DNA of 64,000 nucleotides, taken from assembly GCA_028554795.2 (NCBI GenBank), contig CM068825.1:93792451-93856450 (forward strand). The letters run 5' to 3'. The stretch comes from Sinohyriopsis cumingii (Eukaryota; Mollusca; Bivalvia; Unionida; Unionidae). Positions 1 through 64,000 of this stretch are shown in pieces (the first letter of the stretch is position 1; each line of letters begins with the position of its first letter). A program made the translations under genes and the position numbers. Under the pieces are notes generated by a model, which was not told the DNA's origin, made no database searches, and saw only the letters and a program-made list of their open reading frames with translations.

Positions 1-667
1 TTTTTTGGTCCAAGTATGTGAAATAGTATGTAAAAAATGTATTACCATTTTGAGGAAGAAATCACGTATGAATTCGAATATAATACAATCGTGGCATGGT
101 TCCTGAAATTTTATATGCATGTACATGTATATGTACGCCTACATTTTACAATTTTCAGTTCATTTCCTAAGTATATTTTAAAAAGCAGCAGAATTATGCA
201 GTAGTTAAAAGAGTAAAGAGATGATTGCTGTATATAGAAATGTACAACAAAATTTTCAGAATCATACCAAACAAGAAGAAAACAACATTGTAAATAGATC
301 ATTTTAATATTAATTACAATAGCGGCACAGGAAGACATGAAATGATGATATAGTTGGTTAGTTCACCAATTTTGTATATTAGAATATGTTAATTGGCTGG
401 TTGTTGCTTGGTTGGTATCTCATTTGGTGGCTAGACCTGTTTTGACTGATCTAATGTTGTATTTGGACTCTTCACTACAGATGCTGGCACAACTAAAGCT
501 GGTAAAACAAAGATACCTTTCTGATCTGTTCTGTAAATTGTACATACATGTACCCCAGGAAGTAAAACATTATTGTGGTAATACAAAGGTGTGCAAATTA
601 TAAAAAGGAATGCATTATATACTTACACAGTATACCCTGCCTTCCATGTAAATGATTTCTTCATCAG
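1..667. other. non-coding, presumed host intron
   Basis: AT-rich sequence with no supportable exon. It lies upstream of the first recognisable exon at 668, which begins directly after a pyrimidine-containing stretch and CAG acceptor, so it is most simply the end of an intron. Only short chance reading frames are visible. Confidence 0.5.
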
Positions 668-851
668 AGTGTTCTGGAAGAGCACCTTGCGTCAGGGCAA
701 GACCAGGAGCAGTCTCGAGTGCGACCAATCCATTTGTCCTCGATTCCTGACACCTTGTACATGGTTGAAGACCGCCAGTATTTCCAGCCAATGATGATGA
801 GCCTCCCTTCTTATGCCACCGCTGTTGATGCCTTCTCTGGAACTATACCAG
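668..851 (+). CDS. host gene, internal coding exon
   Basis: An open stretch bounded by an acceptor (CAG before 668) and a donor (GTATTA from 852). It reads through motifs such as LSSIPDTLYMVEDRQYFQP and PSYATAVDAFSGTIPG, and ends one base into a codon (phase 1). The next exon begins with the two bases that complete that codon, so the reading frame joins cleanly over a 6.2-kb intron. I do not recognise the family. The sequence is of ordinary complexity and looks like a conserved intracellular protein. The exact 5' edge could be 668 or 670. Confidence 0.7.
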
Positions 852-3800
852 GTATTAATTCAAAATCTGTGTCAAATTTCTCTAGGTTTCCATCTCTCCC
901 TCTGTTTTTGTTTTCATATTGAATTATGCTTCTTTTTTCTCAGCATGTATATCTACATTTAACATTAGTTTTAAGCAACATTTTGTTTTCATGTAGAGAA
1001 TTGTCTGATTGCGATGTATATTATAATCACATTTTGTGTGTGTATAAAAATTATATTCATATGCAGTGTATTTTGACCATATGACTTTAAAAGAACACTT
1101 TTGAAGCTAGACATTGTAATAAATTTTAACTGATAGGAGTATCTAGATTACAGTATTGTAATTGCAAGTTAGTAAAGATGCTTTTTCAGCTACCCTTAAA
1201 CAAGAATTATTTTATTACTTCTTGATTGTTCGCTATAAATTAGCATTTGAAAAGATTTGTAAACTTGTTTGAAACAACTCCTGTAACATGTACATGAGAG
1301 CAAATGCACACATCTTCATACCATATTTGTTCATCCCAGTTTCTTGCCAATATAACATTACTCTAACTATTCATTAAAACATTAATATCATTATATGAAT
1401 TAAACTCTTTGTTTCAACCAAATCGAAATAGCCAACACGTGAGTGCATCTGTGTTTAGTAAGGTGTGTTTCCTGAATGTAATTATTCATGCTTTCTAATA
1501 ATAATCCATTGATTGGATTCCAAATTTATGGTTTTATTATTTCTCTATGTATGTGTAGTAACATCTGGCATTGGTTCAATAGTATTGGCTCTGCTGCTTT
1601 TTTCATATTGTCACAAAAATTAGTAAAAACAACTTTGACCTTACAGCACTTCTCAAATTCAGGAACATAACATTGTCCCACATGTTTGTGACCTGCATAA
1701 TTGCATTTTTATGCTAAATTTTCAATATCATAATATTTAGACTTTGCTTTCTATGGATTAAATGGTTTCCCAAATATATTTGCCAAATGTTACAAAAACA
1801 GACAGTTTAATAGAGTGGTACATCCAGAACACAGCGATGTCCACCATTATTCCCTTGGACACATTCTCTCACGTTTTCAAACTGATTTTATGATAAAAAT
1901 AAATGCATACATTGCAGTTAAAATCTTCAGATCACTGATTCTATTCTTAAAACACACATTGCTATTTACACAATATTGTTTAAGTTTGGAAACACAGGTT
2001 TGCATGTTTTTATCATCCAGTCGATAACTTGCAGAAATTTGGCAGTGTGACTTACTAAGAAAAGGGTTAATGGTCAATCACTATCAAAACACATGCCTGT
2101 GAATATGAAAGAGTTGTCCCAGGCAGGCCTAAATTGAGGTACATGTACATGCAGCATGTAACAACAGCTATACATCTACATGCTGCTGGCGACAATGAAT
2201 ATTGTAGTGAAATGTGTAGTACCACGTGTTTGTTGAAAATGGGATATAGATCAGACAAGGACTTCAATTTTTTTATATTTATGTATTACATGTATATGTA
2301 TTTCTTAATGGGATGTGACTGATACGTTTTTTTTAAACGTGTGACCTATGCCCAAATTCATGGATTTTTATGGTATAATCTCATCTGGCATGTTCTATAC
2401 AGATGTGAGGCAGGTGAGATGTGATGCATTCTTGGACCTGTTGTTTTATTCCAGCAGTAGTAGGGACATAGAGTGATACCCTTGTCCATCCATCCATCAC
2501 TCTGTTTTGTATTAGATAATTTCAGACACTGTGGTCAGACAGCTGGTCTTCATTAAAAGATTTCAAATTTGTGATGGACTCAGGGATGCAGCTTTTCATT
2601 GGATTTGCAGATTATTGCATTGTGTTATGTCGAATAGGTCATAGTTTTAGAGTAGTGTAAGTTCATTTCAAGAATTGACCTTGATATAATGTGAAAATTC
2701 AATAACAGTGGTAAAATGAATGTTAATTTCCTTTTGACATGGAACTCTTTATACTGGTTATAAGAGGGCCAGTGCACATTACATACATGACCTCAACAAG
2801 GTCTATATCATATAACCAGTCTAATTATTGCAACTATTGCAAAACAAAATTGGTGTTTTTAGCTGTACATTTGATAAACCAGAAGAGCTTATTGGATGTT
2901 TTTTTGCATGCTGTCTATCCATATTTTAGCACAAGTTTGTTATCTGTAGTCCTGCTAAGCTACCTGAATGATTGCTTTAAAACTTGACACATACAGTCAT
3001 TCTATGATCTAGTTGGTCCTTAATGAAAATGTGCCACCTGGACATCCAATATCATACCATAGCAGCCATCTTGAAAACATTTTTATTGCCTATGCACCTG
3101 AATGGATCATCGTATCAACATGGGCTTTCATGAAAAGACTTCTTGTGATGTGTACTTGGTAAAAAATGAAAATGATGCTGATCTGATGTTTAATATGGCC
3201 ACCAGCAGCCATCTTGAAAACCTTGTTATCACTACTCCTCTTGAATGGATGGTTGTATCAACATGGGGTTTCACAAAAAGACTTCTCGTGATGTCTAGCT
3301 GGTGCAGAATAAAAATACCTGTCTGACCTCCAGTATGGTTACCATGGCAGCCATCTGTAAAATTGTATACTCAGAACTGTACTTAAATAACAACTGTTGA
3401 AAACAAAAGTATTATTGATGAAGGTTTTCACCAGGAAACTTATGTGATGTCCGATTGGTCTTAGGCAAAAATGGTGCTGATCTGAAGTCCAATATTGCTG
3501 CTACTGCAACCTCCTTGAATGCATTTTTGTTGCAACACCTGAACAGTCATATCTTGAAAATACTGTTATCTCTGCTCCACTCCAAATAGATGACTCTTTC
3601 AACAGACATATGATTCCTATTGGTCCTAACTGAAAATGGCTGCCATCGTGACTGTCTAAAAAAAAAAAGTTTTGTCGCCACTACCCCTGTATCAGTTCCA
3701 TTTATGGTCTGTGTCCAGTGTCAGTGCATATCATATCTTAAGGCTTCATGAGAGAAAAAGAAATAAAAATTATTTCCTATTAATCTGATTTTAAAATTAT

Positions 3801-4187
3801 GGTTGTTATGTGGCTTTGATCTGTTTTTGTGTTTTCTTTAAACATTTTACATATATTATGATGATATAATGTACCTAGTATTTCAAGTACTGGGTGAAAC
3901 CAGCTAAATAACTTTTGGGAGTTTTTTTTTAAAAATTTTTTTACCAAAAAAGTGCTAGGGTCGGCATTGAAAAACAGGTACAGTCGGCCGACTAGAAACA
4001 CACATAATTTTGTGGGTGCCTAAAGTATAATTAAAAATATGGTGGCCTGATTTTCCTGTGTACTTATATACTTGTGATTAATTTCATTATTATGAAAACA
4101 GTACTAGAACTAAAACATGCTGGAACAAAAACCATATTTTAGGGTTTGAAATTGATCACCAACACTTTAAGGCAATTCGAGTTAAAT

Positions 4188-4560
4188 GCCTATGGACACA
4201 ACATAGTAACCAGTCCAGTTTGTGTTTTGTGTTTTTCTTGATCCCCATTGATATATAACTTTAAAGCCATTTGAGATTAATTTTGATTATTTGTATATGA
4301 TTACTAGAAGGTGTGTCATTTACCACATTGGGAATGTTATCATCAGGATCACCAGCAGCCATCTTGAAAACCTTGTTATCACTACTCCTCTTGAATGCCT
4401 ATGGACACAACATAGTAACCAGTCCAGTTTGTGTTTTGTGTTTTTCTTGATCCCCATTGATATATAACTTTAAAGCCATTTGAGATTAATTTTGATTATT
4501 TGTATAGAAGGTGTCATTTACCACATTGGGAATATTATCATCAGGATCAAGGTCATGACT
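4188..4560 (+). repeat. intronic direct duplication (~120 bp, 208 bp apart)
   Basis: The block beginning 'atgcctatggacacaacata' occurs at about 4188 and again at about 4395, nearly identical for over 100 bases. Between the two copies is a second piece ('accagcagccatcttgaaaa') that is itself a near copy of 3203-3247. The second copy therefore looks like a recent patchwork duplication within the intron. Confidence 0.75.
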
Positions 4561-5769
4561 CAGTATTTTCATTTTTCCATCACCCTTCCCTTCCACTTTA
4601 ACTTGAAAGTCATTTCATAAGGGATGAAATTTCATATACTTGCACATCATCATTACTATGTTTGTCACATACCACATGGGGTGGGGGTCCTGGCTTCAAG
4701 TTCAGGGTCTTGTGCAATATTTTACATTTTCATCTAACTTTTACATCCACTTCATAACTTTAAAGCTCTATGAATTTTAGGGATAAAATTTAGTATACTT
4801 ACACATCATTGCTGAAAGGTGTGTACATATGAGATTGACTGACCTACCACCAAGATCAAAGCCACAGCTCAATATTTAGTTTTCCATTATGCTTCTCTTT
4901 AGGAACAACAGCTTTCAAGCTTTTTGAGATTTAAGGATGAAATTTGGTATACATTGACACTATTGAAAGAAGGTGTGTCATATACCATATAGGAGGTCCT
5001 CTTTGGGGTAAACTTGGAGGATTGCTTTGAAACTTTACACACACATGCACACACACACACACACACATTCATCCCCTGGTATAGTTGACCCATAATGAAA
5101 ATGGTGCTGCTCTGATATCTTGTATAGACACTACAAATGCCAGCATGAAAATCTTGTTATAGCTACTTTTGAATGGATTTTCATATCAACAAGGGGTTTT
5201 CATTAAAAGACTTCTTATGAGACCTAGTTGGTTCTTTATCAGAATGGTGCAAATCTGACATCCATTATGGCATCCACTGCAGTAATCTTGAAAGTTCTGT
5301 CATTGCTACTCCATGGTCAGAAAGTCATTTGAAATTGATTTTTCATCAGAATTCTACTTATGATAAATAGTTGGTCCTAAATGAAAATGGTACTGTTCAG
5401 ATATCCGGTATAGCCAACACAGCAACCATCACGAAAATCTCGTTACTGTTAAATCTCTGAAATGGATGGTTATATCAATGTGGAGTTTTGACTAAACAAA
5501 TTTATGATGTCTAGTTGGTCCTCATTCATAATGGTGCCAGTCATGTTCAATATGGCCACCATGTCAGTCATCTTTTAAATCGTATTACTACTTTACCTGA
5601 ATGGAAAGTCATATCACTTGGGGGGAGGGGGATAGCTGAAGACTTATTACGACGTCTTCTTGATCCTAAATGCAAATGGTGCAGATATAACATCCAATAT
5701 TTCTGCCACAGCAACCATCTTGAAAGTCATGTTATAGCTACTCCTCCTTACAACTTCACCTAAATATGA

Positions 5770-6290
5770 AAGTCATATCAGCATGGAGTTTTCACTTTTA
5801 GTGATGTATGGTTGGTCCTGAATAAAAGTCATATCAGCATGGAGTTTTCACTTTTAGTGATATGTAGTTGGTCCTGAATGAAAGCCATATCAGCATGGAG
5901 TTTTCACTTTTAGTGATGTGTAGTTGGTCCTGAATGAAAGTCATATCAGCATGGAGTTTTCACTTTTAGTGATGTGTAGTTGGTCCTGAATGAAAGTCAT
6001 ATCAGCATGGAGTTTTCACTTTTAGTGATGTATAGTTGGTCCTGAATGAAAGTCATATTAGCATGGAGTTTTCACTTTTAGTGATGTGTAGTTGGTCCTG
6101 AATGAAAGCCATATCAGCATGGAGTTTTCACTTTTAGTGATGTGTAGTTGGTCCTGAATGAAAGTCATATCAGCATGGAGTTTTCACTTTTAGTGATGTA
6201 TAGTTGGTCCTGAATGTAAGTCATATCAGCATGGAGTTTTCACTTTTAATGATGTATAGTTGGTCCTAAATGAAAATGCTCTCAATCTGA
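5770..6290 (+). repeat. 56-bp tandem repeat array, about 9 copies
   Basis: The unit contains 'catatcagcatggagttttc' followed by 'acttttagtgatgtgtagtt' and 'ggtcctgaatgaaag'. I count nine occurrences of 'agcatggag' at about 56-bp spacing, with only one or two substitutions per unit. This is a young minisatellite inside the host intron. It seems to have expanded from one unit of the diverged intronic repeat family, since the same 'agttggtcct...aatgaaaa' words occur singly elsewhere (for example 5365 and 5505). Confidence 0.9.
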
Positions 6291-7064
6291 TATGCATTAT
6301 GGCTACCACAGCAGTTAAGAAAATCTTGGTAATGATGGTTTCAACACTCCAGTTAAAAAAAAGAAATTATTTTATTTTAAATTCATCTAATTATTTTCAC
6401 CCAGTAGATTGACAGCCCTTTTGAAGGACTTGTGTTTATATAAATAAAGACCATAGACCTCCAACTATTATGTTAGCCAACCTGTTTGAATGAAACTAGT
6501 GTTTGTCTATGTCTTTTTGTATAGTGCTTAAATGAGGATTAATACCTTTGATAAAATCAATGACAATGCATGTCAGAGGCAGTGCTAATATCCAATGCTA
6601 TTTTACTCTGAGAGACATTTTATTAAAAATATATTCAAAGAGGCCAAAGAAAGAATAAGACTAATATAATAGAAAATTCATTCTTCTGCACATTGATAAT
6701 TAAATTTAATGTTTCAGATGTACTGTTAGAAAGAAATGCTAGATTGTAATGACTGAAATATTGATTTTTACAGAATATACTTTTTAAGTTGTGTGAGATC
6801 TTTCCATTGAAAAACAAAACTAGTGCTGGTTTGCTCAGTTTCTACTAATTACGTCACATTTGGCTTAATCAAGCTAAGTTTATGCTTCACTTGGTGCAGT
6901 TTCATGGCAAAGTCAAGCTATAGATACATTTTAATGGTCCAATATCCAGACAGTTTTAAAAGGAAATTTTGCTTGGTTATGTGACTTTCAGCTTTTTTCA
7001 ATTCAGCTAGAAATATTTCCATTTTCAGCCGCTCTGGTTTAAGTCTTTTTCTTCTTTCCATCAG

Positions 7065-7462
7065 TTCCTGACAGCAACACCCTGTCCTTAATGATAAGCA
7101 GAGAACAAGAGATACAGAGCAGTAAACAGATCCAGAGGGCACTAGGACTTGCATGTGTGGATCGAAGGGCCATCATGTATCAGATTCAGTTGAGAGTGGT
7201 GCGTGAATTCGGACTGCCGGACTTAACTGTGGAAGTTCTTCAGAATAGTAGTTACTATCATCCACAGGACCCCATTGCTCAATTTATTGAGAGACCTCAG
7301 TATGTTGAATGTCGGTTCAAAAGGACGACACCCACAAGACATAAATCAATCCTACAATTTAGTGCTCATCAGAAATATACTAGTAACCGTACCAAACCAG
7401 TGCAATGCGTTCCCCCAATGTCCCCCTCCAAGTCATACAACAGTGGGCCAGCAACAGAAGAA
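7065..7462 (+). CDS. host gene, internal coding exon
   Basis: The acceptor TTTCCATCAG precedes 7065 and the donor GTAAGT starts at 7463. The frame carries on from the previous exon (phase 1) and ends in phase 0. The encoded segment includes REQEIQSSKQIQRALGLACV, RAIMYQIQLRVVREFGLP and DPIAQFIERPQYVECRFKR, which look like a folded, conserved C-terminal region, followed by a Ser/Pro/Asn-rich tail. I cannot name the protein. The 'RALGLACVDRRA...REFGLP' block should be diagnostic in a protein search. Confidence 0.78.
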
Positions 7463-7712
7463 GTAAGTCTGTCAATATTGCATATACTCATTATGGTACA
7501 CAATAAAACTTATCCTCAATCATGGACAAAGGTCAAGCTCGCAATAAAAATTAAATATACATAACAGTACATAACTGTCAAAAATATGCTGTCATTTTCA
7601 TGGCAGATCCCCATCAGAGCTTCCCACACAACTTTTAGCCTGGCCATGGAGAGAAAATTTTAGAGTTGTTCAGCTATTGTGTTGAAATTTGACAACTGCA
7701 CAGTAACTGTAA

Positions 7713-7715
<3 letters not shown>

Positions 7716-7795
<80 letters not shown>
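7716..7795. repeat. (TA)n(TG)n microsatellite
   Basis: About 66 bases of pure AT dinucleotides followed by seven TG dinucleotides. Confidence 0.95.
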
Positions 7796-7825
7796 AGTTT
7801 GTTTTAAAAGAATTGAAACATTAGG

Positions 7826-8005
7826 CAATGGTTCGCAACCATTTTGGGCCGCAAACCTATAAAATAATATTTCTTAGCCTCTTGACCCCATTTCCACATT
7901 TTGATAAGTATTGCCACCCCTTAAAAAAAACCCCATCCCTCACAACCCTCCAAGATGTCCTAGTGATGACAATTTGGGTCACAACCTCGGGGTTGGGAAC
8001 TGCTG
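7826..8005. mobile_element. hAT-like MITE
   Basis: The left end CAATGGTTCGCAACC and the right end GGTTGGGAACTGCTG are imperfect inverted repeats of the kind found in hAT/Charlie-type non-autonomous elements (canonical CAGTGGTTCNCAACC). The 8-bp flanks (acattagg and cgttaagc) match at five of eight positions, consistent with an old 8-bp target-site duplication. About 180 bp with no coding capacity. An old copy. Confidence 0.6.
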
Positions 8006-9514
8006 CGTTAAGCAGTTAAGTATAGTGATTTTATTAAATTATCAGAAAATAAATATATAACAAAAATATCATTATCTTGGTAATTCATTCAGGTTTTCTT
8101 ATCTCATGGTCTTTATATTCTAATGCTGACAAATCAACATGATCTAGCAAACAAGATTGCATTACTGTGAAATTAGCATATAAATCAAGCAGACTTACAT
8201 GTGGCTATTTGGGTTCAGTCTCATTTTGAAGATATGTAGCCCCCTGATTGCCCAGCCTCCTGACATTGGTTTCCACAAGAAAACTTCACCCAAATCTATT
8301 AAATATTTACCAAATTTGGCATCAAGCTTCCAGATTGATGATTCCACAAGTTTCATTTCCAGCATTCCATGACATCCTTTGCAGGAGGTACATCCTTTTA
8401 TTTCCTGTCCTTATGACTTTTGCATTTGGCTTCATAACTGTACTAAGCTTTGTTGCAATTGAGCCAGATTTGATATGACCTTCAGTGAGTTTGATTTCAA
8501 GTGTTCCACATTTATTGATCTGAAGAGTTATGGCCCCGGATTGGTCATCCTTCTAACTTTGCCTTCCACACCATTACATTACTAAGGACTGTTGCATTTT
8601 TGCCAAAGTCTGAATGCATCTATATGTTGCTGAGACCTTGAATCATTTGTATTTTCTGCTTTCCATTATCATGACTTGAATGAGTTTTGGCCCCTGAATA
8701 CCCATCTTTTCCAAACTTTGGTTTTACCATCTTCACGAGCCATGGTTCCAATATGTTAACTCGATCTACACCTTTGCAGATTGATCAGATATTTAATTGC
8801 TTTGTGTCTGTGAATCTCATTGGATGCCACCACATCCAGACAAAATCAACTTGTTCAAATTCGAACATTGTTCCTACATGATCAAGAAAAGGGAAGCACA
8901 CAACTGGAATTGACCCATAAGTAAGCAATTTTCCACTGTCGGTCTGTGTTTGTACAAATACATCCTTTCCTCCAATATACATATAGGGCTTCTCACTGGC
9001 ATTTAGTCAGACTTTCGATGTTAAACTTAAACTGTATCCGTTTGAAGTCACTTGCCTCTACCATTTTTGGCCAGTGTGCAAAGCACTGTAGTTTCACACC
9101 ATTGGTTAGTTGTCATTACATACTAAGGTATGCAATTATGAGATCCAATAGATGTTGCTAGGACAAAGCACTGAAATATCAGTCCTCCCAGGTTTAGATA
9201 GGGTTAACAGATTGGAACCTTGGATAGTGAAGATGTGAAAAAGCTGTGAAATTGATAGTTTTAACAATAAAAAGGTTCTACTTTGAAGTACAAACACTTC
9301 GAAAATTGATAGGTTTAACAACAAAATTCTACTTGGAAGTACTATAATTTTAACACAAAATATTTTTTACAGTTGAATCAGGTTTAATTTGGTTAGGATA
9401 GTATGTCTGTGTTTAAGTTTCTCACTTTTAATATGTTATGAACCCTTTAATAAAGGTAAATAATCTCGGCTCTTTCGAAAGATTCCAAACCAATTTCCAT
9501 ACACTTCCTTTCAG

Positions 9515-9709
9515 CCTAATGGAAGCCCTAGCAACGACATTGACTACCAGAATAGAAGTGGAACTTTGAGCAGTACAAGGAGCACGCTGAGTGACGCAAT
9601 GCCAGATATTGCAATAGCTTCATCCTCTCTGAGTCAGATTCATCTACATGATGAATTTGAATTGGACATTGGAGATGGTACTGGCAGACATGGGACAATG
9701 TACATCTAA
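9515..9709 (+). CDS. host gene, terminal coding exon
   Basis: The acceptor CCTTTCAG precedes 9515. The frame continues in phase 0 from the previous exon and ends at TAA 9707-9709. It encodes a Ser/Asp/Gly-rich C-terminal tail (GTLSSTRSTLSDAMPDIA, LHDEFELDIGDGTG) ending in HGTMYI, of disordered, possibly phosphorylated character. The tail looks like the end of a cytoplasmic signalling or scaffold protein, but that is only an impression. Confidence 0.75.
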   Translation, partial: PNGSPSNDIDYQNRSGTLSSTRSTLSDAMPDIAIASSSLSQIHLHDEFELDIGDGTGRHGTMYI

Positions 9710-12700
9710 AATCCTAAAAAGCTTTATGTGGGTATATATGTGATTAAAGCTTAAAAAATGGGCAATATATTGTTAAACATGTTATTTATGAAAGAAAACA
9801 TACCTCATGAAAGAAAAATATTTATTTACATGTAGTTGCTTTTTTCTGTTTAGGTGTTGACTACAAAAGTGTGGGACATCATATGCCATGACACCTGTGT
9901 CATAGTTATTAGTATCATCTTTAACATAAAGTTAATTTTTTGGAACAAAGATTAGTATTCACAAACATTAGCATTTGTCTTCATGTATGTGGCATGTGCA
10001 TATATTCTAATAGTTATCAAACATAGGTCATTGTGACCTAAATCTCATGATCCAATGATCTTGGCAAGTTTTTGCATTTATGTACATATCTTTGTCACTC
10101 TTGTTTTCAGACTTTATATTTGATACAGTTATAAGAGTATCACACCATTTTTCCAAAAGTCTGTTACCATAACCTAACTTTCACAATCTAATACACTATA
10201 AGTAGTTACATGTGAGCTTTCCTAACTTCTGACATAGCTGAATAACATTTCTTGTTCTGTTTTCTTGTTTCTGTTGTTACTTAAGAAAATGGTCAGTTGT
10301 ACACATTGTGTTGTCAGATCATCTGCATCTTAATAGATTGATGATTATATTGATGCTCCTATCTTGAATGATATTTTTTATTTCCACAAAACTTACATGG
10401 CATGGATTCTTGTATCTTTGACAAATTCATGTGTACATCCTGTAGAACAAGGTTTACCTATGTGTTTCAGTTTTCAGGCATGAACTTACCAAAGCTTTGA
10501 ATTCCAAACCATTCAGTGTGATTCTCTCTTCAATACGAATTCATAATTTGAATCTATATGTCATAAGTCATTCCCAAGACTGAAAGTTTTGTAATGCTCC
10601 TATAATTACAGAAATTAAATATATGTGACAGTTGGCAAAATTCAAAGATATGTTTTCTAGGTACACCATATTTTCATGACGTTTTTGGATGTCAAAAATA
10701 ATTACTTTTGTCTGTCCATAAAAACTTAATATTTCATTTCGGTTTCCAAAAACATGCAAGCTGTTAAAAATCCAAATCCTAGCAACCAAACTCTAACATA
10801 AACATTAGGCTGTACCTTAAGCCACAAAGCACACATTACATGTATATAAATGAATGAAATGGACATGTATGCCTTGTTTCATCTTGTTTCAGTCCACAAT
10901 AAAATGCAGATATTTTGAAACAAACAACTTCATATGATGCAAAAGAATATGACATGTTTTAATCTCTTACTGTCATCTTCTGCATAAATAGAACTTGGAT
11001 TGGTTGCAGAGTTTGTCATTAAATAAAAGCACTGAAAATAGACATGATGAGATGAATCTTGACTGGATTTTTAGCTTTACTGGTCATAGACCAGAAGAGC
11101 TTATGGGATGGTGTGTTATCCATCATCCAATCTTCCATCTGCTAACACCAGTTTGTTATCACTATTCTTCCAAAACTACTTGGATGATTGCCATGAAACC
11201 TAATACACACATTCATCCCATGGTCTAGCTGGTCTCAGATTGAAAAACGTGCTGCTTGAACATCAAATATGGCGTCCACATTGGCCATATTTAAAATCTT
11301 GTTATCACTACTCCTTCAAGAATGGTTGGTCATATCTACATGGGGTTTTCAGTACAAGACTTCGTATGATGTCATTTTGGTCCTAAATAAAAATGATGCC
11401 AATCTGACTTCCAATATAGCTACCATGGCAGCCCTCTTGAAAATCTTAACACTGCTACTTCTGAATGGCTGATCATTTGCTAGTTGGTCTTAAATGAATG
11501 CTGACCTGACATCCATTATGGGCACCACACACAATAGCCATGTATAAAATCTTGTTATCATTTCTGCTCCTGAAAAAGGATGGTCATTTCAACATAAGGT
11601 ATTAGCTACTCCTGTTATAAGGAAATCGTTTTGACATGGTATTTTCATCAGAAGAGTTCCTGTGGTGTCTACATGGTTTCAATGACTTAAAAATGTAGTT
11701 ATCTCTACTCCCAAAATGGATGTCTGCATCAGCTTTGGGTTTTCTCCAATAGACTTCTTATGATACCTAGTTGACCGTTAATGAAAATGTGTCCATATGT
11801 GGTTCTTCCAATTTTTGACACATGTTGAAAATGTTCATGGCTACCATACTGGTTGTTGTGAAAATCTTGTTACTACTTCTCCTGAATGGATGATCATCCT
11901 GACACGGAGTTTTGACCAAAAGATTTATAATATATCTACTTTTTGTTTTAAATCAAAATATTGCCAATATAACATCCAATATATCCACCACAGCTGTGTT
12001 TTTTTTCTTTCTCCCCAGTAATGTGTCAGTACCTTCAAGGAACTTTTGTTCAAATTTTTAAAGCAGTAGTGTATTTTAGTAGCAGCTAGAATAGTTTGTA
12101 GAATGTTCACTCCTAAATATTAATAATACAATCAATAAAATGATTTTAGTTTGTTCTGTCTGGTACTGAAATTTATATAAGACTAAGAGCGAACTAAATT
12201 ATGTTCTAATACTTATAAATTCATGACAGTATATAATACACTTGAAATAAGGATCTATATTTTGCTAGGTTATATTTTTTTAAATGTGTTATTATCCACT
12301 GAAACTAAGTCCTAGATATATGTCTGGTACATGATGGGGGGCAGACTTTAATGTTGTCAGCAATGGAAGTGTCAAACAAAATTCAAACTTTGAGTTCAAC
12401 TGTTTTCTCTAATAAAGGGTGACATATAAGTAATGTGCAGTCTGCTGGATGCCATATAAGCAACAAAGTCTGTTAAATGCTTGTTAATACCTTGCTGAGA
12501 AATTAAATAAACTCAGACTGCTTTCTCAGTTCAGGATAGACATTCAAAAGAAACTATATATAAGTAGTATTGATAATCCCCTTCCACTGACATTTGTCAT
12601 TTTTAAATATTTGGGAGTTTGTGTTTCTAAAATCAGTTCTGTCAACATGATTGACAGCTTCATATTAAGTTTTTCATTTACACAATATGACTTGGATGTT

Positions 12701-15700
12701 TTTTAGTATTATAATATTTGCTTATCCTCCCATTTGTTTGTCTTGCCTCCACCCACCACCAAGTTTCAAAATAAAAACCATCAAGGATATAAAAATACAC
12801 AAAAATTAGTCAATTTATTTATCATTTTATCATTTTTACCTGATTTTTGGCAGGGGGTCTCTATCACTGTTATCTTGTTTTTATTTCAAGCCAAACAAGA
12901 GTTTCTTTACTAATACTATCACCATAGTTGTGTGAGTGATTTTTTTTTATTTTCTTTGAAACGACAGAGGTGATTTAGTTCACCATATTGTGTTCTGAAT
13001 ATTCTGTAAATTTTCATAACTTTGGGAGTTACATCCCTTTGAATGCATGTATGCAAGTGTTAAATCTTTCTGTTTTCAGTTTTTTTTTTTATAGAAATAT
13101 CTTAATTAGACATTGCAAATAATTAATGCAAATTACAGTTTTTACAGATATTGGACTGTTCTAGAAACCAGAAAAGAACAGTGAGCAGTCTGTCTAGGTT
13201 TTTTTTGCATAGAAACCTTCCATTTATTTTGAAACATGAACAAGATGATATTTTAGGGGCCAACTGGCAACAATCAGGTTAGAAATTATAAATTGATGAA
13301 TGAGATGGTTATGTTTTGCATTATTTTTTTATCAATGATGCTACAAACAAGTGGGAGGGCAAGCAAATAACATTAATTGTATTCTTGTCCATTAAAAACA
13401 TAAGAGCATAAATAAAACTCATCCACAAAAGTTGCAAGGCATGAAAAATTGTAATTACAAAAAAATAGTTTCTATAAACAAATGGTGTCCAGAGACGTAC
13501 TGAAAATATGGTTTCTAGAGAGTTATCCATTTGCTTGGGATTTCTGTAAAATTGGAAATATTTGTGGGAATGAAATTATGAGGTTTGAGAGTAAATGTAC
13601 AATTTCACGAGATCCTTCTGTTGAATTGGTCTTTGTTGGATAAAAAGTATTGTTGTTATTTAGAAAGTAGCATGCTGTCACTTCCATGCTGAAGTAATGT
13701 TGTTTTTATAGAATTGAACAGATGCACTTATATATTTGTGTACTAATTAAGTAAATAGGTACACTAATTAGGAACCTGCTCAATGAAGTCAGCAGTCATA
13801 AAGAAATCACATTGGTCTGTCAACAGTTTATTAACAGCAAGATGACTTTACTGGGAATCATTGGATTCAACCAAATCTGGTGCACAGTTTTCCATTAATA
13901 AGATTTCAATACCATTTTCAGTCATAAGTATAGTTATTTAGAGGAGTTCTGTCTCATTCATGCTTCCTTGTTCTCCTGAGTTCTTTTCAACATTTTAACC
14001 AAGGATTACTGGTTTTAGACCAGAATTGGCATACAGCTTAATATTGATTAGACTTTCTATGATTTTTTTCCCCCCAGTATTCCTTGATTTAATTTACAGC
14101 AGTTATGCCACCTGATTGCCTGCACTCCAGAATTGCATTTCCACAGCTTCAGTTGACCAAGATTTGTTGGATATATCAACCAAATTTGGCATGTAGCTTG
14201 ATATTAATGAGATCTAGTTTCCTTCATTCCATCACATAGTTTAGAGTAATTGTGTCCCAGATTGCTCATTTTCCTGACTTTGGTTTCTTCAGGTTAACTT
14301 TACCAAGGTTTGTTGGATTTCAGCCAGATTTTGCATTTAGCTCAATATAGATATGACCTTAAGTAAGTTTTCAGTATTAATGAGCATCATTTAGAGTAGA
14401 TATGACTCTTGAATTCCAGTCTTCTAATTTTTCTTTCTCAACACAAGTTCCACTCTTTAAGTCTCTACAGTGAGTGCAGCTCTTTGCATTTCACTCGCCA
14501 TTCATAGCTCAAGTTTGCCCTTCACTCATTCAGTTTTTTAGCCCCACTAGTTATAACCAGAAGAGCATATATAATTGTCTTTAATCCAGTGTCTGTTAGC
14601 ACAAGTTCATTCTTGCTAAACTTCAGCTACAGGAGGATTGCCATGAAACACACACATATATTCATCTCAAGATTTAGTTGGTCCTAAATGACAGTTGTGC
14701 CCATCTGTGTTGGCCATCTTGAAAATCTTATCACTACTCCTCTGACAGATGGTCATATTAACGTGGTTTTCACTAACAGTTTATTAGGATCTCTAGAAGG
14801 TCCTAAATGAAAATGGTGCCAATATAACATCCAGTATGGCCACCACAGTGGCCATCTTGAAAATCATCTTTTCACTATTACTACAGAATTGATGGCATAG
14901 TAACATCTGGTTTACAATAAAAGACTTACCATGGTATCTAGATGATCTTGGATGAAAGCAAAGTTGTCGAGTTCTGTCGTTGCTTCAGAATCTGTGAAAC
15001 ATTTCATCCCAAGATTTATGTTTCGTTCTTAGGGCTGTTCCAGTAAAACATACCTGGGACGCAAGGAAGGATCTATTAAATGTGGGGTACTCACCCAAAG
15101 ATGCAATTTAGAATTTTCTTTTCTTGGTATATGAAATCTTTGAAATCAGAGTACCTTGGCATATTTTTTTTTTAAATTGCCTTCTCTGGGTACTATGTAT
15201 TTTCCAATAGATTAGCCCTTACATTTAGTTGCATAACTTATGCACATTAACACCAAACAGAAATTTGTCAGTTAATGCAATCTACACAGTTGATTATTTC
15301 TGTTGTGAAAAGCATGGTGCCATTAACATGACAATAGATTATATATTTGATGGTCAAAATTGTTATGTTTTCTTTCCTTTTTTATTTTTTTCACAGTTCT
15401 TTAAACATGACAGATTTCTTGTTTTGATCCACCATTTTCTAGACAAAATTGCAGAAAAGTGAATGCAGTGACTTTGAAACACATTGCATACCTTAGTCAT
15501 TATGTCTTTGCTCGGCATGATGTCATTTGTGACATATTGAGAGGTTATCATATGGCCTACATTTCCAAAATTATGGATGTATTAAATTAAATAACACAAT
15601 AGTCATATGATAAATTACTATCACAAACCAGGTTTGATATCATTCAGTGTATGTGTATGCATCTGAATTCCCATTAATAGATAAAATACTGTATGCAGAC

Positions 15701-17037
15701 ATCCTGCTTCATTTCATTTTTTTTTTTCATATGTACCTCAATCAGTTTGGAATTTTTAATATAATTAATGTCTGCATTTAATAGTTGAAGTAAAAACCTC
15801 CTAGACCAATTCCTATATCATAAGGAAGATTTCTGTTAAATGGAAGTGGATAAATTTAGAAACTTTCAAGGCCTGTACAAATATTAGTTCAGAAAGATTT
15901 ACATATGTATTTGTGTTTATTTTATTTACCGACTTGGTCATGTGCCTTAAGGCAGACCATATTTTGTCATGTTTTAAGAGGTCTATTTATACTGTTAACT
16001 TACTTTTATTTCAGACGTTTACTTCATTCATTTTGTTACAATTTTAGAGCATGTATAGTGTACATTTCTCAATGGCAATTTGCCGTAGTAATAGCCAAGA
16101 TTCCTGGCTGCCTTTCTGGCTGAATTTGCTATCAACAACTTCAAAGTGTACGGAGAAAACAAGAGAGAGAATGTGAGCACTAATAAATTCTTAAGAAATG
16201 TGATCTATTAAATGAAGTTTGGTAAAGCTTTTATATTAAAAGGAAACATATACTGTACTCTTGTAAAGCTGAATAAAGAATGAAACATCTTGCTAAAGTA
16301 AATATTAAAATCTTCATTTCTGAGTATATTTTCATTTTCTCCATTCCATTTATAGACTGCTTCCACAGAGTAGAAGGGAGATATTATGTTACACCTGACA
16401 GCTGATTCTGTATTTTTGTCTAATAACTATTTTATAACTATGGTCGTAAACTAAGTAACAGAAAAGCAAAACCAGCAAGTTTAGTAACATTCAAGTAAAC
16501 ATTTCCTTGAATACAAAATGAAGATGTGAAAGGAACTTGCAGTATTGTAAAATGAATCCCAAACAATATTAGAAGTTCTGTCACAAGTCAAATGTATAGT
16601 ATTCCAAAATGAATTTGGTGTTGAATGTGCTGAAGTGCCAGTTGACTTGGATCGGCTGATTTGTCAACAGTTTTGATGTGTCACAGTGATATAATCCAAA
16701 ATGTCTTGAAAAGAATTCACACTAATCTCAGGATGTCAATTTAGTCCCAAATGTCAGTGAGCACTTTGCAGTTCCAAATGAATAGTATTTAAATAAATGA
16801 TTCCTCTCAAATTATATCTGAACACAGTTGTAAACTGTAAATAATTTTATAGACTGAACTAAAAGGAGGAATTAATTCATTCTGTTTATCAGATCCTTAT
16901 ATGAAAAAATGACCAGGGTGTGTGTTAAAAGGTCTCTTCCAGAACCATCACAATTTCATTTAAAAAATATACCTTGAACTCAGACATCAGTAAACAACGT
17001 ATTTATAACTTACAAGCAAGACAAAACCTTTATCCTG
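9710..17037. other. 3' UTR plus non-coding sequence with old repeats
   Basis: No supportable gene. The first part is presumably the 3' UTR of the host gene. AATAAA hexamers occur (for example 10,898-10,903), but I cannot tell which is used. Diverged relatives of the intronic 'gccatcttgaaaa' repeat family occur at about 11,090-12,010 and 14,520-14,990, and text resembling 8230-8900 occurs at 14,010-14,400. The right boundary is an abrupt switch to Polinton-derived sequence at about 17,038. Confidence 0.5.
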
Positions 17038-18400
17038 CGGCAAAAAGACCATTGGAACGTATTCGGTAGATGGCTGGGACTTAGAAAACCTCAAGATCGT
17101 GTACGAGTTTAACGGCTGCTTATTTCACCGATGTCCCGACTGCTACCCTGAACGTGACACTAAAAATCAGAGCATGCGCAATTGCCTACGTAACACATCG
17201 ACCTGGACAACATTCGACAATACGAAGGATCGATCAAGTGCAAAGTCTTGCCTCCCACAGACTTGCACCATCCCGTTTTACCTCACCATTGCCAAGGAGA
17301 ACTGATGTTTCTATTGTGCCGTTCTTGTGCCGAAACGTACAACCAAGACCGACCTTGTCAGTACACCCAGAAAGAACGCGCCTTGACGGGAACGTGGGTC
17401 AGCGTGGAATTGTTCAAAGCTCTGGAACTGGGATACCAACTGTTAGAAGTGTACGAAATTTACCACTTTCCCAAGACAAAAATACCACAAGGGCGACGAG
17501 ACTCAGAAAGGAATTTTCGCAGACTACGTGGATGCCTTTTTGAAACTGAAACAAGAAGCCAGCGGCTATCCTTCCTGGTGCCATACTCCAGAAGATCAAA
17601 TGAAATTTAAAGAGAAATACTGGGAGAAAGAAGGCATCACTTTAGACCACGTGGAGAAAAACGAAGGAAGGCGATCGTTTACCAGAGTGATGTTAAATTG
17701 CTTGTGGGGAAAAATGGCACAACAACCGTGTTTACCTAAAACAGAGTATTTTACAGAATCTTCCCGGTACTTCCAGATGATTCACGACAAAACTAAATAC
17801 ATGAAACATGTCGACGTCGTTCGTGAGGACTTGATCTTAGTCAATTACGTGGAAGAACTGGACTTTGTATAAGCTGACGAATTTGGAAATGTCATCATTG
17901 CGGTTTATGTGATAGCCCATGCTCTCTTAAAATTGTACGAAGCTTTAGAACTGTTAGGTGATCGCGTCCTGTGCTTTGACACGAACAGTTGCATCTACAT
18001 CGATCGCCCGGGTCATTGTCACCCTGACATCGATGGAGACCGTTTAGAGGCCTGGACAGACGAACACTCCGACAAGATTCTAAGTTTTGCTAGTGGCGGT
18101 CCAAAAAATTACGGCTTCGAATTCCGGGACAAACAAGGAGAAGTGCACACCGAGTGTAAAGTGAAAGGATTGACTCTCAGTTATCGCACCAGTCGAGTGG
18201 TGAACTTGGGGGTACTGAAAGAAGCTTTGAAGACTGGAGAGGATGGAAATTTTGGAGTGACCAGATTGTACATTTACCCACACACCAAATCGTCAGTCGG
18301 CCTTTGGAAAAACTGTATCAAATCGTGTGCCAGAAGCGAGTGCGGCTTTCCAACCACTTCACTTTACCATACGGTCACGTCGATATTGATCAGCATATAA
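17038..18400 (+). pseudogene. PolB fragment (copy 1), C-terminal half, broken
   Basis: Remnant of a protein-primed family-B DNA polymerase closely related to that of copy 2. It starts abruptly at sequence equivalent to GEKTIGTYSVDGWD. A deletion at about 17,170-17,195, with roughly 20 bp of filler, removes the motif A region. Motif B (RVMLNCLWGKM, about 17,690) is intact, but motif C is altered (CFDTNSCIY where copy 2 has YFDTDSCIY), which would lose a catalytic aspartate. Further frame breaks and a TAA in the loop before motif C are present. The C terminus, absent from copy 2, is readable and ends in HFTLPYGHVDIDQHI with a stop at 18,398-18,400. Non-functional. Confidence 0.88.
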
Positions 18401-18401
18401 A
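18394..18401 (+). promoter_or_regulatory. TATA box of the IAP-like gene
   Basis: TATAAAAAGGG overlaps the stop codon of PolB. The first ATG of the next gene is 60 nt downstream at 18,460, leaving a short leader. The same TATAAAAA(A)G text occurs before other genes of these elements (19,968, 48,343, 49,212, 53,322). Confidence 0.7.
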
Positions 18402-18459
18402 AAGGGACAACGTCCAAGACCGATAGTTCATTGTAACTACCAAGAAGCAAGCGAGAAAG

Positions 18460-19099
18460 ATGAATCCTTTTAAAAAGACACCATTCAAGTTCGGTGATTC
18501 TCAATCGAGTGTGATGCTATGCCTTGCGATGAGAGCGATGCCGTACGCTGTGACCTCAGCGATGCAGCACAGCATTGTGGAAACTTTGTTATAACTCCTA
18601 CTACTACTACTACCACTACACCTACCATTGAATGGGATGCTGTCCGTGTCAAACCTGACGGATGCGAAAGTGATGCCACTCCTTATCGTGGACTTTTTAC
18701 TGGTTTTCATGGTCAATGTTATCCTCAACGTGAAACCATGCAGCTACCACCCTACGGATGTCACCCAAAATTGAACAAACTCCTACGGATTCCACCCTAC
18801 CCTCATCGAAATGAACCTGTGAAAGACGAATATTCGTTCCCTGTGCGTTTGCCTGAATACTGCAACTTTGAAAGTCGATTCCAAGCCTTCCAAGGAAGAT
18901 AGCCTAAATATCTAGGATGACCTACCCCCGAATAATTAGCCAGAGCCAGATTTTCTACTTGGGCGAACGGGATAAAGTCAAGTACTTCAGTTGTGGTGTG
19001 TCACTACACTAGTGGGATCAGAAAAATTCGGCTTACGTGGAACATGCTCAATGGACTCCGGATTGTCACTACCTACCTTTAGTGGGACCGAGTCATTGA
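18460..19099 (+). pseudogene. IAP-like (BIR-domain) gene, decayed
   Basis: A broken gene whose C-terminal half reads as a BIR zinc-binding repeat: FPVRLPEYCNFESRFQAFQ, then (after frame changes) PTPE and LARARF, FYLGERDKVKYFSCGVSL, and SAYVEHAQWTPDCHYL. The order Cys...His...Cys (FSC, VEHA, PDC) fits the BIR fold of inhibitor-of-apoptosis proteins, which block caspases. The first zinc cysteine appears replaced by Tyr (KYFSC), and a TAG interrupts the domain at 19,010. The N-terminal part is Thr/Pro-rich (PTTTTTTTPTIEW) with Cys-Asp repeats, and a frame change lies near 18,490. No RING finger is seen. The gene lies directly after PolB with its own TATA box. Copy 2 lacks it because the region is deleted there. 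The BIR call is by eye. Confidence 0.68.
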
Positions 19100-19109
19100 A
19101 GTGGCATAC

Positions 19110-19496
19110 CATGTCGTTTAAAAAACCAGCTTGGCTAGGAGTCAAACGTTGGACAACACCTAGACAAATATTTAAACCCCATTTAAAAATAATATTCAAG
19201 GATTACCAAATGAACTGCAAGAAAAGATCTACAAGGAAGTTTGGCAGGGACTAGCCGGAGTAAAATCTCAATTGGTGACTGTAGAACCTTTGTGTTGAGA
19301 AATTCACAAGAGGAAAGTGAAAAAAGTCAACAAACGCGTCAGATTTCTCTGGATCCATCGTGCGTTCATCCTATTATTCTGCTTTAGACCGTTTACATCA
19401 GAATATTGTTTGGACATTCTTGACCGTTACCCTGAATGGCAGTGGTCAGAAAATACTCACTTTGTTCATTACTTTCGCTCTAGGAGAAGATTTTAA
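19110..19496 (+). pseudogene. F-box-like gene A, decayed
   Basis: Starts MSFKKPAWLGVKRWTT and shifts frame near 19,195 into GLPNELQEKIYKEVWQGL, which resembles the N-terminal helix of an F-box (LPxEL...I). It then runs through stops to an open tail ending in FVHYFRSRRRF. If the F-box reading is right, the intact protein would recruit an SCF ubiquitin ligase. The paralogue that follows carries a matching motif. The assignment rests only on the short motif. Confidence 0.4.
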
Positions 19497-19507
19497 ATAA
19501 AATAATA

Positions 19508-19963
19508 ATGACTGACATGATCATAGATACTTTACAAGAGAACATTCGTGGTTTGTCTGTGGAGTTGAGAGAATACATTTACCGAGAGCTGGTCAAAATA
19601 AAAGTGTAACACAAAGAACAATTGTATCCGTTACGTCACCGATCTTTAAACCACTGGTACCTGAATGTTATAAGAGATTTGATTCATTTTAAAACGTTCC
19701 AATAGTCAGACAGTGTTCAACTGGACGAGGTCCAGAATACTTTGGTGTCTACTCATCCTACTTGTTACATGTTGGCCATACTACAATGAGTACCAGAGGA
19801 AGAGTTAGTGGATTACCAAAATCTTTTACGCCATCAAATTTTGACTCTAGAGGAAAATTCCCTGCGATGTGTAGTGTGTGAACTAGTGACTAAACAATTT
19901 GGTTTCGCTACTGGAGTACGATCCGTTTTGTGCAAAACGTACACTTATTACATCCGACAATAG
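19508..19963 (+). pseudogene. F-box-like gene B, decayed
   Basis: ATG 19,508 begins a frame with GLSVELREYIYRELVK, matching the LPNELQEKIYKEV segment of the preceding gene. After a TAA at 19,607 the same frame stays open apart from two more stops, through LYPLRHRSLNHWYLNVI, DYQNLLRHQILTLEENSL and RCVVCELVTKQFGFATGV, and ends at TAG 19,961. Three in-frame stops and no other obvious damage suggest decay by point mutation. The two genes look like a tandem duplication. Confidence 0.45.
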
Positions 19964-19967
19964 AGGA

Positions 19968-19975
19968 TATAAAAA
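19968..19975 (+). promoter_or_regulatory. TATA box
   Basis: TATAAAAACGGG, 17 bp before the ATG at 19,985. This is closer than usual for a TATA box to an ATG, so either translation starts further down or the box serves the gene at 20,202. Confidence 0.4.
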
Positions 19976-19984
19976 CGGGCTACT

Positions 19985-20200
19985 ATGCCACAACCTTTAA
20001 CACTCGTGATACAACAAACTCCGTGGAAGGAAATCAATGAGAGTATTCAGACGGTTGAGGATTAACAACACTTATTACTTGAACTGTGTCCATTGAATTA
20101 GGGTCGACGTGTGGTGTCTTAGTGACATCCTTTCTGGGATTTCGTTTACCAGCCGATTCCTTGTGGACTCTTTACGAAAAGTACTTACCGCCAAATAAAA
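19985..20200 (+). pseudogene. unrecognised small gene remnant
   Basis: ATG 19,985 gives MPQPLTLVIQQTPWKEINES and stops after about 26 codons. Another frame later reads SFLGFRLPADSLWTLYEKYL and stops just before 20,202. It looks like one short gene with a frame break and at least one stop. No domain recognised. Confidence 0.35.
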
Positions 20201-20201
20201 C

Positions 20202-20447
20202 ATGAAAGTGGTCCCTTTAAATGAGCACGAGAAACTCATTTTTTTCAAAGCCTTGCGTTTTCATCTGGATACTTCTCGACCTCTACGGGGAAAAAAGATT
20301 CATCAACTTTTACTTACCAAAGATGTGTATGACGATGTGTGTGTATCTTGTGACTTACACCCTCATTGGACAGATGTACGTGACTGGAAAAGTTGGGGTT
20401 TTGAGGCTTGGACCAAAGAAGTGGCCAATTATACCCAAGAGTTGTGA
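20202..20447 (+). CDS. unrecognised small protein (81 aa), intact frame
   Basis: The only undamaged reading frame of its neighbourhood in copy 1. It starts MKVVPLNEHEKLIFFKALRF and ends with a Trp-rich segment (HPHWTDVRDWKSWGFEAW). The composition is mixed acidic/basic with no membrane segment and no signal peptide. It lies between the F-box-like genes and the ATPase. No family recognised. In copy 2 the equivalent region is deleted. Confidence 0.5.
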   Translation: MKVVPLNEHEKLIFFKALRFHLDTSRPLRGKKIHQLLLTKDVYDDVCVSCDLHPHWTDVRDWKSWGFEAWTKEVANYTQEL

Positions 20448-20554
20448 TCATCAATTCAAACGTTCAGGAAAAAAGTAACTTTTAAACCTGTGTTAGTGAC
20501 AGTGCTAGAAAACCTGTCAGCAAGGACAACCACTCCCTTCAGGACAGGACTGTC

Positions 20555-21294
20555 ATGGCCATTCCCGAAAGACCATTCCGGGAGGACACCTGTGTGACTG
20601 TACCCAATGTAGAGTGTCTAAGAATATTACACACTGTCCCTAGGACACCTCGGTTACCAAAAATATGTTTTACAGTGATTTGTTTATATTCCACTTTGAT
20701 CGTTTTCGTGTGAATTTGTCATACGTTTGATCGAACATAAACATCATTTGATCGATCGTCCATCTCAGCGGATCGTGTGGTGTTTCAAAGAGTGGCAATC
20801 GGCGTACAGCCTCTTGCGAGAAAGTCAAGGCGATTCCATCTTGTTTATGGAATGCATTCCTAGCGAAGACGACGGAATCGTGTCTAACCCCAGTCAAACC
20901 CATCTGGTCATTTTCTACATGTTTGGAGAAGACGAAGAAGAAATTAAACTGTTGTTTGCGCGCAAAAGGCATCATCAAAATACCATTGTCAATTACATTA
21001 CCCCAAATTTGTTTCAACAAAGTAAAAGCCCATCGACCCATCAGTCTCAATGCTCATTACGTGGTTTTGTTTAAAAGCCCTAAAGATATATCTCAAGTGC
21101 AAGTGTTAGCCAAACAGTTAGGAACGCCTTGGCTGACTCATGCATACGACGATGCCACTCAAACCCCACACGCCTATTTACTCGTCGATTTAAAACCCAC
21201 CCACCCCGATTATTTTTTATTTCGTAACTATCTGTTTCACCACTGGTGCCAAGACGGAGGGCCTGTCGTGTACACGTCCCGGTCGTCGAGTTAA
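20555..21294 (+). pseudogene. genome-packaging ATPase (FtsK/HerA-like), broken
   Basis: Remnant of the DNA-packaging ATPase typical of Polintons and related double-jelly-roll viruses. The readable N-terminal start (MAIPERPFREDTCVTVPN) loses frame where the P-loop should be. Then LIEHKHHLIDRPSQRIVWCF, QGDSILFMECIPSEDD and THLVIF (position of the Walker B strand, without its acidic pair) are visible, followed by GEDEEEIKLLFARKRHH, QVQVLAKQLGTPWLTHAYDD and THAYLLVDLKPTHPD-like text. Several frame changes. The tail matches the ATPase fragment fused to PolB in copy 2 (49,285-49,626). Non-functional. Confidence 0.75.
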
Positions 21295-21350
21295 CAAAAA
21301 AAATCTAGAAAAACCTCGGACAATTTGGGTCTGTCTCACTCAGAGTCAAC

Positions 21351-21700
21351 ATGACGTCCCTTCAGTCTCATCTTCCCGTCAATTGATTCGTGCCTTGCAC
21401 GGCACCAGACGCGAAAAATATCCACAACTACTAGTGTCATAGAAGCCAGTCTCAAAGAAGTCTTACGATGGTTTACGGTGGCAGCACGTCAATTTACTGC
21501 AATGCATCATTCACATTCCTCATAAAACCAAATGCTTTTTTGAGAGAAACAAAGTAGCCTTCACGAAACTGGCCGATCTTCGCATCGACATTCAAAATAA
21601 AAAGCAAGTCATTTTGCAACCTGGAGGTAGCGGTTCTTTAGGAGGTGTCGTCATTCGCTCCCTCCTAAAATGGGATCCTAATGCCCCCAAAGTTCTCCCC
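21351..21700 (+). pseudogene. core-type protein homologue (copy 1), broken
   Basis: Equivalent of the copy 2 gene at 48,815-49,171. The start MTSLQSHLPV is identical, an in-frame TGA follows at once, further frame breaks occur, and the C-terminal part is readable as KQVILQPGGSGSLGGVVI and RSLLKWDPNAPKV. The stop codon used in copy 2 has become a sense codon here, so the frame runs on. Likely a small virion core or DNA-associated protein in intact elements. Confidence 0.7.
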
Positions 21701-21960
21701 AAGAAAAAACAAACTCCCAAAAAGGCCAAACGTACCCCCAAAGAAGAAAATAACAGTGGTGTCAAGACCAGGTCACAACCCCAAAATAAAAGTCCACAGA
21801 ACACAGAAAACAGCTTCTACCCGAAAGACATGTCGACAAGAACGCAACCTTACATTCGCAAATCACGATCTGCAAACCACGACCACGACCTTCAGAGGAG
21901 GTGACCACGTCTCCAGTATCCTCAGGTTCTTTCACTTCAACGTTGTTGGTGATGAAACAA
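21681..21960 (+). pseudogene. basic Ser/Thr-Pro-rich protein homologue (copy 1), truncated
   Basis: Equivalent of the copy 2 gene at 48,340-48,837. It starts MPPKFSPRKNKLPKRPNV and overlaps the preceding gene in another frame, as in copy 2. The RTQPYIRKSRSA text matches the RTQPYTRKPRPA text of copy 2 and is followed by a TTSPVSSGS-like stretch in a shifted frame. The gene is then cut by the deletion that joins it to the middle of the capsid gene. Confidence 0.6.
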
Positions 21961-22012
21961 TGGAAACCCACGTCTCTTCCAACGGTGGCACTCTCCTCGT
22001 TAGCTGCAGTGG

Positions 22013-22902
22013 GTACTTGTGTGGTATGGAAATCTGACACAGCGGGTGAGAACACGTTTAACGACACAGTCCTGACAGCAGATTACGATTCTCAAAATGT
22101 GGGGTTTAATGACCGTAGAAAGAAAATCCTGCAAGGACGTAGTTTAGAACTGTTGGATCGTTTGCATTTGGACATGTGGCTGCAAGAAGAGTATTCGCTG
22201 AACGGGGTGGATATCCGCCTGAGACTGAATCATACTAGTACCGCATTCCATTTGATTGCCCATGTCAACGAATATAAAACTATCATCCAAGAAGCCAGGC
22301 TCTACGTGCGTCGTGTGGAAGTGCTACCTAAAGTAGGAAACTATATCAGTCACACTTTGAGCAGAACGATCGCCAAATATCCGATACGACGCGTGGAAGT
22401 GAAAATTTTTCACTATTCCCGCTGGACAGCGGTCCATGATCGAAGATCATCCATTCCAAGGACAATTACCCATACGTTTGATCATTGGCATCGTCAACAA
22501 TTCAGACCTCAACCGACTTCACAATGAAAATCCTTTCGAGTTTCAACATCACAACGTGACAAAGATAGAAGTCAGTCGCGATAGCAAGACACTGTGTACC
22601 AGACCCTTCGAACATAAGTTTTGTCCCTGTACGAAGCCACCGGAGAGTTAGGGACCAACATCAGTCAGGGCATTACGTACGATGATTATGCAGGAGGTTA
22701 TGCTCTGTGGGCTTTTGATTTCACTCCAGACCATGGTAGAGACGAAGGACATTTCCACCTTATAAAATCAGGACAGATTCGTGTGAAACTTTAGTTTGCA
22801 AATCCTCTACCCCCATATAGCACAGTGAATGTCATCATGTTTGCCGAATTCGACAATACGATATAAATCAACAGTTTGAGGGAAGTCATTATATACTATT
22901 AG
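22013..22902 (+). pseudogene. major-capsid-like protein (F54H12.2 type), partial
   Basis: Begins at sequence equivalent to CVVWEADEPT in the copy 2 capsid protein, so about the first 150 codons are missing. LELLDRLHLDMWLQEEYSLN, DIRLRLNHTSTAFHL and ARLYVRRVEVLPKVGNYI match copy 2 closely. A frame change near 22,430, a deletion near 22,615 and stops near 22,793, 22,866 and 22,900 follow. The C-terminal DDYAGGYALWAFDFTPD and INSLREVI are still readable. Compared with copy 2, about 4.5 kb (core genes, integrase, membrane and minor capsid genes) is missing just upstream. Confidence 0.85.
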
Positions 22903-22946
22903 AAACTACGAAAGCCTGTAATCCCTTTTTGAATGTTGGAGAATCT

Positions 22947-23405
22947 ATGGAAATGAAATGGGAGGATACCATGGAAATACAACCCCAAGACAAAGAGGAT
23001 GTAGTGATGAAGTCCAGATGACCAGAACAAGAGCAACATTTAGTCTCCTGTTTTGCCAAACACCTGGCAGAATAAATTACAGAATTGATCAAGAAAGATT
23101 GCTATGGATGTCAAAACGATGATCCTAGTCAAATTCAACACGATAAATGTCTGATGCTGAGTCAAGAAGAAAATTTGGACGAGTATCTGGACGAAGCTTG
23201 GAGTCTCATGTCGGAAGAAGCCGTGTTGCATCGGTGGTATAAAGACTTGCGTGATCATTCCTCACCTCCACTGATGGCTCTAGAGATCCATCACACAGAA
23301 GCTCTTTTGGCTCAGAGTGCGGAGACGAAGCGAAGAAACGGTTACTTGTCAGACATTTTCAAACAAAAAGTTCGGATTGAATTAATAACTTATCATTACC
23401 TGTGA
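22947..23405 (+). pseudogene. CxxC-motif protein downstream of the capsid gene
   Basis: One frame from ATG 22,947 with in-frame TGA (23,019) and TAA (23,073). It reads LIKKDCYGCQNDDPSQIQ, HDKCLMLSQEENLDEYL and an alpha-helical tail. The C-x2-C plus downstream H/C arrangement suggests a small zinc-binding protein. From memory, a protein with this DCxGC...PSQ...H-C signature is often found beside F54H12.2-type capsid genes in invertebrate Polintons. I cannot name a function. Copy 2 has no recognisable equivalent downstream of its capsid gene. Confidence 0.55.
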
Positions 23406-23519
23406 AGAAAAAAAACAACAAGAAAAAAACCCACACAAACATGGATACCTGAGAACTTTATTACCTTTTGAACAACAGTTCGTACACTTGGAATCCTGTT
23501 GTGTGTGCTAAAAATGAAC

Positions 23520-25640
23520 TGCCTCATCGCAAACTTTTCACTGACCTCGAAAAAGCATTTGACCTAGTTTGAACTAAAGGATTGATTGCGAAACTTAACC
23601 ATTTCGGAATTAATGGGCGCATGTTTAACTTTATTGAAAACTTTCTATCAGGTCGTAAAATTCTCACCAGAGTAGGGAACACTCACTCAAAGGAATAATC
23701 CCTTGAAAATGGCACTCCACAAGGGAGCGTGCTCAGCCCCACGCTCTTCAACATTATGATCAACGACCTTGCTTCCAAAAAAGTTAATATCACGCAATTC
23801 GCCGAGGATAGCGGCATCTGGAGGGCAGGAAATCCCTCCAGCAGTCTAGTCATATCTGAAATCCAGCAAAGTTTAGATAACATAAGGAAATGGGGGGATA
23901 AATGAGGATTTAAAAATTAACACGAAATAACTGTAGCTATCATTTTCTCCCCAAATCGAATAAATCTTCCAACCCTCCCTAACTTCTGTATTCAAAATCA
24001 AGTATGTTAAAGTGGTAAGGTTCCTAGGTATGCATTTTGATAACCACTTGTCCTGGAAACACCATATCGATCTCTTAATATAAAGTTGTAACAAAGACAT
24101 CAACCTCTTAAGAAATCTCAAAGGCACCACATGGGGATCCAATCAGGAAACTATGCTCACAATCTAAAGAGCACTCATCAGATCGAAGCTAGACTATGGT
24201 TGCCAAGTTTATAACTCTGCAAATCAAACACTCCTGAATAAGCTTGATGTTATCCAAATTAAAGCCCTAATCGTATGCACCGACACTCTCTCCTCAACCT
24301 CTTTGGACGAACTCCAAATACTCACTGGATAGCTTCCACTAAAACTGAGAAGACAAAATATACTACTCAGATATGCAATACGATTGGCCAAACACCATTA
24401 TACGCATCCAATCAAAATTGCCATTGACAAATATAACACTAAATTTAGTCCAAAACTATTTCCAAACCCTCCATGTGGCAAACAAATCAGAACTTCAAAG
24501 ATCCTTGCCAGTCCTAGAACAACAGGAGGAATTCATAAAACCACCTGATCCAACTCACTGGCTACAACCCAAACCAAGGATAAACACCAAAGTGACCGAA
24601 TACGGGAACAAATTGGAACAAGAAATTATGCTAAAATCCATCATTGTAAAGGATATTCAGGACACCTACCCTGGTTTCGTAAAAATATTCACAGACGGGT
24701 CCATAACAGCTGAACCTCCCAGAACAGCAGCTGCTGTAGTTATCCCCGAATACAGTATCCAAATGGGAACAAAACTACCAGATCATTGCTCTATATTCAC
24801 TACCGAGTTCTGGGCGATTATTGAATTGTGACAATGGATTAAAGAAAACAATATCCAAAAATCCGTAATTATCAGAGACTCCCTTAGTGCAATAAACTCA
24901 ATCAAATCTCATAACACTAAATCAAGAGAACTGTTCCTTGCCAGGACCTACTATATTCTTAGAGAATTATCCACAAAAGATCAGATAGTCGAATTCATGT
25001 GGATTCCTTCGCACATATGAATTCCTGGCAATGAACAATCTGACCAAGTCGCCAAAAGCAAGTTAGGAGACCCTGATCCTGTCCCACTTAAGTATAACAT
25101 TACAGAAGCACAAAGCTTCACAAAAAAAACTGTATTGAAAACAAATGGCAGGATTATTAGAATTCCACCCCCAAAGGCAGAAAACTTTACTCCATTCTAA
25201 TAACAGTCAACAGTCTATTAAACCACATAAAGTTAAAAGTGTGGACCAGAAATTAATCAATCTTATAATGACAGGAAAAACAAAATTAGCTGCCAGTTTT
25301 GGTCAACTCTTAAGACCCCAACCAGCTAAGATCAACTGTTATCATTGTCTTGCAACTGAGGACGTACAACACGTATTGAATAATTGCGCTAAATATCAAC
25401 TGGCAAGAGCAAAATTCATTAAAGCTCAAAAAGCAATTGGATCCCCTCACACCTACCCAGACATACTCGACAATAGCAATCCCAATTTAAATTTAACATT
25501 TTGTAACATGCTAAGTTTCCTAGAAACAACTAGACTAAAAATAAAATATAAAACCCAACACTCCCTGTCAGGCATCTAGCATCTTAAAACATACCATATC
25601 AAACTACTAAACCTAAAACACCACCATTAAACTAGGTTTA
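23520..25640 (+). mobile_element. decayed non-LTR retrotransposon (RT + RNase H)
   Basis: Truncated LINE, probably of the Jockey/I group because RNase H follows RT. RT motifs: FTDLEKAFDLV at about 23,537, NGTPQGSVLSPTLFNIMIND at about 23,710, and FAEDSGIW at about 23,795, where FADD would be expected. RNase H motifs: IFTDGSITA (24,685), FTTEFWAIIEL (24,800), IRDSLSAINS (24,875) and IPGNEQSDQVAK (25,022). A Cys/His tail (INCYHCLATEDVQHVLNNC) lies at 25,330. Many stops and frame changes. The 5' half (ORF1, endonuclease) is absent, the usual 5' truncation. Confidence 0.88.
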
Positions 25641-25980
25641 TTATTCTCAAACAATCATTAAAATACCCCACCCCATAATTAAGCATCATACAGCTGGTCA
25701 CTTCACCACCGGACTCCCCTCTTGGGTAACCGGGTCGCGAAGTATATGCGGAGGTAACATACGGTTTACCGCCCAAGTAGGGGTGTGTACCGCCAAGTGC
25801 GGGCTGATCCTGCACCTGCACCTATCACCCACTGTGACACCATGGGTTATCTGGAAGAATGACCCGCTAAACATTGCAATAGGCCTTACGAAATGTATTT
25901 CACCTGACATTAAACTAGGACCTATAAAATTAAGTAAATAAATACCATTCAATTAATTACAACTAGGAGACGACTGACTA
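25641..25980. other. probable LINE 3' flank, no gene
   Basis: Less AT-rich stretch between the LINE coding tail and the repeat array. Two antisense frames cross it, but neither has a recognisable domain. It may be the LINE 3' UTR. Confidence 0.35.
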
Positions 25981-26455
25981 ACAAACTAAATGTAAGGAAC
26001 AACAAGACCAGATGTCTTTTACATGTCTTAGCGACCCGAGTATTCGGCAAAGATATCTGTCTTATCAAAATAGATTTAGCCTGAAAATAAAATAACATCA
26101 CATAAATAAAACAAAATAGGTACAAATTATCATAACTAGTAGACAGGCTAATAAACTAAAAATTAGGGAATAGATAAGATCAGATATCTTTGACAAGTCT
26201 TAAGCGCCCCGATTATTCGGCAAAGATATGTCTTATCTAAATAGATTTAATCTGAAAATAAAATAACACTACATAAATAACTTTAACCACAAGATAGGAA
26301 AATAATCAAAATAAAGTAGGAGACAGGCTAACAAAAAAAAATTAAAATTAGGGAACATATAAGATCAGATGTCCTTGACATATCTTAGCGACCCGAGTAT
26401 TCGGCAGGGATATCTGTCTTAAAAAATAGATTTGGCCTGGAAATAAAAACAAATA
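25980..26455 (+). repeat. three-copy ~170-bp tandem repeat
   Basis: Three consecutive related units, each with a 'gaccagatgtc'-like start, 'cttagcgacccgagtattcg', 'gcaaagatatctgtctta' and 'tagattt.gcctgaaaataaa'. The units start at about 25,984, 26,155 and 26,335 and differ by roughly 10-15%, with one partial unit at the end. No coding potential. Confidence 0.8.
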
Positions 26456-26482
26456 AAAAACAAACCCTATAAATAAGGCAAC

Positions 26483-26782
26483 ATGGAAAAGGAGATAAAA
26501 CTCTCATCTACCTATTACTACCTCTCTCAAACCTACCATGGTTCCTCTCTCATTACTAAAAGCATTCAACAGCACAGAGCCTCTCTCAATTCCGCAAATT
26601 ATCAGAACCTTTCGGAATTAAGTTCACTCATTCTAAATTCAAAACTCGTGCAAGACAGCAACTTTAGATCAACACCCTGGATTCGTCAACGGACACCTTC
26701 CAGTGGATCGGCGCCTGCCCTCCCGCCGACCTCCTCTCATGCCAAGGCCGCATTAATTTCTACGAATAAAAGTCATGAGTGA
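26483..26782 (+). other. 99-codon open frame, uncertain
   Basis: Open frame starting MEKEIKLSSTYYYLSQTYHG, Ser-rich, with no recognised domain. Two similar stretches just after it ('tgagtgagtgtcggttctaa' and 'tgagtgcgtgttgggtccat') suggest repeat-derived DNA. It could be a fragment of the 5' end of a retroelement. Weak evidence for a gene. Confidence 0.2.
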
Positions 26783-27142
26783 GTGTCGGTTCTAATCCCA
26801 TTCATGCACACATTTGGTAGTAGCTTACTTAAATATGAGTGCGTGTTGGGTCCATTCCCACCCATGACAGCCCACCATTCAGATAGCACAATATGTCTCG
26901 CTAACTGACGGCTTAATTATCAGCACTCCTTGATTGTATAAACACCTGGTGGATGTGGCTCCAATTTCTTTCCCCAGGAACAAGTGGCATCCTGCTGTGC
27001 AGGAATAAACCAGATGCACATGCACTCCGTGCAAACGCCTCTATAATCCAAGAAATCAATAAATCGATCAAGTTGACTATTAGTCGACAGTGCAGAGAGC
27101 AGCAAGCAGGACATATCGGCAGTAATTACTCTAGCGCTGGAA

Positions 27143-27551
27143 ATGATACCCGCTCAAGCTATGAATGCATTGAAAGGCATAGGTCTTTCTGTAGCATCAG
27201 GTTGGAGCTTGAGATCTCAGGACAAAAGGACAACCTTACTCCTGATACGGGAAAAACCAAGAAGAAACAATGGCAATAACAAAACATGGAAAGGTAGAAG
27301 GAAAGTTCAGCAGCCTAAAGAGCAGCCTACTAGCACTCCAACTACAGTCGCCATTGAAAGTACAACAACCGCCCAGCAGTTGGCGACGTCTACACCAACA
27401 ATATCAAGGTCAGTTACTCCACCTCAGACGAAAAAGACTACACAAGAACCTACTGAACTGCAAGAAGGGGCCAAAGCTACACAGGAAAAGTGGACCGCAC
27501 CAACTAAACAACAGGAACTTGTAGCAAGAAAAAGGTGACATTAACACCATC

Positions 27552-27583
<32 letters not shown>

Positions 27584-27804
27584 ATCCAAGACTAGATTCC
27601 CCAGTCTTCCCCTCTAACCAACTTGGGACTATAGCAACATCTCCACCAAAGCCGGCAGATCCAAGAACGTTCAAAAGTGCCCTGTATCAGACAAACAGGC
27701 ACATTGCATGGAAATATTGACAAGACTTAGGTTTGGAAGACCTGTGGAGCGATTCAGCAGCCACACAAACCTTTCTGGACGATTTGAGCGCTTTCAGTCA
27801 GTAA
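27143..27804 (+). pseudogene. unrecognised Thr/Pro-rich gene, frameshifted
   Basis: First part: MIPAQAMNALKGIGLSVASG and WSLRSQDKRTTLLLIREK, then basic KTWKGRRKVQQPKEQP and a Thr/Pro/Gln linker. A frame change near 27,535 leads to a poly-Pro/Thr stretch, then FKSALYQTNRHIAWKY, a TGA, and DLGLEDLWSDSAATQTFLDD in the same frame to TAA at about 27,802. The low-complexity linker joining two folded-looking parts suggests one protein of about 220 residues. I do not recognise it. The next gene ends in a histone-type stem-loop, so this pair may come from the same class of element as copy 2. Confidence 0.45.
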
Positions 27805-27864
27805 ATTGACTAAACCACCAGAGGATAGAATCATACCCAGCAAATCAAGACTCAAAAAAAAGCA

Positions 27865-28420
27865 GTGGCAAGCTTCAAGAAGAAGGGAGAAATGCTTCTG
27901 GACGCAGCCTATGTGGTGGAAAGGCGTGAGAAGGAATGGAAATATCCAGGTAGTCTAGACTTTGTTACTAGCCTGAACGTAGCCAGGGAACTGGTACAAG
28001 GTATGATAGAGGAGGAAGTAGAAAAGTTAAGAGGTTTCATTCAACCTCCATATGTAAGAGTAGGCACCTTGAAGGATGCGCTTGATGGTGTCATGAAAGT
28101 CAACTGCTTTCTAGAAGACACACTGCATTGAACAGAGTGGTCATTTGTGGGGACTGGACCAACTAAATAAAGGAGAAGAAATTATGAGAAAAGTGCTGGA
28201 AGAAGAGGTGAAGAAGATAAAAGACAGCTGGGCTAAAGAAAGAAAGAACAAAGAAAACAGAAAGAAAACAGAGGAGTTTGAAAAAATGAATGAAAATTGG
28301 ATGAAGATACAGGAAAAATTTAGATTGATGGGACATCCTGACTGGATTCCAGAGACAGAAAAGAAGAAGGAAGGAATTATTGAAAAAGTGAGAAGATTGT
28401 GGGAGAACTGGAGAAAATAG
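27865..28420 (+). pseudogene. helical-hairpin/coiled-coil protein, one frameshift
   Basis: Two overlapping pieces of one gene. The first (to 28,131) reads MASFKKKGEMLLDAAYVVER and VRVGTLKDALDGVMKVNCFL; the second (28,163-28,420) reads GEEIMRKVLEEEVKKIKDSW, a Lys/Glu-rich coiled coil, and a tail VRRLWENWRK. The layout (short Leu-rich helix pair, then charged coiled coil) matches the three small minus-strand proteins of copy 2 (40,011; 41,296; 42,177), and RTLWRKRRN ends the 40,011 gene. The histone-type stem-loop follows 17 nt after the stop. A diverged member of the same accessory family. Confidence 0.6.
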
Positions 28421-28437
28421 ATGAAGAAGAACCCAAA

Positions 28438-28453
28438 GGCCCTTTTCAGGGCC
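28438..28453 (+). terminator. histone-type 3' stem-loop
   Basis: GGCCCTTTTCAGGGCC preceded by CCCAAA, 17 nt after the stop of the coiled-coil gene. The six-bp stem and TTTC loop match the metazoan replication-dependent histone mRNA consensus. CTCGAAAAAA follows about 10 nt later, where a U7-binding downstream element is expected. Confidence 0.85.
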
Positions 28454-29380
28454 ACTCATATGCCTCGAAAAAATTTGCTTTTTTGCCTAAATTGTTTTTA
28501 GTCGGTTGTATAGTTGTTTTTGTTTGTATGTTGACTGTTGTGTATGTGTTATCTCTGTCTCTGTCCCGTCAAAACGTTCTAGGTTTTTTTTCCCCCGATC
28601 TTTGGTCCTGATTGAGGTCAGCTACTTGCAACATTGTTACCAATCTTCAGTACTGTGACGTCACCTTACCTGTATCATGCCTATTGTCCTTATATAACCC
28701 CAACCTTTTGTCTGTATATAGTCCCAAGGTGTTTTTGACAGAGATTTCCATTGTCTGTATAAATGTTGTCTGTACAGTGTCCCAGGGGGTTCTGTAGTAC
28801 ACTTTCACATTGTCTGTACAGTATCCCCTATTACTTACTCACTTCCATATGGTTATTTCCCGACATAGAGAGTTTTAGTGAGCAACTTGTAATTAAAATG
28901 GAATTCAAACGTTATTGATACTTTAAGCACGATTTCATTCAGTTTTTATGATGATAACATGGGTAATCGCACATTGGTAACCGCACTAGGCATATTTGAC
29001 CTATGTCCGTAAAACTTAATTGATGACTACTACATGTTTTCCCCCACCGATCCACCCCAAAAATAAATCTGCGGGTGCCTCTGGATGATAAAGACATTTA
29101 GTGGATAAAATAAATACGTTACCGTTTGGTTTTCACGAGAACGAATATTTAAATATGGCATTACAATAAATTACCACTAAGGTGTGTTGTAGACGTATAG
29201 TATGAAATTGTCGTAATGCAGCAGAGATGAAGCTATTTCCCCCTGTGCTTTCCTAGACTCGCTTTTCCGATGCAGCTGAATCTCTCTGTACCTTTAAGGT
29301 TCCGTGCCTCTCAACTTCCAAACACTCGTCCCTTGGACAATTTATCACGAGAAATACTTTCTATTTCCCAGAGTCAACTT
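28454..29380. other. non-coding, no clear feature
   Basis: Ordinary AT-rich sequence with short chance frames. A few related phrases ('gtccc.aggtgtttttgac', 'gtcccagggggttctgta') hint at a small internal repeat around 28,640-28,830. Nothing else supportable. Confidence 0.4.
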
Positions 29381-29597
29381 CAGAGGCGTAGCTATGATAT
29401 TTTGCGCCCGGGGACGAGCTATAAAATTGGCGCCCCAGCCCCCTCCCCGTTTAATCACATTTTTGAATATTACCCTTGTTTACTTATTATAATGTAACGT
29501 TGTAAGCCTCATTTTGGCGCCCCTGTACCTTGGCGACCGGGGACATATGTACCCCCCTGCCCCCCCCCCCCCCGCCAGCTACGCCTCTGGTCAACTT
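29373..29597. mobile_element. hAT MITE with 8-bp target-site duplication
   Basis: The element at 29,381-29,589 has terminal inverted repeats CAGAGGCGTAGCT and AGCTACGCCTCTG. It is flanked by a perfect 8-bp direct repeat GTCAACTT (29,373-29,380 and 29,590-29,597). The 8-bp duplication and CAGNGGCGTAGC ends are diagnostic of the hAT superfamily. The interior has runs of C (29,560-29,573) and 'ggcgcccc' text but no reading frame. The perfect duplication suggests a fairly young copy. Confidence 0.9.
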
Positions 29598-32236
29598 CTT
29601 GGCTTACCACAGAAACGTAGACTGGCTAATTTCGCAAAGTAAATTATTTAAAACATTGAATTTCTTTTGAGAAACACACACCTCTCATTTAGCTTAGACA
29701 GTCAGAATTTACTTTATCTGATTGACAAAATTTCAACACGCCCATCGAAATTATAAAAAAGTATCTCTATTACGCTTTTATTAATAACTATTTCTGGAAA
29801 AACTCATTTTATGACACTTTTCATATGGCCTAAAACTGTCTCTGGATTGACTCCATTTTGTCGTTTCTTTTCTTCGCTACTTAACCCCACGTTAATATCG
29901 TCACTTTCATCTACCTGCTCCTACCATGCCCCTAAACAAGATCATCACATCCATCGTAGGTTAGCGATTTATTGCATGCCTAACCCATACGTCAATGTTA
30001 TTTGTTACCTGTCACGTTGACAGCGACAAGATTGGCTCATGTATGTGTTGCAATAACCCTTTTCTTCAAAATTCACTCTGTTACAAACTAGAATTTCCTA
30101 AAGTTGCAGCCATACAAAATCCACAAAATAATCATCTTGTAGCATGTCCCTCTATTGTTCTTACATATCCTGGTCAGTACAAACAATATTTTAAATGAAG
30201 AAATGCAAGGTTGAAATATGTCAAATAAAACATGCTGAAAGTGATACAATTCCATTAGATCGATTTTGGCTGATGAATTCCAATACAGGTGGAATAACTT
30301 TAGTTCCTAGCAATTTGACAATGGAAAAACATTTACGACTCAAACAAAAGGCCACGTTGAATAAGATCTGTTTCTGCCCTCTCTTCAAATTTCTTCCTAT
30401 GATGTATATTACAAGCATGATTGGTTTGATTTAATATTTGATATACGTTTTTTGTTCACCTGCTCGTCGCCAAGGAAAAGTTGTACTAAAAATATATCGA
30501 GAAAGATATGCACACTTTTCATTTTTTCCATGTATTTCATTGATACTTTCTATCCATTGACTATTCACTAAATTTAAAATTACATTAAGTATTTTTATTA
30601 TTTTTCTTTTAAAGTTGCTTAAAATAATGTTTTTATTTATTTGTAAAATGACTAGAAATAAACCCTATTAACCCATTATGATAAAACCTAACGTACAAGT
30701 CAGCATGAACTGTTTTAAGTTCCGTTGCAAAAATTAAGACACTGATTTAAAAAAAAATATTATACAAAAAAATCGGTGCATTTGAAACGTTGTTTAAAAC
30801 TGTTGGCTGATATGGTTGATCACGAGGCCTCTCGAGAGGCTTCAGAGTTGTGTTAGTCACCGAAAATGTTGGTGTTTGTCTCTTTGTTCCTGAAAATGAA
30901 TGACGTTCTTTTTTACAATAGTTTCCATTCATTTTGTGGCAACACGCACACACACACAGGCTCACACATACAAATTCATAAGACCTAAGCCTGTGAATTT
31001 TTTTTTTACCTGGGCTGACTCATATGGATTTATTTCCTTGTCTAAAACTTCTTCTATGTTTTATAGGTGGTATGATGAAGATACAAAGTCGCGTCTCCTT
31101 GTTCACGAAGATATGTAATCTCGTACAGGAGATTTTATTTGCACCTCAAGTAGTTTTCTGCTCTTACAAATTGCTCGCACACGAAGATAAGAACGCAAAT
31201 AAACACCACCTTTGCCATAAGTATTATTTATATGTTTCAATTTTGAATCTTGTCACAATAATTTATAATGTTGTATTTGTATCTAAAAATATTTTGTGCA
31301 ACAGTCGAACATGCTTCATATATTAATCTGTAGAACTAAAATATGAAATATCACACGCAGTATAGCTAGCTTAAGAATCATGACAGAAACAAACTGTTTT
31401 GTTTGTACTTTTACTAAGATTTGGTGCGAATAGAGGAAGGTTGTCAACTGATTTGTATGGGAGTAATATAATGACATTGAAAGACAAAATGTAATTAAGT
31501 TTTGCAGCCATTCGAGCTGGAAAGATTATAGAATACTCTTAGATACTGCCTCGATGAACGATGATTGCAGGTATTACAAACTTATATTCCTGGACCCATA
31601 TGCTTGAAACGTTTTGAGCCAAATTGATGCTCATTGTCAAACGTTTAAAATTTAGATGTGTTTTAAGTTTGGTTAATATGAAATCAAACTCGTGACACGT
31701 TCAGGGTCTTCTAAAATTGTATTTCTGTATTAGCCTTTTCAACTGATCTCTATGTATAATATCTGAGTCTGCTACGGGGGGGGGGGGGGGGGGCCGGGAC
31801 GAACAACACTTTTTAATTTTGTGAAAGAAATATTTTGTTTGAACAAGAACTAGGAGAGGCTCGAGTGTTTCTTACCCTCCGAGCCCGTGCACGCTCAGTA
31901 CGGCCCTAGTGTTGCGAGCCTCTTTTTGGGGTTTCTTCATTAACAAGTTTAAAAGATACAGGGACTAGTAAACTTCGCTGCTCTGTAGTCTATACCTTAT
32001 TTTTTATATAAAAAAGCCATTCTGATTTAGGTTTAAGGTGGAACACTGCAAGGAAACACATTGAATTAATAAAATCAAATGAATCAGGTATATATAGTCC
32101 CAATGCATATAGTTTCATGTATATAGTCCCAATGCATATATTTTTTTATCAAACCCAGGTTGACATACTTACCATGCGACAAAGTAATGCCTTAGTTGAC
32201 AAATCTGAATTATTTTTTTTACCTCAGCACCGAAAT

Positions 32237-32239
<3 letters not shown>

Positions 32240-32311
<72 letters not shown>
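32240..32311. repeat. (TA)n microsatellite
   Basis: 36 uninterrupted TA dinucleotides. Confidence 0.95.
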
Positions 32312-32313
<2 letters not shown>

Positions 32314-32603
32314 TCCAAGAGATAAATATAGTACATTAAGGATCCACTTGTACTCTTTCCCCGTTCAGATAGCGTTGGTTTCCAGGAGGAAGATCCACTG
32401 GAGGTCTGATCATAACTAGACAGGTGTAAACATGTGCCTGCTACTAATATATTCCTAAATGTGCGGACGAAGCTTTAGATCTTGTCCAGTAAATAATCAT
32501 TGTCTTCATTTTCGACAGTATGCTTACACCTTTAAACGTATAACCCATGCATCATGAAGCGTTATCATCACACCATCATTTTTTAATTAATAATGAGGTA
32601 TGG

Positions 32604-32606
<3 letters not shown>

Positions 32607-32648
<42 letters not shown>
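32607..32648. repeat. (GA)n microsatellite
   Basis: About 21 GA dinucleotides followed by a G-rich run. Confidence 0.95.
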
Positions 32649-32652
<4 letters not shown>

Positions 32653-34394
32653 GGGGGGGGGCATTGATTATGTATTGCAACAAATATTTTAGCATTTTCA
32701 GGACTGGTCGAAAGCTGAAATACCGAAATTAATCACATAGTTGGTACACTTTACGTACGGTGTCTGCAATTTAAAAGTTATGATAAGTCAATATGTTAAC
32801 ATATCACTTTATGTCAATCGGATTGGTCCAAATAAACCCACGAAATTCCTGCCCAGTGTTCTTTTTAGTGACTGGATCCGACGGTGTGAATTTTTATAAC
32901 CTGCCTTCAATAAATTTTTCGTTTATAGTACCAATAACATTTTGGCTGCCATTTTTCGACTCGACTGCCCAAGGGACAATGGGAGGAAAATGTTACGTCC
33001 GTCGAAATATGTCCAATTTACCCAACAGGGGCTCATTATAAATAAAATTAATGGCATCAGTCAGTGTATAGATATACAAACTGTATATACCGCGTACATC
33101 AGCATTTTCTGTACTGTTTGTCTGCATATGCATTCCTTATTGAACAGTAACTAACGAATAGACTATTTTATGTAATTATTCAAACCGTGTGCCCCTTTAA
33201 TCAGAGCTATATATATTTTGATGATCTGCATACAAGTTAACGATAATGTCGCTCATTTCAGCATTAGTTTCTTCCTCATTAAAGAAATCATTTGTTGCTT
33301 CTGTAAATTTTTAAGTCATTTTCTATCCTTGTAAATAAAACACGTTTTGAAATCCTTCCAAAGTATTCATTAGCTTATTACTTTTCAATCAGTTTATGTT
33401 TTTTTACACAATATCAATATTAATTTTTGAATTCAGATTTGGTGAAACAAATATGGTTGTTTGTTAAGGTCGTATTAAGTGACTTATCAATAATTCTTTT
33501 TCTTATGATGTAACCATACATTGAGGCAATTAAGTGTTGGAATTCTTCGTTAACATAAATAACCATTGTATCATAAGTAACTGCATTGCATTCAGATATT
33601 CTCCAGTTTAAAATACTGGCTTGCACCTGCTATCACATCATATCCCTTTCTATTGTAATTATAAATCGAAAATATTACGAAACAACAAAAGCTTACAACG
33701 GAAGAAAAATGATCTCTTAGTATCTGGAAGTCAAATAGCATTCGAAATCTCTTGCTATACACACTAAATCAAACTGCTTTTATATTAGTGTTATGCGGGA
33801 TAGTCAGTCCTGATTTTAAACAGTTTTTCAGTACATATTTCTTCCTCTAATTTGTTTGTTCTCACTCTGGTGGTTATAAATCTGTAAACACCATGAAAAT
33901 GTTACAAGCATTTAACATGAAGATTATCATCATTGCCATAAGCAATAATTTTGTCTAAAAAGCAGTCTTCAGAGGCTCACAACTACATTATTAGCATTTC
34001 CTTTAATTCGTATATAGAACAAAATAAAAATACTACCAGGTACAATAAAGGCATCGGTCCTAACATAGGTATTACACGTTGAAGCATTTGTTCACGTTTT
34101 ATTCTACTTGGTGTATATGTAATACAAGAATGAGTTGGATTAACATGTTTAACACCCTGTGGTGTTTTCCTGCTTTGAGGAATTATGCATTTTTCATATG
34201 TTGCCATTGTTATCTATTTAACTGAATTTGGTGAGAAAATCCAACACGTTGTAGAGATACTCGTACCCCAACATAAACACTAGCACCCATTAGAATGACA
34301 ATGAAAATATACGAATAAGTTATATACTTATTTGAAGGCAGGCAAAAATTAAGTTTGGATTACTATTATTGCTTGCATAATAATGGTTATATCA

Positions 34395-34490
34395 TGTCGG
34401 GAAATTAGGAGTTAAGTGCCTTTACCAAGGATACACAGAGGCAACCGCACCAGCCTAACCTGGGCTGGTACTGAACTCATAAGCCGAAAC
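34395..34490 (-). repeat. SINE-tail-like fragment
   Basis: 'gttaagtgcctttaccaagg' and 'acagaggcaacc' match, in reverse orientation, the part after the tRNA-like head at 62,410-62,600 ('ggttgcctcattgtgtcttt', 'aaaggcatttagctcc'). Probably a 5'-truncated copy of the same SINE family. Confidence 0.45.
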
Positions 34491-34516
34491 AGTTTGAGAC
34501 TACTTCCACTTGAAAT

Positions 34517-34779
34517 CACAGGGGCTCGTATCGTTGCTTACAACTGAACTGTCATACATGTACTATATAATAACTACAAGGGAGGACACTTGTCTCCTTG
34601 CTCGGGCGACCTATTTAAGAATAAACGCTGATATTTCAACCTACGCTTCGCGTAGCTTAATAAATTTGGCACCGATATTTAGCTCAGGCATTCGACTATG
34701 TATCCGTATCCAAAGTTTGCAGTTATTATATGCTACATGTATGACAGGTCAATTGTAAGCAATGATACGAGCCCTTGTG
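34517..34779. mobile_element. MITE with ~45-bp terminal inverted repeats
   Basis: The left arm starts CACAGGGGCTCGTATCGTTG and the right arm, read on the other strand, starts CACAAGGGCTCGTATCATTG. Pairing continues through 'cttacaa.tga.ctgtcata' for about 45 bp with five mismatches. Total 263 bp, with no convincing target-site duplication and no coding capacity beyond an 82-codon chance frame. Superfamily not assigned. Confidence 0.75.
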
Positions 34780-35744
34780 CTTGGTGGTTGCAAGGATGTG
34801 GTCAACCTCTGTGAGTTAATCTGGATGCTTGGTCGCCTGAAACAGGAGCCACAAGTTCTCAGTCTGTTCCACACACACAATTAAAGCAGCCTGGCAGTGT
34901 TGCCATTCGGTACTCCGCTCTTTTTTTGATCCAACCACGTACGGTAAAAGCGATTGCGTTGAACCCGAACTGCATTAAAGTCCCCGAGGTATACGAAAAA
35001 ATATTGTTTCTTTTCAACATATGCGTCGTGATCTCCAATGTCTGTTAGGAACTGTCTTACTCCTCTTAAGGCGATTCGCTTGCTGGAGCGTATTTGAAAT
35101 TTGACCAAGTTTGATGACACCACTACAACGACAACATATAAAGTGTTACGTGATTTTTATATCGAGCTTTTTCCTCGAAGACCACGAATCCCGTGGAAAG
35201 GACACCAAGCAATTATGTCAAGAAAATCAGCAAAGGAATAGATAACTGTGGAATTAAAAACAATTTACAATTAGTAATATAGAAACAATTATGTATGTTT
35301 AGTCAAGCTGAACATAAACAGGAAAGTAATTTAGTTAGGCGATACGATCGTGAGACGTATAACATCAAAATGAACAAATAAACATTGTGTTTTACTGAAG
35401 CATTTTTGAGTTGACAACATAACTGCATTACCCTATGAATATGTAAGCACCTTGTACTGACAAGAAAGCCTAAACTCATTAAAGGTCTGTTCCTTTTGTT
35501 CTATATTGATGGTATCTACAATTTCTCCTTTCTTTTCGCCTGGAATAACATGGATTTCTTAAAATACAGTTAACACTGCTTTATTTTCCATGTTGGGCAA
35601 TACATCCCGAAAAATTAATCACTGTACCATCCACCAAGACAAATATTTCTCTGTTAAATAAAGCTTATTTGGTCAGATCAGTCTTTCTTTTTTTTAAGTA
35701 CATCATGAAGAATGTCACAGTTATCAAACATAAACAAAGTCGTT

Positions 35745-36700
35745 ATACCTTGGTAAAGAGAAACCTGTCCTATGTTACGTGTTTACGCTCTAATAAACAG
35801 TAACAAAATAAAGACTGAAAACAACAAGCTTTGAAAAATTAAACAAATAATTTATTTTCCTGGAAAAACACTGTAAAAATGAAGAAGAAAAAAATAAGAA
35901 CTTACGGTTTTAAGAATCGAATCCAAAAATAATCCAAGAATAATCCACGAATTCAATTATAGAAGTCCTAGTAGTGAAAAGTTCTAATGAATTCAAATTC
36001 TAGTCTCCAAGAAAAATCAAAGATGGAAGGCGATGACCTATAATGTAGCTTTATTGTACGGATGTGTATACAGTTCTTTTTAAATCCACAAACAATATTC
36101 CGGTGTTTGAATTTCCGAATAAAATTTAAATAAATGTCTTTGTCCAAGAATTATGTATGAGTACTCAGAAATTTCCAGGAAAAAAGAAGTATCTTTTAAA
36201 ATCCAAAGAATTTGAATAAAAATTAAAATATAACTCAAAACTGTCACAACCACACACTTTCCAGTGTAAAAGCCCAACTAATTAATTTCTCTATAGACAT
36301 CGGTATAAAACCTGAATACTGCGCAATTTCGGAAAACCCAGATTTGCGAAATAGAAGCTGTTTACATATAAAATCATGTACTCCCAGTATGACTTTGATA
36401 AAAACCGATCATCTTACTCGAGAATAAAATAAAAATAGAAAGCTGTTTACTTGTTTCAGTGATTTTTGAATCAAGGTCGGAAACTAAGTAAAAAATAGAA
36501 ACATTGCTTCTATTATTAGGTATTTATGAAAAGATTAGGTCAAACTGAATTTTCTAGAAAATATCAAATTTCTAGCAAACAAAATTATATTACATCGACA
36601 TGTAATGAAATCAAAAATAAAAAGATTTAAAACTTACAAACAATTAAATTAAATCAAATATAAATTAAATCAAATATACGTAACACAATCGATCTTAACA
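35745..36700. repeat. dispersed repeat, copy a (~950 bp)
   Basis: Closely resembles 58,110-59,075 in the same orientation: shared text includes 'tatgttacgtgtttacgctc' (with 'tatgttacgtgtttaggctg' in the other copy), 'aataatccaagaataatcca', 'gatggaaggcgatgac' and 'aaatcaaatatacgtaac'. Identity looks about 75-80% with small indels. No coding potential and no obvious terminal repeats. Confidence 0.75.
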
Positions 36701-38500
36701 TCTATCACGATCATCTTTTCATCCTCAAGAAATTACTTTTATTTTGCGTTTTGCTGAATAAGAAAAAGAAGATAAATGATAAGTACATAATTAAAAAGTA
36801 TATGTATGCAGTCTCCATCATATCTAATTAAAATCTAGTTCTTTTCCACACTTAGTCCCTCCGCAAATAACCATGGTATGGGTCTCCTTCATATGCATTT
36901 ATCAGTAGATACAAGCTACAATTATTGTAACAAGTCTAAAACATTATTGCGTTCAGGTGATGGTTTCAGATATTTACCTGAGCACCAGATACAAAAAAAA
37001 TATAAATTTTCTGAACATCAATTTTTATAGTCTTTTTTCCTGTAGGTGGACAACTTGGTGATCTATTTTATGACAACTACCACGCGGTATGTTTACTTCT
37101 TAAAACAAGTCAGATACAAAGATTGTCATTGAATAAATTTGTGACACCTAAGTTTCTTATTTACAGGTCCGGCGTTTGGGGGTGGCAAGTGAGACGACCA
37201 CCCCAGGCCCCTCTCTTGAGGGGGCCCCGCGCTTTAGGCCTAAGATCGTCCTTATGAGTTTGTCAAGCTATAGTCTCCGGTAAATTGGAAACGCTGATAC
37301 AGGCCGCACGTAATGCACGCAAATCGCGAAAGTTGATCTAGACATAATCGGTTGTTTGCAGTAGCATACCAATCGAGATACCACTACTCTGGCCCCGCGC
37401 GGTCATGATCGACCTAGGCCCCGCGTACTCCTAACGCCGCCTTTGCTTATGTATGTGCTTTTGTTCTCCATCAAGATACATTTTTTGTAACATCTGTAAA
37501 CTGTTAACTCAATTGCAAATCTCGAGAACAAAACAGGCCTGATATTCGCAGAGATTTTTCTGTTATTGATTTGCACAAATGTATTGGATCTCTCTCTCTC
37601 TCTCTCCTTTTTGAACATAATTATTTACACATTAGCAATATACAAGACGAATAGTTACTTGTGCTAATGAATTATTGAATATATATACGTAAAGAACAAT
37701 ATGTACATTAGAAACGGGTTCGCGGTAGTCGTATATTAAAAGTTGCACATAAAATAAATGAGACAGATATATCGTAGTTCGTCGTCAAGATAGGCATCAA
37801 ACTGCATATTTATCTGAAATCCCAGTTTTATTAATGTTACCACCATAAATGATTTCGTTTTGAAATACTGCGAAGATCCTTCTTGTAATAGCGACGTAAA
37901 TTCCACTAATTATTTATAACACTAATACGAGAGTTTACATCATTTTAGCATATATTTTACGTATAACAATATTGAGTAACTCTTCCAAGGTCGGTAAATG
38001 GTTTTAGTGCTTCTAAAACTTAGATATAAATCTAGGATTGAGAAAACTCGTGAATTTTTGAGCTTTCAGTATCAGACGTAGACCCAACAATACAATATGG
38101 TACTGCAACATGTCCAAAACGGTTTAATCCCGCCCAGAAATCTCCGCTCTTCATGTTATACCTGTTTTGCAAGAGACGGAACCACAGGGGACTCGATTGG
38201 TATAGAGTCGACTGAGACAATGACAGTATGTATGATAAATATTGGTTTGATAGCCTTGGTGTTGGTTGGGTTTTTTAGTTCACTTGACGTAATGTTACGG
38301 TATTGTCCGTCTTTATGTCAATACTTGTTATGTTTAGCTTCTAAAACAAATACTGTGCCAACTTAAACTTGGCAGTTGGCATCCAGGCATAAAGGTCTTT
38401 CAAATTATTACAAATTATTCAACTCAGCTGTCAAATATGACTGCCGTTGTTATGAGAAAAAAAAAATACTTTCAGCAACTTCCTAAAAATAGATGAAAAT

Positions 38501-38502
<2 letters not shown>

Positions 38503-38556
<54 letters not shown>

Positions 38557-38570
38557 AAGAGAGAGAGAGA
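38503..38570. repeat. (GT)n(GA)n microsatellite
   Basis: About 19 GT then about 15 GA dinucleotides (one AA interruption), directly beside a SINE end. Confidence 0.95.
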
Positions 38571-38581
38571 AATTTGGATTT

Positions 38582-38857
38582 TTAACGTAGCTTTAACAAT
38601 TTTTCAGTCACATCGCTACGATGTCTGCAGTGTGACAGTTTATAGTGGGCATCATGCCGCAGACATGTAGCATGATGTCCCACCCAGTCACATTATCCTG
38701 ACACCAGGCCCACCAGTCCTAACACTAACCTCTTAATGCTGAGCGCCAAGCGAGGCAGCTGTTAGTACCATTTTTGTAAGTCTTTGGTATGACTCGGCCG
38801 GGGATCGAACCCACATCCGAGGCGGACGCTCTAACCACTAGGCCACCGGAGCGGTCC
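38582..38857 (-). mobile_element. tRNA-derived SINE
   Basis: Read on the minus strand, the head contains box A-like TGGCCTAGTGGTTAGAGCG and box B-like GGTTCGATCCC, followed by a body shared with 59,395-59,685 and 61,840-62,129 ('aacctcttaatgctgag.gc' complement, 'catcgtagcgatgtgactga', 'ttgttaaagctacgtt'). About 275 bp. It abuts a microsatellite at its 3' end, as SINEs often do. Confidence 0.88.
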
Positions 38858-39667
38858 ATATTTTTTAAATAGTTTTTGGTATCCATCAGTTTGACTAGAG
38901 CAACATAAATTATACCTTTAGCTACAAACCGAGATCTATATAAAATAAAGACTGTAGAAATAAAATTTTAAAGATTTTCTGCATGCTAATAATAGGAGAA
39001 AATCACTGCAAGATTTAACGTAAATACGCCCATTTTGCGAAAGTACAAATGTTTCAGTATTAGAGCTGGGTACCGCGAACAATGTTGTAAATCTGAACGT
39101 ACAGCGATAAGGACCACTGTATACCGCAATTAGATTAGGACTAACTGTTTGATGTTCTAGGGCATGGGTACGACACTATTTTGTTTAATTTCTGTCTTTC
39201 AATAGTTGGAAAAAATATTTTGTTCTGATTTATAACAAACTAACCGCATATTATAGTCATGATATTATGATAAAAAATATGTGTTATCTTGAGATAAAGG
39301 AAAGGAAAATATTTCAGATAAAAATAAAATCACAGCCCCACTCCCACCCCGAAAATGAATGGTTAAAACTTTTGTGTAGATTAATTTGTTTTGTGTTTGT
39401 TAACTGTTGGATAATATGCAATCTGAAGGCTATAACTAAAGTTGGATGACTAAGCTTACACTATATCTGATACTATTAAAGCATCGTGCTGACATTCAAC
39501 AGCCTGTTAATAAACATCAAATGTGTTGATACTGAAGCCAACATTACTAGCTACACTATTGGCATAGAAAGAGAAGAAGAAAAGAATAAACATAAAACAC
39601 TTACTCATCACACAAGATAATAGTTAGTGGACTCGAGAAAATTACTTAAAGTTCAAAAAGAAAACAC

Positions 39668-39673
39668 GTGCGC
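39668..39673. repeat. left target-site duplication GTGCGC
   Basis: GTGCGC directly before the AG end of the Polinton; the identical hexamer follows the right end at 55,501-55,506. A 6-bp duplication is the known signature of Polinton/Maverick integration. Confidence 0.95.
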
Positions 39674-40000
39674 AGTAGTTAAGTGGGCCACTTTACCGTC
39701 AATGGGAATTAGCATTACAAGACCCCTTGGGCAACTCTAGCGTCAAGGGAAATTTAACATGGAGAAAAATCGTGGGCAACTCTAGGGACAATGGGAATTT
39801 AACATAGAGTTTGGGTCTGTCTAGGGACAAGGGAAATTAACATGGGGAATAGAGTTTGGGCTTTTGGGATTTTTTTTTTTTTTTTTTTAAAAGTTTTTTT
39901 AAATTTAAATTTAAATTTAAATTTAAAAAAAGGGGTAGGCAATGGAAAGGCTATCTCTTTTCGAGAAATATGGCTGGCCCTGAAAAGGGCCTTTGGGTTT
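39674..40000. repeat. left terminal inverted repeat (~327 bp)
   Basis: Matches the reverse complement of 55,178-55,500 almost base for base. Starts AGTAGTTAAGTGGGCCACTT. Internally it has three variants of a 'ctagngacaangggaa' phrase, a long T run (39,870-39,888), a palindromic (AAATTT)n stretch (39,900-39,925) and, at the inner edge, the histone-type stem-loop with its CTCGAAAAGA box. Length difference between the two repeats is only a few bases. Confidence 0.95.
39976..39991 (-). terminator. histone-type 3' stem-loop in left TIR
   Basis: On the minus strand GGCCCTTTTCAGGGCC, preceded by CCCAAA, 20 nt after the stop of the 40,011 gene. It is followed by AGCCATATTT and CTCGAAAAGAGATAG, a purine-rich box at the histone-downstream-element position. 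The signal lies wholly inside the inverted repeat. Confidence 0.88.
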
Positions 40001-40010
40001 TCTTCTGCTT

Positions 40011-40400
40011 CTAGTTTCTTCTTTTTCTCCACAAAGTTCTTATTTTATCTCCAACACTCTTTCTCTTCTTTTCTTTCTTTTTTTTCTCCTGCTCTTCTTT
40101 CTTCTTCTCTTCCTCCTCTTCTTTCTTCCTCTTCTCATTTTCTTCTTCTTTTTCAATCTTTTCGTTCCATTTGCTTATTCTTATTCTTTCCTCTTCATCC
40201 CCCTTCTCCTCCTTTATCTCTTTCATGACACCACTAATCTTGTCCTTTACCTTTTTTAAGTTATTAATTTCCATCTTTACACGATGGGGACTATAGGAAT
40301 AATGGTCTTCAACCAGTCTTATCAACATCTGCTCCATCATTCCTAAGTTGTCTAAAACGTCTTGTAATGTTTGTATTTTGTCCATTTGGTTAGAAGCCAT
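40011..40400 (-). CDS. accessory helical/coiled-coil protein 1 (129 aa)
   Basis: Starts MASNQMDKIQTLQDVLDNLG and reads toward the left end of the element. Residues 8-50 form a Leu-rich amphipathic helix pair (QTLQDVLDNLG, MLIRLVEDHY). Residues 55-115 are almost entirely Lys/Glu, a long charged coiled coil, and the tail is basic (DKIRTLWRKRRN). No membrane segment. Paralogues: 41,296, 42,177 and the orphan at 27,865. A TATAAG at 40,451-40,456 and the shared 27-bp upstream motif lie before the ATG; a histone-type stem-loop in the TIR follows the stop. Intronless, about 0.4 kb. Function unknown; its expression signals resemble those of a replication-dependent histone gene. Confidence 0.72.
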   Translation of the reverse strand: MASNQMDKIQTLQDVLDNLGMMEQMLIRLVEDHYSYSPHRVKMEINNLKKVKDKISGVMKEIKEEKGDEEERIRISKWNEKIEKEEENEKRKKEEEEEKKKEEQEKKKKEKKRKSVGDKIRTLWRKRRN

Positions 40401-40462
40401 CTTCTTTTTTATTCTTTGCAGAATGGTTTGAACGACGAATACTGTGGGTTCTTATACTTAAA

Positions 40463-40489
40463 GCGCGTACGTGAAGGAAAAACATCCCC
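40463..40489 (-). promoter_or_regulatory. shared upstream motif, copy 1
   Basis: On the minus strand GGGGGATGTTTTTCCTTCAC followed by GTACGCGC. It starts 63 nt before the ATG of the 40,011 gene. Near-identical text lies 65 and 66 nt before the ATGs of the two paralogues, so position is conserved to within 3 nt. Confidence 0.7.
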
Positions 40490-40504
40490 CTAAAACGTAA
40501 AATT

Positions 40505-40519
40505 GATCTTACCTAGATC
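40505..40519. promoter_or_regulatory. 15-bp dyad with compensatory change (a)
   Basis: GATCTTACCTAGATC: arms GATCT/AGATC around a TACCT centre. The equivalent site at 41,790 is GATGTTACCTACATC, where both arms changed together. Confidence 0.45.
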
Positions 40520-40532
40520 ATGGCCAAACAAC

Positions 40533-40559
40533 GCGCGGACGTGAAGGAAAACATCCCCT
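40533..40559 (-). promoter_or_regulatory. shared upstream motif, second (distal) copy
   Basis: Another copy of the motif (GGGGATGTTTTCCTTCACGT then CCGCGCG), about 70 bp upstream of the first, with the dyad between them. The same pair arrangement, degenerate, is seen at 41,747-41,850. Confidence 0.6.
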
Positions 40560-40579
40560 ACTTTTTCATTTCATATAAT

Positions 40580-41160
40580 AAAACCCAAACTATACTCTCC
40601 ACATACGCTAAGAAACAATAAACAAATCCATAATCTACTATCCACACAATCGTACGTGAGCGGGTACAAACACAAACACACAAACACAAACACACAAACA
40701 CATACGCTAAGAAACAATAAACAAAATCCATAATCTACTATCCTCACAATCGTACGTGAGCGCTTACAAAACCCAAACTATACTCTTCACATACGCTAAG
40801 AAACAATAAACAAATCCATAATCTACTATCCACACAATCGTACGTGAGCGGGTACAAACACAAACACACAAACACAAACACACAAACACATACGCTAAGA
40901 AACAATAAACAAATCTATAATCTACTATCCACACAATCGTACGTGAGCGGTTACAAAACCCAAACTATACTCTCCACATACGCTAAGAAACAATAAACAA
41001 AATCCATAATCTACTATCCACACAATCGTACGTGAGCGGTTATAGAACCCTAACTATACTCTTCACCTACGCTAAGAAACAATAAAGAAACCCATAATCT
41101 ACTATTCCCACAAACATACCTTAGCTCTTACAAGCACCAACACACAAACACATACCCTCA
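40580..41160. repeat. ~100-190-bp tandem repeats inside copy 2
   Basis: About six copies of 'catacgctaagaaacaataa' followed by 'acaaatccataatctactat' and 'cacaatcgtacgtgagcg' (near 40,603, 40,700, 40,790, 40,885, 40,980 and 41,070, the last imperfect), some separated by 'caaacacacaaacacaaaca' blocks. The array occupies the space between accessory genes 1 and 2. No coding potential. Confidence 0.88.
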
Positions 41161-41252
41161 CACTATCTAGGAAAAGAGTTAGTGTTTATATTCACACTAC
41201 TCTACCTACACATTGGCAAATTGATGGTTATTTCTTTTCTAGAGTATTGGGT

Positions 41253-41268
41253 AGCCCTGAAAAGGGCT
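41253..41268 (-). terminator. histone-type 3' stem-loop
   Basis: On the minus strand AGCCCTTTTCAGGGCT, followed by ACCCA (the canonical post-stem text of histone mRNAs) and CTCTAGAAAAGAAATAA. It lies 27 nt after the stop of the 41,296 gene. The outer base pair is A-T rather than G-C, with both sides changed, so the stem is preserved. Confidence 0.87.
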
Positions 41269-41295
41269 GTTTTTTGGAACTTCATGGACACCTGG

Positions 41296-41682
41296 TTAAT
41301 GGTGGCACCTTCCAGGCCTGGCGCCACATACACATCTTATCCCCCAGTTACTTTTTACTTTTTTGGGGGAGAGAGCAGAGGCAGGATATGTCGCTTCAGA
41401 ATCCCAATTTTCGCTCTCTGGGATTCTGAAATTTATTCTTCTTCTCTTCTTTTCCTTCTCCTCCTCCTCTTCTTTGTTTCTTCTCTCCTCCTCTTTGTAT
41501 CTTCTTTCCTCTTCTTCTTCTTCTTTATATCTTCTCTCCTCCTCTTCTTTTTTTCTTCTTTCCTCCTCCTCTCTTATCCTTCCCTCCTCCACAATGGCTT
41601 CCGCGGCCAGTTCATTCAACAGGTGCCTGGCATATTCCAGATGCACATGAAGTTCCAACAGTTTAGACAGTCTCGTGTTCAT
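41296..41682 (-). CDS. accessory helical/coiled-coil protein 2 (128 aa)
   Basis: Starts MNTRLSKLLELHVHLEYARH. Residues 5-30 form a Leu-rich helix pair, and residues 35-80 are Glu/Lys/Arg repeats containing RRYKEEE twice. The C-terminal 45 residues differ from the paralogues (INFRIPESENWDSEATYPAS) and carry a C-x-C-x6-C (CVCGARPGRC). It sits on a duplicated cassette: both its 3' flank (41,161-41,270) and upstream motifs are near copies of those of accessory gene 3 (42,026-42,150). The histone-type stem-loop follows the stop. Function unknown. Confidence 0.65.
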   Translation of the reverse strand: MNTRLSKLLELHVHLEYARHLLNELAAEAIVEEGRIREEEERRKKEEEERRYKEEEEEERRYKEEERRNKEEEEEKEKKRRRINFRIPESENWDSEATYPASALSPKKVKSNWGIRCVCGARPGRCHH

Positions 41683-41746
41683 TTTTGGTGTTGATCAATC
41701 AACAAGGGTAGCTAGACTGCCCAGCGAGTTTCAATTTACAGTGAAA

Positions 41747-41772
41747 GCGCCGACGTGAAGGAAAACATCCCC
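41747..41772 (-). promoter_or_regulatory. shared upstream motif, copy 2
   Basis: On the minus strand GGGGATGTTTTCCTTCACGT then CGGCGC, 65 nt before the ATG of the 41,296 gene. A degenerate second copy lies at 41,823-41,850. Confidence 0.7.
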
Positions 41773-41789
41773 CTAAAAAACATAAAATT

Positions 41790-41804
41790 GATGTTACCTA
41801 CATC
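41790..41804. promoter_or_regulatory. 15-bp dyad with compensatory change (b)
   Basis: GATGTTACCTACATC, the counterpart of 40,505-40,519, between the two upstream-motif copies. Confidence 0.45.
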
Positions 41805-42130
41805 ATGACCAAAAACAACAACGCGCGGACCTAAAAGAAACACTCACTCACTTTTTTATGCTACCCATCACTATTTTAAAATTTTTTATAAATCACTTCA
41901 TTAGACTATCCACATACGCAAAGCAATCCAATCTAACTCCAAATATACACCTCAAACACCAAAAAAAACATGATTTTAATCTACTATTCATACCAACTTA
42001 CTTAAGCACTTACTAACACACAAACACATACCCTCACATTTTTTAAAAAAGAGTTAGTGTTTATTTTCACACTACTCTACCTACACACATTGGCAAATCG
42101 ATCGTTATTTCTTTTCTAGAGTATTGGGGT

Positions 42131-42146
42131 AGCCCTGAAAAGGGCT
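42131..42146 (-). terminator. histone-type 3' stem-loop
   Basis: On the minus strand AGCCCTTTTCAGGGCT, followed by ACCCC, then CTCTAGAAAAGAAATAA. It lies 30 nt after the stop of the 42,177 gene. Confidence 0.87.
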
Positions 42147-42176
42147 GTTTTTTTTGTTTGCTATGGCATTCTTTTT

Positions 42177-42539
42177 TTAGTTTCTAAGAATGCGATGTCC
42201 TCTGAGGATAGACTTTCTGGCGATAGGTCTGCTTCTTCGGAAAGAAAAGAAGAACTCTTTGGTGTCGATACGGCAATCGACAAAGCCTCTGTCAGGTTCA
42301 GGTTGTTGCTGCTGCTGCTCTTGTTGTTGTTGTTGTTGCTGCTGTCTCTGAAGTCTGTACTTCTCTGTCCATTCTTCTTTTTCCCTGTTCATTTCTTCTC
42401 TGAAGAGCTCTTCTATCAGGTCTTCAGTGATTTTTAACATTCTTACATTCTCTATTTCTTCTGGCTTCGGTATCAGACTGTGTCTGACCCTATGCAAATT
42501 CACGTAGGCTTCGTTGAGTTTAGCTAGTTTGGAGCACAT
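42177..42539 (-). CDS. accessory helical/poly-Gln protein 3 (120 aa)
   Basis: The first ATG is at 42,539 (MCSKLAKLNEAYVNLHRVRH); upstream in-frame codons contain no ATG, and this choice puts the shared upstream motif 66 nt away, as in the paralogues. A helix pair is followed by a charged helix (DLIEELFREEMNREKEEW), a poly-Gln tract broken by one Glu, and a basic tail (RRSRPIARKSILRGHRI). The coiled-coil core aligns with accessory proteins 1 and 2 and with the 27,865 gene. The stem-loop follows the stop. Function unknown; Gln repeats suggest a flexible or self-associating region. Confidence 0.65.
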   Translation of the reverse strand: MCSKLAKLNEAYVNLHRVRHSLIPKPEEIENVRMLKITEDLIEELFREEMNREKEEWTEKYRLQRQQQQQQQQEQQQQQPEPDRGFVDCRIDTKEFFFSFRRSRPIARKSILRGHRILRN

Positions 42540-42604
42540 CTTCTTAGGAGGATGAGTCGACAATGGATGGTTAGACTGGAAACAACCCGGTTCTTAAAGT
42601 CAAA

Positions 42605-42630
42605 GCGCGGACGTGAAGGAAAACATCCCC
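42605..42630 (-). promoter_or_regulatory. shared upstream motif, copy 3
   Basis: On the minus strand GGGGATGTTTTCCTTCACGT then CCGCGC, 66 nt before the ATG at 42,539. Confidence 0.7.
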
Positions 42631-42734
42631 CACACGGTTTTTGAGTCGCAACGTTTAGTGAGTGTCATGAGAGGGATAGTAAGAAATGAAAGAGCATCAA
42701 TCCAACATTCTTATAGCTAAACAAAAGACAAAGG

Positions 42735-42930
42735 CATTTTTTTCAAAACACAACATTTTTTATTCAAAAATCACTTAACACTAAACAACAACTCTAACAT
42801 TTTTAACAATAATCCAACAATATAACATCAAACAATTTTTTTCAAAACACAACATTTTTTATTCAAAAATCACTTAACACTAAACAACAAGAACTCTAAC
42901 ATTTTTTAACAATAATCCAACACTAAAAGT
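42735..42930. repeat. ~98-bp direct duplication carrying AATAAA
   Basis: The block starting 'tttttttcaaaacacaacat' occurs twice in tandem with few changes. Read on the minus strand, each copy has AATAAA (42,759-42,764 and 42,858-42,863), downstream of the capsid gene. These are the likely poly(A) signals for the capsid-end transcripts; no histone-type stem-loop is present here. Confidence 0.8.
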
Positions 42931-42971
42931 TTCTCCACTAGGTAAAGAGGGATAACAGTCTTCCATGGTTT

Positions 42972-44285
42972 CTAGTAATCTAGGATGACTTCTCTCAAAC
43001 TGTTGATTTCTATGGTATTATCGAATTCTGCATACAGGATGACGTTCACCGTTTCATCAGGGTCTCGGTCTTTAAACTGAATTTCCACACGAATCTGGCC
43101 GGATTTTATAGGGTGGAAATGTCCCTCGTCGCTGCCTTGGTCTGGAGTGAAATCGAAAGCCCACAAAGCGTAGCCTCCTGCATAATCCTCGTACGTAATA
43201 CCGTGACTGTTATTGGTTCCTAACTGTCCGGTGGCTTCGTACAGGGACAAGTACGATCTCAAGTAATTCTTCTTGGTAAAGTCAGGTTCGAAAGGTCGGG
43301 TACACAAGGTCTTGCCATCGCGACTGACTTCGATTTTGGACACGCCAAAGTGTTGAAAGTAGAAAGGATTTTTTTCGGCAGCTCCGTTGAAGGCTGTATT
43401 CTCGACGATACCAACGATCAAACGTTTGGGTAACTGTCCTTGGAACAGATGATCTTCGATCATGGATCGCTGTCCCTTGGGAATGGTGAAGGTTTTCACT
43501 TCCACGCGTCGTATGGGATACTTGGCGGTCGTTCTACTCAACGTCTGACTGATGTCGTTTCCCACTTTAGGTAACACTTCCACACGGCGTACGTAGAGTC
43601 TGGCTTCTAGGATTTTGGTTTTGTAACCGTCACTATCAGCCATCAAATGGAAAGCGGCACTGCTACGATTCAGTCTCAGGCGGACATCCACCCCGTTCAG
43701 CAAATACTTTTCTTGCAACCACATGTCCAAATGCAAACGATCCATCAGTTCTAAACTTGTGTCGGCTCCCGTGATTCTCTTTCTTCGTTCTACAAATCCA
43801 TCATTGTTGTCTTTCTTTTCATCAGTTTCCAATATTTCAAACTTGGTAGGTTCGTCAGCTTCCCATACCACACAGGCATTGAGATGAGTGTTCTTGGCAT
43901 CTATTCCGTACGTCAAGAGATTTTCCAGGTAGGCACGATAAGGGTAAGTATCCATGCTGCTACTGACCAGTTTGTTATTCAAGTACAAGTCCACTCCACT
44001 GAACAAGGAATGCATGAAATTGTTGACGGGAGCCACTGCTTCGTCGTCTATAGCACCTCCAGTTTTATCTAGAATTTTGACTTTCAGGTACAAGTAACTG
44101 CTATTCAGATCGATGTAATCTTCGGGCTGTCCTTTGATTTCAAACTCGATGGGAGCGGAATCGGTCAGTGAGGAGACGGGGTGAAATTCCACCCACTGGG
44201 ATTCTTGCATCGTCATCATCGTGGGGGGCATGGCAAACAGATCCAGTTCGGTCTTGGAACAAGCGCAAGATTCTCGGTGCATCAT
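42972..44285 (-). CDS. major capsid-like protein (F54H12.2 type, 437 aa)
   Basis: Starts MMHRESCACSKTELDLFAMP. Characteristic text: QWVEFHPVSSLTDSAPIEFE (about 30-50), EDYIDLNSSYLYLKVKI (56-72), VNNFMHSLFSGVDLYLNNKL (87-106), TYPYRAYLENLLTYG (113-127), DRLHLDMWLQEKYLLNGVDV (180-200) and YALWAFDFTPDQGSDEGHF (360-380). This is the family annotated in invertebrate genomes as 'F54H12.2-like'. Its place beside an F54H12.3-type integrase and its beta-rich make-up fit a double-jelly-roll capsid subunit, but the fold is inferred. Complete and undamaged here. The last gene of the minus-strand capsid block; it starts 19 nt after the stop of the upstream gene and has no obvious TATA box of its own. Confidence 0.85.
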   Translation of the reverse strand: MMHRESCACSKTELDLFAMPPTMMTMQESQWVEFHPVSSLTDSAPIEFEIKGQPEDYIDLNSSYLYLKVKILDKTGGAIDDEAVAPVNNFMHSLFSGVDLYLNNKLVSSSMDTYPYRAYLENLLTYGIDAKNTHLNACVVWEADEPTKFEILETDEKKDNNDGFVERRKRITGADTSLELMDRLHLDMWLQEKYLLNGVDVRLRLNRSSAAFHLMADSDGYKTKILEARLYVRRVEVLPKVGNDISQTLSRTTAKYPIRRVEVKTFTIPKGQRSMIEDHLFQGQLPKRLIVGIVENTAFNGAAEKNPFYFQHFGVSKIEVSRDGKTLCTRPFEPDFTKKNYLRSYLSLYEATGQLGTNNSHGITYEDYAGGYALWAFDFTPDQGSDEGHFHPIKSGQIRVEIQFKDRDPDETVNVILYAEFDNTIEINSLREVILDY

Positions 44286-44304
44286 TTTTTTGTCTCTTTT
44301 TTTC

Positions 44305-44721
44305 TCAATAATCGAAAACGTCTAAGTCTCGAACGGTTCTTCTTTTCTTGGCCTTTCTCGCTTGAAGTCTGGTGAAAGGGTGTTTTCTTCGTCGTCTCTT
44401 TCTGCCTTGTCCTTGCTGAATGCCTGACTCGGTAGCGTGCAGGGCATTTATAGGTGTTTCTCGTTGGCCTAAAATGTCTTTGCCCGTTTGCAGCAAGACA
44501 TTTTTGCCTGCCCTCATGAAGGCTTCTTTAGGGTTTTGTTTGTCGATGATGACATTTTGGAGAAATTCTTTGCCTTGCGTCAGTGCCGCATCTTTCAAGG
44601 CGTGCAATCCGCGTGTCACCATCGGTTTCAACACTGGGGCCACCGAACGAAAGGCCGATTTTAACATGTCTCCTAAACCGTGTCCTCGCTGTCGAGCAAC
44701 CCCTCGGTACACTGGATACAT
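44305..44721 (-). CDS. small amphipathic, basic virion-type protein (138 aa)
   Basis: Starts MYPVYRGVARQRGHGLGDML. An amphipathic, hydrophobic-face helix (MLKSAFRSVAPVLKPMV) is followed by Ala/Lys helices and a strongly basic tail (GRKRRRRKHPF, ARKAKKRRT). Gly-Leu-Gly near the N terminus followed by an amphipathic helix recalls the membrane-active or core proteins of adenoviruses (pVI/pX class), and proteins like this are regular neighbours of F54H12.2-type capsid genes. Likely inside the particle, in contact with DNA or membrane. The similarity is by composition and position, not alignment. Confidence 0.62.
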   Translation of the reverse strand: MYPVYRGVARQRGHGLGDMLKSAFRSVAPVLKPMVTRGLHALKDAALTQGKEFLQNVIIDKQNPKEAFMRAGKNVLLQTGKDILGQRETPINALHATESGIQQGQGRKRRRRKHPFTRLQARKAKKRRTVRDLDVFDY

Positions 44722-44728
44722 GACTTAC

Positions 44729-45651
44729 TTACGAGTCGTGAGAGAACCGTTTTCGAAAATGGAGTTTCACCGTGACTTTTCCTTTGGTGAATGGACTATT
44801 TTGTCCCAGATCTCCTTTTATAGCAATGTTGACCGTGTCCAAATACGACTTGCTGACAGGCAAATAGTGAGGATGGACAAATTCGCGGTGGACGTGGTAA
44901 GTGTTTCCACCTTCCTCGTCAGCGTTCGTGACAGAATCTACTTTGAAAGGAATGACACGCAGTAACGGTACGGAGGTGTGTCCCACCACGTTGTACTCCA
45001 CCACATCGGAATACACGAACATCAAATTCAGTCCTTGGTTCAGTTCTACCGGGGCACGAAATAACTTGCTAAAAGACTCGTTGTCGTAAACGATGGGTAA
45101 TTCGTTTTTCTTGAGCATGGTCTTTCTCATGTCCATGTCTCCGCCCAACATGTCATACAATTCAGGACAAAAAAAATGGACAGGATTTTACTCCGTTCAA
45201 ATTTCATCAAGAAGCGACGAGCTGCTTTGTGGTACTCCATGGTGACACTTTTGTTGACATGCTCCAAAGCTTTCAGAAACACGACATTAAACCTGGAGGT
45301 TATGGTGCTGACCAAATGTTGACCACTAAAATAATAGCCTGGGGGAATGAACAAGTGATAGGTGGTGTACTTTTGTGTACGGGTTTTCTTGTCATATTTG
45401 ACATTGCTATCCATCCACTGTTGCATTTGCTCGTCATGAACTTCCACATCAAAAAAATTTTGATTGGGAAGGACATTGAGGACTTGGGTCGGGTGAATCA
45501 TTTCTACTAAAGCCACTTCCCAATGGGCTTCGTGATCTAACTGGATGGCTTGAGGTAATTTGGCCGTGTAACAGCACAACGTGTTCTTGGGAAACACCTC
45601 CATGGAACTGTCACTGGGTAAAGTTAAGTAAAATTGGTTTTGGTGACTCAT
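44729..45651 (-). pseudogene. minor capsid (penton-like) protein, frame broken at an 8-base run
   Basis: Two overlapping reading frames of one gene. The upstream part (from ATG 45,651) starts MSHQNQFYLTLPSDSSMEVF and reads HWEVALVEMIHPTQVLNVLP and YHLFIPPGYYFSG. The downstream part (stop at 44,729) reads LYDMLGGDMDM, ELNQGLNLMFVYSDVVEYNV and FREFVHPHYLPVSKSYLDT-like text. The second part lacks its own ATG at the start, and family proteins continue directly across the junction. The break falls in an A8 run (T8 on the coding strand, 45,169-45,176); a one-base change there puts both parts in one frame. It could be a real indel, an assembly error or -1 ribosomal slippage (T TTT TTT). Penton assignment is by family position and is tentative. 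Confidence 0.7.
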
Positions 45652-46064
45652 AATTCCAGAGTTCTGTGGCTGTCCGAGGGGTTACTGGACGTCAGAGGCG
45701 TGTCTCCGTCTAAAATGGGGTTCTGGTTGTGATTGAAGTGGTGACTGGCACTGGCACTGGACACAAGGTTCCCGGGGTTCCCGTTCGAGGTGAATTTCAG
45801 GGAGGGATTAGGAAGCAGGTAACCGATGCAACTGCTCAATAAAATGGTCCACAATTGTTTGTCTCCTTGATGCAAACTCAAATTGGCGATGGCTGCCCCG
45901 ATGACACAATACACCACGAAGATTTGGCAGAAAAAGACGATTTGCGTTTTAGGCACACGTTCTCCACACCACACCCACAAGGGTTGTTTTTGTAAATCTT
46001 GCACAGAAGAACTAGGGGAAGGAGGAGTGGTCGACGTAGCTGCGTCTGCAGTGTGAAAGGGCAT
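45648..46064 (-). CDS. single-span membrane protein (138 aa)
   Basis: ATG at 46,064 gives MPFHTADAATSTTPPSPSSS; an upstream in-frame GTG is not a plausible eukaryotic start. One hydrophobic stretch (IVFFCQIFVVYCVIGAAIA, about 44-62) is preceded by VPKTQ and followed by LWTILLSSCIGYLLPNPSLK, a second semi-hydrophobic segment. The tail is Ser/Asn-rich. This layout (VPKxQIVFxCQ...LLSSxIGYLLPNP) recurs beside F54H12.2-type capsid genes, from memory. The stop overlaps the start of the minor capsid gene in an ATGA arrangement, and the ATG lies 6 nt after the integrase stop. Likely a virion or host-membrane component. Confidence 0.72.
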   Translation of the reverse strand: MPFHTADAATSTTPPSPSSSVQDLQKQPLWVWCGERVPKTQIVFFCQIFVVYCVIGAAIANLSLHQGDKQLWTILLSSCIGYLLPNPSLKFTSNGNPGNLVSSASASHHFNHNQNPILDGDTPLTSSNPSDSHRTLEL

Positions 46065-46069
46065 GATGG

Positions 46070-47179
46070 TCACTTCTTTTTATAGTCGATGACTTGCGAA
46101 GCGTCGATCCAAGAATCAAAACTGGGTGGATATCCTTTCCAACGTACTTTGACTTCTTTGACACGTCGTTTGCCCACTTTACGGGTTCTGCGTTCGAGAA
46201 TGCTTTCGATGTCGTACATGTCGTCTTCTTTTTTGGTGACACGTTGTAACTCGGGCAAATAAAACGTTCCTTTGAGCACTTCTCCGTTCATGTCTTCCAA
46301 TTTATAGACGGCAGGATGACGGCCATGCACTCGTCCAGTGACGCGAAACAATTCGGTCGTCCAGTTAGGTAAGTAACCTTTGTCGAAAGTGCGTTTGGTT
46401 TTGCCAATGCGCACCCAATCTCCTACGGCCAACATTCCACTTTTCTCGGGGACAGCCCTCGTCGGGGACGTACCAAACAGACGCTCAAACACCAACACTT
46501 CGTTGTCGGTAGTCACGTCTTGCGGGGCACGTCCGATGCTTCGATGGTAAGATTGGTTGTACGCTTGCACCAGGTGCGGTAAGAGGTCGATGTACTTCAG
46601 AGTGTGGTGATGCGTAAAATATTTCCACATGCGTTCTTTCAAAGTGCGTTGAAAACGTTCCACGATGCTGGCTTTGGTTTCGGGATTCTCGGTGGTAAAA
46701 AAATGAATGTCACGTTTCTTTAATTCTTTTTGGAAAGCTTGGTTCAGAAATTCGGTGCCTTTGTCCGTTTGCCATCGAAGAGGGTGACGACCGCTTTGTT
46801 TCAACACCCGATGCAGGGCTCGCACTAACTCGCTGCTCGATTTGGAAGTCAAGGGCACGACCCAGGCAAATTTGGAAAAGACGTCGATGACACAAAACAA
46901 ATATTTGTAGCCACGATTGTAGCTGGTCAAATGAGAGACATCGGCTAAATCGGCTTGCCATTGATGATCGATGCCTTCCACTCGGGTGCGACTTCTGGCA
47001 AACTTGCGTCGAATGGGTTTGTGTAAAGTGTAGGTAGCTTGTTCTTGTAACCATCGTTGCACTTGAGGTAAACGGAGACTTTTCAGTCGCGTTTTGGCAG
47101 CACGATACAATTTTTGAACTCCTGCGTAACCTGCAGGATGGGAGGAATCGTAGTAAATGCTGGCTAAGACTTTTTCCAT
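46070..47179 (-). CDS. retroviral-type integrase with chromodomain (F54H12.3 type, 369 aa)
   Basis: Starts MEKVLASIYYDSSHPAGYAG. The DDE core is readable: first Asp in DHQWQADLADVSHL, second in LRWQTDKGTEFLNQAF, Glu in KASIVERFQRTLKERMW. An SH3-like DNA-binding segment (VGDWVRIGKTKRTFDKGYLP) follows, then a C-terminal chromodomain (YDIESILERR, VRWKGYPPSFDSWIDASQV) that may steer integration to chromatin. Length and all three catalytic residues are normal. Expected role: strand transfer of the element ends, giving the 6-bp duplication seen here. Frame intact. Upstream gene stop at 47,201, downstream gene ATG at 46,064: a tightly packed block. Confidence 0.93.
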   Translation of the reverse strand: MEKVLASIYYDSSHPAGYAGVQKLYRAAKTRLKSLRLPQVQRWLQEQATYTLHKPIRRKFARSRTRVEGIDHQWQADLADVSHLTSYNRGYKYLFCVIDVFSKFAWVVPLTSKSSSELVRALHRVLKQSGRHPLRWQTDKGTEFLNQAFQKELKKRDIHFFTTENPETKASIVERFQRTLKERMWKYFTHHHTLKYIDLLPHLVQAYNQSYHRSIGRAPQDVTTDNEVLVFERLFGTSPTRAVPEKSGMLAVGDWVRIGKTKRTFDKGYLPNWTTELFRVTGRVHGRHPAVYKLEDMNGEVLKGTFYLPELQRVTKKEDDMYDIESILERRTRKVGKRRVKEVKVRWKGYPPSFDSWIDASQVIDYKKK

Positions 47180-47200
47180 TTTTTTGTGTTGGTTGGTGTG

Positions 47201-47845
47201 TTAATAAGACACCCACTCTTGGAGGATGCTACTCTTTTTCTCTTGGGGTATTTTCTTGGATTGCAATGCTTTGCGTGTGCGGCCGACAATAGGCGTCGAA
47301 GAGGAGAAGGATGTCTGAGCGGGGGATATCGGTTCTTGTTTCACTTCTGTCTTCACTTCTGTCTTCACTTTCTTTTTCTCTTGTGAGGAAGAAGGGGTGG
47401 CCATCATCTTTTTAATCCATCCAATTCTGGAGGTAGGTGGTGTTGTTAACTTGCGTACTTTTTCTGGTGGAGTTTGAAACCCTTCCTCTTCTTCTCCTTT
47501 TTCTGTCTTGGTCACGGGTACTGGTGGTACTGGTACTGGTACTGGTACTGGTGATGGTGCTGGACTTTTCATCAAGGTCTTAAAATCTTTCAGAGTGGGT
47601 AGAGCTGTTTCGTCTAAAGCTTTCTGGTGAAAGAGTTGCAGTCGTTGCAAGAGTTGACTGTACTTTTGCGATTTTTCTGTTTCGGACAAATCTTGGCGAT
47701 CCATCAAGGACTGCAATTCGTGTTGTAACTGGGACATCTCGCTCAAATGGGGATTGGGAGGTAAATGCGGGGTGCGTTGTTCTTGCCACCGATGGTATTC
47801 CATCCATCGTTTGTAAGGCACTAAAGCTAGTTTTCGTCCTTCCAT
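47201..47845 (-). CDS. charged, Pro/Val-repeat protein (214 aa)
   Basis: Starts MEGRKLALVPYKRWMEYHRW. Residues 30-85 are helical (MSQLQHELQSLMDRQDLSET, EKSQKYSQLLQRLQLF). A Pro-Val repeat linker (SPVPVPVPVPPVPV), a Ser/Thr-Pro rich region and KVKTEVKTEVKQEPI repeats follow. The 'LSETEKSQKYSQLLQRL' segment resembles a conserved piece of core-type proteins in related elements (LsdxeKaxxYxxvLqrxL, from memory). Probably a DNA- or capsid-associated structural protein. A TATA-like GATAAAAAGGC lies near 47,895 on the minus strand, about 45 nt before the ATG. Confidence 0.6.
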   Translation of the reverse strand: MEGRKLALVPYKRWMEYHRWQEQRTPHLPPNPHLSEMSQLQHELQSLMDRQDLSETEKSQKYSQLLQRLQLFHQKALDETALPTLKDFKTLMKSPAPSPVPVPVPVPPVPVTKTEKGEEEEGFQTPPEKVRKLTTPPTSRIGWIKKMMATPSSSQEKKKVKTEVKTEVKQEPISPAQTSFSSSTPIVGRTRKALQSKKIPQEKKSSILQEWVSY

Positions 47846-47894
47846 GGGGTTGTCAGGGGTCGATTCTGAGATCTTGGGACTTCCGAAGGCCTTT

Positions 47895-48280
47895 TTATCT
47901 TGCTTCCACCAGTCCTCCCAACATGGTTCCCAAGACTCCTTTCAGTATGGGGCCTAACAAGAGAGGTAAAATACCTCCACGTTGCACTAACATCTTCTTT
48001 TTTGACGAATGGGAATTTTCTTTCGAACCGTTTGGCGAAGAACGTGACGATGTTTGCTTAAGCATTGTTTCTGGTGTTTGGACAAAGGGATCGTGCCTTT
48101 CAAAACGTTCAAACAACATTCGCACACGGTATCGATGACCTCTTTGGAGGCCGTTTGAATGAGTTTTTTTCGTAGGGGTGGAGAAGCTTTGGACAGGACA
48201 GATAACATGTCCCCATGTTTGGCTAAACGTGGTGGCAGTCCTTTCCTTTTCTTTCCTTGGGGTTTTCTGGAGGGTGACAT
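47895..48280 (-). pseudogene. core-type protein B, frame broken at a 6-base run
   Basis: ATG at 48,280 (MSPSRKPQGKKRKGLPP) fits a TATAAAAAAGGCC box 63-70 nt upstream; the in-frame GTG further up would sit on top of that box. Readable text: LSKASPPLRKKLIQTASKEV, ECCLNVLKGTIPLSKHQKQC, RHVLRQTVRKK. The first frame stops at 47,987, and in the -1 frame KKMLVQRGGILPLLLGPIL continues to 47,895. The break falls in a T6 run (47,998-48,003, A6 on the coding strand). The protein is paralogous to the next upstream one (48,815-49,171): both end in K-x2-(I/L)-x(4)-GG followed by a hydrophobic Leu/Ile segment. Likely a basic virion core protein. Confidence 0.65.
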
Positions 48281-48336
48281 CTTTGAGTCTTCAGGAGCAC
48301 CGAAAAAACACTGATACCCGACTTGGTCACAGGCCT

Positions 48337-48348
48337 TTTTTATACTGG
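48337..48348 (-). promoter_or_regulatory. TATA box of core-type protein B
   Basis: Minus-strand TATAAAAAAGGCC, about 65 nt before the ATG at 48,280, within the end of the neighbouring gene. Confidence 0.65.
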
Positions 48349-48837
48349 AACGCGTCGCCACTGATTGTCTTTACGTCGTATCAGTTTGAGGACAGGCATG
48401 ACACGTCGTACAGGGGTACGCAACGGACTAAATCGAGCCTGTTCTTGGGTGGACAAATCCAGTAAACTTTGTAACATGCCCGATCTTTCTTGAACTTTGA
48501 TTTTGGGAGAAGGTACTTTGTGAGCAGCAGCCACTGCCACTAAATTGGAAGGTCCTGCCACTGGGGAAGTTCTTTTGGGGGTCATCAACGGAGAAGTTCT
48601 TGGTGTGATCAACGTCTCCAAGTACTCTTCAGTTCTGGGTGTCATTAACGGAGAAGTGGACAAACGTGAAGCTGCCGGAGACGCAGTCACCGCTGTGGCA
48701 GGTCGTGGTTTGCGAGTGTAAGGTTGCGTCCTGGCCGAAGTGCCTCTCTTGCGACTAGTTTTCTGTGGACTTTTCTTTTTCTGGGGGCTTCTTTTCCTTT
48801 TCCGGGGTTTTTGTCTAGGGTATAACTTTGGGGGCAT
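48340..48837 (-). CDS. basic Ser/Thr-Pro-rich protein (165 aa)
   Basis: Starts MPPKLYPRQKPRKRKRSPQK with about 40 residues of almost pure Lys/Arg/Pro/Ser. A Ser/Thr-Pro region with repeats of (T)SPLMTPRT/K follows (residues about 60-95), then QERSGMLQSLLDLSTQEQAR and a basic end (RRVMPVLKLIRRK). The N terminus overlaps the end of the 48,815 gene by 23 nt in another frame, as it does in copy 1. Proline-directed kinase sites and polybasic stretches fit a DNA-condensing core protein or a nuclear regulator. Confidence 0.6.
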   Translation of the reverse strand: MPPKLYPRQKPRKRKRSPQKKKSPQKTSRKRGTSARTQPYTRKPRPATAVTASPAASRLSTSPLMTPRTEEYLETLITPRTSPLMTPKRTSPVAGPSNLVAVAAAHKVPSPKIKVQERSGMLQSLLDLSTQEQARFSPLRTPVRRVMPVLKLIRRKDNQWRRVPV

Positions 48838-49171
48838 TAGGATCCCATCTTAAGAGTGAGCGAATGATGACCCCTCCTAGAGTACCGATCCCTCCAGGTT
48901 TCAAAATGATTTGTTTTTTGGTTTGAGTGTCGATGCGGGGATCGGCCAGTTGGACCAAAGCGACTTTGTTTCGATCGAAAAAGAGTTTGGTTTGATGAGG
49001 AATCTGAATGATTCCTTGGAGTAATTGACGTGCCGTCACCGTGAACCATCGTAAGACTTCTTTGAGACTAGCTTCTAAGACACGAGCTCGTGTTTGTGGA
49101 TCTTTTTCTCGACTGATGCCATACAAGGCACGAATCAATTTGACGGGAAGATGCGACTGAAGGGACGTCAT
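48815..49171 (-). CDS. core-type protein A (118 aa)
   Basis: ATG at 49,171 (MTSLQSHLPVKLIRALYGIS); longer frames upstream lack an ATG, and a TATA box at 49,212-49,219 fits this start. Body: RARVLEASLKEVLRWF, TARQLLQGIIQIP, and QIILKPGGIGTLGGVIIRSL. The helix-helix-hydrophobic-GG layout parallels core-type protein B. The same gene, broken, is at 21,351 in copy 1 with an identical first ten residues. Probably a small structural protein of the particle. Confidence 0.68.
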   Translation of the reverse strand: MTSLQSHLPVKLIRALYGISREKDPQTRARVLEASLKEVLRWFTVTARQLLQGIIQIPHQTKLFFDRNKVALVQLADPRIDTQTKKQIILKPGGIGTLGGVIIRSLLRWDPNAPKVIP

Positions 49172-49211
49172 GTTCGCACTGAGAGTGAGACAGACGAAAA
49201 AGGGTCTGAGG

Positions 49212-49219
49212 TTTTTATA
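49212..49219 (-). promoter_or_regulatory. TATA box of core-type protein A
   Basis: Minus-strand CTATAAAAACC; the ATG at 49,171 is about 41 nt downstream. Confidence 0.65.
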
Positions 49220-49284
49220 GATTTTTTTTATGGGGAGTGAAATGAAGTCGAGGACGGAGACGTGTACAGGACAGGCCCTCCGTC

Positions 49285-49626
49285 TTAGAACCAGTGGTGA
49301 AACAAGTGGGTACGAAATCGCAAATCCTCGGGAGTCGTAGGTTTCAAATCGACGAGTAAATAGGCGTGTGGAGTTTGAGTGGCATCGTCGTACGCCTGAG
49401 TCAGCCAAGGCGTTCCTAACTGTTTGGCTAAGACTTGCACTTGCGATTTATCTCGAGGGCTTTTAAACAAGACCACGTAATGCGCATTGAGACTGATGGT
49501 GCGATGGGCTTTACTTTGTTGAAACAAATTTTGGGTGATGTAAACGACACTGGCATTACGGTGATGCCCTTTGCGCGTGAACCACAGTTTAATTTCTTCT
49601 TCGTCTTCTCCTAACATGAATCGGGT
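49285..49626 (-). pseudogene. packaging ATPase, C-terminal fragment fused to PolB
   Basis: The last 113 residues of the FtsK/HerA-type packaging ATPase: FMLGEDEEEIKLWFTRKGHH, SVVYITQNLFQQSKAHRTIS, LNAHYVVLFKSPRDKSQVQV, LAKQLGTPWLTQAYDDATQT and HAYLLVDLKPTTPEDLRFRT. It is in frame with the PolB segment before it. The N-terminal part with the P-loop and Walker B is missing because a deletion (about 2.9 kb relative to copy 1) joins PolB motif C to this point. The fragment cannot be an active ATPase. Confidence 0.85.
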
Positions 49627-52600
49627 GATGATGTAAATGCAACTGTCGGTGTCAAAGTACAGGACGCGTTCCCCTAACAGTTCTAAAGCTTCGTACAATT
49701 TTAAGCGAGCATGAGCTGTCACGTAAGCTGCAATGATGACATTTCCAAAAGGGTCGTCTTGTACAAAGTCCAGATCTTCTTCGTAATTGACCAAGATCAA
49801 ATCCTCTCGAACGACGTCCACGTGTTTCATGTATTTGGTTTTGTCGTGAATCATCTGGAAGTAGCGGGAAGGTTCTGTCAAATATTCCGTCTTGGGTAAA
49901 CACGGTCGTTGTGCCATTTTACCCCACAAGCAATTTAACATCACTTTGGCAAACGATCGCCTGCCTTCGTTTTTTTTCGATGTGGTCTAAAGAGATGCCT
50001 TCTTGTGCGTAGTATTTCTCTTTGAATTGTATTTGGTCTTCGGGAGTGTGACACCAGGAAGGATAGCCGCTGGCTTCTTGTTTCAGTTTCAAAAAGGCAT
50101 CCACGTAGTCGGCGAAAATGCCTTTCTGAGTAGGGTCACCCTTGTGGTACTGTTGTGTCTTGGGAAAGTGGCAAATTTCGTACGCTTCTAACAGTTGGTA
50201 TCCCATGTCCAGAGCTTTGAACAATTCCACGCTGACCCAGGTTCCCGTCAAGGCACGTTCTTCCTGGCTGTGATGGCAAGGTTGGTCCTGGTTGCACGTT
50301 TCGGGACAAGTACGGCACAATGGAAACATCAGTTTGCCTTGACAATGGTGAGGTAAGACGGGATGGTATAGGTTCGTGGGAGGCAAAACTTTACACTTGA
50401 TCAAGCCTTCGTATTGTCGAATGTTTTTCAGGTCGATGTGTTCCGTGAACAATTGCGGGTGCCCTACAGGAAAGCGACAATATTTGCACACGTAGGGATA
50501 CAGCGAACACACGTCCAAGTATTTGATTTCTTCTCCTTTCTCTTCGTCGGCTTGGTACAGCAAACAGGTGGCATTGGTCCTTCCTCCGTACAAACTATTC
50601 CTCGGGTTCAGCGGGTCCATGAACTGGTAACTTTCCACGAGGCGTTTAAACTCGGGATCGGTTTTCAAACGGTGATCGTACTCGTGTTCCCACATTTCCA
50701 CCACTTGGTATCCTTGCTGTTCTAACTTTAGGCGTCGCTGACAAGTGTCCTGGTACAAGTCTTCCATGGTTCGTTGCAAAAACTGATTTTTAGTGTCACG
50801 GTCAGGGTAACAGACGGGACATCCGTGACATAAGCAACCGTTAAACTCGTACACGATCTTGGGGTTTTCTAAGTCCCAGCCATCTACCGAATACGTTCCG
50901 ATGGTCTTTTCGCCTCCTCCGTTGCGGGCATGCTGAATCCATTTGTCTTCCTTGTCGCACAAGTAATGTAACCAACGTAGGGCTTTGACCGAGTATTGAC
51001 GCTTGACATAGTGGGTCGTTTGAGGACTGATGACAGCCACGGTGTTTTCAGGCATGAATCGTTGGCGGTACACTAAGGAACACGCTTTGGCAATGGTGCA
51101 AGCTTCTTTCAAAGGATCGACCCCTCCGTGTTCCATGAACAGTTCTCGAAATTTTCCACAGCAACGTCGTAAAATGTCCACGTCGGAACGACAATACTTT
51201 AACATTTCTTCCTGAAAGTCGAAGGGGTCAGAGGCGTGAGCTTGGTGCCAAGCGTAGAAAGCTTCTCGTTGTTCGGTACGCATGTTGTCGGGGTCGTAAT
51301 AGTGAGCCTCAGGTAAATGGGGTAGAACGTCATGTTGATTGGCTTCCGTATTGAAAAAGTGTGGAAAGTACCCTTTAGCCATTTCTGTCATTCCAAACGT
51401 TTTAGGCATTTGGCTCAAAGGCATGGCCAAATAGCTCATCGAATCTTTAAACTGTACTTGTCCCACTTGCATAAAAATGATTTTGGCTCCGTTCAAAATC
51501 ACTTTAGGACGTTCGGTGCCATGTTCCGTATAGTACCTCAAAAGAAACTGTCCATCGTATCCGGAGAAATTGTGAGCCAGCACTGTGGCATGACGATGAC
51601 AATCTCCGTAACGTTCGATGTCCTCTTGGCTCCACGTCTTGTCGATGGGGTCTAAGACCCATTGGGCAAAATCGGCTAACGTGTTTGGTCCCCGAAAGAT
51701 TTTTTCACGCCCTCCGGGAATCTTGCTGCAGTGAGGGCAATGACTGAAGATATGTTCTTGAATGCACTTCTCGCACGCTCGATGAGCCACGCAGAAATTA
51801 GGAATGTGAATGCCAGTCTCTTGCATGCATTCGAAATCGAAAAAGATGAAATTGCCTTTCTTCTTGTGACCGTCCTCTTTCTCTGGTGGGGGTTGGTATT
51901 TTTGCACGTAGCATTGGTGTTCCAAGTCCACGATGTGGTGACAAATGTGACATTTTTTCTTTCCTCGACATACGTGTGCCTTGGCATTGTTGGTACGTAT
52001 GCCTTGTCTACACGTAGGGCACAATCTCAGGAGTTGACAAGCACATTTCTTCTGTGAACCTTGTGTTTTCAAATGTTGTTGGTAACAGGTAGGGCTGACA
52101 AACGTGCGCAGACAAGTCGAACAAGGCACTGGTTCTTCGCTCAGACAGGGTGGAGAGGCCAAACATCCTGGGCATTTCCATCCACAATGCTTGTGTTGCT
52201 CTCGATTATTATAACCATAGTCACATTTCTCACAGTAATATCTGTATCCCAGGAATCCGGTGATACTGGTAATGGTATCGAAATGGTCATCGTGATGATA
52301 AACATGAATGTATTTTCCGTCCTTAAAGTCTTGGCCTCGAAACAACAGAGGCCCGCGCATTTCTTGAGGGTGCACTTTCAAGGTGTAGCGTGGAGCTAGG
52401 GCATCTTGCAATTTTTGCATCTCAGGAATGCCACAGGGTGTGTCTTTGGACAGGCCAGCTTGTTGCAACAGGAGTTCTGCTTCATTTCGTTGTTTGGCTC
52501 GGTCGGATTGTTGAATAGTGTTCCAGGTTCTTTTCCATTCTACCGTGTCGTTCTTGTTGGCATAGGTTCGTCCCACCACGATGGCACGGGCTAAACACAT

Positions 52601-53250
52601 CTGGTCTTGAGGGTTGTTAATTCGGACGAGACTCTTTTTGGTGTTGCGAAGGTCGTCACCAATAACATCTTTTTGCGTCCTGTCCCTTGAGGAGGAGAGA
52701 CGTGGGCCATTTTCAGTGTGGCTTTACCATCGGTGATGTCAAACTGGTCATTAGATTGTTGTACGTGTTGTATCTTGTCCATGACTTTGGAAGGGGTCAG
52801 TTCTGCGGGTCTGCTAAACTCGATCCAAACAAGGGATTTCAAACCGTCGTGATCTATGGATAGTGTCAAGCGATCGTCTTCTTTGGCTTGACATTGTCGC
52901 TTGAGTGCGGTGAGCAAAGAATCCCACATCTCGGTGATAAACCCTTCTGCTTTCTCCAAGGGTACGTCGGACTTGAAATCTTTAAACTTCACCGTGTAGG
53001 TGTAAGCCGTGGTTCTAAATTTTCTAGAGGAGCGCTTTTCCGTCTCTCGAATGGAATAGTACTTTTCAGGGTTGACTAAGGGTGGTGAACTTGGTTTAGA
53101 GGGTTCGGATTCTGGTTCACTCATGTCCTCTTCAAAATCACTGGCATGAATTTGTGCCAAGATTTCAGCCCTGGTACGAGGCGATAGATCACGTTTCTGC
53201 CTCTTACTTTCTTCTTCTTCTTTCTTCTCGAATGAATGGGATCGTTTCAT
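49627..53250 (-). pseudogene. protein-primed family-B DNA polymerase (PolB), two frameshifts and lost C terminus
   Basis: The replication polymerase of the element. ATG 53,250 starts MKRSHSFEKKEEEESKRQKR (basic, nuclear-type N terminus). The first 193 codons end at a frame break in a T5 run (52,670-52,674). A long frame then carries Cys/His clusters, Exo I (FIFFDFECMQ), Exo II (LAHNFSGYDGQFLLRYY), Exo III (KYCRSDVDILRR) and motif A (YLDVCSLYPYVCKY). A second break in a T8 run (49,970-49,977) precedes motif B (VMLNCLWGKM) and motif C (YFDTDSCIYI). The segment after motif C is deleted. Judged against copy 1, the intact protein would be about 1,330 residues. A TATA box is at 53,299-53,304; the gene is divergent from the zinc-knuckle gene. 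Confidence 0.9.
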
Positions 53251-53298
53251 CTTGAGTGCAAAACGTCAAATGACTCAAGTTTAAACACCATAGACTAA

Positions 53299-53304
53299 TT
53301 TATA
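53299..53304 (-). promoter_or_regulatory. TATA box of PolB
   Basis: Minus-strand CTATAAATTAG, about 50 nt before the PolB ATG. Confidence 0.6.
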
Positions 53305-53321
53305 GTCTTGGCAAACCAGCG

Positions 53322-53331
53322 TATATAAAAA
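53322..53331 (+). promoter_or_regulatory. TATA box of the zinc-knuckle gene
   Basis: TATATAAAAAGGG, 55-64 nt before ATG 53,386. Together with the PolB TATA box it makes a compact 135-bp divergent promoter. Confidence 0.75.
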
Positions 53332-53385
53332 GGGTGTGTGTCTTGTCCTTTCACTATTCATTTCACTCTCAAGCTGAGCACAACG

Positions 53386-53856
53386 ATGGAAGAGACTACC
53401 CAGATGGAACGTTTCGTCAGAGCTTTGCGAGGGGTCATTAGAAAATTTTCTTCAGACCAGCCGACAGACTACTCTCCTTCCTTTCGAGATAAAAGTCAAG
53501 ATACTTGCTATATCTGTCAGAAGAAAGGGCATTGGTCTTCAGAGTGTCCAGACCGTGAAAAAAGAACAAAAACAGGGGCTAAAAAAGACAAAAGTCAAGA
53601 TACCTGTTATTATTGTAAAGAAAAAGGACATTGGTCTCCAGATTGCCCAAAAAAGAAACAAGAGGAGTCAGAAGAAAAGAAGGATTCTTCAGAAGAAGAG
53701 AGGGATTCTTCGGAAGAAGAGAGGGATTCTTCAGAGGAAGAAGAGGAAGAAAGAAGACAATTCTATTTAAAAGAGGCAAAGAAACAGGAGAAGAAAAGAA
53801 GAAGGGAAGAAAATGAGGAAAAAACGGTGAAGAAATTCAAAAAACAGAGAGACTAA
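53386..53856 (+). CDS. double CCHC zinc-knuckle protein (156 aa)
   Basis: ATG 53,386 (MEETTQMERFVRALRGVIRK) is preferred because the TATA box at 53,322 puts the transcript start downstream of the earlier non-ATG codons. Two CCHC knuckles, CYICQKKGHWSSECP and CYYCKEKGHWSPDCP, each follow an identical DKSQDT, so one is a duplicate of the other. An acidic Ser/Glu repeat follows (DSSEEER three times), then a Lys/Arg/Glu helix and a basic tail (VKKFKKQRD). CCHC knuckles bind single-stranded nucleic acid. Divergent from PolB, it may act in replication or RNA handling. No gag, reverse transcriptase or LTR is near. Confidence 0.78.
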   Translation: MEETTQMERFVRALRGVIRKFSSDQPTDYSPSFRDKSQDTCYICQKKGHWSSECPDREKRTKTGAKKDKSQDTCYYCKEKGHWSPDCPKKKQEESEEKKDSSEEERDSSEEERDSSEEEEEERRQFYLKEAKKQEKKRRREENEEKTVKKFKKQRD

Positions 53857-54103
53857 ATAATGAAAAAGAAGAAGTGTACGAACTTTTTAAAGTGTTCTGT
53901 GGTGAATTGTGAATTGGATTGTAAAAAAATGGATAAAAGAATACATGAATGATATAAGGTAAGTGTCTTTGAGTTTTGATTTTAAAATAAGAAGCTACAC
54001 TCACGCACTCATACACAGACACGTACTATAAGGGTAAAATGGGTGGGTTTATTTTTGAGTTATTGGCAAATTGAAATTGTATTTCTTTTCGAGAAATGTG
54101 GCT
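53857..54103. other. convergent intergenic spacer
   Basis: Spacer between the zinc-knuckle gene (+) and the stem-loop of the 54,146 gene (-). No histone-type stem-loop is seen on the + strand for the zinc-knuckle gene, and no clear AATAAA. Confidence 0.5.
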
Positions 54104-54119
54104 GGCCCTGAAAAGGGCC
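54104..54119 (-). terminator. histone-type 3' stem-loop
   Basis: On the minus strand GGCCCTTTTCAGGGCC, 26 nt after the stop of the 54,146 gene, followed by AGCCACATTT and CTCGAAAAGAAATAC. Confidence 0.88.
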
Positions 54120-54145
54120 TTTTTCTTTATGGTGTAGGAGTGAGT

Positions 54146-54706
54146 TTAACCAATCAACTTTAACTGCCTTAAACCTTTGCCACGGCCAAGGCCTACTTCT
54201 GATGATTGGGTTGAAATCACTAAGGGTGGTACGACAGGCTTAGTCACAGGGTTGGCGTGTTTAGCTCGGGAAGGTCGTATTCTCTTCGGTCGTGATAAAG
54301 AAGTCTGATACATTTGTTTCAGACTTCTTAACTCCGCTAAAATGTCCAACAGTACCGTAGCCGTTTGATTTTCACCCTCTTGTTTCTTTGCTGCTACTTC
54401 TTCTTGCTGTTGTTGCTGTTGTTTTTTTCTTACCTCTTCTTGTTGCTGTTGCTGTTGCTGTAGGAGAAAAGCTTGTTCCGCTTCCTTTTGTCGTTGCATA
54501 AATTTCTCCAATTCTTCTTTCTGTCTCTGTCTAAAATTCTCCACTTGCGGTAATGAAGAAGGTAACGAAGGTTCCGGAACAAATTCTTGCGAGGTAAGAA
54601 AATCCACAAAATCCCAATGTACCTCTTCTGAAAGTAAGTCCGGGTTCCCTTGGGCAGTCTCCCATGCTGGTGCACCCCAATGGATCGTTTTCTGAGTTTC
54701 CGTCAT
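54146..54706 (-). CDS. poly-Gln coiled-coil accessory protein (186 aa)
   Basis: Starts MTETQKTIHWGAPAWETAQG. Residues about 25-50 are acidic/hydrophobic (EEVHWDFVDFLTSQEFVPEP). A long helix with two poly-Gln blocks (about 85-108) and VLLDILAELRSLKQMY follow, then a basic, Pro-rich tail (RPKRIRPSRAKHANP). It shares the helix/poly-Gln style of accessory protein 3 but has a different N terminus. A TATA box (54,755-54,760) lies upstream next to a CACGTGACGTCAC site; the histone-type stem-loop follows the stop. Function unknown. Confidence 0.68.
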   Translation of the reverse strand: MTETQKTIHWGAPAWETAQGNPDLLSEEVHWDFVDFLTSQEFVPEPSLPSSLPQVENFRQRQKEELEKFMQRQKEAEQAFLLQQQQQQQEEVRKKQQQQQQEEVAAKKQEGENQTATVLLDILAELRSLKQMYQTSLSRPKRIRPSRAKHANPVTKPVVPPLVISTQSSEVGLGRGKGLRQLKLIG

Positions 54707-54925
54707 GTTGAATCACTGTCGCATAGATTGACTGCACACAAGCGCTAACGAATCTATATAGACCACGTGACGTCACAGACTGCTCTCTTCGGATTGGATG
54801 CGAGTTAACTGAATTTTGTAACGCGTGTTCGGATTGGTGAATGAATTCAATCCGTTTCAATCCTTCCTGTACCTATAAATAAGCGCAGTTCACTGCATTG
54901 ATTCACCTATTCTCGTCGCTTCAAG
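54707..54925. promoter_or_regulatory. divergent promoter of the right-end accessory genes
   Basis: 219 bp between two divergent ATGs. Minus-strand TATATAG at 54,754-54,760; plus-strand TATAAATA at 54,874-54,881, 45-52 nt before ATG 54,926. Between them are CACGTGACGTCAC (E-box fused to a CRE-like TGACGTCA) and repeated 'ggattgg' words (54,792 and 54,832; ATTGG is an inverted CCAAT box), the latter a regular feature of histone promoters. Confidence 0.6.
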
Positions 54926-55162
54926 ATGTGGACCACAGTTGAGTCATCCACCCTTGTGTCTTCCATGATGTTTAGGACGGACATGCTCATGTATGTCAGG
55001 TCCAAGTGGACTGTTGTTGATAGGACAGATACTAGTCAATGGATGAGGAGAGTTTACATAGAAAGACAAGGATGTCTCAAGAGGGTACTTGTGTATGGAC
55101 CGGCAGTTAGAAGGAGTTTAAGAAGAAGAAGAAGAAGATGTGACAGATGCCATCTATGTTAA
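54926..55162 (+). CDS. small Arg-rich accessory protein (78 aa)
   Basis: Starts MWTTVESSTLVSSMMFRTDM and ends with RRSLRRRRRRCDRCHLC, an Arg6 block joined to a C-x2-C-x2-C. Reads outward to the right end; the stop at 55,162 is followed after 24 nt by the stem-loop inside the right TIR. Clear TATAAATA box. It could be a small DNA-binding or nuclear protein, but the lack of relatives elsewhere in the window means coding status rests on the promoter and 3' signal. Confidence 0.58.
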   Translation: MWTTVESSTLVSSMMFRTDMLMYVRSKWTVVDRTDTSQWMRRVYIERQGCLKRVLVYGPAVRRSLRRRRRRCDRCHLC

Positions 55163-55177
55163 TATTAATATTAACAT

Positions 55178-55500
55178 AAACCCAAAGGCCCTTTTCAGGG
55201 CCAGCCATATTTCTCGAAAAGAGATAGCCTTTCCATTGCCTACCCCTTTTTTTAAATTTAAATTTAAATTTAAATTTAAAAAAACTTTAAAAAAAAAAAA
55301 AAAATCCCAAAAGCCCAAACTCTATTCCCCATGTTAATTTCCCTTGTCCCTAGACAGACCCAAACTCTGTGTTAAATTCCCATTGTCCCTAGAGTTGCCC
55401 ACGATTTTTCTCCATGTTAAATTTCCCTTGACGCTAGAGTTGCCCAAGGGGTCTTGTAATGCTAATTCCCATTGACGGTAAAGTGGCCCACTTAACTACT
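55178..55500. repeat. right terminal inverted repeat (~323 bp)
   Basis: Reverse complement of 39,674-40,000 with only small length differences, mainly in the A/T runs. Ends CTTAACTACT at 55,500. Confidence 0.95.
55187..55202 (+). terminator. histone-type 3' stem-loop in right TIR
   Basis: GGCCCTTTTCAGGGCC preceded by CCCAAA, 24 nt after the stop of the 54,926 gene. It is followed by AGCCATATTT and CTCGAAAAGAGATAG. Confidence 0.88.
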
Positions 55501-55506
55501 GTGCGC
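55501..55506. repeat. right target-site duplication GTGCGC
   Basis: Identical to 39,668-39,673. Confidence 0.95.
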
Positions 55507-57693
<2,187 letters not shown>

Positions 57694-58109
57694 CTTGTTT
57701 GTTACTGAATTATCTGACATGCGCAGGGGTTGATCCAAAGGTTAGAGCGAGAGTGCGGACCCAAGTGTGTGCGAAATTACCAGAAAGATTCCTAGTGTAA
57801 GGTTTTTCTACAGTTAGATTGCCAAAACTACTTCCTGGACACACTAAAATGCAGGAACTTTCAGAGGCTTCGTCTCTGGACTTACAACAGGGGCTCCATC
57901 TCAAACACCTCTTGCCTACTTGTTTCGCCCAACACCACACCCTCCCCTTGATCCACTGCGATGCCTTACTTTAATAATACCAATGAGTTTTATGAAAAGA
58001 CCCGGGTTTTTTTTTTCTTTCTTTTTAAATAGCAGTCTTAGACTACCCCTTTCCAGTAAATTATGAGAAGCTAATTGAACTCTCTGTGCAGCAGTGTCCA
58101 CTAGTGGTT

Positions 58110-59075
58110 TTTCGTATGTTACGTGTTTAGGCTGGAATAAACAGTAACACAAGAAAGAGTGAAAACAGCAAGCTTTGAAATATATAAGAAATAATTTAAT
58201 TCCCTGGAAAAATTCTGTAAAATATTAAAATATATGAACGTACTGTTTCCAGAATCAAATCCAAAAATAATCCAAGAATAATCCACGAATAAACTTTGTG
58301 AAGTCCTAATATTGAAATATTCTAATGATTCCAAGTTCGAGTCCCGACGAAGAATTCAAGATGGAAGGCGATGACGTATGATGTAACTTTGTACTGTTTT
58401 GAAGTCTACAGTTCCTTGTAGAAACAATAATTAATCATTCGGTCTTGGAAATCCAAATAATATTTTAGAGAAATGTCCTTGTTCAAGAATTCTGTACGAA
58501 TATAATAATATTTCCAGAGAAACGAATCCATCTTTTAGAGTCCAAATAATCTGAAGAAAACTTAACAAATAACTCAAAATTTAAATACTGGTCACAACAG
58601 AAGAAAACATCTTGACATCAAGTGTTTAAAAGCCCGGACTCTGAGATCTCTCTCTCTCTCTCTCTCTAAACATCACTATAAATACTAAGTATTTTGCAAT
58701 TTTTGGAAATGCCTAATTGCGAAATAGAGGATCACGTGATTATGTTTATATATAAAATAAAATCACGTAGCCCCTGTATGTCCTTGATAAGAACCAATCA
58801 TTTTACTCCGAGAAAAAGTTGTTTACTTGACCCTGAATTAAGGCCAGGAACTAAATAAAAAATAGAAACAAGTGTTTCTATTACATGTATCAGGTATCTA
58901 AAGAAACATTCAGATCAAAATGAATTTTCTGGAAAATATAAAATTCCTTGTAAACAAAATTACATTACATTGACATGTAAAGAAAATAAAAAGGTTCCAA
59001 AGCCCACAAACAATCAAATCAAATCAAACACAAATTAAATCAATTATTAATTAAATCAAATATACGTAACAATTT
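58110..59075. repeat. dispersed repeat, copy b (~950 bp)
   Basis: Direct-orientation relative of 35,745-36,700, with the same order of shared phrases to the 'caaatatacgtaac' end. Contains an extra (TC)n tract at about 58,645-58,668. No coding potential. Confidence 0.75.
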
Positions 59076-59394
59076 AGTATGCTACCTGACATTTTACTAA
59101 CGTACATGTATTTGCATGGTTTCGAGAGTAAAACTACTAGCTACAACGGTGTTCTTCTCTAAAGAATTTTGTACAATACTAACGTAATTTGTTTCATTTA
59201 CCCCATATGAATTTTATCAATAAACATTTCTTGTCATTCGGTCTATATACTATTTTTGCTTCCAGAAATGAATACAATTTTGTGATTTGTAACTTCAAGA
59301 TGAATTGAATGTCGCTCTTCAGTAATATTATAAACACGATTTCTCTGATTTGTTTGGGTTCTTGATGTTCTTTTAACTTTTCTTCGATGGGAGA

Positions 59395-59685
59395 CCGTTC
59401 CGGTGGCCTAGTGGTTAGAGCGTCCATCTCGCGTGCGGGAGTTAGGAGGTTCTAACCCAGGCCGAATCATACCAAAGACTTACAAAAATGGTATTAGCAT
59501 TAAGAGGTTAATGTTCGAACTGGTCGGACTGGTGCCAGGTTAATGTGACTGGATAGGAGGACATCATGCTACATGTCTGTGGCATGATGCCCCAGTGCTA
59601 GACATCACTATAAACTACCACACTGCATACATCGTAGCGATATGACTGAAAAATTGCTAAAGCTACGTTAAAAATCCATATCACA
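59395..59685 (+). mobile_element. tRNA-derived SINE
   Basis: Head GGTGGCCTAGTGGTTAGAGC (box A) and GGTTCTAACCC (degenerate box B), then the body shared with 38,582-38,857 and 61,840-62,129, ending 'aaagctacgttaaaaatcc'. About 290 bp; fullest + strand copy. Confidence 0.9.
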
Positions 59686-60026
59686 CACATACACATACAC
59701 ACCTCAGTGGGAATCGTCCAGTATCTATTATATTAAGCGTGGACATATTTTCTATTTAGCTGCATAAATTAGACTCCAATACTACATTCAAAACGTTATA
59801 CGTCTACGATTTGTTCAATGAGTATTTTTAAGTACTGACAAAATTTAGTGCTTTAACCGTCTGATTGTTCCCTGACAAAGTTTCTGCAGTGTGCCTGTTG
59901 AACATCACGAGAAACTTTTCCACACAATAAGATAATATGTATTTGTTGCTTGACTTAGCTTTCTTAGCCTGAGAAGCAAGCAAGTACTTCAAGAAATGGG
60001 ATTGATCCGAACAGTAAGCAGTAACC

Positions 60027-60118
60027 AACATTTAAATATTACCTTTTCAACCACGTAGCGAGGACAACAAGTAGTGTTGTCTTCGCTACGTGGTTGAAAA
60101 GGTAATATTAAAATGTTG
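60027..60118. repeat. long near-perfect hairpin (44-bp arms)
   Basis: The left arm runs 'caacatttaaatattacctt', 'ttcaaccacgtagcg', 'aggacaaca'; the right arm is its reverse complement with two or three mismatches, around a 5-nt loop (agtag). Total about 92 bp. Single-copy in this window. Confidence 0.9.
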
Positions 60119-61201
60119 ATTGTTGTGTGAATCCAAGGAGCAATTTCCATTGTAAACATAACTTTCGATACGAGAGAATAAGTATGGGCGGAGCAGTAGA
60201 TAAATCATTAAAAACTTCGAGATCAATCCTACTGGTCATGCCTTAAATGTGTGCCGACAACTGCCATTCGGACCAACCCGGCTATTTATGAAACAGTGAT
60301 TGTGCGTTGGTTTGTTTGTCTTTGTGGATTTATGCTATTTTTCAGCACATGATAGGCAATACCATTCGCCACCTCGAGGTTAATCCTTACATAGCATACC
60401 TCGAATGTATGTGGAATGGATGTCCATAGTTTCCATTCGAACCAGTTTGGGCTATTTACAAAGAAATGACAGACAGAGAAGTTAGGAATGATCAAGCCAT
60501 TTTTATTTTCTCATTCGTAACAGCTCATTTAATCATACAGCCAATCCATTCGCAGAAATAGTCAAGGTGGTTTTAGTATATTGGGTTTTCTTTTTATGCA
60601 GGTGAAAATTTCAGCGAACAAAATATATTATTTTTTTGTAAATTACCTTTCTCACAAATATTCGAATCATATTTTAGTCCTGCTCAAATAGTCAAGGTTG
60701 ATCGGAATGAGCCTATACATGGCGGCCGGTATATTTGTAGAAATAAAAACCCTCGAAATGCCATGAAGAATCACCGACGCACGGGAAACTACTGACAAGC
60801 GATATCGCACACTAACGATGGCCAAGCCGAGATTCTAAGCGACGCAAACAGAGATGAGATGTGAGTGATCTTGAATCAAGCGCCTTAGATCATTCGACCT
60901 CACAAGTCCACAAATGATTGACCGACAAGACGCGAATGCATCAAATGCTTCTTTAATCGTAACTCAGGGCCAAATCGATCGTAAAAATAAGCTGCGTGGT
61001 CCGAATAGATTGTGTTGGGTTTTTTTCCGGTGAAAATTCCGGAAAATAAAATGTAAGCTTTTTCTGTAAATTAGAGTTTCGACATCATTCGAGGCATAGT
61101 TTTGTCTTGCAATAAGATAAAATAAGATCAGAATTCTTTATTTCAGACTACATAGTCGATACATCTAAATTAAAATATAGATATAAAGTAAACATAAAGG
61201 A

Positions 61202-61277
<76 letters not shown>

Positions 61278-61839
61278 CCGAAGTAGTTCCGAATGATTTT
61301 TATATAACTATTAAAACCGGATAAAATAATAAAAATTATTTTAACAGTAGTACGGCTTACAATTGGATTTTAAGTTTCTGAATCATTAAAATTATAAGCA
61401 TTGCGTAGAATAGTCTTTGATTGTAATTATGTCAGTAACACCCAAATAGGAGGGCGTATCTCACTTTCTCGTGTATCGGCTGCTCGCATGACCGTCTCAG
61501 AGGATCATCGTCATGGAGATTTGTCGCATTGCAGGCCAATTTTACCTGTCACAAATCTTTACTCCAGGATACTTCCTGTGCTTACCTGTGCCGTACATGT
61601 TGCTTAGTTCAATATAAATAAAATAGGCTTAATATCTGAGTGTAATTGTACATGAAGTGACAACATTCCTTCCTACCCAACACACTCACACGTACAAGCA
61701 CTGTCCGTATTTTTATCATTGCGAAGGCGGAAAACAATCCATCACCTCCTTTTCCCCGACCCCGTTCACCATGCCTGAAATGGTTATTAGTTACGCCAAT
61801 CCGATACTCGATCAGTAATAGTGTGATGTGATTTGCATG
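60119..61839. other. non-coding host-like sequence
   Basis: No supportable gene. (TA)n at 61,205-61,276. Confidence 0.5.
61205..61276. repeat. (TA)n microsatellite
   Basis: 36 TA dinucleotides. Confidence 0.95.
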
Positions 61840-62129
61840 TTTAACGTAGCTTTAACAATTTTTCAGTCATATCGCTACGATGTCTGCAATGTGGCAGTTT
61901 ATAGTGATGTATATAGCACTGGGGCATCATGTAGCATGATGTCCCACCCGGTCGCATTATCCTGACACCAGGCCAACCAGTCCTAACACTAACCTCTTAA
62001 TGCTGAGCGCCAAGCGATGCAGCTGTTAGTACCATTTTTGTCATGTCTTTGGTATGACTCGGACGGGGATCGAACCCACGACCTCCCGCATCCGAGGCGG
62101 ACGCTTTAACCACTAGGCCACCGGAGCGG
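61840..62129 (-). mobile_element. tRNA-derived SINE
   Basis: Minus-strand head TGGCCTAGTGGTTAAAGCGT with box B GGTTCGATCCC and the shared body. Close to the copy at 38,582-38,857 (both in minus orientation, long identical stretches such as 'aacctcttaatgctgagcgc'). Confidence 0.9.
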
Positions 62130-62404
62130 ATCAGTAATAGTAGTATAATAGTTCACGAAGTATTTTCAAATGGTTTGACAACCTTCAAGCAGTTGCAAAA
62201 TATTCGCGTATCATGCAATTTTGTATGTACACAAATTAACAAAACTAAAGGACGGACGCAGTTTTCGCGCGCGCGTGTGTGTGTGTGTGTTTGTGTCTGG
62301 CATGATCGTGCAAAAATAGGCGGTGAGAGCATTTTTAGATTATCGTTTAGATTCATTAAGACCTACTTGATCCGTTTGTAAAATCTTATATAACATTAGA
62401 AACG

Positions 62405-62600
62405 ATGTTTGAGAGCCACGGTCGCTCAGTATATAGGTAGAAAGCTTGCTTCATAATTCAAGGATCGCGGGTGCGATACCCACCCATGCCGCACTTGGTC
62501 GGTTGCCTCATTGTGTCTTTGTGAAAGGCATTTAGCTCCAACTTCATGTGCATGCTATAGCCAATGATGTGCTTAAAGTGTAGTTTAAACCATCAAGCCC
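62405..62600 (+). mobile_element. second SINE type (tRNA-like head)
   Basis: 'ggtcgctcagtatataggta' resembles a tRNA box A and 'gggtgcgatacccaccc' a box B region. The following text matches the fragment at 34,395-34,490 in reverse orientation. Probably a different tRNA-derived SINE family. Ends uncertain. Confidence 0.5.
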
Positions 62601-64000
62601 CAAAATACACGATGGAAATGTGTCAATGCCCTTCCCAGACATTCAATTGTCGGAAGTGATAGTACCTCGTGGACTGTAATTTAAACCTAATTAATGAAAC
62701 AATTTTTCCATTGTAACAGACAAAGGTTGGGACAAGTGGGATACTTTCTAAAATAACAGAATATATTGCTAGTTAAGAATATTAACCCCCCACTCCCCGA
62801 AGCAATGTAAATGTTCATTATTGAGAGAGAGAGAGAGAGAGAGAGAGTATTCAGATGTAAAAATTTCCAGAAGTAAAAATTCAGTCATAACTTCCATATT
62901 TTATATATATATTTTTTTCTACAATGTAAAGAGAGAACTCATCCTCTCTATCACCGTCTGTCTCTCTCTACCTCTCGCCGTCTCTTGTGTGTTGTCCCTG
63001 TCTCTCTTCACTCGTGTATTTTCACTTGAATAAATGTTTTATGATGAAGGCTAAGTAATGTGTAATTTCCAACTACATGTATATCTTATCTACACATGTA
63101 CTGCCTGGTCTTACATTGCTGTATATGTACGTTGCCAAGAGGCAACCAAGGTTCAATGTCATCGTCCCACTCAATGGTACTCAATGCAAGGATTTCACTG
63201 TACCGCATTGCGACAAAAGTAGGCGTGTGTGACCCCATACCTGGCTGACGTCACAACATTGGAATCTGGTTAGATAGATTTTTAAATTTGAGAGCGGCAA
63301 ATCAAAGAAACTGCAATCCGCGATGGTAAGTCTTGATTTTTGGCCATCTACCGATTTTTTAAAGATTTATCTGTTTTAGACTTCTTTGCTTATTGATCGC
63401 TTCCAATATTTATGTTTTTAATACAGTTTTTATTCATTTATTATATTGTATGAACAGGTAGGCTGGTGGAATTATTTACTTCCGTTGTATACCTGAGGCC
63501 TGCTCAAACGACAAACAATTCAAACGCTCTCATTCTAATCGGATAATCAGAACAATTCATACAAATACGATCAAGAAAGACAACATATACTACTAAGATG
63601 TTTTTAATAATAGTTATCAATTAATATGTTTCGGTCATAAACGTCTAAGTTCAGTGGGATAGCGTTTTGCTATGGCATGTAGACTTAATGATAATACTGC
63701 TATACGTTTTTATATTTCGTGTAAAACCCGTATCGACGTGTTAGAGCACTTTTCGTGAAAAGAATTGTGCTGTTAATACAGATTGCCTTTTTCACGAGAA
63801 ACAGTAACTGTTTTTGTGAAATTAGGAATAGTTTCTTGTAAAGTTTGTATAGACGTGTACAGTCGCTTCTTTCCTTGAAGAAAGTGGCATTATTTATGAT
63901 CGGTATACACTGTTTCAGAGAAAAGTATTATTTTAGTTTAAGAGCATAATCTTAGGAGTTGTCACTTCATCAAAATGTGCATTGAGGTATCCATGCAATT
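62601..64000. other. non-coding host-like sequence
   Basis: No supportable gene. (GA)n at 62,823-62,848. Confidence 0.5.

Follow-up and report, generated by a model that had tools for sequence, protein, structure and literature searches.

Why would small genes in a virus-like element of a bivalve end in the stem-loop of replication-dependent histone genes, given that histone-type 3′ ends are considered almost private to histone genes? We analyzed a window of 64,000 nucleotides of Sinohyriopsis cumingii DNA (the whole stretch studied), which holds a decayed copy of the element (copy 1) and a second copy (copy 2). The reading we favor, with a probability of roughly 0.83, is that the small terminal genes of a Polinton are dressed as replication-dependent histone genes and, as judged from sequence, use host 3′ processing.

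The element is a Polinton (Maverick), coding for PolB and an integrase between terminal inverted repeats (TIRs) of ~330 bp that are 99% alike; because the TIRs are so similar, copy 2 is probably young. Its repeats and genes are as follows:

39670..40000, left TIR, 99% complementary to the right, holding hairpin 39976
40011..40400, minus strand, small gene, 129 aa, E/K-rich and coiled-coil-like by eye, stem-loop end
41296..41682, minus strand, small gene, 128 aa, stem-loop end
42177..42539, minus strand, small gene, 120 aa, stem-loop end
42972..44285, minus strand, capsid-like protein, homologues found, no stem-loop, AATAAA 108 nt past the stop
46070..47179, minus strand, central block, retroviral-type integrase with chromodomain (PF00665, PF00385), no stem-loop
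49919..52600, minus strand, central block, DNA polymerase B (PF03175, 8e-38), no stem-loop
54146..54706, minus strand, small Q-rich gene, 186 aa, stem-loop end
54926..55162, plus strand, small gene, 78 aa, arginine-rich end, stem-loop end
55178..55504, right TIR, 99% complementary to the left, holding hairpin 55187

The product of 54926..55162 has two homologues with 77–81% identity. The protein at 42972..44285 has no Pfam match and is related to oyster 'F54H12.2-like' proteins; we take it to be capsid-like from the usual Polinton gene order. Named relatives of this protein, and of host histone H1, are mostly from molluscs.

A pattern search for RGCCCTTTTCAGGGCY hairpins finds six exact matches in the window, five in copy 2 and one in copy 1, and the preliminary description had placed the five correctly, all on the coding strand. 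The hairpins and the purine boxes that follow them, with Rfam Histone3 (RF00032) scores, are:

28438..28453, plus strand, stem-loop of decayed copy 1, 17 nt past the stop of a 78-aa frame, 38.5 bits
28464..28473, plus strand, CTCGAAAAAA, a changed form of the purine box, in copy 1
39956..39965, minus strand, HDE-like purine box CTCGAAAAGA
39976..39991, minus strand, histone-type 3′ stem-loop of the terminal left gene, exact, 35.6 bits
41233..41242, minus strand, purine box CTAGAAAAGA, with the letters of host H1, H2B, H3, and H4
41253..41268, minus strand, histone-type 3′ stem-loop with A-T closing pair, exact, 31.0 bits
42110..42119, minus strand, purine box CTAGAAAAGA
42131..42146, minus strand, histone-type 3′ stem-loop with A-T closing pair, exact, 29.3 bits
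54084..54093, minus strand, purine box CTCGAAAAGA
54104..54119, minus strand, histone-type 3′ stem-loop, exact, 34.4 bits
55187..55202, plus strand, TIR counterpart of 39976, a histone-type 3′ stem-loop ending the terminal right gene, 35.6 bits
55213..55222, plus strand, purine box CTCGAAAAGA

Allowing up to 3 mismatches gives eight matches in the window, the six exact ones and two with 3 mismatches, against a mean of 0.67 (largest 4) in 100 shuffles; a generic histone-hairpin scan also returns six, against an average of 0.08 and never more than 2 in 5,499 first-order Markov sequences. A chance origin of the window hairpins is excluded. Each has a 6-bp stem and a 4-nt loop with conserved sequence, and four of the six exceed the Rfam cut-off of 34 bits, with 41253 and 42131 falling below it; genuine histone sites also miss this cut-off, as in an animal histone cluster where one of four is over and three score 29.8–33.4 bits. 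Hairpins 39976 and 55187 are one sequence present twice, since both lie inside the TIRs, and 41253 and 42131 are probably duplicates because their downstream DNA is near-identical; copy 2 therefore offers about three independent contexts.

The hairpins lie close behind the genes, at 19 nt (40011), 27 nt (41296), 30 nt (42177), 26 nt (54146), and 24 nt (54926) past the stops, so that the proximity first proposed stands and its range of 20–30 nt becomes 19–30 nt. As had also been reported, a CT(C/A)GAAAAGA box follows each copy 2 hairpin (5/5), 10 nt downstream, or 11 nt at 42131. The claim that stem variants keep their pairing comes down to one covarying base pair, fixed by gene class, and an A-C mismatch closes the stem at three of the 100 host places listed.

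What the sequence shows directly is the presence of these signals, their resemblance to those of host histone genes, and, in copy 2, their restriction to small terminal genes. By our own grouping into terminal and central-block genes, the stem-loop is present in five of six small terminal genes versus none of 13 central-block genes (Fisher p 0.0005). The preliminary description was right that the proteins are not histones, the five genes having no Pfam histone match at E 0.01. It had also called the class mostly TATA-driven, which proves not to be special to these genes: TATA-like boxes are also found at 53386, 52591, 48815, and 47987, and 41296 lacks one.

The comparison with host histone 3′ ends that the preliminary description had proposed bears out the resemblance in hairpin class, spacing, and purine box. 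In two stretches of the host histone repeat, covering all five histone types, H1, H2A, H2B, H3, and H4 carry a hairpin of the same class 27–38 nt past the stop, which in H2B is identical to that of the element; the box, 10–11 nt past the hairpin, reads CTAGAAAAGA, or CCCGAAAAGG in H2A. The 3′ flanks of the element match a host histone flank at 24–27 of 40 positions (shuffled means 15.8–17.8), and at each of the six window sites none of 300 shuffles does as well.

This likeness bears on two other explanations. The hairpins could act as DNA or as roadblocks, in replication, packaging, or plain transcription termination, rather than as SLBP/U7 signals. Two of them do lie inside the terminal repeats; however, three lie outside, all five in copy 2 are oriented with their genes, and both the spacer and the purine box are like those of host histone genes; we regard such a role as very improbable. 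Alternatively, 3′ ends and promoters captured from host histone genes may be passengers, with transcripts that are polyadenylated or silent in practice. The close likeness of the modules to those of this very host, the youth of copy 2 with its 99% TIRs, and AATAAA downstream of two of the five stops, at 92 nt (54146) and 111 nt (42177), speak for this; because AATAAA follows their stops, polyadenylation is possible for these two genes. We nonetheless consider passenger status unlikely, on evidence from further copies and from a distant Polinton given below.

Searches for the host factors yielded little. The Rfam U7 search of the host gave no match, with 65 of 801,960 candidates scored and likewise none in the control, and a U7 pattern occurred at 17 places versus 26 for the reversed control; two of the 17 score weakly in Rfam, at 21.0 and 19.5 bits against a cut-off of 34, and none is convincing. 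Pairing of the boxes with a vertebrate U7 5′ end is no better than shuffles at any of five boxes. An SLBP family search of the host was empty, as was its control, which makes the result uninformative.

The resemblance extends upstream, a further point of support that is absent from the preliminary description. A promoter motif of the three left-hand genes is common to host H2B and H1, and a second motif matches DNA upstream of H4:

40530..40555, minus strand, histone-type promoter motif GATGTTTTCCTTCACGTCCGCGCGTT
41744..41769, minus strand, histone-type promoter motif (H2B/H1)
41820..41840, minus strand, TTTCTTTTAGGTCCGCGCGTT, matching the DNA ahead of host H4 at 21/21 positions
42602..42627, minus strand, histone-type promoter motif (H2B/H1)

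Over 26 positions the first motif has 3 mismatches upstream of H2B (−107) and 4 upstream of H1 (−105), and a reversed copy upstream of H2A has 6; across 100 Markov versions of the histone cluster, the closest match has 7. After removal of low-complexity matches, some of which the flank comparison shows, a short-word comparison with the histone cluster places these modules in the terminal parts of the element; the central block of 10 kb has a single shared 16-mer, and 15 kb of flanking window DNA has nothing in common with the cluster. The spacing of the motif counts against a shared programme, being ~85–89 nt upstream in two gene types and mostly ~153–155 nt in the terminal gene, versus 105–107 nt in H1 and H2B.

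Should the motif belong to host promoters in general, the likeness to histone genes would be limited to the 3′ end. Right-hand genes do have the stem-loop without the motif: among further copies, in a search over 260 nt tolerating up to 3 mismatches, the motif occurs in 24 of 28 left-type genes and none of 23 right-type genes. Its positions in H1 and H2B, the weaker reversed copy at H2A, the perfect second motif shared with H4, and the clean window flank argue the other way, and we regard a general promoter element as rather unlikely.

The host genome seems to carry a very large number of copies of the element. The hairpin occurs at 56,197 places in its 2.9 Gb, against none for the reversed control. 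Most copies read were picked for carrying an exact hairpin, and among them a frame of at least 50 aa ends 7–50 nt upstream in 67 of 80 distinct sites, and the purine box lies at +10 in 63 of 74 distinct exact sites, at +11 in six, and is not found in five. Sorting by gene class took in 65 sites with a frame of at least 50 aa and full flanks. The five gene classes preserve the spacing, the box, and the distance to the stop, also where the terminal genes are unlike, which counts against passenger status to the extent that hairpin-chosen sites allow. In an alignment of 16 right ends, 13 keep an intact partner hairpin, with a mean of 45% for 16-column windows; 214 of 1,373 windows are conserved as well as the hairpin, and conservation among copies is thus just modestly above background. 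These 16 segments were kept from 65 anchors, of which 43 showed no start of a right-end gene in the reading tried (many lie on the other strand or at the other end) and the remainder were duplicates.

The suggestion that other Polintons carry the signal holds for one of six contigs (L124), where the arrangement follows a zinc-finger gene; the other five, judged mostly partial, have no such 3′ end. The capsid-like protein of that contig is 32% identical to that of the element, and its hairpin loop differs; the arrangement is thus shared by a distant Polinton even though the loop is not, which also disfavors passenger status. Its flank does not resemble the histone flanks of this host beyond shuffles (17/300 as good). 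PolB and capsid searches of a viral contig collection found no relative. There, a loose hairpin pattern matched 120 loci, at least 80 with one match each, which we provisionally took as chance; a stricter pattern matched one contig (L127), whose neighboring frames look phage-like by eye, also taken as chance. The literature covered yielded no description of histone-type gene ends or promoter motifs in Polinton/Maverick (adintovirus-like) elements; the papers listed include two that name both adintoviruses and histones, PMC12721341 and PMC11071296.

With five histone-type gene ends and three genes with shared promoter DNA, the element therefore appears to use the host DNA-replication programme for part of its genes. 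Pre-mRNAs of the small terminal genes would carry the host histone 3′ signal (stem-loop, 10–11-nt spacer, and CTMGAAAAGA box), SLBP would bind the stem-loop, U7 snRNP would recognize the purine box, and CPSF73 would cut a few nucleotides past the stem, so that the mRNAs are short and lack poly(A). In addition, promoter motifs common to host histone genes lie upstream of the three left genes. The preliminary proposal that histone 3′ processing is borrowed is thus supported at the sequence level, and we infer use of the signals by host machinery, including SLBP and U7, along with non-polyadenylated transcripts and S-phase coupling. With less confidence, we suggest that S-phase expression makes host nucleotides and replication factors available to a DNA-copying element, and that a compact 3′ end may fit the TIRs and halt transcription before host DNA. 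That the full histone programme, promoter and 3′ end, has been seized for non-histone genes, linking them with S phase and perhaps with the histone locus body, and recurs in distant Polintons, we hold at slightly better than even odds. If the favored reading is true, a mobile element is a natural experiment on what the histone 3′ signal suffices for, the timing of Polinton expression in animal cells has a concrete answer, and poly(A)-less RNA is a handle for transcripts that standard poly(A) libraries miss.

Metazoan replication-dependent histone genes resemble those of the element in stem, loop class, 5′ AA flank, 3′ ACC-type flank, 10–11-nt spacer, purine box, short stop distance, and small single-frame genes; the modules of the host histone repeat are nearly identical. 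Unlike histone genes, the five encode proteins that are non-histone in Pfam and belong to a mobile virus-like element. Human H2AC18 is a dual-ended histone gene with a poly(A) signal near its histone signal, and by this likeness either type of 3′ end might form at 42131 and 54104, although the H2AC18 poly(A) signal overlaps the HDE (PMC9756948) and the AATAAA of the element lies further downstream. With Polinton/Maverick (adintovirus-like) elements the element shares PolB, the chromodomain integrase, TIRs, and a capsid-like protein, and it differs from their descriptions in the literature covered in having histone-type gene ends and promoter motifs.

The element (copy 2) is a Polinton (Maverick) bounded by near-identical terminal inverted repeats, and its central block, on the minus strand, is flanked on both sides by small genes. 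Pfam identifies two of the block's products, a DNA polymerase of type B and an integrase with a chromodomain. The block's protein at 42972-44285, which we take to be capsid-like, has 799 relatives at E <= 0.001, and among the best 120 of these the top animal-named matches are oyster 'F54H12.2-like' proteins at 47%. A direct-repeat array (91 and 189 nt) with CGTACGTGAGCG lies between the two leftmost small genes, at 40511-41163. Elsewhere, 5654-6340 holds a host-DNA tandem array of 56-bp period, and 60024-60120 has a MIR5649 match on both strands, below cut-off and probably a repeat. The following features are referred to below:

39670-40000 and 55178-55504: terminal inverted repeats, 99% alike, bounding the element
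53386-53856: zinc-knuckle gene, the sole small flanking gene with neither a stem-loop nor AATAAA/ATTAAA within 150 nt
~17.0-28.5 kb (17000-28500): decayed, reversed relative of the element (copy 1), keeping one hairpin, at 28438
39936-39947, 41213-41224, 54064-54075 and 55231-55242: third conserved block, approximately CAATTTGCCA or CATTGCC, 3' of the purine box

The preliminary description placed five hairpins after stop codons, each with a purine box about 10 nt on, and both hold: the hairpin RGCCCTTTTCAGGGCY terminates five small genes of the element, 19-30 nt past the stop, and CTMGAAAAGA follows each hairpin by 10-11 nt. Among the element genes compared, the hairpin is absent from the zinc-knuckle gene at 53386 and from all 13 central-block genes. 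The window has far more hairpins than simulation predicts, whether exact copies of the motif or members of the wider generic class are counted, and the Rfam histone 3' stem-loop model (Histone3) scores four of the six window sites over its cut-off and two under. The six are not all independent: two are terminal-repeat copies and two have common downstream DNA. The third conserved block lies ~44-55 nt from the hairpin start.

The proposed comparison with host histone 3' ends revealed the same hairpin class and similar spacing. A host histone H4 query gave 114 matches, mostly ~8.27 kb apart, and two of the histone-repeat stretches (L213 and L214) contain H1, H2A, H2B, H3, and H4, all of which terminate in the element's hairpin class, with all 12 sites exceeding the Histone3 cut-off. 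The H2B hairpin, GGCCCTTTTCAGGGCC, is identical to that of the element; H3 and H4 have GGCCCTTTTTAGGGCC, H2A has GGCCCTTTTAAGGGCC, and H1 has GGTCCTTTTCAGGACC. The hairpin lies 27-38 nt past the stop in the host histones versus 19-30 nt in the element, and 10-11 nt past it lies CTAGAAAAGA (H1, H2B, H3, and H4) or CCCGAAAAGG (H2A). H2A and H2B in L213 also have a looser counterpart of the third conserved block. Element and host histone flanks are alike at 24-27 of 40 positions, with none of 300 shuffles as good at any of the six window sites.

Similarity to the histone genes extends to some promoters. The three left genes have GATGTTTTCCTTCACGTCCGCGC in common, with at most one mismatch, and this motif recurs among the host histone genes. 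It starts at -107 of H2B, where 3 of its 26 positions differ, and at -105 of H1, where 4 differ; H2A has a weaker copy upstream, reversed and with 6 differences. In 100 Markov versions of the histone cluster, no match has fewer than 7 mismatches. A second motif, identical at 21 of 21 positions, lies upstream of host H4 and of element gene 41296. In a short-word comparison of the element with the histone cluster (E <= 0.05, low-complexity matches screened out), the hairpin modules and the promoter motifs just described account for every match except one central-block 16-mer and one copy-1 15-mer; 15 kb of window flank gave no match to the cluster. In further element copies GATGTTTTCCTTCACGTCCGCGC is at ~-85 to -89, or mostly at ~-155 in the terminal gene; of the left-type genes, 24 of 28 have it, versus none of 23 right-type genes, and the right genes and histones therefore have only the 3' end in common.

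The exact hairpin occurs 56,197 times in the 2.9-Gb host genome (27,794 + 28,403), and a reversed-pattern control not once. The 100 places listed all fall within 3.1 Mb at the start of a single chromosome, mostly in a repeated order fitting element ends. We infer that the majority of the hairpins sit in elements, and the family looks extremely abundant; at ~5 hairpins per element, the count suggests thousands of copies. Reading 50 loci and the window gave 80 distinct sites, of which 72 match the hairpin exactly and 8 nearly; at 67 of the 80, a reading frame of 50 aa or longer stops 7-50 nt before the hairpin. The terminal left gene occurs as unlike alleles, each with the signal by which the sites were selected. 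The partner hairpin is intact in 13 of 16 cases versus a mean of 45% for equal-length windows, 214 of 1,373 of which do as well, favoring conservation only moderately.

The search of other Polintons gave a divided answer. Six contigs within prokaryote genome bins encode relatives; we read these animal-type Polintons, and an animal histone cluster (L129) in one of the bacterial reference bins, as contamination by animal DNA. The arrangement recurs in one contig (L124), where a zinc-finger frame of 89 aa is followed, 28 nt past its stop, by a hairpin that Histone3 scores at 35.8 bits, with CAAAAAAGAGAT downstream; the loop differs from the element's, and 17 of 300 shuffles of the L124 flank match host histone flanks as closely as the flank itself does. 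L124 and the element have best-segment identities of 32% (capsid-like protein), 35% (integrase), and 36% (polymerase). The other five contigs have no Histone3 match at E <= 1, and in our judgment most of them are missing the terminal region. As a positive control, the histone cluster (H3, H2B, and H2A frames), from the same bin as contig L125, yields four matches, one over cut-off; of 14 control genomes, nine matched at a loose limit and none over cut-off. Among the matches listed from full-text searches, which take in little of the subscription literature, we found no report that genes of Polintons, Mavericks, adintoviruses, or other mobile elements end in the manner of histone genes.

Transcripts of the five small genes with hairpins are most likely processed by the host histone machinery, which would cut them to leave ends without poly(A). 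S-phase expression of the hairpin-bearing genes would be expected by inference, and more strongly so because the promoter motif matches host histone genes. AATAAA lies 92 and 111 nt past two of the small-gene stops, and a second, polyadenylated transcript form is therefore possible; some histone genes have such a form. In histone pre-mRNA, according to PMC12774660, PMC1924863, and PMC9756948, SLBP binds the stem-loop, U7 pairs with the downstream element, and CPSF73 cleaves, leaving ends three to six nucleotides past the hairpin.
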